Shown in pieces: positions 1 to 64,000 of a stretch of DNA of 64,000 nt (positions within the stretch are counted from its first letter, which is position 1; each line of letters begins with the position of its first letter). A program made the position numbers and the translations under genes. The stretch spans positions 310,001 to 374,000 of the forward strand of contig NZ_BSTR01000002.1 in the NCBI RefSeq assembly GCF_030269645.1, written 5' to 3'. The notes under the pieces were generated by a model. The model was given only the letters and a program-made list of their open reading frames with translations. It had not been told where the DNA came from and did no database searches. Source of the stretch: Actinokineospora sp. NBRC 105648. GTDB taxonomy: Bacteria > Actinomycetota > Actinomycetes > Mycobacteriales > Pseudonocardiaceae.

Positions 1-1014
1 GGGCTCGCCGTGCCGCCCGCGGGCGCCACGCCACCGGTCCCCGCCGGGCCGTCCGGCCCCGCGATCGGCCTGGACGACCGGCCCACCGCCGTGGTGTCGC
101 TGGGCGACAGCGCGATCTCGGGCGAGGGCGCGGGCGACTACGAGCCCGGCACCCGCGGCGAGAACGGCGACTGGTGCCACCGCTCGCCCAACGCGCTGAT
201 CCACAAGACCGCGCTCGCCCAGCGCACGGTGAACCTGGCCTGCTCGGGCGCCAACGCGGCCAACGTCTCGCTGGCCGACACCACGCACTACACCGAGGGC
301 TCCCAGGCCCGCAGGCTGATCGAGGTGGCCAGGGCGAACCGGGTCACCGCGGTGGTGCTCCAGGTCGGCGCCAACGACGACCCGGCCTTCACCGACTCGA
401 TCGTGGGCTGCATCAAGAAGTGGCTCAACCCGTTCGGCTCCGGCTGCGCGGCGACCCTGCGCACCCAGTGGCCCCAGCGCCTCGCGGCGATGGCGCCCAA
501 GGTCGAGGTGGCCGTCAACGACATCAAGAGCGCCCTGCGCCAGGCCGGTTACGCCGACGGCTCCTACCGGGTCGTGGTCACCTCGTACGCCTCCCCGGTC
601 ACCGAGAAGATGGACGAGATCGCCCACGGCCCCCAGGGCTGCCCCCTGCGCCTGGCCGACGCCGCCTACGGCCGCACCGAGGCGGTCCCGCAGTTCGGCG
701 ACGCCTTCCGCGGCGTGGCGGCCCGGACCGGGGTGTCCTTCCTGGACTTCTCCCGCGCCACCGAGGGCCACGAGGCGTGCAGCGGCAACGCGGACAAGAG
801 CGGGGAGTGGCAGAACCGGATCACCGTCGACCCCTACGCCTGGGCCTACGGCGGCCTGGACGCGGTCGGCATCCACATGGCCCAGCAGTCCTTCCACCCC
901 AACGCCACCGGCCACGCCCAGCTCGGCCGCTGCGTCACCGAGTTCGTCACCTCGGGCTCCCAGTCCGCCCGCTGCCTGGTCGGCGCCGACGGCAACCTCC
1001 ACGCGGTCGCCTGA
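1..1014 (+). CDS. Secreted SGNH/GDSL-family hydrolase, 5' partial
   Basis: The frame is open from base 1 and reads GLAVPPAGA before the mature protein, which looks like the end of a signal peptide, so the true start lies before the window. The GTG at position 10 is only an internal codon. The block I motif is [13 protein letters not shown], with the nucleophile Ser in GDS, and block V near the end reads SFHPNATGH with the catalytic His. Several Cys residues suit an exported enzyme with disulfides. The family contains esterases and lipases acting outside the cell; the substrate cannot be read from the sequence. A strong hairpin follows the stop codon. Confidence 0.85.
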
Positions 1015-1029
1015 GGCCCGGTCCGGCCC

Positions 1030-1067
1030 GGTCGACCACCCGCCCCGCCCCGGGCGGGTGGTCGACC
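1030..1067 (+). terminator. Intrinsic terminator hairpin after the SGNH hydrolase
   Basis: A perfect 16-bp stem (1030-1045 with 1052-1067, GTCGACCACCCGCCC arm) closes a 6-nt loop 16 bases after the stop codon. There is no U-tract, as is common in high-GC actinobacteria. Confidence 0.75.
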
Positions 1068-1159
1068 ACCGGGCCCGACCCCGAGCGGGGCCACGGGGTT
1101 CCACCCGTTCGCCCGACCGCTGGGGGCGGGCGGCCGCGATCGTTGTCGGTGGGCGCCCG

Positions 1160-1165
1160 TAGGGT
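1160..1165 (+). promoter_or_regulatory. Candidate -10 box of a leaderless uvrC transcript
   Basis: TAGGGT lies 7 bases before the GTG at 1173, the spacing expected if transcription starts at the start codon. No Shine-Dalgarno sequence precedes that GTG. Inference from spacing only. Confidence 0.4.
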
Positions 1166-1172
1166 TGTCACC

Positions 1173-3134
1173 GTGGCCGACCCGTCCACCTACCGACCGT
1201 CTCCCGGCACCATCCCGGACGCGCCTGGCGTGTACAAGTTCCGTGATCCTGGTGGCCGGGTGATCTACGTCGGCAAGGCGAAGAGCTTGCGCGGCAGGCT
1301 GAACTCCTACTTCGCCGACATCTCCTCGCTGCACCCGCGCACCCGCCAGATGGTGACCACCGCGGGTGGTGTCGAGTGGACCGTGGTGTCCACCGAGGTC
1401 GAGGCGCTGCAGCTGGAATACAACTGGATCAAGGAGTTCGACCCGCGGTTCAACGTCCGCTACCGCGACGACAAGTCCTACCCGGTGCTGGCTGTCACGG
1501 TGAACGAGGAGTACCCGCGGCTGCACGTCTACCGCGGTCCGCGCAAGAAGGGCGTGCGGTACTTCGGCCCGTACGCGCACGCCTGGGCCATCAGGGAGAC
1601 CCTCGACCTGCTGCTGCGCGTCTTCCCGGCGCGCACCTGCTCCAAGGGCGTGTTCCAGCGGCACGGCCAGATCGGGCGGCCCTGCCTGCTCGGCTACATC
1701 GACAAGTGCTCGGCGCCGTGCGTCGGTCGGGTGAGCGCGGCCGAGCACCGGGAGATCGTCGAGGACTTCTGCGACTTCCTCTCCGGCCGCACCGACGCGA
1801 TGGTCCGCCGGCTGGAGAAGGACATGTCCGCCGCCGCCGAGGACCTGCAGTTCGAGCGGGCGGCCCGGCTGCGCGACGACATCGGGGCGCTGCGCCGGGC
1901 GATGGAGAAGCAGGCCGTGGTGCTCGGCGACGGCACCGACGCCGATGTGGTGGCCTTCGCCTTCGACGAGCTCGAGGCCGCCGTCCAGGTGTTCCACGTG
2001 CGCGGCGGTCGGGTGCGCGGCCAGCGCGGCTGGGTGATCGACCGGATCGACGACGCCGACGAGCAGAGCCCCGCCGCGGGCCTGGTCGACCGGTTCCTCA
2101 GCCAGTTCTACGGCGACCAGGCCGAGTTCGACGACACCGGCGTGGCCGAGGCGAGCCCGGTGCCGCGCGAGGTGCTGGTCCCGGAGCTGCCCGAGGACGC
2201 GCCCGCGATCGCCGACTGGCTCAGCGAGCTGCGCGGCGCCCGGGTCCAGCTGCGCGTCCCGCAGCGCGGCGACAAGCGGGCGCTGATGGAGACCGTGGAG
2301 CGCAACGCGAAGGAGGCGTTCACCCAGCACAAGCTGCGCCGCGCGGGCGACCTGACGGCCCGCTCGGCCGCGCTGCAGGAGCTGCAGGACAACCTCGGCC
2401 TCGACACCGCGCCGCTGCGGATCGAGTGCGTGGACATCAGCCACATCCAGGGCAGCGACGTGGTGGCCTCGCTGGTGGTCTTCGAGGACGGCCTGGCCCG
2501 CAAGTCCGAGTACCGCCGCTTCGCCATCCGGGAGGCGGCCACCGAGGGCGACGTCGCCTCGATCGCCGAGGTGGTCCGCCGCCGGTTCGCCCGGCACGGC
2601 GCGGACGCCGCGGCCCAGGGCCCGAACCCGGGCGTCGACCCGGACACCGGCAAGCCGCGCCGGTTCGCCTACCCGCCCAACCTCCTGGTGGTCGACGGCG
2701 CGGGCCCGCAGGCCAACGCCGCCGCCGACGTGCTGGCCGAGCTGGGCGTGACCGACGTGGCCGTGGTGGGATTGGCCAAGCGGCTGGAGGAGGTCTGGCT
2801 GCCCGCCGAGCCGGAGCCGGCGATCCTGCCGCGCACCAGCGAGGCGCTCTACCTGCTGCAGCGGGTGCGCGACGAGGCGCACCGGTTCGCCATCGCCTAC
2901 CACCGGCAGAAGCGGTCGAAGAAGCTCACCGTCTCGGTGCTCGACGAGGTCCCCGGCCTCGGCCAGACCCGCAAGGCGGTGCTGATCAAGCACTTCGGCT
3001 CGCTCAAGCGGCTCCGGGCCGCGGGGGTCGAGGAGATCGGGGCGGTGCCGGGCATCGGCCCGGGCACGGCACAGGCAGTGCACAGCGCGCTCGCGGGGGA
3101 GTCCGCGGCCGAACCGACAGAGGGACAGCAGTGA
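1173..3134 (+). CDS. uvrC: Excinuclease ABC subunit C (UvrC)
   Basis: 653 residues, the normal length. UvrC makes both incisions beside bulky DNA lesions in nucleotide excision repair, together with UvrA and UvrB. The N-terminal GIY-YIG nuclease is visible (GVYKF...[14 protein letters not shown]), then the central Cys-containing segment, the UVR domain ([14 protein letters not shown]), the RNase H-like nuclease ([16 protein letters not shown]) and C-terminal helix-hairpin-helix motifs ([12 protein letters not shown]). I take the GTG at 1173 ([11 protein letters not shown]) because homology begins just after it; the frame is open far upstream but that part is not UvrC-like. The stop overlaps the rapZ start by 4 bases, so the two are co-transcribed. 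Confidence 0.97.
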
Positions 3135-4015
3135 GCACCGAAGCGCACGGACCGGGCATCGAGGTCGCGGTCGTCACCGGACTCTCCGGGGCGGGCCGCA
3201 GCACGGCGGCCAAGTGCCTGGAGGACCTGGGGTGGTTCGTCGTGGACAACCTGCCGCCGGAGCTGATCTCCACCATGGTCGAGCTGGGCTCGCAGGCCAG
3301 GGGCGCGATCACGAAGGTGGCGGTCGTGATGGACGTGCGCAGCCGCGCGTTCACCGAGGACCTCTCGGCGATCATCAAGGACCTGGACGCGCGCGGCTAC
3401 CGGCCGCGCGTGCTGTTCCTGGAGGCCACCACCGACGTGCTGGTCCGCCGGTTCGAGCAGGTCCGCCGCGGCCACCCGCTGCAGGGCGAGGGCAGGCTGA
3501 TCGACGGCATCGGCGCCGAGCGCGAGCTGCTGCGCCCGCTGCGCGAGGAGGCCGACCTGGTCCTGGACACCTCCACCCTCTCGGTGCACCAGCTCCGCGC
3601 CAAGATCGAGGACGCGTTCGGCTCCGACGCCAGCACCGCCACCCGGGTCACCGTGCTCTCCTTCGGCTACAAGTACGGCCTGCCGATGGACGCCGACCTG
3701 GTGATGGACGTGCGCTTCCTGCCCAACCCGTTCTGGATCCCCGAGCTCAAGGACCAGACCGGCCGCGACACCGACGTGCGCAACTACGTGCTCAGCCAGG
3801 AGGGCGCGGACGAGTTCCTCGACCGCTACCACGAGCTGCTGCGCCTGATCGGCGCGGGCTACCGGCGCGAGGGCAAGCGCTACCTGACGCTGGCCATCGG
3901 CTGCACCGGCGGCAAGCACCGCAGCGTGGCCATCTCCGAGGAGCTGTCCCGGCGGCTGGCCGACGAGGACGGCATGGCGGTCAAGGTCGTGCACCGCGAC
4001 CTGGGCCGCGAGTGA
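3131..4015 (+). CDS. rapZ: RapZ/YvcJ-family nucleotide-binding protein
   Basis: 294 residues. This P-loop protein binds nucleotides; in enterobacteria RapZ controls the glmS sRNAs, while the actinobacterial role is less settled. Walker A is GLSGAGRS at residues 17-24. The conserved C-terminal signature [13 protein letters not shown] is present. The start is a GTG inside the uvrC stop (GTGA overlap) and the end overlaps the yvcK start in the same way. The uvrC-rapZ-yvcK-whiA order is highly conserved in Gram-positive bacteria and supports the identification. Confidence 0.95.
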
Positions 4016-4977
4016 GCGCGGCCCCCCCGCTCAAGGCGGTCGCGCTCGGCGGCGGGCGCGGCCTGCACGTCACCCTCAGCGCGCTGCGGCTGCTCACCGA
4101 CGACGTCACCGCCGTGGTCACGGTGGCCGACGACGGCGGCTCCTCCGGGCGGCTGCGCCGCGAGCTCGGCCTGCTCCCCCCTGGCGACCTGCGCAAGGCG
4201 CTCACCGCGCTGGCCGGGGAGGCCGGGCCGTGGCGGTCGGTGTTCGAGCACCGCTTCGGCGGCACCGGCGCGCTGGCCGGGCACGCGATCGGCAACCTGG
4301 TGCTGGCCGGTCTGCTGGAGGTCCTCGGCGACCCGGTCGAGGCGCTGGCCGAGGCCGCGCGGCTGCTCGGCGTCACCGGTCGGGTGCTGCCGATGTCCAC
4401 CGACCCGCTCGACATCGAGGCCGACGTGACCGGCCTGGAGGAGGACCCGAGCACGGTGCGCCGCATCCGCGGCCAGGTCGCGGTGGCCACCACCCCCGGC
4501 CGGGTCCGCCGGATCCGGCTGCAGCCCGCCGACCACCGGGCCGAGAAGCCCACCGCCTGCCCGCAGGCCGTGGCGGCGGTGCTCGAGGCCGACGTGGTGC
4601 TGCTCGGCCCGGGTTCCTGGTTCACCAGCGTGCTGCCGCACCTGCTCGTCCCGGAGCTGCACGAGGCGCTGGTCAGCACCGCGGCCGCCCGGGTCGTCGT
4701 GCTCAACCTTGTCCCCCAACCGGGGGAAACCGCGGGCTTCTCCCCGGAGCGCCACCTCGACGTGCTCTGCGAGCACGCGCCCCGGCTGCGGGTCGACGCG
4801 GTCATCGCCGACGCGGACTCGGTCGCCACCCCGGACCGGCTCCGAGCTGCGGCTGCGGCGCTGGGCGCGGGGACCTGGCTGGACCCGGTCGCGGCCGGGG
4901 CCACCCCCGACCGGCACGACCCGACCGCGCTCGCCGCGAGCCTGGGGCGGGCGATCACGTCGGTGAGGGGACGCTGA
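4012..4977 (+). CDS. yvcK: YvcK/CofD-like gluconeogenesis factor
   Basis: 321 residues beginning at a GTG that overlaps the rapZ stop by 4 bases. The N-terminus carries the family's glycine-rich nucleotide-binding motif (VALGGGRGLHVTLSAL) followed by TVADDGGSSGRLRRE, typical of YvcK/UPF0052. In Bacillus and mycobacteria YvcK (CuvA) binds UDP-sugars and supports growth on gluconeogenic carbon and cell-wall synthesis. It belongs to the uvrC-rapZ-yvcK-whiA operon. Confidence 0.94.
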   Translation: MSAAPPLKAVALGGGRGLHVTLSALRLLTDDVTAVVTVADDGGSSGRLRRELGLLPPGDLRKALTALAGEAGPWRSVFEHRFGGTGALAGHAIGNLVLAGLLEVLGDPVEALAEAARLLGVTGRVLPMSTDPLDIEADVTGLEEDPSTVRRIRGQVAVATTPGRVRRIRLQPADHRAEKPTACPQAVAAVLEADVVLLGPGSWFTSVLPHLLVPELHEALVSTAAARVVVLNLVPQPGETAGFSPERHLDVLCEHAPRLRVDAVIADADSVATPDRLRAAAAALGAGTWLDPVAAGATPDRHDPTALAASLGRAITSVRGR

Positions 4978-5044
4978 GCCCGCGCGCGGGTCGTGATGGG
5001 ATGTACCCCGGATGCCCGCACCCGGGCCGGGAGAGGAGGACCCT

Positions 5045-6031
5045 GTGGCGATGACCGCCGCTGTCAAGGACGAGCTGAGCAGGCTGGCCGTGTCCAAGAC
5101 CTGTTGCCGTCGGGCCGAGGTGTCCTCGCTGCTGCGGTTCGCGGGCGGGCTGCACATCGTGGCGGGCCGGGTCGTGGTCGAGGCCGAGCTGGACACCGGT
5201 TCGGCCGCGCGCAGGCTGCGCAAGGAGATCCACGACCTCTACGGCCACCACGCCGACGTGCACGTGATCACCTCCGGCGGCCTGCGCAAGGGCACCCGCT
5301 ACGTGGTGCGGGTGGTCAAGGACGGCGACGGCCTGGCCCGCCAGACCGGTCTGCTCGACCCGCGCGGCCGTCCGGTGCGCGGCCTGCCCGCCCCGGTCGT
5401 CTCCGGCGGCGTGTGCGACGCCGAGGCGGCGTGGCGCGGGGCGTTCCTGGCGCACGGCTCGCTCACCGAGCCGGGCCGCTCGTCCGCGCTGGAGATCACC
5501 TGCCCGGGCCCGGAGGCCGCGCTGGCCATCGTCGGCGCCGCCCGCCGGATGGGCATCCAGGCCAAGTCGCGCGAGGTGCGCGGCGCCGACCGGGTGGTCG
5601 TGCGCGACGGCGACGCCATCGGCGCGCTGCTGACCAGGCTCGGCGCGCACTCCAGCGTGCTGGCCTGGGAGGAGCGCCGGATGCGCCGCGAGGTGCGCGC
5701 CACCGCCAACCGGCTGGCCAACTTCGACGACGCGAACCTGCGCCGCTCGGCCCGGGCCGCGGTCGCCGCCGCCGCGCGGGTGCAGCGGGCGATGGAGATC
5801 CTCGGCCCGGACGCCCCGGAGCACCTGACCGCGGCGGGCGAGCTGCGGTTGCAGAACAAGCAGGCCTCGCTGGAGGAGCTCGGCCAGCTGTCCGACCCGC
5901 CGATGACCAAGGACGCGGTCGCCGGCCGGATCCGGCGGCTGCTGGCGATGGCCGACAAGCGGGCCAAGGACATGGGTATGCCGGACACCGAGTCGGCGGT
6001 CACCCCGGACATGCTCGAGGCGGACGCCTGA
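5045..6031 (+). CDS. whiA: Sporulation transcription regulator WhiA
   Basis: 328 residues. WhiA combines a degenerate LAGLIDADG homing-endonuclease-like domain with a C-terminal helix-turn-helix and, with WhiB, activates sporulation septation genes in Streptomyces. The N-terminus [14 protein letters not shown] is the actinobacterial signature. I choose the GTG at 5045 because GAGAGGAGG lies just upstream; an in-frame start at 5012 lacks such a site. The C-terminal DNA-binding segment ([21 protein letters not shown]) is clear. Last gene of the uvrC operon; a long hairpin follows. Confidence 0.96.
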
Positions 6032-7469
<1,438 letters not shown>

Positions 7470-7483
7470 GAAGGACAAGGCAC

Positions 7484-8671
7484 GTGAAGACTCTCGACGA
7501 CCTGCTCGCCGAGGGCGTGTCCGGTCGGCGCGTGCTCGTGCGCGCCGACCTCAACGTCCCGCTGGACGGCGACAAGATCACCGACGACGGCCGGGTCCGC
7601 GCCTCGCTGCCCACGATCGGCGCGCTCGCCGACGCGGGCGCGCGGGTCGTGGTGGCCGCGCACCTGGGCCGCCCCAAGGGCGCGCCGGAGGCCAAGTACT
7701 CGCTGGCACCGGTTGCCGCCCGATTGGGTGAGCTGCTCGGCCGCCCGGTCGCGCTGGCCGACGACGTGGTGGGCGCCTCCGCGCGCGCCACCGTGGCCGG
7801 CCTGGCCGACGGCGGTGTCGCGCTGCTGGAGAACGTGCGCTTCGACCCCCGGGAGACCAGCAAGGACGCCGCCGAGCGCGGCGCCCTGGCCGACGAGTAC
7901 GCGGCGCTGGCCGACGCGTTCGTCTCGGACGGTTTCGGCGTGGTGCACCGCAAGCAGGCCTCGGTCTACGACGTGGCCACCCGGCTGCCCGCCTACGCCG
8001 GTGGCCTGGTGCTCGCCGAGGTCGAGGTGCTCAAGCGGCTCACCGACGGCGCCGAGCGGCCCTACGTGGTGGCGCTCGGCGGGTCCAAGGTGTCGGACAA
8101 GCTCGCGGTGATCTCCTCGCTGCTGCCCAAGGTCGACGCGATCCTGGTCGGCGGCGGCATGTGCTTCACCTTCCTGGCCGCCGAGGGCCTGGGCGTGGGC
8201 GACTCGCTGCTCGAGGCCGAGATGATCGACACCTGCAAGCGGCTGCTGGCCGAGTACCCGGAGAAGATCGTGCTCCCGGCCGACGTGGTCATCGCCGACG
8301 CGTTCTCCGCCGAGGCGAACACCCACACCGTGCTCGCGGCGAACATCCGCGAGGGCTGGAAGGGCCTGGACATCGGCCCGATCACCGTGGAGCGCTACGG
8401 CGCCATCCTCGCCGGGGCGGGCACGGTGTTCTGGAACGGCCCGATGGGCGTGTTCGAGCTGGCCCCCTTCGCCGAGGGCACCCGCGGCGTCGCCCAGGCG
8501 ATCGTGGACTCGGCGGCGTTCTCGGTGGTCGGCGGCGGCGACTCGGCCGCGGCCGTGCGCCTGCTCGGCCTGCCCGAGGACGGCTTCTCGCACATCTCGA
8601 CCGGCGGCGGCGCGTCGCTGGAGTACCTGGAGGGCAAGGAACTGCCCGGCGTCGCGATCTTGGAGGCATGA
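7484..8671 (+). CDS. pgk: Phosphoglycerate kinase
   Basis: 395 residues, the usual length. Transfers phosphate from 1,3-bisphosphoglycerate to ADP. The N-terminal signature [13 protein letters not shown] and the C-terminal nucleotide loop [18 protein letters not shown] are present. I place the start at the GTG at 7484 (MKTLDDLL) preceded by AAGGACAAGG. Its stop overlaps the tpiA start codons. Confidence 0.98.
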
Positions 8672-9456
8672 TGGCGCGCCAGGTCCTGATCGCGGGCAAC
8701 TGGAAGATGAACCTCAACCACCTCGAGGCCATCGCCCTGGTGCAGAAGATCGCGTTCTCGCTGCCGGAGAAGTACTACGCGAAGGTGGAGGTGGCCGTGC
8801 TGCCGCCGTTCACCGACATCCGCTCGATCCAGACCATGGTCGACGGCGACAAGCTGCTGCTGCGCTACGGCGCCCAGGACATCTCCCGCCACGACTCCGG
8901 CGCCTACACCGGCGAGATCTCCGGGCCGATGCTGGCGAAGCTGGGCTGCACCTACGTCACGGTCGGCCACTCGGAGCGGCGCCAGTACCACGGCGAGACC
9001 GACGAGCTGGTCAACGCCAAGGTCAAGGCCGCGATCAAGCACGGGGTCACCCCGATCCTGTGCCTGGGCGAGCCGCTGGAGGTCCGCGAGGCGGGCACGC
9101 ACGTCGAGCACTGCACCGAGCAGCTGGTCGCGGGCCTCAAGGGGCTCAAGGCCGAGCAGGCGGGCAAGGTCGTCGTCGCCTACGAGCCGGTCTGGGCGAT
9201 CGGCACCGGCAAGGTCGCCACCGCGGCCGACGCCCAGGAGGTGTGCGCCGCGCTGCGCGCGACGCTGGCCGACAAGTACGGCGCCGACGTGGCCGCGGGG
9301 GTCCGCGTGCTCTACGGCGGATCGGTGAAATCCGGCAACATCGGCGAGCTGGTCGCGCAGGAGGATGTGGACGGCGCCCTGGTCGGCGGCGCCAGCCTGC
9401 AGGCCGACGAGTTCACCAAGCTGTGCGCCATGGCTGCGGGCGGTCCGCTGCCGTAG
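8671..9456 (+). CDS. tpiA: Triosephosphate isomerase
   Basis: 261 residues. Interconverts glyceraldehyde 3-phosphate and dihydroxyacetone phosphate. The N-terminal GNWKMN with the catalytic Lys, the His of VGHSERR and the catalytic Glu in [11 protein letters not shown] are all present. Two consecutive ATG codons (8668, 8671) are possible; spacing from GGAGG at 8662-8666 favours the second, giving [12 protein letters not shown]. Overlaps the pgk stop, so translationally coupled. Confidence 0.98.
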
Positions 9457-9469
9457 CGAGGTTTCCGCA

Positions 9470-9509
9470 GGTGGGGGCGTTGGGGACTGGTGTCCCCGAC
9501 GCCCCCACC
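9470..9509 (+). terminator. Terminator after tpiA
   Basis: A 16-bp stem with one G-T pair (9470-9485 with 9494-9509, arm GGTGGGGGCGTTGGGG) and an 8-nt loop sits 14 bases after the tpiA stop. Confidence 0.75.
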
Positions 9510-9667
9510 GCATTTGTGGATCATGCAGCTGCACGTGCGTATGCCCCGGCGTGCGCGAATCGAGGAAATCTGGTAATCGGACGGCGCCCGCGAAGCCGGG
9601 GCGGTGCTCGAACCTGTGAACATCACCGGGTAACCTGGGGCCTCAACCGTTCAACAGCGAGGACCGC

Positions 9668-9901
9668 ATGATTCTCACCTTGCAGATCGTTCTGATCGCC
9701 ACCAGCCTTCTGCTGATCCTTCTGGTGCTGCTGCACCGCGGCCGCGGTGGCGGTTTGTCCTCCCTGTTCGGCGGCGGCATGCAGTCCAGCCTGTCCGGCT
9801 CCAGCGTGGTCGAGAAGAACCTCGACCGGGTCACGCTGTTCACCGCGGCGGTCTGGGTCATCTGCGTCATCGGCCTCGGCCTGCTGGTCAAAATCGGCTG
9901 A
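9668..9901 (+). CDS. secG: Preprotein translocase subunit SecG
   Basis: 77 residues. SecG is the small third subunit of the SecYEG channel. The protein shows the family's two transmembrane helices (residues about 3-21 and 54-75) flanking a Gly-rich cytoplasmic loop (RGRGGGLSSLFGGGMQ). The ATG follows AGCGAGGA. Position after gap-pgk-tpiA is the normal actinobacterial context. Confidence 0.95.
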   Translation: MILTLQIVLIATSLLLILLVLLHRGRGGGLSSLFGGGMQSSLSGSSVVEKNLDRVTLFTAAVWVICVIGLGLLVKIG

Positions 9902-9987
9902 TGCGGCGCCCAGTGGCGGGTCGACGGCCTCTCGAAAGTGACGCGGCTGCGCCCGCGTCGAACCACGTGGTGGGGGTGTGAACATCG

Positions 9988-10329
9988 ATGGCCGGTGGTA
10001 ACGCGATCCGGGGTACCCGGGTCGGTGCTGGTCCCATGGGAGAGTCCGAGCGCGGGGAGTCCGCTCCTCGGCAGCGGGTGTCGTACTGGTGCGCGAACGG
10101 GCACGAGTCGCGCCCGTCCTTCGCGCTGGACGCGGAGAAGCCGGAGTCCTGGGACTGCCCGCGCTGCGGCCTCCCGGCGGGTCTCGACGAGCAGGCGCCC
10201 CCGAAGGCGCCCCGCAACGAGCCCTACAAGACCCACCTGGCATACGTGAAGGAACGCCGCTCCGACGCCGACGGCGAGGCCATCCTCGCCGAGGCCCTGG
10301 CCAAGCTCCGCGCCCGACGCGAGGGCTGA
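9988..10329 (+). CDS. rbpA: RNA polymerase-binding protein RbpA
   Basis: 113 residues. RbpA binds the principal sigma factor and RNA polymerase and stabilises open complexes; it is actinobacteria-specific. The core domain with two CxxC/CxxH-like pairs (YWCANGHES and WDCPRCGLPAG) and the Arg/Lys-rich sigma-interacting tail (THLAYVKERRSDADGEAIL) are typical. Its place beside secG is conserved. A terminator hairpin follows immediately. Confidence 0.96.
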   Translation: MAGGNAIRGTRVGAGPMGESERGESAPRQRVSYWCANGHESRPSFALDAEKPESWDCPRCGLPAGLDEQAPPKAPRNEPYKTHLAYVKERRSDADGEAILAEALAKLRARREG

Positions 10330-10350
10330 GCCCCAGGAACAGCGGTAGAA

Positions 10351-10384
10351 GGCCCCGGTTCTCCACGAGAGCCGGGGCTTTTTC
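10351..10384 (+). terminator. Rho-independent terminator after rbpA
   Basis: GCCCCGGTTCTC pairs with GAGAGCCGGGGC (one G-T) across a 4-nt loop and is followed by TTTTT, the only classic U-tract terminator in the window. Confidence 0.9.
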
Positions 10385-10387
10385 GCG

Positions 10388-10740
10388 CGCAAAAGGGGAT
10401 GGGAAGTGGGGGAGGGAAGGGGGAAGGAAGCGGGAAGCTGGGAGGCAAGGGAGGAAAGGAGGAGAGCAAGGCGAGCGGACAGGGTGAAGGAGGAGGGAGG
10501 CAGGAGAACACAAGCAGGGGTACGGAAGGCGGCAAGGGAGGGTGAGGCAGGCGGGAAGGTAGGGCAAGCAAGAAGGACAGGGGTGGAGAGGGCAGGCAGG
10601 GAAGGTGGGGGAATGCAGGGACGGCGAGGCAGGAGCAGGGGAAGCCGAGAAGGGAAGCAGGGTAGGGAGGGGATACAAGGAGTGCGACGAATTCAGGGCA
10701 GGGACGAGGGGCAGGAAGGTGGGGCATGGAGGTGGCAGTA
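10388..10740 (+). repeat. Polypurine low-complexity tract
   Basis: About 350 bases in which the plus strand is overwhelmingly G and A, in runs such as GGGAGGGAAGGGGGAAGG, with scattered single C or T. There is no exact repeat unit. The open frames on both strands (an Arg/Gly/Glu-rich one on plus, a Pro/Leu/Ser-rich one on minus) reflect composition and have no recognisable domain. It begins right after the rbpA terminator and marks the edge of the accessory block. Confidence 0.8.
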
Positions 10741-10878
10741 GGGCTGCCAAGGCGCGGAAAGCGGCACGAAGAACCCGATGATCATCGCAAGATCCAGGTA
10801 GCCGGAAACCATCGCGTGGCAGACAAACATGGTGCAGGAGAAGGAAGTCCCGCACTCCGCAGCCCGGCAACGTTCCTG

Positions 10879-11018
10879 CTCGATGGGGTGGTGTGGCTTT
10901 GTTCGGGGAGAAAAGAGGCGCTAGCCTGGTCCCGGCGTGGGTGATCCCTTTCCCACCCGCTTCACCCCGGCGCCTCTTTTCTTAGGGGCCCCGAACAAAG
11001 CCACACCACCCCATCGAG
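10879..11018 (+). repeat. Inverted-repeat element D (diverged member of the 140-bp hairpin family)
   Basis: Left arm 10879-10921 (CTCGATGGGGTGGTGTGG...) pairs with right arm 10970-11018. The right arm carries an extra TAGGGG bulge near 10983-10988 opposite nothing on the left. The 48-base apex contains GCTAGCC and GTGGGTGATCCCTTTCCCAC, itself a hairpin. The same architecture occurs in the elements at 14973, 15211, 43071, 43311 and 63442, but with different, internally compensated stems. It lies between the 3' ends of rbpA and the sensor kinase. Confidence 0.85.
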
Positions 11019-11163
11019 CCCACCGCAGAACCCAGCCGCAAACCCACCGCAGAACCCAGCCGCAAACCCACCGCAGAACCCAGCCGCAAACCCACCGCAG
11101 AACCCAGCCGCAAACCCACCGCAGAACCCAGCCGCAAACCCAGCGCGGAAACAGCCGCAAACC
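11019..11163 (+). repeat. 24-bp tandem direct repeat array
   Basis: About five copies of the unit CCCACCGCAGAACCCAGCCGCAAA in a head-to-tail run, then two degraded copies. It abuts element D on one side and the 3' end of the sensor kinase on the other. The unit has no spacer, so it is not CRISPR. Confidence 0.9.
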
Positions 11164-11173
11164 CACAAAGCGG

Positions 11174-12502
11174 CTAGACCGACAACGGATACCGAGCCCG
11201 CACCGAGAACCCACCCTCCGGCGTCGGGCCGGCGTCGAAGCTGCCACCCAGCAACCCCGCCCGCTCCCGCAGCCCCAACAACCCGTGCCCGCCGGACGGG
11301 AACCCCGCCGACAGCCGTCGCGGTCGGTCGTTGCTGATCTCCACCACCAGCGCGTCCGCCGAGGCCCGCACCCGCACCGACGCCCGAGCCCCCGCGGCGT
11401 GCTTGCGGACGTTCGTCAGCGCCTCCTGCACCGTCCGGTAGGCCGCGCGGGAGACCGGGCCGGGCAGATTGGACGGACAGCCGTCCATGGCCAGTCGGAC
11501 GTCGCTGCCGTGCACCAGCTCCGGGATGTCCTCCAGGCCCGGCTGGGCCTCGTCGTCGTCCACGCCGGAGCGCAGCACGCCCACCAGTTCGCGCAGTTCC
11601 TCCAGCGTCCGCGTGCTCAGCGTCCGGATGGTCTCGGCGGCCTCACGGGTGGCCTGGTCGCGCACGTCAACCTGCATCGCGCCCGCCTGCATGGCGATCA
11701 GGGTGACCTGGTGGGACACCACGTCGTGCATCTCGCGGGCGAGCTTGGCGCGTTCGGCGGAGCGGACGGTGGCCGCGTAGAGCCGCTTCTCCCGCTCGCG
11801 GCTGCGCGCGAGCTGCAGGATCCGGGTGGACAGCTCCTTCCGCACTGTGATCAACATCCCGATGGCCACCGGCATCCCGGCGACCAGCACGCCGTAGATC
11901 ACGTCCAGGAAGTGTTGCCGCCAGCCCAGTTCGAGGAACTCCGACCAGGGCCACAAGATGAACCGGCACAGTCCCACCAGGACGGCGCCGACCACGGTGC
12001 GCCAGCTCAGCAGGTGCCGCTTGGCCAGCGCGCCCAGCGCCATCATCGCCGCGAGCTGGGACCAGCCCGCGAAGAAGCCGGGGATGGTGATCAGCACCCC
12101 CACGAACGGCACGTGCCTGCGCAGCAGCATCGCCGGGACCGCCAGCCAGCACAGCCAGATCGAGTACACCGGCGCGGTCTGCGGGATCACCAGCCACACG
12201 TCCAGCGCGGCCACCACGACCGCGAGCACGTCGGAGGACACGTCGCGGGCCCGCTGGCTCGCGCGCAGCCCGGCCAGCCCGCGGGGCAACCGCAGGCCGG
12301 GGAGCCGGACCCGGTGCCGGACCGGCACCACCCGCTCCGGGGTGATCAGGGGCGCGACCAGCGCGGTACCTCCTCGTTCCTCGGTTGCCGAGTGTTCGCG
12401 CAGCTCAGACCGGTCGTGCGCGCCCGCTCGCTGGCGGGGCAGCCCGTCCTGGGTTGTAGCATTCTCCCGGTCCTGGGCCTGCCCGCTCTGGCGCTGTGGC
12501 AT
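11174..12502 (-). CDS. NarL-type sensor histidine kinase, orphan
   Basis: About 442 residues from the ATG at 12502 (MPQRQSGQ), which has AGGAAGG upstream; an in-frame ATG at 12544 is an alternative. After a hydrophilic N-terminus come roughly four or five membrane segments (starting near VLAVVVAALDVWLV), then the HisKA_3 dimerisation helix with the phospho-acceptor in LAREMHDVVSHQV, and a HATPase domain ending in GHGLLGLRERAGLLGG. Such kinases usually sit beside a LuxR-type response regulator, but none is next to it here. The signal is unknown. Confidence 0.9.
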   Translation of the reverse strand: MPQRQSGQAQDRENATTQDGLPRQRAGAHDRSELREHSATEERGGTALVAPLITPERVVPVRHRVRLPGLRLPRGLAGLRASQRARDVSSDVLAVVVAALDVWLVIPQTAPVYSIWLCWLAVPAMLLRRHVPFVGVLITIPGFFAGWSQLAAMMALGALAKRHLLSWRTVVGAVLVGLCRFILWPWSEFLELGWRQHFLDVIYGVLVAGMPVAIGMLITVRKELSTRILQLARSREREKRLYAATVRSAERAKLAREMHDVVSHQVTLIAMQAGAMQVDVRDQATREAAETIRTLSTRTLEELRELVGVLRSGVDDDEAQPGLEDIPELVHGSDVRLAMDGCPSNLPGPVSRAAYRTVQEALTNVRKHAAGARASVRVRASADALVVEISNDRPRRLSAGFPSGGHGLLGLRERAGLLGGSFDAGPTPEGGFSVRARYPLSV

Positions 12503-12647
12503 GGATCGCCCTTCCTGCGGCGACGTGCTGCACGGTGTCGTCACCCATCAAGACAGACAACACCGGCCGCGGGACGGCGCGTGGTCAACAACTGTGCGCG
12601 AGCAAACGCTCGGTCCCCGATCGGAGCAGGGAGAGGAGTCCACTCGA

Positions 12648-14720
12648 TTGCGCACGCTCATCATCGACAACCACGACTCCTTCACCTACAACCTCTACCA
12701 GGGTCTGGCGGCGCTCAGTGGCGCGCGTCCCACGGTGGTCCGCAACGACGACGACTGGGACATCGGCGGTCTGGTCGACTTCGACAACGTGGTCATCTCG
12801 CCCGGCCCCGGGCACCCGGGCGTGTGGCGCGACATCGGGCTCAGCCGCGCGGTGCTCGCCGCCGCCCGGCAGCCGCTGCTCGGGGTCTGCCTCGGCCACC
12901 AGGGACTCTGCCTGCTGGCCGGTGCCCGGGTGGCGCACGCCCCCGAGGTGCGCCACGGAAGGCTCTCCGCGGTCCACCACGACGGCCGCGACCTGTTCGC
13001 CGGCCTGCCCTCGCCGATGCGGGTCGTGCGCTACCACTCGCTCGCCGTCGACGACCTGCCCGCCGAACTCGAGGCGACGGCGTGGAGCGACGACGGCGTC
13101 CTGATGGGCGTGCGCCACCGCGAACGCCCCGCGTGGGGCGTGCAGTTCCACCCGGAGTCGGTGTGCACCGAGCACGGGACCGACCTGTTGGCCAACTTCG
13201 CCCGCCTGACCCGGCAGTGGTGGTCCGACCACCCGGGGCAGGTAGTCGTGTCCGCCCCGGCGCAGTTGCCCATCGCGCCCCCGGCCCCCGTCGAACCGTT
13301 CGCGCGGGTCTTGGTCGAGCGGCTCACCGTCGCTGTCACCGCGGAGGAGGCGTTCGCCGCGGTCTACCGGGATTCCCCGCACGCGTTCTGGTTGGACAGC
13401 GCGGCGGGCGGCCGGTTCTCCTTCCTCGGCGACGCAAGCGGACCACACGCCCGGATCGCCACGGCCGATGTCGCGGCGGGCACCGTCACGATCACCTCGG
13501 CCGCCGGCCGCGAACTGGTCCACGGCGAGTTCCTGTCCTGGCTCGACGCCGACCTCGCCGCGCGCCCGGTGGCGGTCCCGGACCTGCCGTTCGGCTTCGC
13601 CCTGGGCTGGGTCGGCTACCTGGGCTACGAGCTCAAGGCGGAGTGCGGCGGCCAGGCCGCCCACCGCGCCGAGGACCCCGACGCCCAACTCGTCTTCGCC
13701 GACCGCGCACTGGTTTTCGACCACGCGACCGGCGAGGTCTACCTGCTCGCGCTGGCCGGTGACGAACCGGCGGCCCGCCAGTGGCAGAGCGACACAGCCG
13801 CCAGGCTGGTCGCGTTGGCCGCCGGCCCGGCCCCCACCGCCCCGGTCGACACCGGCGTCGTGGCCGGCCCGCTCACGGCGCGACACGACCGGGACGACTA
13901 CCTGACGATGATCGCCCGCAGCCAGGTCGCCATCGGCGACGGCGAGACCTACGAGGTCTGCCTCACCAACCAGCTCACCGCGCCCGCGACCATGGATGTG
14001 TGGCAGGCCTACCGCTACCTGCGCCGCGCCAGCCCCGCACCCTTCGGCGCACTGCTGCGCTTCGGCGGCCTGTCGGTGCTGAGCACCTCGCCCGAGCGCT
14101 TCCTCTCCATCACCGCCGACGGCGCCGTGGAGTCCCGCCCGATCAAGGGGACCCGCCCACGCGGACGCACACCGGACGAGGACACCGCACTCCGCCACGA
14201 CCTGGCCGAGGGGGAGAAGGACCGCGCGGAGAACCTGATGATCGTCGACCTGGTCCGCAACGACCTCGGCCGCTACGCCGAGATCGGCTCGGTGCACGTG
14301 TCCGGGCTCTTCGAGGTCGAGACCTACGCGACGGTCCACCAAATGGTCAGCACGGTCCGCGCCCAACTCGCCGAGGGCGTCTCAGCGGTCCGCTGCGTCC
14401 GCGCGGCATTCCCCGGCGGTTCGATGACCGGCGCACCCAAAGAACGCACCATGCGAATCATCGACCACCTCGAACGCGGCCCACGCGGCATCTACTCCGG
14501 CGCCATCGGCTATTTCTCCCTCACCGGCGCCGCCGACCTGAGCGTCGTGATCCGCACACTGGTGGCCCGACCAAACCGGGTCTCCTTCGGAGTGGGCGGC
14601 GCAGTGATCGCCCTGTCAGACCCGGCGGCGGAGTTCGAGGAGACGGCGGTCAAGGCCACCACAATGCTCGACCTACTCGACGCCGAGTTCCCTGGCCGGG
14701 TCCCGGCGACAGGCGGCTAG
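12648..14720 (+). CDS. pabAB: Aminodeoxychorismate synthase, fused PabA-PabB
   Basis: 690 residues. Makes 4-amino-4-deoxychorismate from chorismate and glutamine, the first step to p-aminobenzoate for folate or secondary metabolites. The N-terminal class I glutamine amidotransferase has Cys81 in GVCLGHQG and the His/Glu of FHPES. The C-terminal chorismate-binding domain has PIKGTRPRG, the motif that separates aminodeoxychorismate synthase from anthranilate synthase, and GSMTGAPKERTM. The start is TTG at 12648 with GAGAGGAG upstream; it begins directly with the conserved RTLIIDNHDSFTYN. No pabC is adjacent. Divergent from the sensor kinase. Confidence 0.95.
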   Translation: MRTLIIDNHDSFTYNLYQGLAALSGARPTVVRNDDDWDIGGLVDFDNVVISPGPGHPGVWRDIGLSRAVLAAARQPLLGVCLGHQGLCLLAGARVAHAPEVRHGRLSAVHHDGRDLFAGLPSPMRVVRYHSLAVDDLPAELEATAWSDDGVLMGVRHRERPAWGVQFHPESVCTEHGTDLLANFARLTRQWWSDHPGQVVVSAPAQLPIAPPAPVEPFARVLVERLTVAVTAEEAFAAVYRDSPHAFWLDSAAGGRFSFLGDASGPHARIATADVAAGTVTITSAAGRELVHGEFLSWLDADLAARPVAVPDLPFGFALGWVGYLGYELKAECGGQAAHRAEDPDAQLVFADRALVFDHATGEVYLLALAGDEPAARQWQSDTAARLVALAAGPAPTAPVDTGVVAGPLTARHDRDDYLTMIARSQVAIGDGETYEVCLTNQLTAPATMDVWQAYRYLRRASPAPFGALLRFGGLSVLSTSPERFLSITADGAVESRPIKGTRPRGRTPDEDTALRHDLAEGEKDRAENLMIVDLVRNDLGRYAEIGSVHVSGLFEVETYATVHQMVSTVRAQLAEGVSAVRCVRAAFPGGSMTGAPKERTMRIIDHLERGPRGIYSGAIGYFSLTGAADLSVVIRTLVARPNRVSFGVGGAVIALSDPAAEFEETAVKATTMLDLLDAEFPGRVPATGG

Positions 14721-14942
14721 GACGTGGAACGGACGAGAATCCCGTCCCACAAGCAAACCGCAGCGGATAGGCCGACCTCGCTGGAACGCAACAGGTTCCC
14801 GCCCTCGCTGGTACCGCAGCGGATAGGCCGACCCCGCTGGAACGCAACAAGCTCTCGCCCCCGCTGGAACGCAACAGGATCCCCGATCCCGCCCGCACAC
14901 AGGAGAGTCCCGTCCCCCAGCACACCGCAGCGGTGAGGCCGA
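14721..14942 (+). repeat. Short interspersed repeats upstream of composite element 1
   Basis: Two alternating motifs recur. One resembles ACCGCAGCGGATAGGCCGA (near 14757, 14812, 14923) and the other CCCCGCTGGAACGCAACAGG (near 14777, 14831, 14869, and the arm at 14943). They are separated by unrelated 5-30 base stretches. The same two motifs, in either orientation, flank the related elements near 42880-43060 and 63590-63710. No gene is apparent. Confidence 0.8.
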
Positions 14943-14972
14943 CCCCGCTGGTACGCAATGCCCGTTACGGAT

Positions 14973-15110
14973 GCTCGATCTAGTGGACTCGCTTCGTGTG
15001 GGGGGAGAGTGCCGCTAAACTTGCCGTGGGTGGGGATGCCCTTACCTGCCCTTTTCTCTCCACCGCGGTGCTCCAGGGGCCCCGCACGAAGTGAGTTCAC
15101 TAGATCGAGC
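14973..15110 (+). repeat. Inverted-repeat element A1
   Basis: Ends GCTCGATCTAGTGG and TTCACTAGATCGAGC pair as the outer stem up to GTGTGGGG/CCCCGCAC. The right side then has the unpaired AGGGG bulge, followed by the inner stem AGTGCCGC with GCGGTGCT. The apex contains CTAAACTTG and GATGCCCTT. Confidence 0.88.
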
Positions 15111-15210
15111 CCTGCTTGTAAATCGGGCAGCCCATGCGATGAGCCGCCGTAGAAGGTCGACCGTAGGTCGGTGTGCGGCACACCCTCCGAGCTGCCCGAG
15201 TAAGAGCGGG

Positions 15211-15350
15211 GCTCGATTGGCTGGACTGCCTTCGCGTGGGGCCCCTAGAGCACCGCGGTGGTGAAAAAAGGGCGGGTGAAGGGCATCCCCACCACACGGC
15301 AAGTTTAGCGGTGCTCTCCCCCCACACGAAGGCAGTCCACCCAATCGAGC
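15211..15350 (-). repeat. Inverted-repeat element B1
   Basis: Same plan as A1 but in the opposite orientation. Outer stem sequence is GCTCGATTGG.TGGACTGCC with its partner GGCAGTCCA.CCAATCGAGC. The bulge reads CCCCTA on the plus strand, the inner stem is AGCACCGC with GCGGTGCT, and the apex keeps CAAGTTTAG and AAGGGCATC (minus-strand CTAAACTTG and GATGCCCTT). The core of about 90 bases is identical to that of the element at 63442. Confidence 0.88.
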
Positions 15351-15545
15351 ACAAACGTAACGGGTGTTGCGTACCAGCGGGCTCGGCTTTTAGAGATTTA
15401 GAGATTCGGGATTTGGGGATGTCAGGACTAGAGAAGTCCTCGTGCCGCGCTTCGTGGTGCCGTGCTGTTGGCCGCGCTCTAGTCGTTCGGCTGGCCGACA
15501 TCCAGACGTCACGGGTTGTCTCTCTCGGGGGGCCACGATCCGGCC

Positions 15546-17600
15546 ATGACCCCATCCTTGTCGTTACGGGCCGGTGCCGCGGTGGTCGCCGCGCTCGCCT
15601 GCCTGACCGCCGTGCCGCTGGCGGCGACCGCCGACCCGGCCGGGCATCACCCGCGTCGTGACTTCGATCTGCAGGCCCACCGCGGTGGTATCGGTCTGCG
15701 GGTGGAGAACAGTCTCAGCTCGTTCGGCAATGCCCTTCGGCTCGGGGTGAGCACGTTGGAGCTGGACGTGCAGATCACCGAGGACGGCCAGGCCGTGGTG
15801 ACCCACGATCGCAAGGTCGACGGCCGCAAGTGCCGCGACACCGCCCCGGTCACCGCGGGGGACACCGAGTTCCCCTATGTCGGCAAGTACGTCAACACCC
15901 TGACCCTGGCCCAGGTGCGCACGCTCGACTGCGGTTCGCAGCGGCTGCCGGACTTCCCGAAGCAGGAGCTCTCGCCCGGTCAGCGGATCCCGTTGTTGCG
16001 CGAGGTGTTCGCGCTCGCCAAGCGCTACCGTGCCGATGACGTGCGGTTCAATGTGGAGACCAAGGTCGAGGCGGGTGCCCCGCAGGAGACCGCGCCGCGG
16101 GAGCAGTTCGTCCAGGTGACGGCGCGTGAGATCCGGGACGCGGGTGTGTCCGACCGGGTGAGTGTCCAGAGCTTCGACTGGGGTGCCCTGATCCGGATGC
16201 GGCAGGTGGCGCCGCGGTTGCCGCTGGTGGCGTTGACGAACTACGACTTCCTGCAGACCGGTCAGCCCGGCAAGTCGCCGTGGCTGGGTGGGCTGGACAT
16301 CGACGACTTCGGTGGCGATCCGATCAAGGCGGTGAAGTCCTTCGGTGCCAGTGCCTTCTCGCCGGTGCACGGCTTCCCGCAGGGCGGCTCGGTGAACGAC
16401 CCGGGCTACCGGCCCTACGTCACCGCGGAGCTGGTCCGCTCGGCGCACCGCAACGGTATCAAGGTCATCCCGTGGACCGTCGACGACGTGCCCACCATGG
16501 CCAAGCTCATCGACGACGGGGTCGACGGCCTGATCACCGACTACCCCGACCGGCTGCGCACCCTGTTGGCGCAGCGCGGTTTCCGGCTGCCGCGGGCCTA
16601 CGCCTCGCCGTTCGACGTCCAGGGCCACCGCGGTGCCCGGTCGGTGCGGCCGGAGAACACCCTGGCGGCGTTCCGCTACGCGCTGGCGAACCCCGCTGTG
16701 TCCACTTTGGAGCTCGACACCGGGATCACCGAGGACGGCCAGGTCGTCGTGCTGCACGACCGCGCGGTCAACGGCTCGCACTGCGTCGACACCGCGCCGG
16801 TCCGGGTGGGTGACCCGGAGTTCCCCTACGTCGGCAAGCTGGTGCGCGACCTGACGCTGGCGCAGCTCAAGACGATCGACTGCGGTTCCAAGACGCTGCC
16901 GGACTTCCCCCGGCAGCAGGCGGTCCCGGGGGAGCGGATCCCGACGCTGGCCGAGGTGTTCGCCGCGGTGCGGGCGAGCGGGCGGGCGGACATCGGTCTC
17001 AACATCGAGACCAAGATCAGCCCCACCGCGAACGACACCGTCCGCTACGAGGTGTTCACCCGCAAGGTCGTCGGCGAGATCGCCCGCGCGGGCTTCACCC
17101 GGCGGGTGACCCTGCAGTCGTTCGACTGGCGCACCATCCAGCTGTCCAAGCGCATCGAGCCGCGCCTGGCGACGGTGGCGCTGGTGTGGCAGTACGGCCC
17201 GCAGGAGTGCGCGTCGATCGCCGACGAGTGCTCGTTGCGGGCGGTCTACGGTGACCCGTCGGTGAAGTCGCCGTGGACCGGTGGCCTGGACTGGTGGCGG
17301 ACCCGCGACCTGGGCAGGCTGGTGCGGCAGTCGGGCGCGGACACGGTGTCGGCCAACTGGCAGGTGCACGACCCCCGTCAGTCCACTGTGGTCAGCCCGG
17401 ACTGGTACCTGCGGCAGGACCCGAGCTACTTCCACGGCCCGGACGTCGCGGGCCTGCACCGCGCGGGCCTCAAGGTCGTCCCCTACACCGTGGACGACGA
17501 GCCCACCATGCAGCGCGTCATCGACCTCGGTGTCGACGGCCTGATCTCCGACGACCCCGACCTGCTGGTCGCGGTCGCGCGGAAGAACGGCCTGCGGTAG
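15546..17600 (+). CDS. Secreted glycerophosphodiester phosphodiesterase with two tandem GDPD domains
   Basis: 684 residues, about twice the single-domain length. GDPD enzymes release glycerol 3-phosphate from glycerophosphodiesters, here outside the cell given the signal peptide (residues 1-29, ending LAATADPAG). Domain 1 (about 38-345) has AHRGG, VEN, LELDVQITEDG and a later His; domain 2 (about 358-684) repeats them as GHRGARSVRPENT, LELDTGITEDG. Both keep the HR, EN, ExD and H catalytic set, so both may be active. Start is the ATG at 15546, which begins the signal peptide; there is no clear ribosome-binding site. Extra paired Cys residues in both halves suggest disulfides. Confidence 0.9.
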   Translation: MTPSLSLRAGAAVVAALACLTAVPLAATADPAGHHPRRDFDLQAHRGGIGLRVENSLSSFGNALRLGVSTLELDVQITEDGQAVVTHDRKVDGRKCRDTAPVTAGDTEFPYVGKYVNTLTLAQVRTLDCGSQRLPDFPKQELSPGQRIPLLREVFALAKRYRADDVRFNVETKVEAGAPQETAPREQFVQVTAREIRDAGVSDRVSVQSFDWGALIRMRQVAPRLPLVALTNYDFLQTGQPGKSPWLGGLDIDDFGGDPIKAVKSFGASAFSPVHGFPQGGSVNDPGYRPYVTAELVRSAHRNGIKVIPWTVDDVPTMAKLIDDGVDGLITDYPDRLRTLLAQRGFRLPRAYASPFDVQGHRGARSVRPENTLAAFRYALANPAVSTLELDTGITEDGQVVVLHDRAVNGSHCVDTAPVRVGDPEFPYVGKLVRDLTLAQLKTIDCGSKTLPDFPRQQAVPGERIPTLAEVFAAVRASGRADIGLNIETKISPTANDTVRYEVFTRKVVGEIARAGFTRRVTLQSFDWRTIQLSKRIEPRLATVALVWQYGPQECASIADECSLRAVYGDPSVKSPWTGGLDWWRTRDLGRLVRQSGADTVSANWQVHDPRQSTVVSPDWYLRQDPSYFHGPDVAGLHRAGLKVVPYTVDDEPTMQRVIDLGVDGLISDDPDLLVAVARKNGLR

Positions 17601-17653
17601 GGATCACCCGCGCTAGCGCCCCTTCCCCGCACCAGTGCGGGTTCCGGGGAAAT

Positions 17654-17687
17654 CGGTGGCCTTCCCCCGCCCAGGGGAAGGCCACCG
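17654..17687. terminator. Bidirectional terminator between GDPD gene and trxB
   Basis: A 14-bp perfect stem (17654-17667 with 17674-17687, arm GGTGGCCTTCCCC) with a 6-nt loop between two convergent genes. Confidence 0.75.
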
Positions 17688-17696
17688 CCGCCCGGA

Positions 17697-18605
17697 CTAC
17701 CCGGTGCGGTCCTCGGCGAGCCAGCGCTCGGCGTCGATGGCGGCGGCGCAGCCGGAGCCGGCGGCGGTGATCGCCTGCCGGTAGCGGCGGTCCACCAGGT
17801 CGCCCGCCGCGAACACACCCGCGAGGCCGGTGTGCGTGGTCGGTGACTGCACCCGCACGTAGCCGTCCTCGTCGAGCTCCAGCTGGCCCTTGACCAGCTC
17901 GCTGCGCGGGTAGTGCCCGATCGCCACGAACAGGCCCGTCACCGGCAGCACCCGGCCGTCGGCCAGGACCACGTCGGTCACCGAGTCGGTGCCGCGGACC
18001 TGGGACACCGTCGTCCCGGTGACCCAGGTGATCCTCGGGTTCGCCCTGGCGCGCTCCTGCATGATCACCGACGCGCGGAACTCCGCCCGGCGGTGCACCA
18101 CGGTGACCGAGCGGGCGAAGCGGGTCAGGAAGAGGGCCTCCTCCATCGCCGAGTCGCCGCCGCCGACCACCGCGACGTCTTGGCCGCGGAAGAAGAAGCC
18201 GTCGCAGGTGGCGCACGAGGACACACCCCGGCCGAGCAGCGCGGCCTCACCCGGCACCCCCAGGTACCTCGGTTGGGCGCCCATGGCGAGGACGACGGCG
18301 CGCGCCCGGTGCCGGACGCCGTCGGCCACCACGGTCTTCACCGGGCCCGACAGGTCCACGTCGACCACGTCGCGGGTGCGCAGCACGGCGCCGAACCGCA
18401 GGGCCTGCTCGCGCAGCGCGCCCATCAGGTCCGGTCCCATCACCCCGGCGGGGAAACCGGGGAAGTTCTCGACGTCGGTGGTGGTCATCAGCGCGCCACC
18501 GGACACCGTCCCCTCGAACACCAGGGGCGCCAGCTGCGCCCGTGCCAGGTACAGCGCGGCGGTGTAGCCCGCCGGACCCGACCCGATCACCACGACCTCG
18601 TCCAT
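17697..18605 (-). CDS. Thioredoxin reductase (TrxB family)
   Basis: 302 residues, the usual length. FAD/NADPH enzyme with [10 protein letters not shown] (FAD motif, residues 8-17), active-site CATC at 131-134 followed by DGFFF, and an NADPH motif [12 protein letters not shown]. It would reduce a thioredoxin in the cytoplasm. A secreted thioredoxin-like gene lies 6.5 kb away, but no classic trxA is adjacent, and the housekeeping trxB-trxA pair usually lies near the replication origin, so this may be a paralogue. Start ATG at 18605 begins MDEVVVIG. Confidence 0.9.
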
Positions 18606-18775
18606 ACCGCCAACCGTGGCGCGCGTCACCGGGGCGCGGCCAGTGCCTACCGGGTATGCCGCCGGGTTATGCGCCCGCGCGCGATAACCCGCCGACAGGG
18701 GATGTTGGCAGTGCCCGGGTCCGCCGGGCCGAAGAAGACTCCACGGCATCCCTGCACACGAATGGAGTCCCCAAC

Positions 18776-20200
18776 ATGGCACTGCCGCGCAAGAGATGGC
18801 GGGCCGCGGCCGCCCTCGGTCTGGCCGTCACGGCGGGATCGTCCCTGGCGGTGGGCGCCGCCGAGGGGCAGCCGTCGACGGTCGGCACCGACGGCTACGT
18901 CCACGTCGCCCCCAACGGTGTCGTGCTCGGTGTCGACCCGTACTACCCCGAGGACGGCAACGGCGGGTACGACGTCGGCGACTACAACGTCGCCCTCGAC
19001 TACGACCCCCGCCGCGAGGTCATCGCCGCCAAGGCCACCATCCGGGCCACCACCACCCAGCAGTTGAGCCGCTTCAACCTCGACCTGCGCGGGCTCACCG
19101 TCCGTTCGGTCACTGTGGACGGTGCGCCCGCCCGCTTCACCCGGGCCAAGGAGCACGAGCTGGTGATCACCCCCGCCGCGGTGCTGGCCGAGGGTGCCGC
19201 GTTCACCGTCGTGGTCGACTACTTCGGCTCGCCCACCCCGATCCGGACCGAGTCCGGGGTCACCGGGTGGCGGCGCTCGCACTTCGGCGGCGTCTTCGCC
19301 GTCGGCGCCCCGCACTCGGCCCTGACCTGGCTGCCGCTCAACGACACCTCCGTCGACCGGGCGACGTTCCGGGTCAGCGTCACCGCGCCCGCCGGGTACA
19401 CCGTGGTCTCCAACGGGGTCCGGTCGAGCCAGACCGCCGCCACGACCACCTGGACCGAGGACCGGCCGATCTCGCCGAACGCGCTGATGCTGGCTGTCGG
19501 TCCCTACCGGCTGACCGAGACCGCCCTGCCCGGTGGTGTCCGCGCGACCCACGCGACCTCGGTTTACTCGCCCAACGGTTCCGCGCTCGCCGCCGCGCTG
19601 CCCAAGGCGGTGGAGTTCCTCACCTCGAAGCTGGGCGACTACCCGCAGGGCACCGCGGGCGGGGTCTACGTCGCCGACTACCTGCCCGACACCTTCCCCG
19701 CCCAGGGTCGCCCGGTGCTCGGCCCGACCGCGTGCGCGGACGACGTCATGTACGCCACCGCCGCGCAGTGGTGGGGGAACCGGGTGGGCATCAAGATGTG
19801 GAAGGACCTCCCGCTCGTGGAGTCCTTCGCCCGCTACACGGTGTGGATGTGGGACGCCGAGCGGGCCGGGGTCGACATCGAGGACCGCTACCAGCGCGCG
19901 TTCCGCTCGGCCTCGCCCGCGTTCTGGAACCGCAAGCTCTCCGACCCGGGCAGGGGCCGGGAGCTCTCGGTCTCGGACAAGGGCGTGCTGATGGTCCACG
20001 CGCTGCGCAAGCAGATCGGCGAGGACGCGTTCCTGGCCGTGCTGCGCGGTTTCCCGGAGATCAACGACAACTGGCCGCAGGGTTGGCACGACTGGGAGCT
20101 CTACACCGAGGCCGTCGCCGACCAGGACCTGCACGACTTCTTCGCCGCCTGGGTGGACGGCACCACGGTGCCCCCCACGGTTGTGCCGCCCGCCCGCTAG
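18776..20200 (+). CDS. Secreted M1-type aminopeptidase homologue lacking the zinc site
   Basis: 474 residues with a signal peptide (1-29). Residues about 50-260 match the beta-rich N-terminal domain of M1 aminopeptidases ([28 protein letters not shown]). The catalytic region is recognisable from [15 protein letters not shown] (331-345), which in active enzymes follows HExxH. Here the five positions are YATAA (326-330), so both His ligands and the catalytic Glu are gone; the later Glu of VESFARY (349) remains. The GAMEN exopeptidase motif is also absent. It is therefore likely a non-catalytic binding protein. ATG at 18776 with GGAGT upstream; divergent from trxB. Confidence 0.8.
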
Positions 20201-20258
20201 TTCCACAGTGGACGGCAGGAGTCGGCGGCGGCCCCCGTCCGGGCCGCCGTTTCCCGAG

Positions 20259-20294
20259 GCCTGTGGGGGCTCCCGGCGGGGAGCCCCCACAGGC
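20259..20294. terminator. Bidirectional terminator between the M1 homologue and the LysR gene
   Basis: A perfect 16-bp stem (20259-20274 with 20279-20294; arm GCCTGTGGGGGCTCCC) with a GGCG-type 4-nt loop between convergent genes. Confidence 0.8.
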
Positions 20295-20393
20295 GTGTCC
20301 GGGGGAAGTCGGGTGCAGGTCCTGCTCGCCACCGGCCTGGCCGCACGCTCAGGACCGACCCCGATCACCCACCTCGGCGGAAGTCGGTCGTGC

Positions 20394-21341
20394 TCAGGCG
20401 TCGCCGGGGCCGCAGGAGCGGTACCGCGCCAGTGCGTCGCGCAGCCGGGCGCGGTAGGAGGTGCGGACCGCCTCGGCCAGCGCGCTCGCGTGCTCGGCCA
20501 GCGGGCTGTCCCGGCGCCAGACCAGCACGAAGCGGCGGTCGAGCGACTGGTCGGCCAGCGGCCTGCGCACCACGTCGCCGCCGGTGCCGCACACGCCCTG
20601 GCTCAGCCCGACCGCGCCGGTGCCGACGGTGAGCACGGTGACCACGCAGGAGTCCACGATGTGCGCCACGTTCGGCACGAAGTCGCAGGCCCGGCACGCG
20701 GTGCGGAAGTACTCGTGGAACCGGGTCGACGACGGCGGCGGCAGCACCCACCGCTCGCCGCGCAGCTCGGCCAGGTCGACCTGCCCGCGCCCGGCCAGCG
20801 GGTGCCGGGGCGGCAGCAGCACCACGGTGGGGTCGTGGGTGATCACCAGGGTGTCGACCTCGTCCGGCGCGCTGATCTCGAACCCGGGGTAGTCCTTGAC
20901 CACGGCCAGTTCCAGCCGCCGCTGGGCCACCATGGACACCAGCAGCTCCCCGCACTCCTCGCTGAGCAGCGAGACCTCGGCCGCCGGGTGCAGCGCGCCC
21001 ACCATGGTCAGGATCCGGTCGACCGCGGGCGCCAGGACCGAGCCCATCCGCAACCGGGCGCGGCCGTCTGGTCGGGGGCCGCGCTCGATGTCGTGCAGCA
21101 GGTCCTCCATCAGCGGCAGCACCGCCGACACCCGGCGCAGCAGCAGTTCCCCGGTCGGCGTCGGCACGACGGAGTGCGAGGGGCACCGCTCGAACAACCG
21201 CTGTCCGAGCAGTGCCTCCAACCGCTTGAGCTTGGTGCTCACCGCGGGCTGGCTGATCCCCAGCAGCACCGCGGCCTTGGACAGGCTGCCGGTCTCGCCG
21301 ATGGCCCGCACCAGGCGCAGGTGGTGTGTGTCCAGCTCCAT
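20394..21341 (-). CDS. LysR-family transcriptional regulator (last gene of CDPS operon)
   Basis: 315 residues. N-terminal winged helix-turn-helix (residues 1-60, SLSKAAVLLGISQPAVSTKLKRLE) and a periplasmic-binding-like effector domain. It starts 9 bases after the stop of the permease gene, so it is co-transcribed with the cyclodipeptide synthase. It resembles the LysR protein encoded at 23555 at both ends (MELxxxHLRxxxAI and VLVWRRDSPLAE versus ILLWRRDSPLAE), suggesting an ancient duplication. It probably senses a substrate or product of the operon. Confidence 0.92.
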   Translation of the reverse strand: MELDTHHLRLVRAIGETGSLSKAAVLLGISQPAVSTKLKRLEALLGQRLFERCPSHSVVPTPTGELLLRRVSAVLPLMEDLLHDIERGPRPDGRARLRMGSVLAPAVDRILTMVGALHPAAEVSLLSEECGELLVSMVAQRRLELAVVKDYPGFEISAPDEVDTLVITHDPTVVLLPPRHPLAGRGQVDLAELRGERWVLPPPSSTRFHEYFRTACRACDFVPNVAHIVDSCVVTVLTVGTGAVGLSQGVCGTGGDVVRRPLADQSLDRRFVLVWRRDSPLAEHASALAEAVRTSYRARLRDALARYRSCGPGDA

Positions 21342-21350
21342 CGCGGGCGC

Positions 21351-22637
21351 TTATCCGGTCGCCACCGGGGCCCGGCGCCAAGCCGTGCCGAGCGCGGCGT
21401 AGGCGACGAACGCGACGACCACGGAGTTGACCGTCGGGATGCCCACCGGGAGCAGCGCGCCGACCGCGGTGCCCAGCACCCAGCAGACCAGCGCGGCCGG
21501 GACCCAGTTCGGCGCGGCCGCGGGCAGTTCGCCGACTTCCCGTGTTCTGGCCAACTCCGCCCTCCAGGTGCGCACCACGAAGTACTCGGCGATGACGATC
21601 CCCGCCACCGGCGGTGTGACGACCCCGATCCAGGTCAGGAAAGTCGTGAAGTAGTCCAAGATACCCACCGCGGACAGCATTGTGCCAACAGCGCCGAGGA
21701 CCAGGGTGGCCCGCGCGCGGCTGACCGTGCGCCCGGCGAGCACGTGCACGGTGTTGACCAGGCCGAGCGAGGCCGAGTACAGGTTCCAGTCGTTGATCTT
21801 CATGATCGCGGTGACCAGGATCAGCGTGCCCAGCATGCCGGAGCTGGAGGTGATCACCGCGACGATGTCGGAGCTGCGCGCGGAGTGCGCGAGCAGCACC
21901 CCGGTGAGACCGATCAGGTACTCGCCCAGCGTCACGCTCAGCACGGTCTGCTTGACCACGTCGCCCACGGTCCGGTTGAACCGCGTCATGTCCGGGGTCA
22001 TCACCGCGCCCATGATGAACGCGCCCGCCACCAGCGTGGTGCCCTGCGCCAGCGACAGCGCCGGGCCGGGCGCGGGGGAGGACACCAACTCCGCCAACGG
22101 GTGCCCGCGCAGCTCACCGACGATCGCCCACCCCGCGAGCAGCAGGAACGCGGGGACGGTCAGGTACGCCGTCCAGGCCATCACGGCGAACCCGCGCACC
22201 ACGATCAGGGTGACCGCCACCCCGCCGATGACCGCCCACACCCACACCGGCGGGCCGCCCATCAACGCGTGCAGGCCGTGCGCGAACACGTCGTTCTGCA
22301 CGCCGAACCACCCCGCCAGGCTCACCGTCACCAGCAGCCCGACCAGCGCCGAGCCGCGGGTGCCGAACCCGGACCAGCGGGCCAGCACCGAGGTGGAGAG
22401 CCCCTCGCGCATGCCCGCCACGCCGATCAGCACGGTGATCACCTCCAGCATCACCGAGCCCAGGGTGATCGCCAGCAGCGCGTCGGTGAAGGTCATCCCG
22501 AAGCCGAGCACCGCGCCGAGCAGGAACTGGTGGAACGAGGAGACCTGGCCGAATCGCTGCACGGCGACGGTCACCCAGGACACCTTGCTCGACTCGGGTA
22601 CCCGGCGCAGCGAGTAGTCGTCGTGGTCGGCGCTCAC
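21351..22637 (-). CDS. NCS1-family (CodB-like) permease
   Basis: 428 residues with about twelve membrane helices. The N-terminal LRRVPESSKVSW and the TxDMTRFNRT segment resemble nucleobase-cation symporters of the cytosine permease type. The GTG start at 22637 has GAGGAGGAG upstream and overlaps the stop of the cyclodipeptide synthase gene by 4 bases, so expression is coupled. NCS1 proteins import purines, pyrimidines or hydantoins; next to a cyclodipeptide synthase it may import a co-substrate or move the product. The transported compound is unknown. Confidence 0.85.
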   Translation of the reverse strand: MSADHDDYSLRRVPESSKVSWVTVAVQRFGQVSSFHQFLLGAVLGFGMTFTDALLAITLGSVMLEVITVLIGVAGMREGLSTSVLARWSGFGTRGSALVGLLVTVSLAGWFGVQNDVFAHGLHALMGGPPVWVWAVIGGVAVTLIVVRGFAVMAWTAYLTVPAFLLLAGWAIVGELRGHPLAELVSSPAPGPALSLAQGTTLVAGAFIMGAVMTPDMTRFNRTVGDVVKQTVLSVTLGEYLIGLTGVLLAHSARSSDIVAVITSSSGMLGTLILVTAIMKINDWNLYSASLGLVNTVHVLAGRTVSRARATLVLGAVGTMLSAVGILDYFTTFLTWIGVVTPPVAGIVIAEYFVVRTWRAELARTREVGELPAAAPNWVPAALVCWVLGTAVGALLPVGIPTVNSVVVAFVAYAALGTAWRRAPVATG

Positions 22638-23308
22638 AGCTCCTCCTCGGTCAGCACGACGAAACCCTGGGCCGGGTGCGGGGTCAGCGCGAGCTCGTGC
22701 TGGTAGAGCCGCTCCAGGAACCCCACCCGCTGGTGGTAGGCGAACACCGAGCTGGACACCCCGGCGATGGCGACGGTGTCGAGGAACATCGGGATCTCGG
22801 CCAGGAAGTAGCGCACCGCGTGCGTCAGCTGCTCCCGGGTGGCCGGGGTGCCCGCGGGCAGGCGCTTCTCCAGCACCCAGCCGCTCGCCTGCATGCACTG
22901 CTCGGCGAACTCCGGGTTGTCGGCGAACTCGGTGTGTACCCGCAGGCTCAGCCGCTGGTAGGCGCTGTTCCCCAGCAGGGTGGCCGAGTCCAGGATGTAA
23001 CCGGCCACGTCGGTGATCCCGACCTCGGCGAGCGCCCGGCAGATCTTGTTGTGCACGTACTGGCCCTGCCGCGCCGCCTTGTGCTCGGCGCGCTCGGGTG
23101 GGTAGCCCAGCGCGCGCAGGGTGTGCGCGGCGACCCGGTCGGGGACGAAGAACTGGAACGAGTCGAACGACCGGCGCGCCCACCGCGCCAGGTCGGCGAT
23201 CCGTTGCACGCTGAAATAGCTGTTGAAGGGACTCACACCGATGCACACGTGCTCGCGGGACGCGAGCGGGCGGGCGCAGGACTCGGTGAGCGGGGCAGCC
23301 ATCACCAT
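22634..23308 (-). CDS. Cyclodipeptide synthase, NYH subfamily
   Basis: 224 residues. CDPSs use two aminoacyl-tRNAs to make a 2,5-diketopiperazine. The nucleophile is Ser26 in GVSPFNSYFS (AlbC Ser37), with Asn29 three residues later (AlbC Asn40). Tyr167 and Glu171 in RYFLAE match AlbC Tyr178/Glu182, and Tyr191-His192 in SVFAYH match Tyr202/His203, which places it in the NYH subfamily. Product amino acids cannot be deduced. ATG at 23308 with AAGGAG five bases upstream. First gene of an operon with the permease and a LysR gene; no oxidase, P450 or methyltransferase is nearby. Confidence 0.93.
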   Translation of the reverse strand: MVMAAPLTESCARPLASREHVCIGVSPFNSYFSVQRIADLARWARRSFDSFQFFVPDRVAAHTLRALGYPPERAEHKAARQGQYVHNKICRALAEVGITDVAGYILDSATLLGNSAYQRLSLRVHTEFADNPEFAEQCMQASGWVLEKRLPAGTPATREQLTHAVRYFLAEIPMFLDTVAIAGVSSSVFAYHQRVGFLERLYQHELALTPHPAQGFVVLTEEEL

Positions 23309-23408
23309 GACGACTCCTTGTCGAGCTCACAATCGCAGGGAATGCTCCCGAGCGGCGGAAGCATTGGACGATTCTGAGTTCGGCCACCCCGAGCGGGGTA
23401 ATGTCGTT

Positions 23409-23428
23409 GCGTTATGCCGACGCGTTAT
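23409..23428. promoter_or_regulatory. Candidate operator between CDPS and LysR genes
   Basis: Two direct copies of GCGTTAT (23409-23415, 23422-23428), 13 bases apart, in the 246-bp divergent region that should hold the LysR target. This AT-richer patch stands out locally. No T-N11-A site is unambiguous. Confidence 0.3.
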
Positions 23429-23554
23429 TCGTTGTCCGCGGGTGAGTGATTCCAGTGGACCCCGTCGAAGATGCCCGTCGCGGCGGTGGTGTGGCAACTG
23501 TCGGGTAGGTCCAGGCTAGTGACACGGCTCGCCCGCGCGCCCTAAATGGTTGCC

Positions 23555-24505
23555 ATGGAACTCCACGTCCGCCACCTGCGCGTGCTGTGCGCGATCGCGC
23601 GCGCGGGCAGCCTCAACCGGGCCGCCGTCGAGCTCGGCCTGGCCCAGCCCGCGCTGAGCCACCAGTTGCGCCGCATCGAGGAGGCGGTGGGCTGCGACCT
23701 GTTCGAGCGCGACCGGCGCGGGGTGCGCCCGACCCGGGTCGGCATGCTGGTGCTGGCCCGCGCCGAGGCGATCGTGCCCGCCTTCGACGAGCTCGAGCGC
23801 GACTTCCGGCCGCGCGAGGGCACCCCGAACGGCCGGGTGCGGATCGGCTGGAACGACAGCGCGATCACCACCGCGCTGATCGACTGCCTGCTGCGCGAGC
23901 TGCCCGGCTCGTCGGTCGGCACCCGCGCGGACACCTCCCGGGCCCGGCTGCTCGCCCAGGTCCTCAAGCGCAGCATCGACTTGGCGCTGGTGATGATGTG
24001 CGGGCCGCGGACGCTGATCGTGCCCGCCGAGACGACCGCGGACGTGCTGGTGCGCGAGCCCTCGTTCGTGGCCCTGCCCGCCGACCACCGGCTCGCGGGC
24101 GCGGAGGTGGTCGACCTGGCCGAGCTGGCCGAGGAGGACTGGATCGTCTCCAGCTGCGGCGAGGGCTGCCGGGTGGTGTTCCGGGAGATGTGCCTGGCGC
24201 ACGGTTTCAGCCCGCGCATCGCGCACGACGTGGACACCTCCCGCGACGAGCTGGTCGCGGGCGGGCACGGGGTCTGCCTGGTCCAGCCCACCCGCCCGCA
24301 GCGGCCGGGCGTGGCGGTGCGCCCGCTCGCCGGGACCCCGATGACCGTCGCGCACATCCTGCTGTGGCGCCGCGACAGCCCGCTCGCCGAGATCGCGGGC
24401 GGATCGCTGCGCGCGGCGGTCATCAAGTCGTACTGGGACCTGGCGGACCGCAACGCCGGTTACCGGCAGTGGCTCGCGGATTCCGAGCTGTCGGTGGGCC
24501 GATAA
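23555..24505 (+). CDS. LysR-family transcriptional regulator (divergent from CDPS)
   Basis: 316 residues from the ATG at 23555 (MELHVRHLRVL); an ATG at 23546 in the same frame would add three residues. Helix-turn-helix at residues 15-60 (SLNRAAVELGLAQPALSHQLRR). The effector domain contains several Cys residues (SSCGEGCRVVF, EMCLAHG). Divergent placement opposite the CDPS operon is the classic LysR layout and makes it the likely regulator of that operon. Downstream lie a rhodanese and a secreted thioredoxin gene. Confidence 0.92.
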   Translation: MELHVRHLRVLCAIARAGSLNRAAVELGLAQPALSHQLRRIEEAVGCDLFERDRRGVRPTRVGMLVLARAEAIVPAFDELERDFRPREGTPNGRVRIGWNDSAITTALIDCLLRELPGSSVGTRADTSRARLLAQVLKRSIDLALVMMCGPRTLIVPAETTADVLVREPSFVALPADHRLAGAEVVDLAELAEEDWIVSSCGEGCRVVFREMCLAHGFSPRIAHDVDTSRDELVAGGHGVCLVQPTRPQRPGVAVRPLAGTPMTVAHILLWRRDSPLAEIAGGSLRAAVIKSYWDLADRNAGYRQWLADSELSVGR

Positions 24506-24597
24506 GGCGGTGACAGGGGAAAGCGGCACTTGGTGTGCCCGGGTGTCCGGGCGAGACTGAAACCAGCGTCACTTCCCCCAGCCCGACAGGATTCCCG

Positions 24598-24957
24598 ATG
24601 TTGCCACTCATCACCCGCGCGGAACTGCGCGCTGAAATGCTCGACGGCACCGTCGTCGTGGTCGACACGATGCCGGTGGCGTACTACGAGAAGGAACACA
24701 TCCCGGGCGCTGTCAACATTCCCGGATTCCCGTACGAGCAGGCGGCCGAGCTGACCGAGCGCTACGCCCCGACGGTGCTGCCGGACAAGGCCGCGTCGGT
24801 CGTGGTGTACTGCGCGAACACCCCGTGCCGCAACAGCGAACTCGTGGGCGAGCACCTGCTCCGCCTGGGGTACACCACCGTGCGCAAGTACCGCGAGGGC
24901 ATCGAGGACTGGGTGAGCGCGGGTGGCGAGACCACCCGCGGCGCCGAGGTCGGCTAG
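24598..24957 (+). CDS. Rhodanese-like domain protein
   Basis: 119 residues, one rhodanese domain covering nearly the whole protein: VVVDTMPVAYYEKEHIPGAV near the N-terminus and the active loop YCANTPCRNSELVGEHL, where a Cys would carry persulfide sulfur. The C-terminal GYTTVRKYREGIEDW is typical. I use the ATG at 24598 (MLPLITRAEL), since the longer frame adds a non-homologous extension. Follows the LysR gene by 92 bases and may be regulated with it. Confidence 0.85.
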   Translation: MLPLITRAELRAEMLDGTVVVVDTMPVAYYEKEHIPGAVNIPGFPYEQAAELTERYAPTVLPDKAASVVVYCANTPCRNSELVGEHLLRLGYTTVRKYREGIEDWVSAGGETTRGAEVG

Positions 24958-25100
24958 CCGCCCGCACCGGTCGCCGGAGCGCTGCAGGCACCCGGCCGAC
25001 CCCACCGCGTTCGCCGCCCCTGTCGGCGAGCTGCTCCACCGCGGCGGGCACCCCGCCCGCCGGTTCCACCTGTCCCAGAACGATTCCAGGGAGGTAGCAC

Positions 25101-25565
25101 GTGTCCCCGATCAAAACCCTGCTGCGGTCCGCGCTCTGCGCGGCCGTCGCGGTCGTGTCACTGTCGGCAGGCTTCGCCGCTCCGGCCTCGGCCGCCCCGG
25201 CCACCGAGCACGCCGCGGTGGCCGCGGGCGAGGTCATGGTCGTCACCTCGGCCAACATCGCCCAGGTCATGGAGATCTCCAAGACCAAGCTGGTCATCCT
25301 CGACTTCGGCGCCACCTGGTGCGGCCCGTGCAGGCAGCTCAAGCCGGTGCTGGAGCGGATGGCCACCGAGTACGGCGACCGGATCCTGATCGGCTCGGTC
25401 GACACCGACCAGCAGCGCTCACTGTCCACCCAGTACCGCATCCGCTACCTGCCGACCATGGTCCCGATCCGCAAGGGGGCCGAACTGGCCAACTCGCGCA
25501 GCGTGGGCTTCCCGGGTGAGCAGGGCGTGCGCCAGTGGATCAACACCCAGCTCGCCAAGGGCTGA
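25101..25565 (+). CDS. Secreted thioredoxin-like protein
   Basis: 154 residues. A signal peptide (1-31, ending ASAAPA) precedes a thioredoxin fold with the active site ATWCGPCRQLKP at about residues 72-83 and the cis-Pro region YLPTMV. It would reduce or exchange disulfides outside the membrane. GTG start with AGGGAGG upstream. Sits behind the rhodanese gene with a 143-base gap and is convergent with the M48 gene. Confidence 0.9.
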   Translation: MSPIKTLLRSALCAAVAVVSLSAGFAAPASAAPATEHAAVAAGEVMVVTSANIAQVMEISKTKLVILDFGATWCGPCRQLKPVLERMATEYGDRILIGSVDTDQQRSLSTQYRIRYLPTMVPIRKGAELANSRSVGFPGEQGVRQWINTQLAKG

Positions 25566-25577
25566 TCCGCCCGCGCC

Positions 25578-25612
25578 GGGTACCGGCTGTCCTTAGTGGA
25601 CAGCCGGTACCC
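25578..25612. terminator. Bidirectional terminator overlapping the M48 stop codon
   Basis: A perfect 15-bp stem (25578-25592 with 25598-25612, arm GGGTACCGGCTGTCC) and a 5-nt loop. The stop codon and last codons of the minus-strand gene lie inside it. Confidence 0.8.
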
Positions 25613-27569
25613 GGTCGTCTCGGCGGTGGCCCACGTGTCCGAACAGGACTACCAGGGTGGCCAGGACGAGCAAGGCGACGGCCAGGGCGCTCAGCGCGGG
25701 CACCAGGTAGTAGTAGGCCACGTCCCAGGAGTGCTCGAACTTGAGCATCAGGGTGGCGGCCACCAGGACCGTCGTGGTCCACGACGCCGCCAGACCGAGT
25801 CCCGGGCCGACCCGGCCGCGCGTCAGCGCCAGCAGCGCGAAGCACCCGGCGCCCGCTCCCGCCGCCACCAGGGCGTCGGTCCGCAGTTGCGCGTCGGCGT
25901 TGGCCAGGGTGAGCGGCTCGGCGAGCAGGAGCCGGAGCGCGGCGGTCACCGCGGCCACCGCGACGCTCAGCGCCAGCAGCCGGAGCCCCCGGCCGCGGCT
26001 CCACCACCACGCCGCCCCCGCGGCCACCGCCTGCCCGGCCAGCGCCACCCACAGCGGCACCAGGGTCAGGTACGGCACCACGAGCTCCCACCCGCCGGTG
26101 CCAACCAGTACCACGACCCCCTGCACCGGTGTGATGGCGCCGACGAACAGGACCGCGATCAGCACCCCGATCCACCCCGGGGTCGGCTCCTCGCCGCGGC
26201 CGCGCAACGCCGCGACGCCCGCGCACAGAGCCGCGGTGCCCACCAGCACGATGGACGTGGTGGCCCACTGCAACACCCCGTCCTCGTGCCAGGGCGCCCC
26301 GTTGCCGGTCGGGGCGAGCGAGAGCCCCACCAGCGCCCCGGCGGGCAGGCCGAGCGCGCCGACGACCCGGTGGTGCCACGGCCGCCGATCGTCCGCGGCC
26401 GCCGACCGCCACACCGCCGTCCCCCAGGCGAAACCCAGCAGCAGCCCGGGGATCAGCGAGATCGCGGCCGTCGCCAGGGTGGGGTCGGTGCCCGGGGGCA
26501 CCACCGGGTTGATGAAGAAGGCCGTCACCAGCAGCACGATGCCCGCCAGCGCGCCGAAGGCGAAGCCCTCGACCCCGCGGGCCTGGCCCGGGTCCCGGCC
26601 CGCGACCACCGCGAGCCTGCGGTCGGCGGGCGGGTGCAGCGCGAGGAACCGCCGCAGCCGCCCGGCCGGTGCCGCAGGCGCCCGCGCGAGCAGGGCGCCC
26701 AGGGCGGTGCCGTGCCCGCCGTGCGCGGAGACGAGGTCGGCCTGGTGCTCACGGGAGCGGAGCACACCGCGGGCGACCAGCCACACCAGGGCCAGCACCA
26801 GGGCGGACCGGATCAGGTACTCGGCGTCGATCCCGCTCCGCAGCGTGCTCGCGTGGAACCCGCTCTCGGGCAGCAGGGCACGCGCGGCGTCGACCAGCAG
26901 CGGCAGCACGAGGATCACCGGGGTCGCCCACCACACGCCCGCCGTCAGCCAGACCCGGCGGAGATCACCGGCGACGATGTGCGCGCACTCGTGCCGCACC
27001 AGGGCGACCGCCTCGTCCTCCGGCAGCCGCAGCACCCCGTGTGGCAGCACGATCCGCACCTCGCCACCGACCTGGACGGTGAACGCCTCCCGGCAGCGCG
27101 AGCCGAACACCACCCGCGGTGTCGCCTGTCCACCCAGCGACCGCACGGCGTCGCGGGCCATGGTCTGCCACCGCTCGCCCGCGGGCCGGAGCCTGCCGAG
27201 CCGCCGGTACATCCGCGCGGGCAACCACCGCACCAGCGCGAGACCCACCGCCAAGGCCACTACCCCGCACCCCACCGCGCAGAGCACCCGCAGCCGCTCG
27301 ACGTCGGCGACGCAGGCCGCGCGGATCCCGGCCACCGCCATGGGATCGGGGCCGCGCGGCGCGCGGTAGCAGGCCTGCAGGACCTCGATCCACCGCTGCC
27401 CGAAGAACTGGCCGACGAGCAGGTTGCCCGACACCGCCGCCGCCAGCAGTGGAACCAGGATCAGCAGCCCGTACCGCGCCCGCGTCAGCCCCGGTTCCAC
27501 CAGACCGGCAGCGGGCGCCCGCTCGACCGCTGGCTGGTCGCGTGGATCTGCCTCACTCGACAGGGTCAT
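25593..27569 (-). CDS. M48/M56-type membrane zinc metalloprotease
   Basis: 658 residues with many membrane segments. The zinc motif HECAH is at residues 193-197 (ALVRHECAHIVAGDLRR) and the third ligand is probably the Glu of REHQAD near residue 282. After the protease domain there is a long hydrophobic C-terminal half with roughly eight helices, unusual for HtpX-type enzymes and closer to BlaR/M56-like multi-span proteins without a sensor. The preceding gene overlaps its start by 17 bases. Confidence 0.85.
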   Translation of the reverse strand: MTLSSEADPRDQPAVERAPAAGLVEPGLTRARYGLLILVPLLAAAVSGNLLVGQFFGQRWIEVLQACYRAPRGPDPMAVAGIRAACVADVERLRVLCAVGCGVVALAVGLALVRWLPARMYRRLGRLRPAGERWQTMARDAVRSLGGQATPRVVFGSRCREAFTVQVGGEVRIVLPHGVLRLPEDEAVALVRHECAHIVAGDLRRVWLTAGVWWATPVILVLPLLVDAARALLPESGFHASTLRSGIDAEYLIRSALVLALVWLVARGVLRSREHQADLVSAHGGHGTALGALLARAPAAPAGRLRRFLALHPPADRRLAVVAGRDPGQARGVEGFAFGALAGIVLLVTAFFINPVVPPGTDPTLATAAISLIPGLLLGFAWGTAVWRSAAADDRRPWHHRVVGALGLPAGALVGLSLAPTGNGAPWHEDGVLQWATTSIVLVGTAALCAGVAALRGRGEEPTPGWIGVLIAVLFVGAITPVQGVVVLVGTGGWELVVPYLTLVPLWVALAGQAVAAGAAWWWSRGRGLRLLALSVAVAAVTAALRLLLAEPLTLANADAQLRTDALVAAGAGAGCFALLALTRGRVGPGLGLAASWTTTVLVAATLMLKFEHSWDVAYYYLVPALSALAVALLVLATLVVLFGHVGHRRDDRVPAVH

Positions 27570-28050
27570 GCCTGTTTCCCTTGTCCGCCAACAGTTCCGT
27601 GACCACCTGCCGGGCGATCTCGGCCGCCAGCGCGTGGTCGGCGTCGAGTGCGGTCAGGTCGTGCACGATGGTCACCCTGACCTGCTCGGCCTCGACGTCC
27701 GCCGGCTTCGGCGCCGGTTCGGCGGCCGCGCCGGAGCGCCTGCGCGCCCACGCCCGCCCCAGCCATCCCCGCACCGCGTCGTAGGCGTGCTCGGTTCCCT
27801 TCTCCAGCACCACACCGCCGACCGCGGCGAGCACGTACGGCGTGATGGCGAGCAGGTCCACACCGATGCCCACGGGCGCGTTCAGGCGCACGCCGCGCAC
27901 GGTGTGCTCGGGGTCGGCGGTGAAGTCGGCCAGGACGTCGTCGAAGACCTCCAACTCGCCCCCGTGGTGCGCGGCCACCACCGCTCGCGCGAGGTCGACG
28001 GCCTCGGCGGGCAGCGGATCGTTCGGGGGCAACGGTTTTCTCTCGACCAT
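27553..28050 (-). CDS. Conserved hypothetical protein paired with the M48 protease
   Basis: 165 residues from the ATG at 28050 (MVERKPLPPNDP), with GAAGGTGG upstream; the frame is open further up without homology. A central hydrophobic stretch (LLAITPYVLAAVGGVVLEKG, about residues 62-81) may span the membrane; the rest is acidic and soluble. No known domain recognised. Its 3' end overlaps the protease start by 17 bases, so the two are translated together and it may act as partner, chaperone or inhibitor of the protease. That role is inference. Confidence 0.7.
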   Translation of the reverse strand: MVERKPLPPNDPLPAEAVDLARAVVAAHHGGELEVFDDVLADFTADPEHTVRGVRLNAPVGIGVDLLAITPYVLAAVGGVVLEKGTEHAYDAVRGWLGRAWARRRSGAAAEPAPKPADVEAEQVRVTIVHDLTALDADHALAAEIARQVVTELLADKGNRHDPVE

Positions 28051-28366
28051 CGAGTCCACCTTCGGGATCGCGGGGTGATCACAGTGGTGATCACGGCGTC
28101 GGTGCGCGTCGCGGTAGTCCCGGTGCCGTGCAGGGTGGAGCCGAGGTCCCGCGGCACGCCCATGCTCCTGGGCGCACCGCCTGCCGCACCGCACCGCGCG
28201 GCCGTTTCACCCGGATGTATCACCGCCGCGCGGCGGGGCGGGCGCCCGGTCCGAGTTCCGGCGACGAGGAGATTTGTCCCCGATCGGGTGAATTGTCGAC
28301 CGCGGACCCGCTCCCGTCCGAATGCCGTGCGCACGGCCTCGACCACGTCGACTCCAGGGAGACACC
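28051..28366. other. Divergent intergenic region between the M48 operon and the DUF4394 gene
   Basis: Holds the tandem GTGATCAC palindromes listed separately and presumably two promoters. No further gene or hairpin seen. Confidence 0.5.
28075..28094. promoter_or_regulatory. Tandem palindromic operator candidate (two GTGATCAC boxes)
   Basis: GTGATCAC occurs at 28075-28082 and 28087-28094, separated by AGTG, so centres are 12 bp apart, about one helical turn. It lies 25 bases upstream of the 165-residue gene. Likely a repressor or activator site for the M48 operon; the regulator is unknown. Confidence 0.45.
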
Positions 28367-29248
28367 ATGTACGGCAAGACCGCGGCCATCGCCACCGCCG
28401 CCGCCCTCGCGGCGGCACTGCTGAGCGCCGGGACGGCGTCGGCGGGCGACCAGGCGACCGGCGACCTGCTCGTGCTCGGCACCGACGGCGTCCTGAGCAC
28501 CTACGACACCCGAAAGCCGCTGCTGCCCACCCGCGCCGTCAGAGTCCGCGGGGTCGCCTCGGGTGACCGGCTCATTGGCATCGATGTCCGACCGGCGACC
28601 AAGACGCTCTACGCCCTCTCAGCGAACGGCCAGCTCTACACCGTCGACAGCGGCACCGGGTCCGCCGCCAAGGTCGGCACCCCGGTCGCGTTGTCCGGCA
28701 AGGCGATCGGCTTCGACTTCAACCCGGTCGTCGACCGCGTGCGGGTGGTCACCGACCGCGGCCAGAACCTGCGCCTGGTGCCCGACACCGGCGCGCTCGC
28801 GGGCACCGACGGCACCCTCGCCTACGCGACCGGCGACCCGGGACAGGGCCGCACCCCGGCCGTCGGCGGTGCCGGGTACACCAACAGCGTCGCCGGGGCG
28901 ACCAGCACCGCGCTCTACGACATCGACGCCGCCCGGGACACCCTGGTCCTGCAGGGCAGCGCCCCCGGTGCCACACCGGTGGTCTCCCCGAACACAGGCA
29001 GGCTGTCCACCGTCGGCCGCCTCGGCGTCGACGTCTCGACCGTGCTCGGATTCGACATCAGGGGAGCGGCGTCCGCGGGCCCGTACAACCCGTCCGACTA
29101 CCGCGCCGTCGCGGCCGTGCGGGGCCGCGGCCTCCTTGGCCTCGGGGTGTCGTACCTGGTGGACGTCAACCTCGCCACCGGCCGCGCCCGTGTCCTCAGC
29201 CCGTTGCTGCGCACCGCGACACCGGTCGGCCTCGCCTTCACCGGCTGA
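28367..29248 (+). CDS. Secreted DUF4394 protein
   Basis: 293 residues. A signal peptide (1-26, ending TASAGD) leads a beta-propeller-like DUF4394 domain with the recurring LLVLGTDGVLSTYD, IDVRPATKTLYALS and VGFDFNPVVDRVRVVTD type strands. The molecular function of the family is not established. ATG at 28367 with CCAGGGAG upstream. A 9-bp hairpin (29258-29266 with 29281-29289) follows the gene. Confidence 0.85.
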   Translation: MYGKTAAIATAAALAAALLSAGTASAGDQATGDLLVLGTDGVLSTYDTRKPLLPTRAVRVRGVASGDRLIGIDVRPATKTLYALSANGQLYTVDSGTGSAAKVGTPVALSGKAIGFDFNPVVDRVRVVTDRGQNLRLVPDTGALAGTDGTLAYATGDPGQGRTPAVGGAGYTNSVAGATSTALYDIDAARDTLVLQGSAPGATPVVSPNTGRLSTVGRLGVDVSTVLGFDIRGAASAGPYNPSDYRAVAAVRGRGLLGLGVSYLVDVNLATGRARVLSPLLRTATPVGLAFTG

Positions 29249-29257
29249 CCGCGCCGT

Positions 29258-29289
29258 GCGTGACGGGGGACCGGGCTCCTCCGTCACGC
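29258..29289 (+). terminator. Probable terminator after the DUF4394 gene
   Basis: GCGTGACGG pairs with CCGTCACGC across a 14-nt loop directly after the stop codon. Confidence 0.5.
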
Positions 29290-29432
29290 GCGCCGGAACT
29301 GGTCCATTCGGGCGACCCTGACCAACGCGGGCGCCCGATGGCGCGTCTTTCCTCGTAATGGACCGCTCGACGCGGTTCTCGTGTCCGCAAAGGATGTCGG
29401 GGCTCCGGAGCTGGATCACCGAGGAGGCTCAG

Positions 29433-31136
29433 ATGAGCCGTTCCGCTCTACTCCTGCGCGCGACCGCGGGCGCGCTGACCCTGATCGTCACCGTCTGCGC
29501 GGGACTGTCGGCCGGGCCCGCGTCCGCGCACCAGACCGAGCCCGGTCAGTCAGCCACCACCACCACACCGGAACCCTCACAACAGAAACCCACCACCGAG
29601 GTCACCACTCCACCGACCAGCGTGGTCACGAAGGCCGATGAACGGCCGGACCTGCGGATCACCGTGGCGTTCGACAAACCCTCCTACGACGCCCGAGACC
29701 GGGTCGTCGCGACCGTGACGGTGGTGAACGCGGGCCCGGTCGCCGCCACCGGTGTCCGGGTGGCGACCAAGCTGGCCAAGGGGCTGTCCCTGTCCTGGGG
29801 CGACCTCGGGCGCAGCCCGGGGGTTCCCCTGGCGCCGGGGGAGCGGGTGGCGGCCACCTCGGACGCGGGTATCGAGACCGACGCCCAGGCCACCTCGCTC
29901 ACCCTCTCCGTGGTCGTGCACTCGGCGGAGCAGGACGCCAACCCGGCCGACAACGCCGCGACGACCACGGCCGCTCTCGTCATCGTCCGGGGTGGTCTCA
30001 CCGGCGTGCTCTACGGCGACGCCGACCGCGACGGCGTGCGCGACCCGGGCGAGGCCCTCGCCCTGGCTCCGGTCGTGGCCTACGGCGGCAAGCCGTTCGA
30101 GTGGCACGAGGCGACCACCGACGCGCAAGGCCGGTTCGCCTTCCCAGACCTGCCGGTGGGCGAGTACGCCGTGTTCACGCAGAGCCGCGACTGGCTCGTC
30201 GTCAGGCTGACCGTGGTGGTCGAGCAGGGCCACGAGGTCGACGTCGTGCTGCGGGGCGCCCGACCGGTCGCGGAGTCGCTCACGGCGTCGCTCGCGTTCG
30301 CCAAGCCCAACCACGCCGTTGGCGACCTGGCGCGGTTCACCATCACCCTGACGAACAAGGGGTCCGCCCCGCTCACCGGGCTGCGTGGGAAGTGCACCTC
30401 CTGGGAGCCCGAGACCATCTCGATCGGTGCCCTGGCGACCGGTGTCACGGTGCCACCCGGGGCGACCGCGCGCTTCGAGGGCACGGTCGTCATCTCGCAC
30501 TACGGCTTCGACTACGGCAGGGAGGAGGTCCGCTGCGAGTTCACCATCCCGCCGGAGATCTTCGGCGCCGCGTCGGCGCGCGGCTTCACCAGGGTGCCCG
30601 GTGGCGTCGCTCCCCTGGTCACGGCCAGCGTGCTCCAGGTCGCCGAGAACAGCCCGCGCTGCGGGCCGCCGCAGCGCTGCGGCCCGACCCGGCCGGGCAC
30701 ACCGGTCGCGGGAGTGGAGGTCCAGCTCTTGGAGGAGGGTACTGGCAGGCTCGTGACCAAGGCGACGACCAACGCCGCGGGCGGCGCCGCCTTCGCGGAC
30801 GTCCCCGCTGACGCCTACGACGTGCGGCTGGTAGGGCCGTGGAAGATCGAGAGCATGTACGAGGGCACCCAGCTGAGTGTCCGCACGGGCGAATCGGGCT
30901 CCAACGGCGGTTTCCACGTGATCTACGTGATCCCGGCGCCGGTCGCGCCCGCCCCGACGCCCGTGCCCACCGCCACGCCGCCCGCGCCCGCACCGGTGGC
31001 GCAGGCGCGGTCCGCACTGGCCGAGACCGGGGCGGACGTCATCTGGTTGGCGGCGGGTGGCGTGCTCGCTGTCCTCAGTGGAGCGTTCGTGCTGGCGTGG
31101 CACCGCAGGAGGGTGTCGGGCCGTTCGACTGAATGA
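29433..31136 (+). CDS. Cell-wall-anchored surface protein with class E (LAxTG) sorting signal
   Basis: 567 residues, ATG with GAGGAGG upstream. Order: signal peptide (to about 33, ASAHQ), a Thr/Pro-rich linker, a CARDB/DUF11-like beta domain (about 70-180), an SdrD B/Cna-B-like segment with VLYGDADRDGVRDPGEAL (about 190-285), a second DUF11-like domain with paired Cys, another Cna-B-like module, a Pro/Ala-rich spacer, then LAETG near residue 530, a hydrophobic helix and WHRRR. LAxTG is the class E sortase signal common in high-GC actinobacteria. No sortase gene is adjacent. Likely an adhesive or structural wall protein. Confidence 0.85.
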   Translation: MSRSALLLRATAGALTLIVTVCAGLSAGPASAHQTEPGQSATTTTPEPSQQKPTTEVTTPPTSVVTKADERPDLRITVAFDKPSYDARDRVVATVTVVNAGPVAATGVRVATKLAKGLSLSWGDLGRSPGVPLAPGERVAATSDAGIETDAQATSLTLSVVVHSAEQDANPADNAATTTAALVIVRGGLTGVLYGDADRDGVRDPGEALALAPVVAYGGKPFEWHEATTDAQGRFAFPDLPVGEYAVFTQSRDWLVVRLTVVVEQGHEVDVVLRGARPVAESLTASLAFAKPNHAVGDLARFTITLTNKGSAPLTGLRGKCTSWEPETISIGALATGVTVPPGATARFEGTVVISHYGFDYGREEVRCEFTIPPEIFGAASARGFTRVPGGVAPLVTASVLQVAENSPRCGPPQRCGPTRPGTPVAGVEVQLLEEGTGRLVTKATTNAAGGAAFADVPADAYDVRLVGPWKIESMYEGTQLSVRTGESGSNGGFHVIYVIPAPVAPAPTPVPTATPPAPAPVAQARSALAETGADVIWLAAGGVLAVLSGAFVLAWHRRRVSGRSTE

Positions 31137-31162
31137 CCACAGTGGACTGTTTGCCTCCCGCG

Positions 31163-31193
31163 GCGGTGGGCCCGAACGAATCGGGCCCACCGC
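31163..31193. terminator. Bidirectional terminator between surface protein and S15 peptidase genes
   Basis: A perfect 13-bp stem (31163-31175 with 31181-31193, arm GCGGTGGGCCCGA) and a 5-nt loop between convergent genes. Confidence 0.8.
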
Positions 31194-31203
31194 TCGGAGT
31201 CGG

Positions 31204-33606
31204 CTAAGGGGCGAGGTTCAACCCCCACCGGCGCAGTGTCCCGGTGTCGCCCGGCCCCGCGTCCTGCACCCGCAGCTTCCAGGTCCCGTTCGGCGCCTCG
31301 CCCGCGAGGTTCACCGTGAACGACCGCACGATGTCGTCCGTGGCGCCGCCCGCGCGGTTGTGCAGGACGTACGCCGTGCCGTCCGGCGCCACCAGGGACA
31401 CCACGAGGTCACCCTGGTAGGTGTGCTGGATGTCCACGTCGACCGTGCTCGTGGTCGACGGCGTGGCCGCGCAGCCCGAGATCGTGAGCGCGCTCTCCAC
31501 GGTGGCCAGGTCGGTGATGGCGACCGGTGTGGTGTTGGAGGCCGAACACCCGCCACCGCCACCGCTGACCACGAGCGAGTACGCGGCGGTCTTCGCGGTG
31601 GTGCCCTGCGCCTTGACCGTCACCGGGTAGGTGCCCGGGGGAGTGGTCGTCGAGGTGGCCACCGTCAGCGTGGCCGACGCCCCGGAGGTGACGGTCGCGG
31701 GCGCGAACGTCGCGGTGGCGCCCGCCGGGAGGCCGGTGGCCGTGAGGGTCAGCGACTGCGCGCTGCCGCTCGTCGTCGTGGTCGACACCGTCGCGGTGGT
31801 CGACCCGCCGGGCGCGGTGGTGCCCGTCGTCGGTGTGACGGCGACCGAGAAGTCGTTGCCCGGCTGGGAGATCCCGGTCAACGGCACGGTCAGCGTGCTC
31901 TGCGCGGGCGCCACCCGCAGCGACGTCCCGGCCGTGGGCCGCAGGGTGTAGTCGTAGTCGGTGGAGATCACCACGAGACCGATGCGGTGCCCGGCGGCGA
32001 AGACGTAGTCCTTGGGCTGCATCTTGAACGTGAAGTCGTACTCCTGGCCCTGGACGATGGCCGCGCCCGCGGTGGCGCTGTCGCGGTTCTGCGGGTCGAT
32101 CCAGCCGCGCGTGACGATCACCGGTGACGAGCCGCCGTAGTCGACCAGCAACGCGGTCAGGTTGGCGTCCTTGCGGTTCTCGACCGCCGCGCGCAAGGTC
32201 ACCCTCGGCACGCCGGACAGCTTGGCCTGCGCGGTCAGCGCGTCACCGCGGTAGACGAGCCTGCTCCCGTTGGCGCTGTCCGGGCTCGCGACGAGCGTGG
32301 TCGCGGTCGTCGACCGTCCGTTGTCGACGAACGTCTGCTTGGTGGTGCCGCCCGAACCGTTGAGCGACAACGTGCCCGGCGCGGTCGCCGACGTGGCGCC
32401 GAGGCGGAACACCGCCTCGCGCGCGGCCGGGTCCGGCCAGTCGGCGAACTGCTGCCAGCTGCCGTTGGCCAGCTGCACGTCGGCCTTGGGCTCGGTCATG
32501 ATCCCGTTGTCGATGCCCTTGAGGTGGTAGTCGAACCAGCGCAGCACGGTCGCCTGGTAGTCCGACCGCGACGGGGCGCCGTGGCCGCCGTTGTGCAGCC
32601 AGATCTTGCGCGGGACGTTGTTGGCCTTCAGCGCCTCCCACCACTGGGCGTACTGCGTCCCCTTGACGTTCCAGTCGGAGTGGCCGTGCATGACGAACAC
32701 CGCCGCGCGCACCTTGTCCGCGTCGTGGACGTAGTCGCGCTGCTGCCAGAACGGGGTGTAGTCGCCGGTGACCCGGTTCTGGTCGCGGGTGATGTTCGCC
32801 AGCTGCCCGGCGCAGCGCGTGGCGTTGCCGACCACGGCCTTGGCCAGCACGTCGGCGTCCTCACCCGGGTAGCCGCCGGGGGAGACGACGAGGCCGTTGG
32901 CGCGGTAGTAGTCGTACCAGCTCGAGATCGCCGCGATCGGCACGATGGCCTTGAGCCCGGGCACCCCGGAGGCCGCGGCCGCGTTGGGCAGGGTGCCGTT
33001 GTAGGAGATGCCGATCATGCCGACGTTGCCGGTGCTCCAGGTCGCCTTGACCTCGGAACCCGAGGCGCTGTACCCCTTCGCGCGGCCGTTGAGCCAGTCG
33101 ATCACCGCGGTGGCGCCGAGGGTCTCGTTGCGGTCGCCGGTGGTCGGGCAGCCATCGGAGTCGCCGGTGCCGATGCTCTGGCCCATGACCACCGCGTAGC
33201 CCTTGGGCACGAAGTAGCCGTCGTACCAGCCGGGCAGGTCGGGCGTGGCCCGCCGGGTGGTCGCGCCACCGGGCCGGCCGGCAGCGGCGCCGAACAGGCC
33301 CTCCTGCGGCAACCGGTCGACGTTGGTGTTGTAGTTGGGTGGCGAGTTCAGCCCCTTGACGTACGGGCTGTGCTCGAACACCACGGGAACGCGCGTGGCA
33401 CCGTCGGGACGGGCGATGTCGATGGCGACCCGGTCGAGGCGGCCGTTGTTGTCGGTGTCCACTGTCGTCTCGACGTAGACCCGCTCCTCGACCATGGCGA
33501 CGGCGGTGGCTGTGCTCTCGCGTGCCTGCGCCGCGGCGGTCACCATGGGTGCACCACCACCGACGACGAGCACGGCAACCAACACGGCACGGGGCAGGGA
33601 CCGCAT
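31204..33606 (-). CDS. Secreted S15 (X-Pro dipeptidyl-peptidase type) hydrolase with Ig-like and P domains
   Basis: 800 residues. Signal peptide (1-27), alpha/beta hydrolase of the CocE/S15 family with Ser201 in GISYNG, then GHSDWN with Asp and GGHGAP with His, and the C-terminal galactose-binding-like S15 domain (to about 540). It continues into an Ig-like repeat (about 555-640), a Gly linker and a proprotein-convertase P domain (CSASNTTPVAI... to the end). Such enzymes cleave X-Pro peptides or acylated esters; the P domain may aid folding or substrate capture. ATG at 33606 with AAGGAG upstream; divergent from lexA. Confidence 0.9.
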   Translation of the reverse strand: MRSLPRAVLVAVLVVGGGAPMVTAAAQARESTATAVAMVEERVYVETTVDTDNNGRLDRVAIDIARPDGATRVPVVFEHSPYVKGLNSPPNYNTNVDRLPQEGLFGAAAGRPGGATTRRATPDLPGWYDGYFVPKGYAVVMGQSIGTGDSDGCPTTGDRNETLGATAVIDWLNGRAKGYSASGSEVKATWSTGNVGMIGISYNGTLPNAAAASGVPGLKAIVPIAAISSWYDYYRANGLVVSPGGYPGEDADVLAKAVVGNATRCAGQLANITRDQNRVTGDYTPFWQQRDYVHDADKVRAAVFVMHGHSDWNVKGTQYAQWWEALKANNVPRKIWLHNGGHGAPSRSDYQATVLRWFDYHLKGIDNGIMTEPKADVQLANGSWQQFADWPDPAAREAVFRLGATSATAPGTLSLNGSGGTTKQTFVDNGRSTTATTLVASPDSANGSRLVYRGDALTAQAKLSGVPRVTLRAAVENRKDANLTALLVDYGGSSPVIVTRGWIDPQNRDSATAGAAIVQGQEYDFTFKMQPKDYVFAAGHRIGLVVISTDYDYTLRPTAGTSLRVAPAQSTLTVPLTGISQPGNDFSVAVTPTTGTTAPGGSTTATVSTTTTSGSAQSLTLTATGLPAGATATFAPATVTSGASATLTVATSTTTPPGTYPVTVKAQGTTAKTAAYSLVVSGGGGGCSASNTTPVAITDLATVESALTISGCAATPSTTSTVDVDIQHTYQGDLVVSLVAPDGTAYVLHNRAGGATDDIVRSFTVNLAGEAPNGTWKLRVQDAGPGDTGTLRRWGLNLAP

Positions 33607-33686
33607 GCGTGGGCTCCTTCGTTCTTGTGGAGTACCAGCCAGCCCCACCCCGCCCCCGCAGTCAATCCGCTGAGTGGCACCCGCGT

Positions 33687-33718
33687 TTAACAGTGAACAG
33701 GGGTCACCGTTAACAGTG
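33687..33718. promoter_or_regulatory. Direct-repeat operator candidate between S15 and lexA genes
   Basis: TTAACAGTG occurs at 33687-33695 and 33710-33718 (23 bp apart, about two helical turns), just upstream of the lexA -10. No canonical actinobacterial SOS box (GAAC-N4-GTTC) is visible in this divergent region. Confidence 0.45.
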
Positions 33719-33734
33719 GAGCGGGGCCTCGCCC

Positions 33735-33740
33735 TACTAT
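33735..33740 (+). promoter_or_regulatory. Candidate -10 box of a leaderless lexA transcript
   Basis: TACTAT lies 7 bases before the GTG at 33748, with no Shine-Dalgarno in between. Confidence 0.45.
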
Positions 33741-33747
33741 TCGGCGG

Positions 33748-34410
33748 GTGACCGCTTACCAGCTCGACCCGTTCGAGGACCTGAACACCTCCGCCCTCCC
33801 GCGGCGCCAGCAACTCATCCTGGCCACCATCCGGGACTGGGCGCTGCGGCACGGGTACGCGCCCAGCACCCGGGAGATCGGCGACGCGGTCGGGCTGCGC
33901 TCGTCGTCATCGGTGTCGAAGCACCTGGCGGCCTTGGAGGAGAAGGGTTTCCTGCGTCGGGGGACGGCGGTCTCGCGACCGATCGACGTGCGCGCCTTCC
34001 TGCACGACAACGCTTCCTCGTCGGGCCCGGTCGACGAGTCGGTCCAGGTCCCCGTGGTGGGCACCATCGCCGCGGGAACCCCGATCGCGGCGGACGAGCA
34101 CATCGACGAGGTTCTGCGACTACCGCGCGAGTTCGTCGGCAGGGGCAACGTGTTCGGGCTGCGGGTGCGAGGGGACTCGATGGTCGACGCGGCCATCTGC
34201 GACGGTGATGTCGTGGTGGTGCGCCAGCAGTCCGAGGCGCACTCCGGCCAGATCGTGGCCGCGATGATCGACGACGAGGCCACCGTGAAGGTGTACCGGC
34301 GAACCGGCGGACACGTCTTCCTGGAACCCCGCAACGACGCCTACGAGGTCATAGACGGCGACCGGGCCGTGATCCTGGGAACCGTGGTGTCGGTCCTGCG
34401 CAGCGTCTGA
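33748..34410 (+). CDS. lexA: LexA-family autocleaving repressor
   Basis: 220 residues, GTG start. N-terminal winged helix-turn-helix (residues 18-80, STREIGDAVGLRSSSSVSKHL). Cleavage site Ala109-Gly110 in GTIAAGTPI, nucleophile Ser144 in RGDSM and Lys181 in ATVKVYR form the S24 self-cleavage machinery. LexA represses SOS genes until RecA filaments trigger cleavage. The upstream region lacks a classic SOS box, recA is not nearby, and the gene faces a secreted peptidase, so it could be a second LexA paralogue with its own targets. Both options remain. Confidence 0.88.
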   Translation: MTAYQLDPFEDLNTSALPRRQQLILATIRDWALRHGYAPSTREIGDAVGLRSSSSVSKHLAALEEKGFLRRGTAVSRPIDVRAFLHDNASSSGPVDESVQVPVVGTIAAGTPIAADEHIDEVLRLPREFVGRGNVFGLRVRGDSMVDAAICDGDVVVVRQQSEAHSGQIVAAMIDDEATVKVYRRTGGHVFLEPRNDAYEVIDGDRAVILGTVVSVLRSV

Positions 34411-34630
34411 GGTAGCGCCAGACCCATCCCTCCCGCACCAAGCTGCCAACCACAATGACATTCCTCTGTGGACACACCCCCAAAGCCGCACCCGCGGGCA
34501 CACCCCCGAAGCCGCCCCGGCAGGAACGCCCCCGAGGTCGCCCCCGGCAGGCACCCCAAAGCCGCGCCCGGCAGCACACCCGACTCCCGGCAACCACTCC
34601 CGCCCCTGCATCCCATACGCAGCCCAAAAC

Positions 34631-34689
34631 ACGGGCTTGGTGGGCTTGTCAAGGCATCTTTCCCGCCTTGACAAGCCCACCAAGCCCGT
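34631..34689. repeat. Perfect 25-bp inverted repeat
   Basis: 34631-34655 (ACGGGCTTGGTGGGCTTG...) pairs without mismatch with 34665-34689 across a 9-base loop (ATCTTTCCC). Far longer than a normal terminator stem; it may still terminate lexA transcription or be a small mobile palindrome. Confidence 0.8.
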
Positions 34690-34755
34690 AGTCACAATTG
34701 GCGTAGGGGAAGCAGGGACACCCAGAGTCAACGCGCCCAACGAGCTCACCCCCAG

Positions 34756-34761
34756 TACGGT
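34756..34761 (+). promoter_or_regulatory. Candidate -10 box of a leaderless patatin transcript
   Basis: TACGGT lies 6 bases before the ATG at 34768; no ribosome-binding site is present. Confidence 0.35.
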
Positions 34762-34767
34762 CAGCTC

Positions 34768-35598
34768 ATGACCGAGGCACTAGTACTAGGCGGCGGCGGC
34801 CTAGGCGGCATCGCCTGGATGACCGGCGTCCTCACCGGCCTGGCAGACTCCGGCCGAGACGCCACCACGGCAGACCTGGTGATCGGCACCTCCGCGGGCG
34901 CCACCCTGGCCGCTCAACTAGGCACCGCCTTGACCGAGCTCTACGAGCGCCAAGCCAACCCGGCGGCCCAGAACCCCGAGATCGCCGCCGAGGTCGACCT
35001 GGACACCTACGCCGCCACCATGACCGAGATCCTGAGTGCGGGCAAGGGGTACACCGAGCTGCGCCAAGCGATCGGCGCGTTCGCGCTGCACGCGGCCACA
35101 GTGTCCGAAAAGGACAGACTCGCGGTGGTCGAGTCCCGGCTGCCCTCCCCGCGGTGGCCCGCCACCGAGACCCGGATCGTGGCCGTGGACGCCGAGACCG
35201 GGCAACCCAGGGTCTTCGACGCCGCCTCCGGCGTGCGCTTGGCGGACGCGGTGGCGGCCAGTTGCGCGGTTCCCGGCGTGTGGCCGCCGGTGACCATCGA
35301 GGGCAGGCGGTACGTCGACGGCGGTGTCCGCTCGAACGAGAACGCCGACTACGCGGCGGGCGCCGACCGGGTGCTGATCTTGGCACCGCTGGGTCGGACC
35401 GCCCTCATGCCGACCGAGAAGCCCCTGGACGCGGTGCTGGCCGAGCTGCGGTCGGCGGGTGCCGTCGTCGCCGTCGTCGAACCCGACGCGGCGTCGGTGG
35501 CCGCGGTGGGTGCCAACCCGCTGGACCCGGCCACCCGCGGTCCCGCGGTCGAGGCGGGCCGGGCGCAGGGCAAGCGGCTGGAGATCGACTGGAGCTGA
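34768..35598 (+). CDS. Patatin-like phospholipase
   Basis: 276 residues. The oxyanion loop GGGGLGG (residues 8-14), the nucleophile elbow GTSAG and the catalytic Asp in DGGV are all present, defining a patatin-type acyl hydrolase acting on lipids. No signal peptide, so probably cytoplasmic. Convergent with the VOC gene, stops only 10 bases apart. Confidence 0.9.
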   Translation: MTEALVLGGGGLGGIAWMTGVLTGLADSGRDATTADLVIGTSAGATLAAQLGTALTELYERQANPAAQNPEIAAEVDLDTYAATMTEILSAGKGYTELRQAIGAFALHAATVSEKDRLAVVESRLPSPRWPATETRIVAVDAETGQPRVFDAASGVRLADAVAASCAVPGVWPPVTIEGRRYVDGGVRSNENADYAAGADRVLILAPLGRTALMPTEKPLDAVLAELRSAGAVVAVVEPDAASVAAVGANPLDPATRGPAVEAGRAQGKRLEIDWS

Positions 35599-35608
35599 GC
35601 CCGCGCGC

Positions 35609-35986
35609 TCAGGCGGGGCCCGCGACACCGATCAGGTTGCCCTCGGGGTCGGTGAACTGACCGACGACCAGGTCCCGGTCCGGCGCCCGCTCGGGACCCA
35701 TCCGGCGGGTGCCGCCCAGGCTCTCGGCCCGTCGCAGCGCCTCCTCCACGTCCGGTACGCCGACGTAGAAGACCACGTGGCTGTCGAAGCCGGGGCCGCC
35801 GCCCACCCCGCCCGGGATCCCGCCCGCCGCCCCGGTGTCGGTGAAGCCGTAGTCGCCCTGGTCGGACACCGCGGGCGCGACCGGGCCGGTGGTGTCGAAC
35901 TCCCAGCCGAACAGCCCGCCGTAGTAGTCGCGGAGCCCGGCCGGGTCGGTGCCGATGACCTCGAAGTGCACGACTGGTCGTCCCAT
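35609..35986 (-). CDS. VOC-superfamily (glyoxalase-like) protein
   Basis: 125 residues from the ATG at 35986 (MGRPVVHFEVIG) preceded by GGGAGGACC. Two beta-alpha-beta-beta-beta halves are visible, with HFEV, VVFYVGVPDVEEAL and DPEGNLIGV matching the glyoxalase/bleomycin-resistance fold. The substrate is unknown; members isomerise, ring-open or bind small molecules. Confidence 0.88.
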   Translation of the reverse strand: MGRPVVHFEVIGTDPAGLRDYYGGLFGWEFDTTGPVAPAVSDQGDYGFTDTGAAGGIPGGVGGGPGFDSHVVFYVGVPDVEEALRRAESLGGTRRMGPERAPDRDLVVGQFTDPEGNLIGVAGPA

Positions 35987-36197
35987 GGTGGTCCTCCCGT
36001 TTCGGATGCCCCCTGACCGTACGGCCCGCGCGTGTGGACCGTGCGCGCCGCCTCCGGTCACGTCGAGGTCGAGCCCGGCAGCCACGGTTCCGCTTTCCTG
36101 TTTTCGCCACCGTGACAAATCCTGGTCAATTGTTCGAGCCGCGCCAAGGAATTCGCCGTCGAAGGGGGAACCGATTTCCGGCCGCGTGGTGGGCTCG

Positions 36198-36917
36198 CTA
36201 GCAGGCCGGGATCTTGCCGTTGTGCCCGACCGGTTCGAGGAATCCCCGGTACATCCACGCGGTCCGCTGCTCGCTCGGCTCGGAGAGCCCGCGGTCGATG
36301 CCGGAGGGCAGCGGCTTCCACCGGATCCGCAGCCACAGCGGTCCGACGGCGTTGTCGCCGGTGACCCCTGGCGTATAGTCGGTGGTCGCCAGGCAGTCGG
36401 CCCACACCAGGGCGCGGTTGCCCGCGTTGCCGATCCGGTTGGCCTTGACCGTGTTGGCGTCCCGGGCGAACGCGCCCAGGTTCGCGGTGTCGACCACCAC
36501 GAACGGGTAGGGCGCCGAACCCGTTGGCGGCTGGTCGTTCCCAGGCGCCTGGCGCAGGTTCTTCTTCAGTTCCGCGTCGTCGTCGCCCGCGCTGCTCGCC
36601 GCGGCCTGCACCGCCTGGGCCGCCTGCTGGATCTGCACGGTGCAGTTGCCGCCGGTGACCTGGGCGCAGTTGCCCGACGGCACGTTCACCGTGTTGCCGT
36701 CGCCCTGCACCCCGACCCCGCCGGACCCGGAGACCGACGGCGGTGGCGCGTCCGGGTCCCGCAGGGTGAGCACGCCGAACACGATCGCCACCACCACGCC
36801 CGCCGCGCACACCCCCAGCATCCAGCGGTTGAGCAGGAACCCGCGGATCGTGGCCACCCGGGCCTGGCGCTCGTGCGCGCCGGGTTCGTTGTCCGGGGGC
36901 TCCGCTGAAATCGCCAT
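36198..36917 (-). CDS. Single-span membrane protein of unknown function
   Basis: About 239 residues. The N-terminal 35 residues are cytoplasmic and charged, one membrane helix follows (LGVCAAGVVVAIVFGVLTL), and about 180 residues lie outside with a Gly/Val-rich stretch (GSGGVGVQGDGNTVNV) and four Cys. I prefer the ATG at 36917 (MAISAEPP), eight bases after AGGAGG; an ATG two codons upstream at 36923 sits too close. No domain recognised. Confidence 0.75.
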   Translation of the reverse strand: MAISAEPPDNEPGAHERQARVATIRGFLLNRWMLGVCAAGVVVAIVFGVLTLRDPDAPPPSVSGSGGVGVQGDGNTVNVPSGNCAQVTGGNCTVQIQQAAQAVQAAASSAGDDDAELKKNLRQAPGNDQPPTGSAPYPFVVVDTANLGAFARDANTVKANRIGNAGNRALVWADCLATTDYTPGVTGDNAVGPLWLRIRWKPLPSGIDRGLSEPSEQRTAWMYRGFLEPVGHNGKIPAC

Positions 36918-37492
36918 GTTCATTTCCTCCTCGGGAGGGAAGGTGAGCAACCGAAGTATCCCGGGGATGCGCTCAAAACCGCAGCAGTTATCCGTGAGCG
37001 TTTCGGGTGACCCGACTCACCGATGCTCGCGTCGGTATTCCGCTGGCGCGCGCGGCCCATTGTTTGTCGAGGGCGTCACATTTAGCCGCTCGGCCCCGGT
37101 CATCTCGTGTGGACCTGTTCGGAAAGTGTCGGGAATTAGTCCGCCGGACCGTCCGCCGGTCGGCGACCCCGACCGCCCGGTCGGCGGGACGGTCGCCTGC
37201 CGCTGCCGCGTGTACGGTTGGGCTGAGAGCTGCGGTCTCGGACCCTGCCCGCGGTCCCGTCCACCTACCTAGACGCTGTCCGGCAAGTCCGGTACGCGCT
37301 ATCCGCGCCCGCGCGGCCCCTGGCCGCACGGACGGCAAGCGCGAGTACGACCAGGTACGAGCGGCTTCCCGTCCGCGCGGCCAGGAGCCACGCGGATCAC
37401 GAATCCCGCGCACCAGACTTACCGGACAGCGCCTAGACGACCCGCGCGAGCGCGCGGGGGCCGCCGCACTTTCGAAGACTCAGGTCGTACCG
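36918..37492. other. Long intergenic region upstream of the desaturase gene
   Basis: Carries divergent promoters, a complex GC-rich hairpin at about 37146-37194 (GACCGTCC arm with GGACGGTC, enclosing GGTCGG/CCGACC) and the 168-bp inverted-repeat element listed separately. I see no gene. Confidence 0.6.
37269..37436. mobile_element. 168-bp MITE-like inverted-repeat element bounded by CTAG
   Basis: Terminal arms CTAGACGCTGTCCGGCAAG at 37269 and CTTACCGGACAGCGCCTAG ending at 37436 are near-perfect inverted repeats, and the interior continues to pair (ATCCGCG, CCTGGCCGC, CGGACGG with their complements near 37365-37400). CTAG at both tips could be a target duplication or preference, as in IS5-like elements. 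There is no transposase frame inside, so it would be non-autonomous. Confidence 0.6.
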
Positions 37493-38422
37493 ATGAGCAC
37501 CTTCCTCGCCACCCCACCCAAACCGCTGCTCGCCGAGCCCCGCACGCGCGGTGAGCTGGTCACCATCCGGGCGTTCCTGATCATCCCGTTCGCGGCGCTG
37601 GTCGGTGCGGTCACCTTCGCCTGGGGCTGGGGGGTGAGCTGGGTCGACCTCACGATCGCCGCCGTCTTCTACACCGTCTCCACCCTCGGGGTGACCATCG
37701 GCTACCACCGCTACTTCACCCACGGCGCGTTCAAGGCCAAGCGGGCGCTGCGGGTGGCGCTCGCGGTCGCGGGCGGGCTGGCGGCGCAGGGGCCGGTCAT
37801 CGGCTGGGTCGCCGACCACCGCCGCCACCACGCGTTCGCCGACCGCGAGGGCGACCCGCACTCGCCCTGGCTGTTCGGCACCTCGCCCGCGGCGCTGGCC
37901 CGGGGTTTCTGGCACGCGCACATGGGCTGGCTGTTCGGCCGGGACACCACCAACGTCGACCGGTTCGCGCCGGACCTGGTGGCGGACAAGGACATCCGCA
38001 CGGTCGACCGGCTCTTCCCGCTCTGGGTCGCGATCACCGCGGGCGCGCCCGCGCTGCTCGGCGGCCTGATCACCATGTCGTGGTGGGGCGCGCTGACCGG
38101 CTTCCTCTGGGGCGGCCTCGCCCGGATCTCGCTGCAGCACCACGTGACCTGGTCGGTGAACTCGATCTGCCACATGGTCGGCGACCGCCCCTACACCTCG
38201 CGCGACCGGTCGACCAACTTCTGGCCGCTGGCCGTGCTGTCGATGGGCGAGTCCTGGCACAACTCCCACCACGCCGACCCGACCTGCGCCCGGCACGGTG
38301 TCGACCGCGGCCAGCTCGACGTCTCCGCCCGGGTCATCTGGGCCTTCGAGCGGCTGGGCTGGGCCTGGCAGGTCCGCTGGCCGCGACCGCGGCGGCTGGC
38401 CCGGCTGGCGAACCGGGCGTGA
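37493..38422 (+). CDS. Membrane fatty acid desaturase (acyl-CoA delta-9 type)
   Basis: 309 residues. Four membrane helices and the three His boxes of the diiron desaturases are present: GYHRYFTH, DHRRHHAF and HNSHHAD. It introduces a cis double bond into acyl chains and adjusts membrane fluidity. ATG at 37493 without a strong ribosome-binding site. The MITE-like element lies 56 bases upstream and may carry or disturb its promoter. Its stop codon overlaps the start of the GNAT gene. Confidence 0.92.
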   Translation: MSTFLATPPKPLLAEPRTRGELVTIRAFLIIPFAALVGAVTFAWGWGVSWVDLTIAAVFYTVSTLGVTIGYHRYFTHGAFKAKRALRVALAVAGGLAAQGPVIGWVADHRRHHAFADREGDPHSPWLFGTSPAALARGFWHAHMGWLFGRDTTNVDRFAPDLVADKDIRTVDRLFPLWVAITAGAPALLGGLITMSWWGALTGFLWGGLARISLQHHVTWSVNSICHMVGDRPYTSRDRSTNFWPLAVLSMGESWHNSHHADPTCARHGVDRGQLDVSARVIWAFERLGWAWQVRWPRPRRLARLANRA

Positions 38423-38985
38423 TGGAGACCGAGCGCCTCACCCTGCGGGCCTGGCGGCTCGACGACGCCGAGGACGCGCTGGCCGTCTACAGCCACCCGG
38501 ACGTCGCGCGCTGGCTCAGCCCGGCGATGGACCGGGTCGGCGACCTGCCCGCGATGCGGCTGCTGCTGCAGCAGTGGATGGCCGAGGACGAGCGGCTCAC
38601 CCCGCCCACCGGGCGCTGGGCCGTGGTGCGCCGGTCGGACGGCCACGTGATCGGCGGGGTGGTCCTGCTGCCGCTGCCGCCCGGCGACGAGGACGTCGAG
38701 ATCGGCTGGCAGCTGCACCCGGACGCCTGGGGCCACGGCTACGCCGCCGAGTGCACGCACGCGCTCGCGGGCTGGGCGTTCAGCCAGAGCGTCGACGAGA
38801 TCTTCGCCGTGGTCCGCCCCGGCAACGTCCGCGCGGCCGCGACGGTGCGCCGCAACGGTATGCAGTGGGTCGGGGAGACCGGCAAGTACTTCGGCCTGGA
38901 CCTGCAGGTCTTCCGGCTGCGACCGGCCGACCTCGACCGGCTGGCCCCCCTCGGGCAGCGCCCGCCCGGGCCCGGCGGCCGCTGA
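38422..38985 (+). CDS. GNAT-family N-acetyltransferase
   Basis: 187 residues starting at an ATG that shares a base with the desaturase stop (TGATG), so translationally coupled. METERLTLRAWRLDDAEDAL and GWQLHPDAWGHGYAAECT match the RimJ/RimL-like GNAT group with the acetyl-CoA loop. The last 20 residues are Pro/Gly-rich. The acceptor is unknown. Confidence 0.88.
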   Translation: METERLTLRAWRLDDAEDALAVYSHPDVARWLSPAMDRVGDLPAMRLLLQQWMAEDERLTPPTGRWAVVRRSDGHVIGGVVLLPLPPGDEDVEIGWQLHPDAWGHGYAAECTHALAGWAFSQSVDEIFAVVRPGNVRAAATVRRNGMQWVGETGKYFGLDLQVFRLRPADLDRLAPLGQRPPGPGGR

Positions 38986-39181
38986 GCCCGCCGGGCCACC
39001 CGAGCCCCGGGCCGCCCGCGTTCCGATCCACCGACCTGATCCCAGGACTGACCCACCGGCGGTCTTGATCTACCCACCAGGGGCGCCACCGAGGGGCGTC
39101 CCGGCCGGACAAGGTCCTCGCGGCGGGCACGGCCCGCCGCGCCGCCCCACCCATTCTCGGCCGACCCGGAGGGTCCGCTCC

Positions 39182-40315
39182 ATGGCTCGAACCTACGGCT
39201 TCCTGAGCACCTACCCGCCCACCCAGTGCGGACTCGCCACCTTCACCGTGGCCCTGCTGCACCACCTGACCGAGGTGACCCCGGACAGCCGCGGCCACGT
39301 CGTGCGCGTCCTGCCCGAGAGCGGCAAGGAGCCCGCCGTCGCGCTGGAGTCCCCGGTGGTGCACCGGATGGCCCCCGGCGGGGTCCGGGCCGCCGCCGAG
39401 GCGCTCAACCGCTGCGACGTCGCGATCGTCCAGCACGAGTACGGCATCTACGCCGGGCCCGACGGCGCCGACGTGCTCGGCGTGCTGTCCCGGCTGCGCG
39501 TCCCGGTGGTCGTCGTCCTGCACACCGTGCTCACCATGCCCACCCCCGGGCAGCGGCGGGTGCTCGACGAGGTCGTGCGGCACGCCGACACGATCGTCAC
39601 CATGTCCGAGGCCGCCCGGCACCGGCTGGTCACCGGCTACGCGGTCGACCGCCCGGACGAGGTCCTGGTCATCCCGCACGGCGCGCTCGACATCGAGCCG
39701 CCCGTGCGCGAGCGCGCGGGCGACCGGCCGCTGATCCTGACCTGGGGCCTGCTGGGCCAGGGCAAGGGCATCGAGTGGGGCATCTCCGCCCTGCCGGAGC
39801 TGCGCGACCTGAACCCGCGCTACCTGGTGGCGGGCCAGACCCACCCCAAGGTGCTCGCCCGTGAGGGCGAGACCTACCGCGACGGCCTGCGCGAGCGGGC
39901 GGACGCGGCGGGCGTCGGCGACCTGGTCGAGTTCGACCCGACCTACCTCGAGGTCGGCGCCCTGGCCGAGCTGGTGAGCCGCGCCGACGTGGTCCTGCTG
40001 CCCTACGACTCGACCGAGCAGGTCACCTCCGGGGTGCTCATCGAGGCCGTCGCCGCCCGGGTACCGGTGGTCGCCACCGAGTTCCCGCACGCGGTCGAAC
40101 TGCTGGCCGACGGGGTGGGTCTGCTGGTCCCGCACCGCGACCCGACGGCGATCGCGGCGGCCCTGCGCCGGGTGCTGACCGAGCCGGGACTCGCCACCGG
40201 GATGACCGAGCGGGCCGAGCGGCTGGCCCCCGAGCTGAGCTGGCACGCGGTCGCCGACCACTACCGCGCCGTGGCCGACGTCCTGCTGACCGTTCGAGTC
40301 GCGACCACCAGGTGA
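39182..40315 (+). CDS. Glycosyltransferase, GT4-like
   Basis: 377 residues, ATG with GGAGGG upstream. GT-B fold: an N-terminal acceptor half with CGLATFTVALLHHL and QHEYGIY, and a C-terminal nucleotide-sugar half with LTWGLLGQGKGIEWGI and VTSGVLIEAVAARVPVVAT. It overlaps the next gene by 4 bases and forms a unit with a predicted alpha-toroid protein and a GH130 enzyme, a trio probably devoted to mannose-containing glycans. Confidence 0.88.
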   Translation: MARTYGFLSTYPPTQCGLATFTVALLHHLTEVTPDSRGHVVRVLPESGKEPAVALESPVVHRMAPGGVRAAAEALNRCDVAIVQHEYGIYAGPDGADVLGVLSRLRVPVVVVLHTVLTMPTPGQRRVLDEVVRHADTIVTMSEAARHRLVTGYAVDRPDEVLVIPHGALDIEPPVRERAGDRPLILTWGLLGQGKGIEWGISALPELRDLNPRYLVAGQTHPKVLAREGETYRDGLRERADAAGVGDLVEFDPTYLEVGALAELVSRADVVLLPYDSTEQVTSGVLIEAVAARVPVVATEFPHAVELLADGVGLLVPHRDPTAIAAALRRVLTEPGLATGMTERAERLAPELSWHAVADHYRAVADVLLTVRVATTR

Positions 40316-41337
40316 ACCCCGACAGACCGAACTTCGCCCACCTGCGCAGGCTCAGCGACGACACCGGCCTGTACGAGCACGCGCGGGGCGCCCTACCGCG
40401 CCGCGAGCACGGCTACTGCCTCGACGACGTCGCCCGCGGCCTGGTCGTGCTGTGCCGGGAACCGCACCTGCCCCCGGCCCTCGGCACGCTGATGGAGCGC
40501 TACCTGGCGTTCACCGCGCACGCGCAGGCCCACGACGGCCGCTTCCACAACCGGCTCGGACCCGACCGGCGCTGGCGGGACAAGCCCGGCCTGGGCGACT
40601 GGTGGGGTCGCGCCCTGTGGGGCCTGGGCACCGCCGCCGCGCGCGGACCGGGGCCGTGGGTCCGCTCGGCCGCGCTGGACTGCTTCGAGGCCAGCGCGCA
40701 CCACCGGCCCACCTCGGTGCGCGCGATGGCCTTCGCCGCGCTCGGCGCCGCCGAGATCGTGCGCGTGCTGCCCGACCACGACCTGGCGGGCAAGCTGCTC
40801 GGCGACCTCGCGGGCTACGTCGGCGGACCCGGCCCGGACCCGGACTGGCCGTGGCCGGAGGCCCGCCTGTACTACGCCAACGCCGTGCTGCCCGAGGCGC
40901 TGATCGCCGCGGGCGACTTCGCGGGCGACCGGCGCGTCCGCGACGACGGGCTGCGGATGCTGGGCTGGTTGCTCGCGGTGCAGACCAGGGACGCCCACCT
41001 GTCGCCGATCCCGGCGGGCGGCTGGCGGACCGGCGAGCCGCGCCCCGGGTTCGACCAGCAGCCGATCGAGGTCGCCGCCCTCGCCGACGCCTGCGCCCGC
41101 GCGTACGAGCTGACCGGCGACCGCGCCTGGCTGGTCGGCGTCCGCCGCGCCATCGCCTGGTTCGAGGGTGACAACGACGCGGGCACCCCGCTGCGCGACC
41201 CGCGGACCGGCGGCGGCCACGACGGGTTGGAGCGCGCCGGCCGCAACGCCAACCAGGGGGCCGAGTCCACCCTGGCCCTGCTCGCCACCCGCCAGCACGC
41301 CGACCTCCCGGGGGTGACCGGATGGGCATCCTCGTGA
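40312..41337 (+). CDS. Glycosyltransferase-associated (alpha/alpha) toroid protein
   Basis: 341 residues with repeated helical hairpins rich in Trp, Gly and Asp (HGYCLDDVARGLVVL, DWWGRALWGLGTA, RLYYANAVLPEALIAAG), as in six-hairpin glycosidase-fold proteins. Catalytic residues cannot be assigned. GTG start overlapping the glycosyltransferase stop by 4 bases; its 3' end overlaps the GH130 gene by 16 bases. Presumably handles the same glycan as its neighbours. Confidence 0.7.
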   Translation: MNPDRPNFAHLRRLSDDTGLYEHARGALPRREHGYCLDDVARGLVVLCREPHLPPALGTLMERYLAFTAHAQAHDGRFHNRLGPDRRWRDKPGLGDWWGRALWGLGTAAARGPGPWVRSAALDCFEASAHHRPTSVRAMAFAALGAAEIVRVLPDHDLAGKLLGDLAGYVGGPGPDPDWPWPEARLYYANAVLPEALIAAGDFAGDRRVRDDGLRMLGWLLAVQTRDAHLSPIPAGGWRTGEPRPGFDQQPIEVAALADACARAYELTGDRAWLVGVRRAIAWFEGDNDAGTPLRDPRTGGGHDGLERAGRNANQGAESTLALLATRQHADLPGVTGWASS

Positions 41338-42794
41338 CGCGCACCCCGCTGCGGCTCCCACCGGACCCGCGCCGGGTGATCACCAAGCTGTTCGTGCCGG
41401 GGGAGGAGCGACCGGAGCACGAGTCCCGGTCCGCCGCCGTGATCCGCCGGGTGATGGCGCTGGACGAGCCGACCGTGCTGGAGGCGCTCAACCGGACCAC
41501 GCGCCTGTTCGAGCGCAGGCACCGCGACATCCGGGCCACCTTCGCCGACCACTTCGCCGGCGTCAGCCACCGGCTGGCCGCGACCGAGGAGCTGTCCGAG
41601 GAACGCAGGCTGCTGATCGGCGCCTACTTCACCCACGAGTACTCCGTGGAGGGGGCCGCGCTGTGCAACCCGTCGATGGTCGCGCACCCGGACCAGACCG
41701 GCGTGCTGCCCGGCGGCCTGCGGTTCGTGCTCAGCGTGCGCGGCATCGGCGAGGGCCACCTGTCCTCGGTCGGCTTCCGCACCGGGACCATCGCCCCCGG
41801 CGGCACGATCACCCTGGACCAGCCCGCCGACTTCCGCACCACCGGCACCCACCAGGACGCGACTCTGCGCAAGCACCTGGTCCTGCGCAAACTCGCCGAA
41901 CTAGGCCAGGACGACGAGACCTCGGCCGCGCTGAACCGCTACCTGCCCGACAACTTCACCGGCGCCGAACTCGACCTGCTGCTGGGCACCCTGCACCCGC
42001 GCCTGGCCGCCCGCCAGGAAGCGCCCAGGACGGCGGAGCTGATCCGCTGGATCGCCGCCTGCCACTACGCGGTCCAGTTCCCCGAGGACACCGACCTGAG
42101 CGAACGGGTCCTCTGGCCCGCCAGCCCGGCCGAGCGGCACGGCATCGAGGACGCCCGCTTCGTCCGCCTCACCGACGACGACGGCACCCGGACCTACTAC
42201 GCCACCTACACGGCCTACGACGGTTCCCAGGTGGCCCCCCAACTCATCCAGACCGACGACTTCCGCACCTTCCACATCTCCCAGCTCACCGGCTCGGCAG
42301 CCGCCAACAAGGGCATGGCCCTGTTCCCCCGCAAGATCAACGGCAGATTCGCCGCCCTCTCCCGCGGCGACGGAGAGAGCACGGCGGTCGGGACGTCCAC
42401 GGACGTCCGGTCCTGGACCGAGTCGACACCGGTCCACGTCCCCGCCCGGGACTGGGAACTGGTCCAGGTGGGCAACTGCGGCCCCCCAATAGAAACCCCG
42501 AACGGCTGGCTAGTCCTGACACACGGCGTCGGTCCGATGCGGGTCTACTCGATCGGGGCGATCTTGCTGGACCTGGTACACCCGGAAAGAGTCGTGGCAA
42601 CACTGCCAGAGCCCCTCCTGCTACCGGCGGCCACCGAACGCGACGGATACGTGCCCAACGTCGTCTACTCATGCGGAAGCCTGCTCTACGGCAACACCCT
42701 GGTGATCCCCTACGGCACCAGCGACTCCTCGATCGCACTGGCCACGGTCTCCCTGCGCGACCTACTGGCGGCCATGGTCCAAACCGACAGCTGA
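41322..42794 (+). CDS. GH130-family mannoside phosphorylase/hydrolase
   Basis: 490 residues. The five-bladed propeller is recognisable from RHGIEDARFVRLTDDDGTRTYYATYTAY with the conserved Glu-Asp, KGMALFPRKINGRFAAL, and QVGNCGPPIETPNGWLVLTHGV. GH130 enzymes phosphorolyse or hydrolyse beta-mannosides. An extra N-terminal domain of about 180 residues is present. Last gene of the glycan trio; codon use becomes visibly more A-rich near its 3' end as it approaches the repeat region. Confidence 0.85.
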   Translation: MGILVTRTPLRLPPDPRRVITKLFVPGEERPEHESRSAAVIRRVMALDEPTVLEALNRTTRLFERRHRDIRATFADHFAGVSHRLAATEELSEERRLLIGAYFTHEYSVEGAALCNPSMVAHPDQTGVLPGGLRFVLSVRGIGEGHLSSVGFRTGTIAPGGTITLDQPADFRTTGTHQDATLRKHLVLRKLAELGQDDETSAALNRYLPDNFTGAELDLLLGTLHPRLAARQEAPRTAELIRWIAACHYAVQFPEDTDLSERVLWPASPAERHGIEDARFVRLTDDDGTRTYYATYTAYDGSQVAPQLIQTDDFRTFHISQLTGSAAANKGMALFPRKINGRFAALSRGDGESTAVGTSTDVRSWTESTPVHVPARDWELVQVGNCGPPIETPNGWLVLTHGVGPMRVYSIGAILLDLVHPERVVATLPEPLLLPAATERDGYVPNVVYSCGSLLYGNTLVIPYGTSDSSIALATVSLRDLLAAMVQTDS

Positions 42795-43040
42795 CCCACG
42801 AGCCACGAGCCACGACCCACGACCGCAGCCGGGAATCGCATTGTCCTGAATGGACTGAGGAGCCTCGTGGCTGGTACGCAAGAAAATCCGACCCCGCTGG
42901 AACGTACCCGGAACCCCACCCCGCTGGTGGGCAACAGAATCCCGACCCCGCCAAGCCGCAGTGAAAGGCCGCTCCCTCAGCCACCCAACCGCAGCGAAAG
43001 GCCGCCCCTTCCCACCGCCCAACCGCAGCGGGTAGGCCGA
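42795..43040 (+). repeat. Short interspersed repeats upstream of composite element 2
   Basis: The same two motif families as at 14721-14942 recur: CCCCGCTGGAACGTACC, CCCCGCTGGTGGGCAACAG, and three versions of CCGCAGCGAAAGGCCG. No gene is apparent. Confidence 0.8.
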
Positions 43041-43070
43041 CCCCGCTGGTACGCATGTCCCGTTACGGAT

Positions 43071-43209
43071 GCTCGATCTGGTGGACTCGCTTCGTGTGGG
43101 GGGAGAGTGCCGCTAAACTTGCCGTGGGTGGGGATGCCCTTACCCTGCCCTTTTCTCTCCAACGCGGTGCTCTAGGGGCCCCGCACGAAGCGAGTTCACT
43201 AGATCGAGC
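43071..43209 (+). repeat. Inverted-repeat element A2
   Basis: Nearly identical to A1: GCTCGATCTGGTGGACTCGC pairs with GCGAGTTCACTAGATCGAGC, TAGGGG bulge on the right arm, inner stem AGTGCCGC with GCGGTGCT, apex with CTAAACTTG and GATGCCCTT. Confidence 0.88.
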
Positions 43210-43310
43210 CCCTCGTCTTTTCCTCGGGCAGCCCAAGCGATGAGCCGCCAACATGGTCGACCGTAGGTCGGTGTGCGGCACACCGTCCGAGCTGCCCGAG
43301 TAAAGCGGAG

Positions 43311-43449
43311 GCTCGATTGGCTGGACTGCCTTCGCGCGGGGCCCCTAGGCGACCGCGTGGGGAAAAAGCGTGGGGAGAAGGGCATCCCCACCACTGGTCA
43401 AGTTTAGCGGTCGCCTCCCCCCACACGAAGGCAGTCCACCCAATCGAGC
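43311..43449 (-). repeat. Inverted-repeat element B2
   Basis: Inverted relative to A2. Outer arms match B1, but the inner stem is different and still paired (GGCGACCGC with GCGGTCGCC, versus AGCACCGC with GCGGTGCT in B1), a compensatory change of several base pairs. The loop side has also drifted while CTAAACTTG and GATGCCCTT remain. Confidence 0.88.
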
Positions 43450-43481
43450 ACTGGCGTAGCGGGTGTTGCGTACCAGCGGGG

Positions 43482-43668
43482 TCAGGATTTAGGGACTTCA
43501 AGATCAAGGATGAAAGATAAGAGACTGGAGACGAAGGATTTGGGTCGGACCGAAGACTTCGGATCGTGGTGGGAGATCCGGGGGTCGGCTGGGTAGGGGT
43601 AGGGGCCGGGTGGCCAGGGCCAGGGCTAGGCCATGGCCTTGGGGGTTGGGCTGGTTTGGCCTGCGAGA
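43482..43668. other. Low-GC, G-rich spacer after composite element 2
   Basis: An AT-richer patch (AAGGATGAAAGATAAGAGAC) gives way to G-rich sequence with GGGTAGGGGTAGGGG. A similar AT-rich patch (TTAGAGATTTAGAGATT) follows composite 1 at about 15390. No gene seen. Confidence 0.5.
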
Positions 43669-44148
43669 CTAGAGGCTGTTGTTCGCGGACGAGTGGCCGG
43701 TTATCCCGTTGTCCTTGAGGATCTGCTCCACCGTGGCTGAATCGTCCGATGTGGACGCTGCCGACAACGTTGCCCGTGCGGCGTCTGCGTCCGTGTTCGG
43801 CGGGATGACCAAGAGGCGGATCCTGGTGCGGTTCGGGCTGATCAGGACCACGATGTCCGGCTGTGCGCTGTGGAAGCCCTCGAGTCGGACCATCTTGCCC
43901 GCCACCGTGATCCTGCGCTCGACCTGGTCCCAGGCGTCGAGGTTGTAGGAGATCCGGGTGATCGGGGCGAACTCGGTGATCAGTGCGGGCAGCTCGGTGG
44001 CCGGGTCCGAGGACCTCGGCCACCAAGCGCCGTCGACGTGGCCGCGGGTGGGGGCGCCTTGTTTCAGCGTGAACCGTGCGGCGCTGGTGTCGTTGTCGTC
44101 ACCGGTGTTGTTGGTGTTGTTGGTGGGACTGAGCAGGTTTGAGCTCAT
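43669..44148 (-). CDS. DUF5994 family protein
   Basis: 159 residues. The family core is clear: LKQGAPTRGHVDGAWWPRSSD, LPALITEFAPITRISYNLDAWD and RITVAGKMVRLEGF. Function unknown; members are common in actinomycetes, often in stress-type loci. ATG at 44148 (MSSNLLSP) preceded by GGAGGCGGGAG. Its leader is a near copy of the one before the gene at 44680, so both are probably switched on together. Confidence 0.85.
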   Translation of the reverse strand: MSSNLLSPTNNTNNTGDDNDTSAARFTLKQGAPTRGHVDGAWWPRSSDPATELPALITEFAPITRISYNLDAWDQVERRITVAGKMVRLEGFHSAQPDIVVLISPNRTRIRLLVIPPNTDADAARATLSAASTSDDSATVEQILKDNGITGHSSANNSL

Positions 44149-44183
44149 TCTCGGCGCTCCCGCCTCCGGCCGAGCGAGTCGGC
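44149..44183 (-). repeat. Leader repeat, copy 1
   Basis: About 33 identical bases spanning the start region (read on minus: CGGAGGCGGGAGCGCCGAGA then ATG) also occur before the gene at 44680. Further upstream each copy has TAGGGTCGG, a possible shared -10 region (near 44262 here). Confidence 0.7.
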
Positions 44184-44282
44184 AGGGCTCCTTGGTGCGC
44201 CCAAGGCGGCGGGGGCTTGACCGCCCGCGCTCGACAAACCCTCGGTACTCCCGACCCTACACCGATTGTCCAGATCGAACTG

Positions 44283-44441
44283 TTACCGCACCTTCTCGGG
44301 GATGCCGTCGAGTGCGCCCAGGACGCGTCGGGCCAGGTCGGTGGAGGTCTTGTCGCCCAGTTTGGAGTTGGTCGCCAAGATGTCCTTGACGAGGTTCACG
44401 CGACGGTCGTAGCCGGAGACGTACTTGGTGGTGCTGGACAT
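44283..44441 (-). CDS. Small DUF6307-like protein
   Basis: 52 residues, too short for most gene finders: MSSTTKYVSGYDRRVNLV at the N-terminus, then a basic helical segment ending LDGIPEKVR. Resembles the small DUF6307 proteins of Pseudonocardiales; function unknown. ATG at 44441 with GGGAGAA upstream. Starts 11 bases after the Cys-rich gene's stop, so they form a two-gene unit. Confidence 0.7.
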   Translation of the reverse strand: MSSTTKYVSGYDRRVNLVKDILATNSKLGDKTSTDLARRVLGALDGIPEKVR

Positions 44442-44452
44442 GCGTTTTCTCC

Positions 44453-44680
44453 CTATTTCTTGCAAACACAACCGCGCGTCTGCTCGCCCGCCGCGGTCGC
44501 CGTGCAGTAGCGGGCGGAGATCCGGTCGTGGTCCGCCCAGTCGTGCGGGCACGCGACGCAGGACGCGTCGGTCCCGGTCTCGGGGGGTGACCCGGATTCC
44601 GCTTGCGCGACAGCGCCTTGCGGGGGGTGGTCCAAGCCCGTGTGCGCCTGGTCGTCTGAAGTGGACAGTTTCGAGCTCAT
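44453..44680 (-). CDS. Small Cys-rich protein
   Basis: 75 residues. The N-terminal half is hydrophilic and disordered; the C-terminal half holds CVACPHDWADHD, RYCTAT and RGCVCKK, a Cys/His pattern that could bind zinc or iron. Function unknown. ATG at 44680 with the same leader as the DUF5994 gene. Confidence 0.65.
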   Translation of the reverse strand: MSSKLSTSDDQAHTGLDHPPQGAVAQAESGSPPETGTDASCVACPHDWADHDRISARYCTATAAGEQTRGCVCKK

Positions 44681-44714
44681 TCTCGGCGCTCCCGCCTCCG
44701 GCCGAACCCGTCGG
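44681..44714 (-). repeat. Leader repeat, copy 2
   Basis: Matches the leader at 44149-44183 base for base over about 33 positions and then diverges. A TAGGGTCGG box lies near 44793 on the minus strand, inside the 3' end of the STAS gene. Confidence 0.7.
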
Positions 44715-44788
44715 CCGGACTCCGTGGTGCGCCAGCGGTGGCGCCTACCTGAATCCGGGGCTCGACGACATGTCCCCGTTCTCCGACC

Positions 44789-45175
44789 CTACCCCTGTGC
44801 CGGTGCGCCCACCTGGGCAGCGAGCAGGTGGCGGCCCTCTGTGCGCGCGATGAGCCGCGCGACGTGCGGTGGAACGCCTGCCAGTCGCAGGGATCCGCCC
44901 GCGGCGCGCAGGCTCTCGCCCAGTTCCAGGAAGAGGACCAGCCCGGCCACACCGAGGAAAGACACCTCGGAAAGCTCGACGATCAGGTCCCCGGACAGCG
45001 CCGCCAGTCGCGTGCGCAGATCCGGTGTGGTCGCGCTGTCAATCTCACCCGCGAGCGCGACGACGGTCGTGGGGCCGGTCGAGGGCAGCGTGCTGACCCG
45101 CACCGGGTGGCGCGGGCCGGGGTCGGTCGGCGGGGGGCCTGGCTTGCGTGGTGCGGCGTCGCTGGTGCCAGTCAT
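44789..45175 (-). CDS. STAS-domain protein (anti-sigma factor antagonist type)
   Basis: 128 residues from the ATG at 45175 (MTGTSDAAPRKPG) with AAGGA upstream. After a Pro-rich N-terminus comes a STAS domain: TTVVALAGEIDSATTPDLRT, then DLIVELSEVSFLGVAGLVLF. In classical antagonists the residue pair after FL is D/G-S, with Ser phosphorylated by the anti-sigma kinase; here it is G-V, so this switch is missing. It may bind its partner constitutively. No anti-sigma kinase gene is adjacent. Confidence 0.85.
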   Translation of the reverse strand: MTGTSDAAPRKPGPPPTDPGPRHPVRVSTLPSTGPTTVVALAGEIDSATTPDLRTRLAALSGDLIVELSEVSFLGVAGLVLFLELGESLRAAGGSLRLAGVPPHVARLIARTEGRHLLAAQVGAPAQG

Positions 45176-45334
45176 GGCGGACTTCCTTGCGCCGCGGCCG
45201 CGGCCGGTGCGACTCACCGGGGGCTACCGACGACGGAGGTGCTGACATTGTTGTACCACGCCAAACACCAGAGTTGGCCGATCCGAACGCATTACATGTT
45301 CACTCACCCGTGTGCCGAGCCCAGGCAAACGCCA

Positions 45335-45368
45335 GAGGGGGCCACCCCGTGACCGGGATGACCCCCTC
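45335..45368 (-). terminator. Terminator of the pentose-phosphate operon
   Basis: GAGGGGG (45335-45341) pairs with CCCCCTC (45362-45368), with an inner CCCG/CGGG stem, just after the pgl stop. Confidence 0.7.
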
Positions 45369-45381
45369 CGCGCTATCGGAC

Positions 45382-46110
45382 TCAGGGCTGCTGGAGCTTC
45401 GCGGCCGCCGCCGTGTCGAGCAGCCACAGGGTCTGCTCGGTACCGCGGGCCCCGGCCGCCGGGATGGCCACCTCGTCGGCGCCGGACAGGGCCGCGGCCA
45501 CCGGGTCGGCCTTCGAGCCGCCCGCGGTCACCAGCCAGAGGTCGGTGGCGCGGCGGGCCGTGGCCAGGGTGAGGCTCACCCTGGTGGGCGGGGGCTTGGG
45601 GCAGTCGCGCACGGCGACCACCGACAGCTCCCGCTCGTGCACCGCGGGGGAGTCCGGGAACACCGACAGGGTGTGCCCCTCCTCCCCGACACCGACCAGG
45701 AACACGTCGAACGACGACACGTCGGCCAACAGGTCCGCGTACGCCCGCGCGGCCGCGTCCGGGTCGTCCCCGAACGGGCCGTCCGACGGCGCGATCGGGA
45801 ACACCCGGGTGGCGGGCACGTGGTCGAGCAGCGCGGCCCGCGCCTGGGTCTCGTTGCGGTCCGGGTGCCCGGCGGGCAGGAACCGCTCGTCGCCCCAGTA
45901 GATGTCCACTGTGGACCAGTCGACGTCGTCGCGGTCCGGGTGCGCGCGCAGCCGCTCGAGCACCGCGATGCCGATGCGCCCGCCGGTGAGCACCAGCGAC
46001 ACCGACCCCCGCCGCGCCTGGGCCGCCACCAGGGCGGTCACCAGGCGGGCGGCGGTCGCCGTCGCCAACTCGTCGGCGTCGTCGTGCACGACGACCTCGG
46101 GCTCGCTCAC
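45382..46110 (-). CDS. pgl: 6-phosphogluconolactonase
   Basis: 242 residues. Hydrolyses 6-phosphogluconolactone, the second oxidative pentose-phosphate step. The NagB/DevB fold is visible from SLVLTGGRIGIAVLE, VDIYWGDERFLP and VGVGEEGHTLSVFP. GTG start overlapping the opcA stop by 4 bases. Last gene of the tkt-tal-pgi-zwf-opcA-pgl operon. Confidence 0.95.
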   Translation of the reverse strand: MSEPEVVVHDDADELATATAARLVTALVAAQARRGSVSLVLTGGRIGIAVLERLRAHPDRDDVDWSTVDIYWGDERFLPAGHPDRNETQARAALLDHVPATRVFPIAPSDGPFGDDPDAAARAYADLLADVSSFDVFLVGVGEEGHTLSVFPDSPAVHERELSVVAVRDCPKPPPTRVSLTLATARRATDLWLVTAGGSKADPVAAALSGADEVAIPAAGARGTEQTLWLLDTAAAAKLQQP

Positions 46111-47333
46111 GCGGTGCCCTTGCCGCTCTTGGCGGGCTTGCGCGCCGGTGCCTTCGCCGTGCCACCGCTCGACTTGGCCGCCGCCGAGGTCGCCTTCGCC
46201 GCCGTACCCGACTTCGTAGCCGCACTGGATTTCGTTGCCGTGCCGGACTTCGCCGTCGTACTCGACTTCGCGGTGGCAGTCGACTTGGTCGCCGTGGCCG
46301 ACTTGGCCCGAGCGGGCTTGGCGTCCGCGGCGGCCGTCGCCTTGGCCTCGGCCGCGGACGGCTTGGGCTCGTCGGCCTCGGCCGGGGCGGGTGCCTTGAC
46401 CTTCACCGGGACCCGACCGCGGGAGATCTTGGCCAGGCCCTTGAGGGTCTCCTCGTAGATCTCGTCCGGGTCGAGCCTGCGCAGCTCCTCGGCGAGGCAG
46501 TCGCGGATCTCCCGGCGCTGCAGCGCCACCCGGCGCACCGGCTGGCCGGGCTGGGTGAGGCTGCCGACCTTGCCGTCCGGGCGGACCAGCTGCACCGCCC
46601 CGGATCGCCGGTCGAGCTCCACCGAGACGATGCCCTGGCCGGTGGCGGCCTTGGCCCGCTTCACCGGGATCCGCAGCCGCGCCGCCAGCCAGCCCGCCAG
46701 CAGGTCGGTCGACGGGGAGTCGCCCTCACCGGTGACGGTGGCCGAGAGCACCTTCTCGTGCGGCGGCAGGTCCAGCGAGGCGGCCAGCACCGCGCGCCAC
46801 AGGGTGAGCCGGGTCCAGGCCAGGTCGGTGTCGCCGTCGGCGTAGTGCTTCTGCCGCACCTCCAGCGCCTTGATCGGGTTGCGGTCGGCGGCCGAGTCGG
46901 TGATCCGGCGCTGCGCCAGCCGCCCGATCGGGTCGTCGGCGGGCCTGGCGGGTGCCTCGAACGGCCACCACGCCACCACCGGCGCGTCCGGCAGCAGCAG
47001 CGGGATGACGCAGCTGGCGCCCTCGTCGGCGAGCGCGCCGTAGAGCCGCAGCACCACGACCTCGCTGGCGCCCGCGTCACCGCCGACCCGGATCTGCGCG
47101 TCCAGCCGCGCGGCGGCCTTGCGGGCGCCGCGGGCCAGCACGATCACCCGGCAGGGGTGCTCGCGGCTGGCGTCGTTGGCCGCGTCGATGGCGTCCTCGG
47201 TCTTGGCCCCGTCGTCGGTGACGATCACCAGGGTGAGCACCCGGCCCAGCGCGGTCGCCCCGCCCTGCTCGCGGATGTGCACCAGCTTCGAGTTGACCTG
47301 CGAGGTGGTCGTAGAGGGCAGGTCGATGATCAC
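46107..47333 (-). CDS. opcA: Glucose-6-phosphate dehydrogenase assembly protein OpcA with histone-like tail
   Basis: 408 residues, whereas OpcA proteins are usually about 300-350. The core (1 to about 300) has the expected IIDLPSTTTSQVNSKLVHIRE start and VVAWWPFEAPARPADDP. OpcA activates Zwf allosterically. The extra C-terminus (about 305-408) is made almost only of Ala, Lys, Ser and Thr (SATATKSTATAKSS type repeats, ending KPAKSGKGTA), like histone H1 or mycobacterial Lsr2/HupB tails. GTG start inside the zwf stop (4-base overlap). Confidence 0.94.
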   Translation of the reverse strand: MIIDLPSTTTSQVNSKLVHIREQGGATALGRVLTLVIVTDDGAKTEDAIDAANDASREHPCRVIVLARGARKAAARLDAQIRVGGDAGASEVVVLRLYGALADEGASCVIPLLLPDAPVVAWWPFEAPARPADDPIGRLAQRRITDSAADRNPIKALEVRQKHYADGDTDLAWTRLTLWRAVLAASLDLPPHEKVLSATVTGEGDSPSTDLLAGWLAARLRIPVKRAKAATGQGIVSVELDRRSGAVQLVRPDGKVGSLTQPGQPVRRVALQRREIRDCLAEELRRLDPDEIYEETLKGLAKISRGRVPVKVKAPAPAEADEPKPSAAEAKATAAADAKPARAKSATATKSTATAKSSTTAKSGTATKSSAATKSGTAAKATSAAAKSSGGTAKAPARKPAKSGKGTA

Positions 47334-48862
47334 GGTCGCCTCCAGTGACGGCCTGTCCTGGCCAGCATCTTCTCCGCGGAGTCCGGACCCCAGGTCCCGG
47401 CCGGGTAGCCCTCGGGCCTGCCCGCGGTCTTCCAGTACTTGAGCACCGGCTCCAAGATCTCCCAGGACAGCTCGACCTCCTGGTTGACCGGGAACAGCGA
47501 CGGCTCGCCGAGCAGCACGTCGAGCAGCAGCCGCTCGTAGGCCTCCGGCGAGGACTCGGTGAACGAGTGGCCGTAGCTGAAGTCCATCGACACGTCGCGG
47601 ACCTCCATCGCGTTGCCCGGCACCTTGGAGCCGAACCGCAGCGTCACGCCCTCGTCCGGCTGCACCCGCACCACCAGGGCGTTCTGCCCCAGCTCCTCGG
47701 TGGAGGTGTCGTCGAAGGGCAGGTGCGGCGCGCGCTTGAACACCACGGCGATCTCGGTGACCCGCCGGCCGAGGCGCTTGCCGGTGCGCAGGTAGAACGG
47801 CACCCCGGCCCAGCGCCGCGTGTTCACCTCCAGGGTGATCGCGGCGAAGGTCTCGGTGGTGGAGGCCTTGTCGAAGCCCTCCTCCTCCAGCAGCCCGGGC
47901 ACCTTCTGCCCGCCCTGCCAGCCACCGGTGTACTGCCCGCGCGCGGTGGTCTCGGCGAAGGGCCCCACCGGCTTGGTGGCCTCCAGCACCTTGATCTTCT
48001 CGGTGCGCAGCGCCTTGGGGCGGAAGGAGACCGGCTCCTCCATCGCGGTCAGCGCGAGCAGCTGCAGCAGGTGGTTCTGGATCACGTCGCGGGCGGCGCC
48101 GATGCCGTCGTAGTACCCCGCGCGACCGCCGAGGCCGATGTCCTCGGCCATGGTGATCTGCACATGGTCGACGTAGTTGGCGTTCCAGATCGGCTCGAAG
48201 AGCTGGTTGGCGAAGCGCAGCGCCAACAGGTTCTGCACCGTCTCCTTGCCGAGGTAGTGGTCGATGCGGAACACCGAGTCCTCGGGGAAGACGTCGTTGA
48301 CGACCTTGTTGAGCTGCTTGGCGGTGCTCAGGTCTTGGCCGAACGGCTTCTCGATGACCACCCGCCGCCACTGGTCCGGGCCCTCGGGCTTGGCCAGGCC
48401 GGAGCGGGCCAGCTGCTTGGTCACGACCGGGAAGGCCCCCGGCGGGATCGACAGGTAGAACGCGTGGTTGCCCGCCGTGCCGCGGATCTCGTCGAGGTCC
48501 TTGATCGTGGTGGCCAGCCGGTCGAACGCGTCGTCGTCGTCGAAGGTGCCCTGCACGAACCGGAAGCCCTCGGCCAGCCGGTCCCACACCGCCTCCCGGA
48601 ACGGGGTGCGCGCGTGCTGCTTGACCGCCTCGTAGACGACCTGGCCGAAGTCCTGGTCGGCCCAGTCCCGGCGGGCGAAGCCGACCAGCGAGAAGCCCGG
48701 CGGTAGCAGACCGCGGTTGGCCAGGTCGTAGATCGCCGGCATCAGCTTCTTGCGCGACAGGTCACCGGTCACGCCGAAGATCACCAGGCCGCACGGCCCG
48801 GCGATCCGCGGCAGCCGCTTGTCCCGCTCGTCGCGCAGCGGGTTGGTCCACGAGCGGGTCAC
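47330..48862 (-). CDS. zwf: Glucose-6-phosphate 1-dehydrogenase
   Basis: 510 residues, standard length. Oxidises glucose 6-phosphate with NADP. Visible: the coenzyme motif VIFGVTGDLSRKKLMPA and the active site RIDHYLGKETVQN with the catalytic His. GTG at 48862 (MTRSWTNPLRDERD) overlaps the pgi stop by 4 bases, and the end overlaps opcA, its activator. Confidence 0.98.
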   Translation of the reverse strand: MTRSWTNPLRDERDKRLPRIAGPCGLVIFGVTGDLSRKKLMPAIYDLANRGLLPPGFSLVGFARRDWADQDFGQVVYEAVKQHARTPFREAVWDRLAEGFRFVQGTFDDDDAFDRLATTIKDLDEIRGTAGNHAFYLSIPPGAFPVVTKQLARSGLAKPEGPDQWRRVVIEKPFGQDLSTAKQLNKVVNDVFPEDSVFRIDHYLGKETVQNLLALRFANQLFEPIWNANYVDHVQITMAEDIGLGGRAGYYDGIGAARDVIQNHLLQLLALTAMEEPVSFRPKALRTEKIKVLEATKPVGPFAETTARGQYTGGWQGGQKVPGLLEEEGFDKASTTETFAAITLEVNTRRWAGVPFYLRTGKRLGRRVTEIAVVFKRAPHLPFDDTSTEELGQNALVVRVQPDEGVTLRFGSKVPGNAMEVRDVSMDFSYGHSFTESSPEAYERLLLDVLLGEPSLFPVNQEVELSWEILEPVLKYWKTAGRPEGYPAGTWGPDSAEKMLARTGRHWRRP

Positions 48863-50484
48863 CTGCCCACCTCCGCGATGGTCTCGACCAGGCGGGCCAG
48901 GCCCGCGGCGCGGTCGGTGAAGTGCAGGCGCAGCACGGGCCTGCCGTGCTCGAGGAGCACCTGCCCGTCGCCGAGCGCCTGCGCGTGCTGGAGCACACCG
49001 AGCGTGTAGGGCCGCTCGGGCACCGCGAGGTCGGTCTCGACCGCGCCGGTCACCTGGAGGAACACCGCGTTCTGGTGCCCGCCCTTGTGGTACTGGCCGG
49101 TCGAGTGCAGGAACCGCGGGCCCCACCCGAAGGTGGTCTGCAGCCCGGTGCGCCGCGCCAGCTCCGGCCGCAGCAGGACCGCGGAGGCGTCGTCGAGCCG
49201 GTCGAGGTAGACCTGGATCGACAGGTAGCCCGCCGCGGGTGCCGCCGCGATCAGCGCGTGCAGCGCGCCGACCAGGCTGTCGGTGCCCTCGGGCAGCAGG
49301 CCCTCGGCCGCGTGCACCTCGACCGGACCGTCCACGAAGGACGGTGCGGACCCCTCGGAGCCGGGGGAGTCCAGCAGCGCGCGCGCCGCCTTCTTCGCCG
49401 CCTCCACGTCGGGCTGGTCGAACGGGTCGATGCCCAGCAGCCTGCCCACCACCGCGGTCGCGTACTCCCACAGCAGGATCAGGCCGCCGAGGGTGCCCGC
49501 GGTGGCCACCTTCGCGGCACCACCGGGCTCACCCACCGCGACCGGGGTCGCGTCGTCGCCCGCGTCGGCGAAACCGGGCGCCTCGGGGCTTTCCACCACC
49601 ACCGGCAACAGTCCGGTGCCCTGCTTGCCGGTGGACTCGGCCACCAACTGCTCGGCCCAATCGCCGAAACCCTTGATGCCCGAGCCGGTGTCGGCCAGCA
49701 CGACCTTCTCCGCGCCGCGCGCGTGCGCGGCACCGAGGGCGGCCGCCAGCACGAGCGCGGGGTTGTCCTCGCTGTCCTGGGCGAGCACGGTCGCCGCGGC
49801 GGCGGCGTCGTCCAGCAGCGCGGCCACGTCGGCGCCCGCCAGCCCGGCGGGCACGAGGCCGAACGCGGTGAGCGCCGAGTAGCGGCCGCCCACGTTCGGG
49901 TCGGCCTGGAAGACCCGCCGGTAGCCCGCCTCGGTGGCGGTCCGCTCCAGCGGCGAGCCGGGGTCGGTCACCACGACGATCCGCGACGCGCCGTCGATGC
50001 CCTCCTCGGCGAAGGCCTCCAGGAAGATCCGGCGGTGGCTGTCGGTCTCCACAGTGGACCCCGACTTGGAGGAGACCACCAGCGCGGTGCGGGACAGCTC
50101 GCCCGCGAGCGCGTCGGCCACCTGGCCGGGGTCGGTGGTGTCCAGCACGACCAGCGGCACGCCCGCCGTGCCGGTGATCACCTCGGGGGCCAGCGACGAC
50201 CCGCCCATGCCCGCCAGCACGAACCGGTCGACGCCCTCCGCGCGGAACTCCGCGCGCAGGGCGTCGATCTCGGCGAGCAGCGGGCGGGACGTCTCGTGCA
50301 GCCGGGTCCAGGCGAGCCGGACGGCCGCCTCGGACTCGGCGTCGGGACCCCACAGCGCGGGGTCCTGCGCGGTGAGCTTCGAGGCCACCTGGTCGGAGAC
50401 CAGCTGCCGGACGAGCGGCGCGGCCTCCTCGGCGAGCCGCTCGTCAACGATGGTTACTGCGACATCTCCGGGGTGCTCTGCCAT
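48859..50484 (-). CDS. pgi: Glucose-6-phosphate isomerase
   Basis: 541 residues. Interconverts glucose and fructose 6-phosphates. The phosphate-binding segments VLAGMGGSSLAPEVI and VVSSKSGSTVETDS and the DPNVGGRYSALTAFGLVP stretch are typical of the actinobacterial form found in this operon. It begins 30 bases after the tal stop. Confidence 0.95.
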   Translation of the reverse strand: MAEHPGDVAVTIVDERLAEEAAPLVRQLVSDQVASKLTAQDPALWGPDAESEAAVRLAWTRLHETSRPLLAEIDALRAEFRAEGVDRFVLAGMGGSSLAPEVITGTAGVPLVVLDTTDPGQVADALAGELSRTALVVSSKSGSTVETDSHRRIFLEAFAEEGIDGASRIVVVTDPGSPLERTATEAGYRRVFQADPNVGGRYSALTAFGLVPAGLAGADVAALLDDAAAAATVLAQDSEDNPALVLAAALGAAHARGAEKVVLADTGSGIKGFGDWAEQLVAESTGKQGTGLLPVVVESPEAPGFADAGDDATPVAVGEPGGAAKVATAGTLGGLILLWEYATAVVGRLLGIDPFDQPDVEAAKKAARALLDSPGSEGSAPSFVDGPVEVHAAEGLLPEGTDSLVGALHALIAAAPAAGYLSIQVYLDRLDDASAVLLRPELARRTGLQTTFGWGPRFLHSTGQYHKGGHQNAVFLQVTGAVETDLAVPERPYTLGVLQHAQALGDGQVLLEHGRPVLRLHFTDRAAGLARLVETIAEVGR

Positions 50485-50514
50485 CTGCGGCGTCAGCCTC
50501 TCCTGGGTATCCCG

Positions 50515-51624
50515 TTAGCTCTTGGCGTTCTCGAGCTGACCGCGGACCGTCTCGAGCAGCTCGGTCCAGGACTTCTCGAACTTCTGCACGCCCTCGTTCT
50601 CGAGGGCGAGGTACACCTCGTCGACGTCGATGCCGACTGCGGACAGTTTGGTATAGACCTCTTGCGCCTCGCCAGCCCGGCCGGTCACCGTGTCGCCGGT
50701 GATCTTGCCGTGCTCGGCGACCGCGTGCAGGGTCTTCTCCGGCATCGTGTTGACCGTGTCGGCCACGACCAGCTGGTCCACGTAGAGCGTGGGGGAGTAG
50801 TCCGGGTTCTTCACCCCGGTCGACGCCCACAGTGGACGCTGCCTGTTGGCCCCGGCTTCGGCCAGTGCTTCCCAACGTTCACCCTGGAACGTCTCCTCGA
50901 AGGCCGCGTAGGCCAGCCGCGCGTTCGCCACGGCCGCCTTGCCCTTGAGCGCGGTGGCCTCGTCGGTGCCGATCGCGTCCAGCCGCTGGTCGACCTCGGT
51001 GTCCACACGGGACACGAAGAACGACGCCACCGAGTGGATGGTGACCAGGTCGTGCCCGTTCGCCTTCGCCTGCTCCAGGCCGGCGATGTAGGCCGCCATG
51101 ACCGCGCGGTAGCGCTCCACCGAGAAGATCAGCGTCACGTTGACGCTGATGCCCTCGGCCAGGGTGGCGGTGATCGCGGGCAGGCCCGCCTCGGTGGCCG
51201 GGATCTTGACCAGCAGGTTGGGCCGGTCGACGGTCTTCCACAGCTCCTGCGCCTCGGCGGTGGTCGCGTCGCTGTCGTGCGCCAGCGTCGGGCTGACCTC
51301 GATCGACACCCGGCCGTCGACGCCGTCGGTGCCCTGGTAGGTGTCGCGGAACAGGTCGCAGGCGTCGCGCACGTCGCTGGTGGTCAGCGCGCGCACGGCC
51401 GCCTCGAGCGAGGCGCCGCTCGCGGCCAGCTCGCGCACCTGCTCGTCGTAGGCCTCGCCGTGGGCCAGCGCGGCGGCGAAGATGGTCGGGTTGGTGGTGA
51501 CCCCGACGACCCACTTGTCCCGGATGAGCTCGGCCAGGTTGCCCGAGTTCAGCCGCTCGCGGGAGAGGTCGTCGAGCCAGATCGAGACGCCCGCCTCGGA
51601 AAGGGTCCTGAGGTTGTCGGTCAC
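50515..51624 (-). CDS. tal: Transaldolase
   Basis: 369 residues, the actinobacterial length. Transfers a dihydroxyacetone unit between sugar phosphates; the Schiff-base Lys is in [21 protein letters not shown] and [13 protein letters not shown] mark the N-terminal part. GTG at 51624 overlaps the tkt stop by 4 bases. Confidence 0.97.
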
Positions 51625-53738
51625 TTGCTGCCTCCGGTCGCGTCGATCGAGCGGTGCGCCGCGGCCACGACGGCCTCGGTGGTGATGCCGAACTCGCGGA
51701 ACAGGGTCTGGTAGTCGGCGGACGCGCCGAAGTGCTCGATCGAGACGATCTCGCCCGCGTCCCCGGCGAACCGGTGCCACGGCTGGGCGATGCCCGCCTC
51801 GACGACCACGCGCGCCTTGACCGACGGCGGGAGCACCGAGTCGCGGTAGGACTGGTCCTGCGCGTCGAACCACTCGATCGAGGGGATCGACACGACCCGG
51901 GCGGCGATGCCGTCCTTGGCCAGCACCTCGCGCGCCTCGACCGCGATCTGCAGCTCCGAGCCGGTGCCGATCAGCACGACCCGGGGCTCGCCCTCGGTGT
52001 CGGCGAGCACGTAGCCGCCCTTGGCGACGCCCTCGCGGGCCAGCTCCTTGGTGCCGGTGAGCACCGGGAGGTTCTGCCGGGTGAGCGCGAGGCCGACCGG
52101 GTGCTCGTGCTGGCCGAGCACCGCCCGCCAGGCCGCCGCGGTCTCGTTCGCGTCGCCGGGGCGCAGCACGACCAGGCCGGGGATGGCGCGCAGCGCGGCC
52201 AGGTGCTCGACCGGCTGGTGGGTCGGGCCGTCCTCGCCGAGGCCGATCGAGTCGTGCGTCCAGACGTAGGTGACCGGCAGCCCGCTCAGCGCGGCCAGCC
52301 GCACCGCCGGGCGCATGTAGTCGCTGAACACCAGGAACGTGCCGCCGTACGGGCGGGTGGGGCCGTGCAGCACGATCCCGTTGAGGATCGAGCCCATGGC
52401 GTGCTCGCGGACGCCGAAGTGCAGCGTGCGCCCGTACGGGGTGGTGTTCCAGTGCTTGGTCGCGGCCGAGGGCGGCCCGAACGAGTCGGCGCCCTTGATC
52501 GTGGTGTTGTTGCTCTCGGCCAGGTCGGCCGAGCCGCCCCACAGCTCGGGCAGCAGGTCGCCGATGGCGTTGAGCACCTCGCCGGAGGCCTTGCGGGTGG
52601 CCACGCCCTTGGCGTCGGGCTCCCAGCTGGGCAGCGCGTCGTCGAGGCCCTCGGGCAGCCGGTAGTCCTGCGCGCGCTCGAGCAGCGCGTTGCGCTCGGG
52701 GTTGGCGGCCCGCCAGGCGTCGAAGCCCTGCTGCCACTCGGCCTTGGCGGCCTCGCCGCGGGCGACGACCTCGCGGACGTGCTTGAGCACCTCGGGCTCG
52801 ACCACGAAGGTCTGCTCCGGGTCGAAGCCGAGGATGCGCTTGACCGCGGCGACCTCCTCGGTGCCCAGCGCGGCGCCGTGCGCCTTGCCGGTGTTCATCA
52901 GGGTGGGCGCCGGGAAGCCGATGATCGTGCGCAGCAGGATGAACGACGGGCGGGCCGTCTCGGCCTTGGCCGCCTCGAGCGCGTCGAGGATGCCGCTGAC
53001 GTTCTCGCCGCCCTCCACGACCTGGACGTGCCAGCCGTAGGCCTCGTAGCGCTTGGCGGTGTCCTCCGAGAGCGCGACCGTGGTGTCGTCCTCGATGGAG
53101 ATCTTGTTGTCGTCGTAGACGACGGTGAGGTTGCCCAGCTCCTGGCGGCCGGCCAGCGACGAGGCCTCGGAGGTGACGCCCTCCTCGATGTCGCCGTCGG
53201 AGCAGATCACGAACACGTGGTGGTCGAACGGGCTCTCGCCCGGCGCGGCCTCGGGGTCGAACAGGCCGCGCTCGCGGCGGGCGGCCATCGCCATGCCCAC
53301 CGCGGAGGCCAGGCCCTGGCCCAGCGGGCCGGTGGTGATCTCCACGCCCTTGGTGTGGTTGACCTCCGGGTGCCCCGGGGTCTTCGAGCCCCAGGTGCGC
53401 AGCGCCTGGATGTCCTCGATCTCCAGGCCGTAGCCGGAGAAGAACAGCTGCAGGTACTGGGTCAGGCTGGAGTGGCCCGCGGAGAGCACGAACCGGTCGC
53501 GGCCGATCCAGTGCGGGTCGCTCGGGTCGTGCCGCATCACGCGCTGGTAGAGCGCGTAGGCCAGCGGCGCGAGGCTCATCGCGGTGCCCGGGTGGCCGTT
53601 GCCGACCTTCTGCACGGCGTCCGCGGCCAGGACCCGGAGGGTGTCGACCGCGCGCTTGTCCAGGTCGGTCCAGTCCGACGGCAGCGTCGCGCGGGTGAGT
53701 TCGGTCAGTTCGGCGGGCACTTCACTACTGACGGACAC
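51621..53738 (-). CDS. tkt: Transketolase
   Basis: 705 residues. Thiamine-diphosphate enzyme moving two-carbon units in the pentose-phosphate pathway. The signatures [20 protein letters not shown] and the ThDP motif with GDGDIEEG-like [16 protein letters not shown] are present, as is the pyrimidine-domain segment [16 protein letters not shown] start ([14 protein letters not shown]). First gene of the operon; divergent from ctaB. Confidence 0.97.
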
Positions 53739-54044
53739 TGACTTGAGCTCCCACTTCCACGTCTGGCGGATTGTCGGGCCCAGTCTTCCCTATCCGGGCT
53801 AGATCGATCCCGGAAGGCGGGGACATGGACCGATCCGCGTGTCATCGCTGGTCCGGTGGCCAGCGTAGTCGCCGGACGACCGGGGTGTGATCTCCGACTG
53901 TCCGGGCGCGACACCACGCCACCCGATACGGGTACCCAGATGGCGCGCGGCTAACATTTCCGAGTGCCGCGACCACCGCCGCGGCGTGGACGCGAGCGCG
54001 GTGACCTGGGTTACACGGGTCCGCCGCAGACCAAGAGGAGCGAG
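53739..54044. other. Divergent promoter region between tkt and ctaB
   Basis: Should contain both promoters. TAACAT at 53952-53957 lies 6 bases before an in-frame GTG at 53964, so ctaB transcription probably starts about there, giving either an 81-base leader or a longer, leaderless CtaB. No other gene or strong hairpin. Confidence 0.45.
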
Positions 54045-54992
54045 ATGTCGTCGGTGATCCCCGTGCCCGCCGACACCCGCCCGACCCCACCCCGCCGTGA
54101 CGTCAAGGCGGTGCTGGGGGCCTACGTCGCGCTGACCAAGCCGCGCATCATCGAGTTGCTGCTGGTGACCACGGTCCCGGCCATGCTGCTCGCCGCCCGC
54201 GGGATCCCGTCGCCGTGGCTGGTGCTCAACACCCTCATCGGCGGCACGATGGCCGCGGGCAGCGCCAACGCGCTCAACTGCGTGGTCGACGCCGACATCG
54301 ACGCGGTGATGAAGCGCACCAGCGCCCGCCCGCTGGCCCGGCACGCGGTGCCCACCCGCAACGCGCTGGTCTTCGGCGTGGTCCTGGGTGTGCTCTCCTT
54401 CGGCTGGCTCTACGCCACCACGAACCTGCTGGCCGCCGCGATGGCGGTGGGCGCGATCCTGTTCTACGTCCTGGTCTACACGATGATCCTCAAGCGACGG
54501 ACGTCGCAGAACATCGTCTGGGGCGGGGCCGCGGGCTGCATGCCGGTGGTCATCGGCTGGTCGGCGGTCACCGGCGACGTCGGCTGGCCCGCGCTGGTGA
54601 TGTTCGGGGTGATCTTCTTCTGGACCCCGCCGCACTTCTGGGCGCTGGCGATGAAGTTCCGCGACGACTACGCCGCCGCGGGCGTGCCGATGCTGCCGGT
54701 GGTGGCCACCCCCCAGCACGTCGCCAAGCAGATCGTCGTCTACTCCTGGGTGATGGTCCTGTGGACCCTGCTGCTGGTCCCGGCGACCGGCTGGGTCTAC
54801 ACGACCTTCGCCGTGCTCGCGGGCGTCTGGTTCCTGGTGTTCGCGCACAAGCTCAACGGCGCCGTCCGCCGGGACGAGCCGAGCAACCCGATGAAGCTGT
54901 TCCACCTGTCGAACACCTACCTGACCCTGGTGTTCGTCGCCCTCGCGGTCGACTCGGCGCTCGCCCTGCCGGTCACCGGCTGGCCGTTCTGA
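54045..54992 (+). CDS. ctaB: Protoheme IX farnesyltransferase (heme O synthase)
   Basis: 315 residues from the ATG at 54045, which follows AAGAGGAGCGAG; the GTG at 53964 would add 27 non-conserved residues. UbiA-family prenyltransferase with about eight to nine helices and the metal-binding NxxxDxxxD-type motif in [18 protein letters not shown], plus [18 protein letters not shown]. Makes heme O for cytochrome oxidase. ctaA, the next enzyme, is partly in the window at its right end. Confidence 0.96.
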
Positions 54993-55309
54993 GGCGACGC
55001 CGACCTGCCGCACCCGCGGCAGGCCCCTGATCGACTCCCCGCACGGCCGTCTCCGCGTGCGTCTCCCTCGTCCGGTGCGCGGTGCGCTGTGCTGGGGCCA
55101 TTGGTGCGTGGACCCCGTCGCCGTGCTCGCTCCGGGTACCTCGGTTCGCGCCCGTCCCGCCGCTTTGTGGCCCATTGCCGGTCGGCTCCGCGACCGGTTC
55201 CGTTCGTGTCCTTACTGTGATCAACTTCCGGTGGGGCCGCGCGTCTCTTCTGGTGTGAGGCCGAAATGGACCTCGCGACGAATATCTATTCTCTGGGGAG
55301 AGAAGAAGA
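54993..55309. other. Intergenic region after ctaB
   Basis: Contains a short terminator-like hairpin (CCTGCCGC 55004-55011 with GCGGCAGG 55016-55023) and the upstream region of the next gene. No gene seen. Confidence 0.55.
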
Positions 55310-55921
55310 ATGAACAAGAGGGGGAAGCGCGCCGGGATTCTGGCGTTCATCACCATTGTGCTGACCGCGCTGCTGGGGGTCGCGGGCGCGGGGACCGCGT
55401 CGGCCTGCTCGCCGACCGGCTCGTCGACGCGGTACGCCGCCACCCTGCCGCAGGTCAGCCCTGGGCAGAGCGGTGACCTGGTCCTGGGCCTGCAGCTCAA
55501 CCTGCGGGACCGGGGCTACGCGCTGAACGGGACCGGCCTGTACGCGGACAACACGCTCGCGGCGGTCCAGGACTTCCAGCGCAGGAACGGGATCAACCCG
55601 AGCGGGATCGTCGGGTCGAAGACGTGGCAGGCACTGGTCGGCACGCTCAACCAGAACGCCACCGGCAACGGGCCGACGCCGGACCAGCCGCAGTTGTCGC
55701 CGGGCAGCACTGATCAGGACCCGTATTTCCACCTGATCAACGCCCTGCAGCGGATCCACCCGTACCAGGGCTTCGAGGAGCAGTACTACGGACCGCGCAC
55801 GCAGTCCATGGTGCGCGACTTCCAGCGCCGGGTGGGGATCAAGGACAGCGGCATCGTCGGGCCGAAGACCTGGGCCGCGCTCTACCAGGTCGTCTCGGTC
55901 TCGGGCCACTGGGGCTGCTAG
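55310..55921 (+). CDS. Secreted protein with two peptidoglycan-binding domains
   Basis: 203 residues. Signal peptide (1-32, ending TASACS), then two PG_binding_1 modules: LVLGLQLNLRDRGYAL...FQRRNGINPSGIVGSKTW (about 55-118) and LINALQRIHP...FQRRVGIKDSGIVGPKTW (about 143-198), joined by a Pro/Gly-rich linker. No catalytic domain, so it may be a wall-binding or structural protein. ATG with GGGGAGAGAAG upstream; ends in GHWGC with a Cys that could pair with the one after the signal peptide. Confidence 0.88.
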   Translation: MNKRGKRAGILAFITIVLTALLGVAGAGTASACSPTGSSTRYAATLPQVSPGQSGDLVLGLQLNLRDRGYALNGTGLYADNTLAAVQDFQRRNGINPSGIVGSKTWQALVGTLNQNATGNGPTPDQPQLSPGSTDQDPYFHLINALQRIHPYQGFEEQYYGPRTQSMVRDFQRRVGIKDSGIVGPKTWAALYQVVSVSGHWGC

Positions 55922-55979
55922 CAACAGGGGGACCCGCGGGGCGGGCACGGACGCAGGTCCGTGCCCGCCCCGCGGCCGT

Positions 55980-56633
55980 TCACCCGACCGCGGTGAGCAG
56001 CCGCTCGACCGTGGGGTCGTCCAGCGACTCCTTGATGCACTGCCACAGCTCCAGGTTCGCCGTCGCCCAGCGGGAGTACGCGGTCGCGGCGGCGGGGGAG
56101 TAGAAGTAGAAGCCCTCGTCGTGCGCGTCGCGCTGCTCGCCGACGATCTTGTCCGCCAGCTCGCGCAGGCTGACCCCGTTCTCGGCGAGGTACTTGTGCG
56201 CCAGCACCACCGGGGTCACCGGCAGCGCCTTGAACAGCGTGTCCGCGTCGCTGAGCGCCTGCGCCTCCCGGGAGATGTCGCGGTGCCGGGTGCGCATCTC
56301 GGCCTCGTCGACCAGTGCGTCGATCCAGTCGGCCACCGGCCGCGGCACCCCGGCACCGGCCAGCACGGCCATCCGCAGGCCGCTGCCCGCCGCCGCCGTG
56401 GAGTTGCGGCGCACCAGGTAGTTCACGTCGTGCACGAGGGCCGCGGTCTCCACGACCGAGACGTCCGAGCCGTTCAGCGCGGCGAACTCCACCGCCTTGT
56501 CGCGCACGAAGCTGACGTGGTGCCACCCGTGGAAGGGCAGTTTGCGCGCGTACCGCGTGCACAGCGCGCGCACCCGCCGCTCCACGTGCCGGATGGACTC
56601 CTGCTCGACCGCACCCACGATGGCTGTGGACAT
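55980..56633 (-). CDS. HD-domain hydrolase (third gene of an unusual operon)
   Basis: 217 residues. The metal ligands of the HD superfamily are visible: His in FHGWHHV (35-39), HD at 68-69 in AALVHDVNYL and Asp near 129-131 in SDADTLF. Members are phosphohydrolases acting on nucleotides or other phosphate esters, sometimes oxygenases. ATG at 56633 with GGAAGG upstream. Gap of 67 bases from the cupin-like gene. Substrate unknown. Confidence 0.8.
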   Translation of the reverse strand: MSTAIVGAVEQESIRHVERRVRALCTRYARKLPFHGWHHVSFVRDKAVEFAALNGSDVSVVETAALVHDVNYLVRRNSTAAAGSGLRMAVLAGAGVPRPVADWIDALVDEAEMRTRHRDISREAQALSDADTLFKALPVTPVVLAHKYLAENGVSLRELADKIVGEQRDAHDEGFYFYSPAAATAYSRWATANLELWQCIKESLDDPTVERLLTAVG

Positions 56634-56700
56634 GTCGACCTTCCCCTTCCGTTGGACAAACGGGTGGGGTGATGGTAGAGGCCACGGCGTCGGCCGGGGG

Positions 56701-57342
56701 TCAGATCCGCCTGGTCAGCTCCTCCAGTCGCGCCTCCACCGGCACGTGCCGGTGCCCGACGCCGGTCGCCGGGTCGTAGGACAGGCTCCACCGGCTCACC
56801 GGCCGGGACTTGACCAGGAACGTCATCGTGCCGTCCACCGCCCACGGGATCCGGTGGAACTCCTCGGCCATCAGGAACCCGGACTCGCCGACCACGCAGT
56901 CGTGGGTGTGCGTCCGGGTCGCGGCGGCGATCAGCCCGGTGCCCGGGTCGAGGGTGGTGCTGAACCGCTCGTGCCGGTAGCCGCCGCGCAGGATGGCGGT
57001 GCAGAAGTGGTACCGGTGGTTGTGCACCGAGTCGGCGTAGCCGGGCCGCCAGTCCCGCTGCGGTTTGTACTCGTGCAGCCAGAAGGTGAACGGCTCGTCG
57101 TCGTTGTCGCGCAGGCACCAGGCGAAGTGCGTGGTGGTCTCCCGGGAGCGGGCCACCAGCGCCGCGGCGCGCCGCTGGTCCAGGTCCACCAGGTGCCTGC
57201 GCAGCACGGCGCGCAGCACCGCACCGTCCACCCAGGACTCGACACCCGCGTGCGCGGCGGCCCACCGGCGCCGGGTGAGGTCTAGCTCGCGCATCCGCTC
57301 GGCCAGGTCGGACAGGGCGGGGACCACGGTGGACACGGGCAT
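56701..57342 (-). CDS. Cupin-like protein of unknown function
   Basis: 213 residues. Residues about 80-195 look like a metal-binding beta-barrel: SVHNHRYHFCTAILRGGYRHERF (His107, His109, His112, Glu125 possible ligands), then GESGFLMAEEFHRIPW and TFLVKSRPVSRWSL. I infer a cupin or cysteine-dioxygenase-like fold without being able to confirm it. The N-terminal 70 residues are helical. Its ATG shares a base with the stop of the two-TM protein gene, so the two are coupled. Confidence 0.6.
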   Translation of the reverse strand: MPVSTVVPALSDLAERMRELDLTRRRWAAAHAGVESWVDGAVLRAVLRRHLVDLDQRRAAALVARSRETTTHFAWCLRDNDDEPFTFWLHEYKPQRDWRPGYADSVHNHRYHFCTAILRGGYRHERFSTTLDPGTGLIAAATRTHTHDCVVGESGFLMAEEFHRIPWAVDGTMTFLVKSRPVSRWSLSYDPATGVGHRHVPVEARLEELTRRI

Positions 57343-58346
57343 CAGCTCTCAAGCTCGGCTTTGGCGGAGAACTCCTGGCGGAACGCGTGGAACCGGGCCT
57401 GCAGGTCGGCGAACTGCGCGTCGGTCAGCCGGGTGCCGGTGATCGTGGCGAACTGCGCCAGGAACTCCTCCCGGCTGGTGTCCGGTGTGATCAGGAAGCG
57501 GGGCGCGCCACGCGCGGCGTGCACCCGGGCGAACTCGGCGCGCTGCATGCCGTAGATGAACGAGCCCTCCGAGAAGCGCAGCGTGCGCGGGTAGAGCGAC
57601 GGGGCGCCCGCCACCGCGCTGTAGAGGGTGATCCACACGCTGTCGTCGAAGAGCTCCACCCGGTCCAGCGGCGGGTCGGCGATCACCGTGACGTCGATCG
57701 AGTCGCACCGCGCGCGGGCCAGGTAGAGCCCGACGAGCCCGATCCGGATCTCCTCGTGCAGGGTCGCCTGGATCCGCTCGTAGTCGGCGCTGGCGCCCTG
57801 GTGCCGGGCCAGGTGCCGGGCCCGGCCGCTGATCGCGCCGCGCTCACCCGGGTCGGCCAGCACCGCGCGCACCTCCCAGCCGGAGGGGGACAGCAGCAGC
57901 CGGGCGGCCGCGTAGCGCCCGGAGAAGCCGCGGAAGAGCAGCTGCCGGGTGCGCCGCAGGTCGTCCATGATCAGCGCGTTGAACGCCGGATCGGGGTCGG
58001 TGCTCGCCTCGAACACGTGCGTGGGGAAGAACTCCTGGTTCAGCGACCGGTACTCGGCGGACAGCTCGCGCAGCGCGCGCCTGCTCTCCTCGACCACCGG
58101 CGCCACCAGGGCGCGCTGCGCGGCGCCCGCGGTGAGCAGGGTCTGCCCGAACCCGACGACGGCGGATACCATCGTCCCGGTGCCGAGCGCGGTGAGCAGG
58201 TTCTTCGCCGTTCCGGCGTCGACGGCACTCGACGCCCACATGGAGACTCCCGACACCACCACCAGGACCGCCAGCAGCAGTCCGGTGCGCGTCCAGAAGA
58301 TCTCCTGGATCGGGTGAGTGCGGAGGCCTTTGGCGTCCGCGGGCAC
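57342..58346 (-). CDS. Two-TM membrane protein of unknown function
   Basis: 334 residues. Two adjacent membrane helices near the N-terminus (about 20-38 and 47-70), then a soluble cytoplasmic region of about 260 residues: helical 75-115, then LLFRGFSGRYAAARLLLS, DSIDVTVIADPP, DSVWITLYSAVAG and FLITPDTSREEFL, which reads like an alpha/beta fold. No known family recognised; the layout is like membrane-anchored sensors or effectors. First gene of the operon with the cupin-like and HD genes. Divergent from the FKBP gene. Confidence 0.65.
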   Translation of the reverse strand: MPADAKGLRTHPIQEIFWTRTGLLLAVLVVVSGVSMWASSAVDAGTAKNLLTALGTGTMVSAVVGFGQTLLTAGAAQRALVAPVVEESRRALRELSAEYRSLNQEFFPTHVFEASTDPDPAFNALIMDDLRRTRQLLFRGFSGRYAAARLLLSPSGWEVRAVLADPGERGAISGRARHLARHQGASADYERIQATLHEEIRIGLVGLYLARARCDSIDVTVIADPPLDRVELFDDSVWITLYSAVAGAPSLYPRTLRFSEGSFIYGMQRAEFARVHAARGAPRFLITPDTSREEFLAQFATITGTRLTDAQFADLQARFHAFRQEFSAKAELES

Positions 58347-58505
58347 GGCGCGTCACCTCCTCGACGGACGCCCGTAAGGACGCGAAAAGTATCCGAACGG
58401 GCGCGCACAGTCACTTTACGCCGCACCGGCGGTGAATGGATTGCGAATATCGGGTGAGGGAACCACGGGGGGTAGACCGGACGCCGGCCCGCGGACCGGG
58501 CCACC

Positions 58506-58511
58506 TAAGCT
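58506..58511 (+). promoter_or_regulatory. Candidate -10 box of a leaderless FKBP transcript
   Basis: TAAGCT lies 8 bases before the ATG at 58520, without a ribosome-binding site. The same hexamer precedes the small gene at 63015. Confidence 0.45.
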
Positions 58512-58519
58512 CCGGGGCC

Positions 58520-59128
58520 ATGCGCAATGTCGGCAAGATCATGATCGTGGCGGCGGTGGGCCTGGGCCTTGCCGCGTGTGCGAACTCCGAGCAGGCCTCG
58601 ACCCTGCCGGTCGGCGGCTCCACGGTGAGCGTCAAGGAGGCGCCCGCGAGCTCCGCCGCGGCCCCCACCAAGAGCGCCCCCACCACCACGAAGCCCGCCG
58701 CCTCCACCCCGGCGGGCCCGGAGTGCACGGTCGCGGACATCAAGGTCGACGGTGCCCCGGGCAGCAAGCCGACGATCACCGTCCCGGACACCTGCTCGCC
58801 GCCGAAGGCCCTGCTGAGCAAGGACCTGGTGGTGGGCACCGGCGCCGAGGTCAAGGCCGGTTCGACCATGCAGACCCACTACGTGCTGGTCACCTGGTCG
58901 AACAAGGAGGAGAAGGACTCCTCGTGGAAGCGCGGCCAGCCCTTCCCGCTGGAGAACGTCGGCCAGGCCCAGGTCATCGACGGCTGGAACGAGGGCCTGA
59001 TCGGGATGAAGCAGGGCACCCGCAGGCTGCTGGTGGTCCCGCCGGAGAAGGGCTACGGCCAGGGCGGCAACGGCATCGAGCCCAACGAGACCCTGGTGTT
59101 CGTCGTCGACGCGGTCGAGGTCAGCTGA
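58520..59128 (+). CDS. FKBP-type peptidyl-prolyl isomerase lipoprotein
   Basis: 202 residues. A lipoprotein signal with lipobox LAAC (Cys20) is followed by a Ser/Thr/Pro/Ala-rich linker to about residue 68 and then an FKBP domain: LLSKDLVVGTGAEVKAGSTM, QVIDGWNEGLIGMKQGTRR, VVPPEKGYG. It would help protein folding at the outer face of the membrane. A 12-bp terminator follows. Confidence 0.92.
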   Translation: MRNVGKIMIVAAVGLGLAACANSEQASTLPVGGSTVSVKEAPASSAAAPTKSAPTTTKPAASTPAGPECTVADIKVDGAPGSKPTITVPDTCSPPKALLSKDLVVGTGAEVKAGSTMQTHYVLVTWSNKEEKDSSWKRGQPFPLENVGQAQVIDGWNEGLIGMKQGTRRLLVVPPEKGYGQGGNGIEPNETLVFVVDAVEVS

Positions 59129-59151
59129 CCTCCCGCACCCGTTCTCCCACG

Positions 59152-59180
59152 CGGCGCGCCCCGATCACCGGGGCGCGCCG
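59152..59180. terminator. Bidirectional terminator between FKBP and MMPL genes
   Basis: CGGCGCGCCCCG (59152-59163) pairs perfectly with CGGGGCGCGCCG (59169-59180), 5-nt loop, between convergent genes. Confidence 0.75.
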
Positions 59181-59230
59181 TGCCTGTCTCCCGACCGTGA
59201 GCTCGCTCCGTCGACCTCAAGCGGCCAACC

Positions 59231-61315
59231 TCAAGCCGCCGACCCGCTGTGCTGGTCCAGCTTGCTCGGCCACCAGATCTTCCGTCCGATGTCGACGGTC
59301 AGCGCGGGCACCAGCAGCGAGCGCACCAGCAGCGTGTCCAGCAGCACGCCGAAGGCCACCAGGAACGCGATCTGGGCCAGGAACAGGATCGGCAGCACCG
59401 AGAGCGCCGCGAACGTGGCCGCCAGCACCACCCCGGCCGAGGTGATCACCCCGCCGGTCACCCGCAGGCCGAGCAGCGCGCCCTCCCGGGTGCCGTGCCG
59501 CAGCGCCTCCTCGCGCACCCGCGTCATCAGGAAGATGTTGTAGTCGATCCCCAGCGCCACCAGGAAGACGAACGCGAACAGCGGCACGCTCGGGTCCGCG
59601 CCGGGGAAGTCCAGGACGTGGTTGAACACCACAGCGCTCACCCCCAGGGTCGCGGCGAAGGAGAGCACCACGGTGGCGATCAGCAGCAGCGGGGCCAGCA
59701 GCGCGCGCAGCAGCAGCGCCAGGATGAGGAAGATCACCAGCAGCACCACCGGGATGATCACCGTCCGGTCCCGCAGCGAGTTCGTCCGCACGTCGAGCTG
59801 GTTGGCCGTCGGTCCGCCGACGAGCGTGCCGCCCACGTCGTGGGTGCGGTCGCGCAGCCGCTGCACGGTGTCCAGCGCGGCGGCGCTGTCGGCGGCGTCG
59901 CGCAGCACGGCGGTGACCTCGACCCGGCCGTCGACCACCTTGGGCCCGGCCCCGTCGACCCGCACGGCCGCGTCCGCCACGCCCTCGGTCTCCTTGGCCA
60001 GCCGGACGACCTGGTCGGCGCTGCCCGCCGCGGTGACCAGCACGGCGGGCGAGCCGGTGCCGCCGGGGAAGTGCCGGGCCAGGGTCTCCTGCCCGGTCAC
60101 CGAGTCCACCTTGGTCAGGAAGATCTGGCTCTGCGCGACCCCGTCGGCCTTGAGCTGCGGCAGGAACGCCACCCCGACCAGCAGCACCAGCGTGCTCACC
60201 ACCCAGATCAGCCGCGGCCGCCGACCGACCAGTGCCGAGACCCGGCCCCAGATCCCGCCGCTCGCCTTGTCCGTGCTGCCGAACTCGGGGCGGAACGGCC
60301 AGAACGCGGTGCGGCCGAACAGGACCAGCACCGCGGGCAGGAAGGTGAGCGCGGCGGCCAGCGAGGCGGCGATGCCGATCGCGGCCACCGGGCCGAGGCT
60401 GGAGTTGGAGCGCAGGTCCGAGAGCAGCAGGCAGAGCAGGCCCGCGATCACGGTGCCCGCCGAGGCGGCGATCGGCCCGGCGGCGGCGCGCAGCGCCACC
60501 CGCATCGCCTCGGCCTTGGTCTCGTGCCGCCGCAGCTCCTCGCGCAGCCGGGCGATGAGCAGCAGCGAGTAGTCGGTGGCCGCGCCGAAGACCAGGATGA
60601 ACAGGATGCCCTGGCTCTGGCCGTTGAGGGTGAGCACGTCGTTCTTCGCCAGCAGGTAGACCGCCAGCACCGCCAGGCACAGCGCCAGCCCGGCGGTCAG
60701 CAGCACCACGACCGGCAGGATCGGGCTGCGGTAGACCGCGATCAGGATCAGCGCGACGACCCCGGCCGTCACCAGCAGCAGCAGGCCGTCGATGCCGCCG
60801 AAGGCCTCGGTGAAGTCCGCGATCAGCCCGGCGGGCCCGGTCACGTGCGCGGACAGGCCCTCGGGCAGCTCGCCCAGCTGGGCACGGATGTCGGTGACCA
60901 GCGCGCGCAGCTGCTTGCCGTTGTTCGGCAGCAGCGCCACCGCCTGCGCCGCCCGCGCGGGGGTGTCCTGTGTGGACGCCTGCGGCCTGCTCACCGGACC
61001 GATCCCGGGCAGCTCGCCGACCTTGCCCAACGCGGTGGCGATCGCGTCGTTGTCCGACTGGGTCAGTCCGCTCGCGCGCTCGAAGACGAGCACCGCGGGC
61101 AGGGCGTTGCTGTCCGCGAAGGACTTCTGCAGCTCGCTGACCCGGGTGGACTCCGCCGAGGACGGCAGGAACGCGGCGTTGTCGTTGCGCTGGACCGTGG
61201 ACAGCTGGCCCTGCAGCGGTCCGCCGATGCCGCCGACGACCAGCCACGCGATGATCAGCAGAGCGGGCCAGAGCAGGCGCGCCGCGCGGGAGCCGGCGGT
61301 ACGGTTGTCGTTCAT
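59231..61315 (-). CDS. MMPL/RND-family exporter
   Basis: 694 residues, ATG at 61315. Two repeats, each a membrane helix, a large external loop and a cluster of five helices: first half ends near residue 360, second starts near 385. FGAATDYSLLLIARLREEL and ALGIDYNIFLMTRVREEA carry the Asp of the proton-relay helices typical for MmpL/YdfJ-type transporters. Exports lipids or drugs. Regulated presumably by the divergent MarR protein. Confidence 0.92.
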   Translation of the reverse strand: MNDNRTAGSRAARLLWPALLIIAWLVVGGIGGPLQGQLSTVQRNDNAAFLPSSAESTRVSELQKSFADSNALPAVLVFERASGLTQSDNDAIATALGKVGELPGIGPVSRPQASTQDTPARAAQAVALLPNNGKQLRALVTDIRAQLGELPEGLSAHVTGPAGLIADFTEAFGGIDGLLLLVTAGVVALILIAVYRSPILPVVVLLTAGLALCLAVLAVYLLAKNDVLTLNGQSQGILFILVFGAATDYSLLLIARLREELRRHETKAEAMRVALRAAAGPIAASAGTVIAGLLCLLLSDLRSNSSLGPVAAIGIAASLAAALTFLPAVLVLFGRTAFWPFRPEFGSTDKASGGIWGRVSALVGRRPRLIWVVSTLVLLVGVAFLPQLKADGVAQSQIFLTKVDSVTGQETLARHFPGGTGSPAVLVTAAGSADQVVRLAKETEGVADAAVRVDGAGPKVVDGRVEVTAVLRDAADSAAALDTVQRLRDRTHDVGGTLVGGPTANQLDVRTNSLRDRTVIIPVVLLVIFLILALLLRALLAPLLLIATVVLSFAATLGVSAVVFNHVLDFPGADPSVPLFAFVFLVALGIDYNIFLMTRVREEALRHGTREGALLGLRVTGGVITSAGVVLAATFAALSVLPILFLAQIAFLVAFGVLLDTLLVRSLLVPALTVDIGRKIWWPSKLDQHSGSAA

Positions 61316-61363
61316 GGCGGGGCTGGCCTCTCGACGCGGGAGCGGCGGACGTGCTGGCCAGAT

Positions 61364-61387
61364 CATTGTTCAGCAGGCTTAACGATG
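61364..61387. promoter_or_regulatory. Candidate MarR operator between MMPL and marR genes
   Basis: CATTGTT (61364-61370) and AACGATG (61381-61387) are inverted half-sites with one mismatch, in an AT-rich patch midway between the divergent starts. Confidence 0.5.
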
Positions 61388-61406
61388 CAACTCGGGAGGG
61401 CGTCCG

Positions 61407-61874
61407 GTGAGCGGTGACACCGACGCGGTATCCAGCTGGCCGACCGGCAGGCTGCTGTCGGTGGCCGCCCGCCTGGTGGAGCACTCCTGGCAGGAGTTCC
61501 TGGCCGCCCGCGGCCTGACCCACGCCGGTCTGATCACCCTGCACCTGCTCGCCGACGGGCCGCGCGCGCAGCGGGCGCTCGCGCACGGCGCCAAGGTCAC
61601 CGACCAGACCATGAGCCGCACCGTGGAGCGCCTGGCCCGGGCGGGGTTCGTCGAGCGCGAGACCGACCCGGTCGACCGCCGCCGCACCCTGGTCGCCACC
61701 ACCGAGGCGGGGCGCGCGGTGCACCGCGAGGCCCTGCGCGCCGAACGCGAGGACCCGCAGGTGCTCGGCGCGGTGCGCGACTACGAGGCGTTCCGGCTCC
61801 AGCTGGTGGACTTGATCACCGCTCTGGGTGTCGGGGGCGCGGCGGCCGTCCGCGCCCCCGACACCGAGGACTGA
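61407..61874 (+). CDS. MarR-family transcriptional regulator
   Basis: 155 residues, GTG with GGGAGGG upstream. Winged helix-turn-helix with the family's recognition helix and wing: KVTDQTMSRTVERLARAGFVERETDPVDRRRTLVATT. Likely represses itself and the MMPL exporter until a ligand binds. Convergent with the oxidoreductase gene (17-base gap). Confidence 0.93.
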   Translation: MSGDTDAVSSWPTGRLLSVAARLVEHSWQEFLAARGLTHAGLITLHLLADGPRAQRALAHGAKVTDQTMSRTVERLARAGFVERETDPVDRRRTLVATTEAGRAVHREALRAEREDPQVLGAVRDYEAFRLQLVDLITALGVGGAAAVRAPDTED

Positions 61875-61891
61875 AGTGCCAACACGGGGGA

Positions 61892-62863
61892 CTACGGGAG
61901 CAGCAGCAGCTTCCCGGTGGTGCGGCGGCCCTGGAGGTCCTCGTGTGCCCGCTGGGCCTCGGCCAGCGGGTACCGCCCGCCGATGGTGATCTTCAGCGCG
62001 CCGGTGGCGATCGCGCCGAACAGCTCGTCGGTGCGCCACCGCAGCTCCTCCGGCGTGGCGATGTAGGGCGCCAGCGACGGCCGGGTGAGGTAGATCGACC
62101 CCGCCTGGTTGAGCCGCTGCGGGTCGACCGGCGGCACCGGTCCGCTCGACGCGCCGAAGAGCACCAGGTAGCCGCGCGGGCGCACGACCGACAGGCTGCC
62201 GTCGAACGTGGTCTTGCCGACCCCGTCGTAGACCGCGGCCACACCCTCCCCGCCGGTGAGCTCCCGCGTCCTGGCGGCGAAGTCCTCCTCGGTGTAGCGG
62301 ATGACCTCGTCGGCCCCCGCGGCGCGGGCCAGCTCCTCCTTCGCGGCGGTGGACACGGTGCCGATCACCCGCGCGCCGCGCGCCTTGGCCAGCTGGACCA
62401 GGATCAGCCCGACCCCACCGGCCGCCGCGTGCACGAGCACGGTGTCGCCCTGCTGGACCGGGTAGGTCGACACGGCCAGGTAGTGCGCGGTGAGCCCCTG
62501 CAACAGCGTGGCCGCCGCGGTCTCGTCGTCGACGCCCTCGGGCACCGGCACCGCCGAGGCGGCGGGCACCACGACCTGCTCGGCGTAACCGCCCGGCACC
62601 GACGTCCAGGCCACCCGGTCGCCGACGGCGAACCCGTCGACGCCCGCGCCGACCGACCGCACGGTGCCCGCCCCCTCCAGGCCGGGCACGAACGGCACCG
62701 GAACCGGGTACTGCCCGGACCGCTGGTAGGTGTCGATGTAGTTCACCCCGGCGGCGGCCACCTGGACCAGCAGCTCACCCGCGCCGGGGGACCGGTCGGG
62801 CACCTCCGCGTACTCCAGGACCTCGGGGCCACCGTTGCGCGACACCAGCACTGCCTTGGGCAC
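61892..62863 (-). CDS. NADPH:quinone oxidoreductase (zinc-independent MDR family)
   Basis: 323 residues. The alcohol-dehydrogenase-like N-terminal domain includes AAGVNYIDTYQRSGQYPV, and the Rossmann domain the AAAGGVGLILVQLAKARGARVIGTV motif. The family reduces quinones by one electron. A quinone oxidoreductase beside ctaA is a common actinobacterial arrangement. ATG with GAGGAGA upstream. Confidence 0.94.
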   Translation of the reverse strand: MPKAVLVSRNGGPEVLEYAEVPDRSPGAGELLVQVAAAGVNYIDTYQRSGQYPVPVPFVPGLEGAGTVRSVGAGVDGFAVGDRVAWTSVPGGYAEQVVVPAASAVPVPEGVDDETAAATLLQGLTAHYLAVSTYPVQQGDTVLVHAAAGGVGLILVQLAKARGARVIGTVSTAAKEELARAAGADEVIRYTEEDFAARTRELTGGEGVAAVYDGVGKTTFDGSLSVVRPRGYLVLFGASSGPVPPVDPQRLNQAGSIYLTRPSLAPYIATPEELRWRTDELFGAIATGALKITIGGRYPLAEAQRAHEDLQGRRTTGKLLLLP

Positions 62864-63002
62864 GGTCGTCTCCTCTTGCGCTGTCGGACGTTCTCGCCCG
62901 GGCCAACCACGGCGCCGGGGCGGCTGTTCCCGCCCCGGCCGTGTCCCAGGATGCAGGAGTGGCCCGGCTCACGGTCGCCGGGTGGCCCGCACGGGTGAGC
63001 CC

Positions 63003-63008
63003 TAAGCT
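63003..63008 (+). promoter_or_regulatory. Candidate -10 box of a leaderless transcript
   Basis: TAAGCT lies 6 bases before the GTG at 63015; no ribosome-binding site. Confidence 0.4.
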
Positions 63009-63014
63009 CGGGTC

Positions 63015-63323
63015 GTGGCTGATGAGAGCGATTCCCCGCAGGTCCCGGTGAAGGCCGAACGGTCGGCTGCCGCGTTCGTGGCCGCGCACGGGAAGCCCGC
63101 GCGGGCGGTGGTGGAGAACATCGGACGGGCCGGGGCGCGGGTCGTGCTCGTGGGCGCTGATGGCGCTCTGGGTGATGTGATCGTGGCCGGCGTGGAAGTT
63201 GGGGCCGCGTTGGTGGAGCGGGTTGAGGGGCTTGAGGCGGGGGAGTGGGACCGGGAGACGGTCGCCGCTACGAAGATCGGGGCTGGGCATCGGCGCAAGA
63301 TGGCGGCGCGGGTGCGCGGCTAG
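63015..63323 (+). CDS. Small conserved hypothetical protein
   Basis: 102 residues, acidic N-terminus, then VLVGADGALGDVIVAGVEVGAALVERVEGLEAGEWDRE-type alternating strands and a basic end (HRRKMAARVRG). No domain recognised; similar small proteins are common next to ctaA in Pseudonocardiales as far as I recall. GTG start in a leaderless context. Coding bias fits a real gene. Confidence 0.7.
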   Translation: MADESDSPQVPVKAERSAAAFVAAHGKPARAVVENIGRAGARVVLVGADGALGDVIVAGVEVGAALVERVEGLEAGEWDRETVAATKIGAGHRRKMAARVRG

Positions 63324-63441
63324 CTCGCTGGCTGCTCGGGGTTGAGTGCGTTTGCGCGTTGCCGTCTTCGTTGCCCGGGTCGCGAGGGTGGGCTCGGTCT
63401 GGTGGGTTTTGCTGCTTTTCGTTGCCCGGGTTTCGAGCGGG
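63324..63441. other. T-rich spacer with a degenerate middle-hairpin relic
   Basis: GTTGCCCGGGTTTCGAGCGG next to element C resembles the GCTGCCCGAGTAAGAGCGG that precedes B1 and B2, and an earlier GTTGCCCGGGTCGCGAG repeats it. This suggests that a left portion of a composite was lost here. Confidence 0.5.
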
Positions 63442-63581
63442 GCTCGATCTAGTGAACTCGCTTCGTGTGGGGCCCCTAGAGCACCGCGGTGGTGAAAAAA
63501 GGGCGGGTGAAGGGCATCCCCACCACACGGCAAGTTTAGCGGTGCTCTCCCCCCACACGAAGCGAGTCCACTAGATCGAGC
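63442..63581 (-). repeat. Inverted-repeat element C (A-type arms, B-type core)
   Basis: Arms GCTCGATCTAGTGAACTCGC and GCGAGTCCACTAGATCGAGC match A1/A2, while the core of about 90 bases from GGGCCCCTAGAGCACCGC to CCCACACGAAG is identical to that of B1, 48 kb away. It has the TAGGGG bulge and paired inner stem of the family. Confidence 0.88.
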
Positions 63582-63712
63582 ATCCGTAGCGGGCCTTGAG
63601 TTCCAGCGGGGCTGGGATCTTGTTGCGTACCAGCGGGTCGGCGTTTGCGCTGCAGTTTGGCGGGTGGGGGCGGGATCCTGTCACGTTCCAGCGGGGGTGG
63701 GGATCCTGTTGG
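63582..63712 (-). repeat. Short interspersed repeats after element C
   Basis: Read on the minus strand, CCCCGCTGGAAC(G)... and CAACAGGATCCC motifs recur three to four times (near 63610, 63630, 63690, 63705), the same family as beside composites 1 and 2. The last copy overlaps the 3' end of ctaA. Confidence 0.75.
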
Positions 63713-64000
63713 GTGCGATGGCGCGGGTGCGGGTGGCGCACCAGAGGGTGGCGGTCGCGATGATCACGCCGGTGGCGCCCAGGACGTGTAGGGACACCAG
63801 GAGTTCGGGTACGCCCGTCCAGAACTGGATGAAGCCGAGCGAGCCCTGGGCGATCACCACGGCGATCAGCACCACGTATCGGCGCCAGAGTTGTGGCGTG
63901 CTGTTGCCGGTGCGCAGGAGGACGCCCGCCGCCAGGAGTAGGCCTAGGTAGACGAACATGAAGGCCGCGTGCACGTGGGCCAGGGTTTCGACTGGGATGT
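63681..64000 (-). CDS. ctaA: Heme A synthase (CtaA/COX15), 3' part
   Basis: The frame stays open to the right window edge (reads IPVETLAHVHAAFMFVYLGL there), so only the last 106 or so codons are present. It shows the final membrane helices, with RRYVVLIAVVIAQGSLGFIQFWTGVPELLVSLHVLGA and the conserved His. CtaA oxidises heme O to heme A. The C-terminus PNRIPTPAGT is encoded by a copy of the dispersed repeat, so the tail has been replaced or extended by repeat sequence. Confidence 0.92.
   Translation of the reverse strand, partial: IPVETLAHVHAAFMFVYLGLLLAAGVLLRTGNSTPQLWRRYVVLIAVVIAQGSLGFIQFWTGVPELLVSLHVLGATGVIIATATLWCATRTRAIAPNRIPTPAGT

Follow-up and report, generated by a model that had tools for sequence, protein, structure and literature searches.

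Strand-specific hairpin repeats of Actinokineospora and their oriented link to DUF222-HNH genes in related genera

In the window, by which we mean the whole 64,000-nucleotide stretch of Actinokineospora sp. NBRC 105648 DNA analysed here, we found six hairpin elements at the places where a preliminary description had put them; by our own gene calls all six are intergenic, as it had claimed. Covariance model matches at E ≤ 0.01 fall at these six places alone within the window, with a model whose training set included five of the six copies. Three elements lie in + orientation (10879, 14973 and 43071) and three in – orientation (15211, 43311 and 63442), and four of them form inverted pairs (14973/15211 and 43071/43311) whose members are about 100 bp apart. 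The features are as follows.

10878..11019, + strand: hairpin copy 1, single, divergent subtype (fold; covariance model, 121.7 bits)
10878-10908/10989-11019, + strand: outer stem of copy 1
10909-10921/10970-10982, + strand: inner stem of copy 1
10983..10988, + strand: unpaired TAGGGG on the 3′ arm of copy 1 (from sequence and fold)
11019..11162, unstranded: array of 24-nt tandem repeats, directly abutting copy 1
14943..14971, unstranded: outer flank CGCTGGTACGCAA..CCCGTTACGG (read by eye)
14972..15111, + strand: hairpin copy 2, A type, left member of the first inverted pair (129.5 bits)
15112..15209, unstranded: spacer of the first pair, about 100 nt, with its own CGGGCAGC/GCTGCCCG stem (by eye)
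15210..15351, – strand: hairpin copy 3, B type, right member of the first inverted pair (146.2 bits)
43070..43210, + strand: hairpin copy 4, A type, left member of the second inverted pair (138.5 bits)
43211..43309, unstranded: spacer of the second pair, organised like 15112-15209 (by eye)
43310..43450, – strand: hairpin copy 5, B type, right member of the second inverted pair (140.6 bits)
63441..63582, – strand: hairpin copy 6, single (148.2 bits)

Read by eye, the flank at 14943..14971 has an inverted counterpart at the flank of copy 6 and is similar to the sequence beside many of the genome's other copies, and the CGGGCAGC/GCTGCCCG type of spacer recurs between other hairpin pairs of the genome.

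The architecture given in the preliminary description holds for each element: an outer stem of 31 bp ending in GGGG/CCCC, an asymmetric loop, an inner stem and an apex. In the window copies the (T)AGGGG segment lies unpaired and on the 3′ arm only, with the variant CAGGGG in the copy at 14973. Both apex motifs that had been called shared, CGCTA and GATNCCCTT, are present in the six, but conservation of GATNCCCTT fails in other species; what does recur unpaired across genera is a TAARCT-like segment that follows the inner stem, together with AGRGG in the 3′ arm. When we compared 13 sequences from five genomes, we found that 98.9% of stem cells pair and that 23 of 41 pairs change on both sides, in agreement with the claim of compensated change, and the covariation score was reached by none of 500 shuffles, a control that ignores kinship between the sequences.

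Folding energies of the six copies lie 9.8 to 12.2 SD below those of dinucleotide shuffles (60 for each copy). The opposite strand also folds strongly, and copy 1 folds slightly better there (–102.5 vs –101.7), so energy alone cannot name the folded strand. Non-Watson-Crick cells in 212 copies comprise 400 G·U, as compared to 17 A·C and 68 others; after deduplication (205 entries, one of them empty), the outer-stem mismatches number 377 G·U, 16 A·C and 86 others, and G·U lies above A·C in each of 8 genomes. This preference for G·U over A·C in the outer stem marks one of the two strands as the one that folds. The bulge sequence also tracks the stem: GGGG/CCCC stems are found with AGGGG in 25 rows and with GGGGT in 3 rows, and GGAG/CTCC stems carry AGAGG in 5 of 5 rows (counts read by eye; scripted recounts recover most rows and misassign several). 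A G/A bulge and neighbouring stem that change in step might be a tertiary contact, such as a purine triplex, or part of a recognition site. The earlier suggestion that selection acts on a folded RNA or single-stranded DNA is partly supported, by compensated change around constant unpaired parts and by the strand-specific fold. Consistent with the statement that the elements belong to no recognised RNA family, Rfam gave 0 matches in the window; on 20 loci only two tRNAs passed, the best non-tRNA match reaching 47.5 bits against a cut-off of 97. One long hairpin matched a miRNA family far below cut-off, and we rejected that match.

The six window copies are a small part of their family, and its high-copy mobile repeats, inverted pairs, clusters and presence or absence at conserved junctions were not covered by the preliminary description. 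A single B-type query, copy 3, found at least 40 places in its own genome and 31 inverted partners. In genome G005 there are 142 distinct places among the matches listed, forming 111 clusters, and multi-copy clusters hold both orientations. Full-length model matches measure 112-152 nt, with arms of CTCGAT or GATTTT type. The hairpins occur in 15 of 16 Actinokineospora genomes and in 37 of the 297 Pseudonocardiaceae genomes sampled, spread over 10 of 46 genera; model R2 gave one weak match among 395 genomes of the phylum outside the Pseudonocardiaceae, and a search of plasmids and phages with one hairpin copy gave none. None of the 212 unique copies is contained in a predicted gene. In five syntenic 400-kb stretches we counted 54 junctions with a hairpin, of which 35 are convergent and 2 divergent, as compared to 282 (17%) and 283 of all 1638 junctions. 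In co-directional gaps, hairpins point either way (33 vs 27). There is no replichore strand bias in G005 (76 + and 66 –; at best, a split into half-chromosomes accounts for 81 of 142). Clustering of 361 genes that flank hairpins, done without annotation and mostly at Actinokineospora loci, gave no large family, the largest cluster having 4 members.

Presence of the hairpins varies at otherwise conserved gene junctions, which indicates that the elements are mobile. At conserved adjacent gene pairs, G000 and G005 share 0 hairpins and differ at 8, and G015 and G005 share 4 and differ at 6; the gap at one and the same junction measures 1204 bp with a hairpin and 18 bp without. A first look had hinted at stable positions, an idea we dropped after systematic comparison of the five 400-kb stretches, where shared junctions are found mostly in the closest pair. 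The whiA-gap junction is shared more widely. For 198 of 204 copies the nearest relative lies in the same genome, with a modest gap in median identity (90% within genomes, 84% between). Comparison of empty and filled sites by eye gave no clear target duplication; the flanks carry expanded local repeats.

In three other genera, we found that the hairpins adjoin or bracket a single gene for a DUF222-HNH nuclease of the 13E12 type. Between the hairpins of 14 of the 15 inverted pairs, a single DUF222-HNH gene is all that was called; the remaining pair has no gene called inside. When the search was started from the protein, an upstream hairpin was found at 34 of 67 DUF222-HNH loci, always on the strand opposite to the gene, and 18 of these 34 have a downstream hairpin as well, always on the strand of the gene, so that all 52 hairpins at these loci are consistently oriented. 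The other 33 loci lack an R2 hairpin, and the hairpin-linked share is probably lower than 34 of 67 because the protein profile that chose the 67 was built from hairpin-linked genes. Gene-bearing units are 1.5-2.0 kb long and their hairpins run – then +; the pairs of the window run + then –. As a control, nine stretches (33.7 kb) around other conserved genes in five congeneric genomes, empty sites included, held 0 hairpins. One unit has empty sites in three congeners (G169, G185 and G215).

Four unit proteins, all from the other genera and none from the window, match PF02720 with E-values from 1.4e-17 to 1.7e-22. Their HNH motif is seen in the alignment and in PHROGs, where both proteins scanned match (best E 4e-8 and 3.5e-4); the Pfam HNH match stays below the Pfam cut-off. 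Pfam gave neither a RuvC-type domain nor PF01797 in the four, and PADLOC and NCBIfam gave no match. A sequence search against solved structures gave no real match, one row looking like a His-tag artefact. Distances between hairpins follow those between the proteins (Mantel r 0.89, 0 of 999 permutations), although species relationships alone may produce this correlation. Within one unit the two hairpins are 96% alike, and hairpins of different units within the same genome 98%; since hairpins are no more alike within units than between them, homogenisation may blur descent, and a candidate signal of end coevolution within units was gone once this same-genome control was added.

DUF222-HNH relatives occur in 138 of 297 genomes of the Pseudonocardiaceae. 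Of the 16 Actinokineospora genomes only 2 carry DUF222, in 3 genes altogether, and model R2 found no hairpin in the loci of these three. The hairpin copies of the genus look lineage-specific. With no hairpin-linked DUF222-HNH copy, Actinokineospora appears to hold an orphan expansion. The RAYT/Y1 domain PF01797 is likewise found in 2 of its 16 genomes and is absent from 14, including that of the window.

Mirror-image hairpins around a nuclease gene suggest a mobile-DNA system that uses a nuclease where similar systems use a transposase. We infer that the DUF222-HNH nuclease is the mover, and we lean towards a reading in which the hairpins are non-autonomous mobile palindromes and the nuclease cuts at their folded ends. 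The hairpins would be REP/BIME-like in behaviour, unrelated in sequence and much larger; in each lineage they would have colonised places free of genes, chiefly where neighbouring genes converge. The fold required of one strand would consist of two stems, a TAARCT-like bulge and an asymmetric loop, usually GG against AGRGG. In other genera of the Pseudonocardiaceae, such hairpins are the paired inverted ends of a unit whose sole called gene is DUF222-HNH; its product would recognise the folded ends, cut there and mobilise the unit and, in trans, lone hairpins, as RAYT is thought to do for REPs. Actinokineospora, window included, would then show either an orphan expansion or an expansion that some unrecognised enzyme drives. 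To our knowledge, a nuclease alone has no known route to transposition of such a unit. More tentatively, and with doubts that outweigh our confidence, the units may form a transposon-like class whose sole enzyme, DUF222-HNH, acts on strand-specific hairpin ends and whose miniature derivatives fill the intergenic space of the genus.

The hairpins might instead be cis-acting RNAs, (bidirectional) terminators or 3′-end stabilisers kept for their benefit and scattered by duplication. The excess of convergent junctions and the G·U bias fit this, although convergent gaps also just tolerate insertions. We nevertheless regard it as unlikely: in co-directional gaps the hairpins take either orientation, no T-tract comes after the stem in the copies we read, turnover at conserved junctions is high, and termination has no need of the unpaired TAARCT-like and AGRGG parts that recur across genera. 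Guide-like RNAs such as omegaRNA/HEARO are partners of IscB, and a putative hairpin transcript might work in trans with the HNH protein. Such a role would fit two observations: beside the HNH gene lies a fold that is strand-specific and has recurrent unpaired motifs, and the upstream hairpin always diverges from the gene. Inverted copies at both ends look like DNA ends, no variable guide segment was recognised by eye, and the four scanned proteins have no RuvC-type Pfam domain, so that we regard this as quite improbable.

MITEs are non-coding and dispersed, with inverted arms, and the hairpins share these traits and have empty sites. They could belong to an ordinary MITE of a DDE-type insertion sequence whose terminal repeats happen to be long palindromes, an explanation already disfavoured and the least probable of those considered here: we saw neither a clear target duplication nor a transposase of known type, the flanking genes yield no large family, DUF222-HNH is the only called gene in the gene-bearing units, and the internal asymmetric loop and strand bias count against it. 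The preliminary description had named an ordinary MITE family with clean target duplications and a known transposase as the case against it; no such case was found, and the only gene called in the paired units was DUF222-HNH, in 14 of the 15. Palindrome upkeep, in which gene conversion or cruciform repair copies arm onto arm without selection on the fold, would account for the resemblance of copies within genomes, and the available text of a preprint describes frequent gene conversion in REP13E12 repeat regions of M. tuberculosis (PMC13061034). Such copying would lose the one-sided bulge and the excess of G·U over A·C, and the bulge sequence goes with the stem type; we consider it very unlikely.

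Among known systems, IS200/IS605 and attC use folded single-stranded DNA substrates, in which a one-strand fold with unpaired bases is recognised. The hairpins have such a fold; however, neither a Y1 nor a tyrosine-recombinase gene was seen in their units. The layout also resembles that of REP/BIME elements with RAYT genes (REPtrons), which, in the available text of PMC2817692 and PMC3733652, are high-copy extragenic palindromes, single, paired or clustered, with compensated changes and G·T pairs in their stems, some classes (CGTC repeats) lacking a dedicated transposase. REPtrons, as far as that text goes, also place a gene unit between two inverted repeat copies, as seen here in the other genera and not in the window. 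They differ in that a REP is a short palindrome with a GTAG/CGTC tag, whereas the present hairpins measure about 140 nt and have two stems plus internal loops, and by eye we saw no such tag in them; in that the REPtron gene encodes a Y1 transposase (PF01797) and the linked gene here is DUF222-HNH; and in that GTAG/CGTC repeats are described from other phyla (PMC3733652, available text), the hairpins from Pseudonocardiaceae.

DUF222-HNH (13E12) genes are treated as repeats in mycobacteria, and the available text of PMC10589994 and of the preprint PMC13061034 describes no hairpin ends for REP13E12; the preprint gives these genes no defined biological function. The link between hairpins and DUF222-HNH genes is new: the literature retrieved, in the parts available, on hairpins of Pseudonocardiaceae or Actinokineospora, actinobacterial palindromes, DUF222 with HNH or 13E12, and HNH with hairpin ends held nothing that pointed to such a system. 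Oriented hairpins at one or both ends suggest a testable role for DUF222-HNH, that of a nuclease recognising its own folded ends. If so, a REP-like mobile system can run on an HNH enzyme with no known transposase, the enigmatic 13E12/DUF222-HNH genes would gain a function, and the REPtron life style would have been invented a second time, independently. The hairpin family also offers a ready covariation set for studies of strand-specific recognition.

The preliminary description placed six hairpins of approximately 140 nt in the window, each with an outer stem, an inner stem and an unpaired (T)AGGGG bulge on the 3' arm only. We found all six present and folded as described.

10879: copy 1, single hairpin
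14973: copy 2, inverted pair with copy 3
15211: copy 3, inverted pair with copy 2
43071: copy 4, inverted pair with copy 5
43311: copy 5, inverted pair with copy 4
63442: copy 6, single hairpin

Within the window, the hairpin covariance model R1, whose training set included five of the six window copies, matched these six places and none elsewhere. Folding energies of the copies lie 9.8–12.2 SD under dinucleotide shuffles, and by energy comparison the opposite strand also folds strongly. By eye, the pairs flank a recurring spacer of ~100 nt; gaps round the hairpins (window 14716-14970, 42888-43065 and 63596-63720) are filled with degenerate CGCTGGWACGCAAC-type repeats, and other species carry arrays of their own that are unlike these.

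The compensated stem changes that had been proposed are upheld in 13 sequences from five genomes, where 41 pairs are 98.9% paired as compared to 83.4% in shuffles and 23 of them changed on both sides. For 19 sequences from several genera the values are 98.5% and 75.2%, with both-side change in 17 of 24 pairs, a count that 8 of the 500 shuffles attained; none of them attained the covariation score, such scores being inflated by relatedness among the sequences, and the distant rows came from a model that rewards pairing. Two features lean less on pairing: a TAARCT-like stretch following the inner stem, found repeatedly in different genera, and a bulge on the 3' arm that varies in step with the adjoining stem.

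Table. Stem and bulge in a 38-row hairpin listing (3 rows wrongly trimmed; scripted assignment agrees for most rows and misassigns the remainder).
Stem GGGG/CCCC: bulge AGGGG, 25 rows; GGGGT, 3 rows
Stem GGAG/CTCC: bulge AGAGG, 5 of 5 rows
Stem TGGG/CCCA: bulge AGGGT, 2 rows

Across 212 copies, the outer stem has 485 non-Watson-Crick cells (400 G·U, 17 A·C, 68 other). Three positions contribute 337 of the G·U cells; leaving those positions out gives 63 G·U against 9 A·C. The deduplicated set of 205 entries, one of which is empty, has 377 G·U, 16 A·C and 86 other cells, and G·U exceeds A·C in eight of eight genomes. Because a G·U pair is a C·A mismatch on the other strand, the strand kept foldable, as RNA or single-stranded DNA, is the one with AGRGG on its 3' arm.

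None of the 212 unique copies, a sample weighted to A. diospyrosa (G015) and genomes G000 and G005, lies inside a gene predicted by the simple frame-plot script that we wrote for this analysis. Where both neighbours are known (n = 176), 108 gaps are convergent, 60 co-directional and 8 divergent; hairpin orientation in the co-directional gaps is split 33 to 27. In five syntenic 400-kb stretches, picked round one junction already known to bear hairpins, 35 of 54 hairpin-bearing junctions are convergent and 2 divergent, as compared to 282 and 283 of all 1638 junctions. An independent structural descriptor found no hairpin there additional to the model's 65. Intergenic repeats bearing TTGTCCACA, which we take to be DnaA-box-like for actinobacteria, occur near hairpins in the A. 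diospyrosa stretch (L253-L272) 43 times per 400 kb; G005 has 20, and three other species have 3, 4 and 5.

With a B-type copy as DNA query, the window's genome has at least 40 hairpin places plus 31 adjoining inverted partners. R1 matched 15 of 16 genomes of Actinokineospora, the window's genus, and 30 of 297 genomes of its family, Pseudonocardiaceae; R2, a shorter model with training rows from several genera, matched 37 of the 297, in 10 of 46 genera. In the phylum sample, R2 matched the genome that contains the window and, among 395 further genomes, a single one, where the match is weak and near-equal on both strands. G005 has at least 142 distinct places among the matches listed, and G014 and G006 have 95 and 64 matches, with both strands possibly counted. 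G012, the sole genome of the genus sample without a match to either model (E <= 0.001), is a natural comparison in looking for a missing enzyme. Draft contigs C9, C46, C60, C64, C16, C51, C62 and C85 of G000 terminate within or beside hairpins, so assembly may break there and copy number may be underestimated.

The nearest relative of a copy is in the same genome for 198 of 204 copies, and median copy identity is 90% within genomes and 84% between them; common genes of the compared genomes have 77-93% median protein identity. We scored turnover at conserved adjacent gene pairs in the five 400-kb stretches.

Table. Conserved adjacent gene pairs at which two genomes share a hairpin or differ in having one.
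G000-G015: shared 0, differing 7
G000-G005: shared 0, differing 8
G000-G014: shared 0, differing 3
G000-G006: shared 0, differing 2
G015-G005: shared 4, differing 6
G015-G014: shared 1, differing 1
G015-G006: shared 0, differing 2
G005-G014: shared 1, differing 0
G005-G006: shared 0, differing 2
G014-G006: shared 0, differing 1

Read directly, filled and empty junctions measure 1204 versus 18 bp, 825 versus 80 bp and 540 versus 64 bp. At the last of these junctions, a stretch present once in the empty site appears as a tandem array next to the hairpin in the filled one; thus, local repeats may expand after insertion. Taken together, the results give good support to a real and mobile repeat family with a strand-specific fold.

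At the whiA-gap junction (window 6032-6524 and counterparts), A. diospyrosa has one hairpin, G005 four, G014 two and G150, of another genus, two; the window's genome has no family hairpin there and a different near-perfect one at ~6160-6215. Junction 295 of G005 (L273-L292) holds several decayed head-to-tail copies, in which the 3' arm has eroded more than the 5' arm, and ends in a single intact copy; A. diospyrosa is without them.

In g20, another genus of the family, hairpins often form inverted pairs spanning 1.5-2.0 kb. Such pairs are present in 13 of 20 stretches fetched on R2 matches, some picked for two matches at that spacing. With two earlier pairs, 14 of 15 enclose one gene of ~340-390 codons (a few called from an inner start) encoding DUF222 and a C-terminal HNH motif; the pair at L390 has no called gene. 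In the reverse direction, we scanned 67 distinct DUF222-HNH loci from 30 genomes with R2, these being the best protein-profile matches plus further fetched ones and partly the same units. An upstream hairpin was found at 34, in every case on the strand opposing the gene, and 18 of these also have a downstream hairpin, always on the gene's strand; R2 found none at the other 33. Since the profile was built from hairpin-linked proteins, the fraction of loci with a hairpin does not stand for the family as a whole. We see the link in g20, g28 and g35, and nine control stretches round other conserved genes in five g20 genomes had no hairpins. Starting from hairpins, a DUF222-HNH frame was found in 7 of 39 loci with R2 matches (family and phylum samples). 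Hairpin distances are correlated with those of the proteins (Mantel r 0.89), a result that species relationships alone could produce. The unit site of L374 spans ~2 kb in G200 versus 153, 49 and 67 unmatched bp in the congeners G169, G185 and G215; in G071 it holds 722 bp, none of which match the unit.

This layout is shared with the REPtron: in the cited portions of PMC2817692, REPs are high-copy extragenic palindromes and RAYT genes are always flanked by two inverted REPs. The hairpin here is of another kind and the enzyme is unrelated to RAYT, so the system is REPtron-like in its working and lies outside that family. Mycobacterial DUF222-HNH genes are known as REP13E12 repeats, for which the cited portions of PMC10589994 and PMC13061034 mention no hairpin ends.

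The best current explanation is that the DUF222-HNH nuclease would move the hairpin family, a reading that we judge about as probable as its negation. Its weak point is Actinokineospora. Of the 16 genomes, 2 carry DUF222, G000 with one gene and G006 with two, and no hairpin was found by R2 at the fetched loci of these three genes. This points to an orphan expansion there, or to another enzyme driving the hairpins. RAYT, occurring in 2 of the 16 genomes, does not account for them in general. The Y1 transposase (PF01797) genes at L226 (G014) and L227 (G006), the sole two in the genus sample, match the whole profile.
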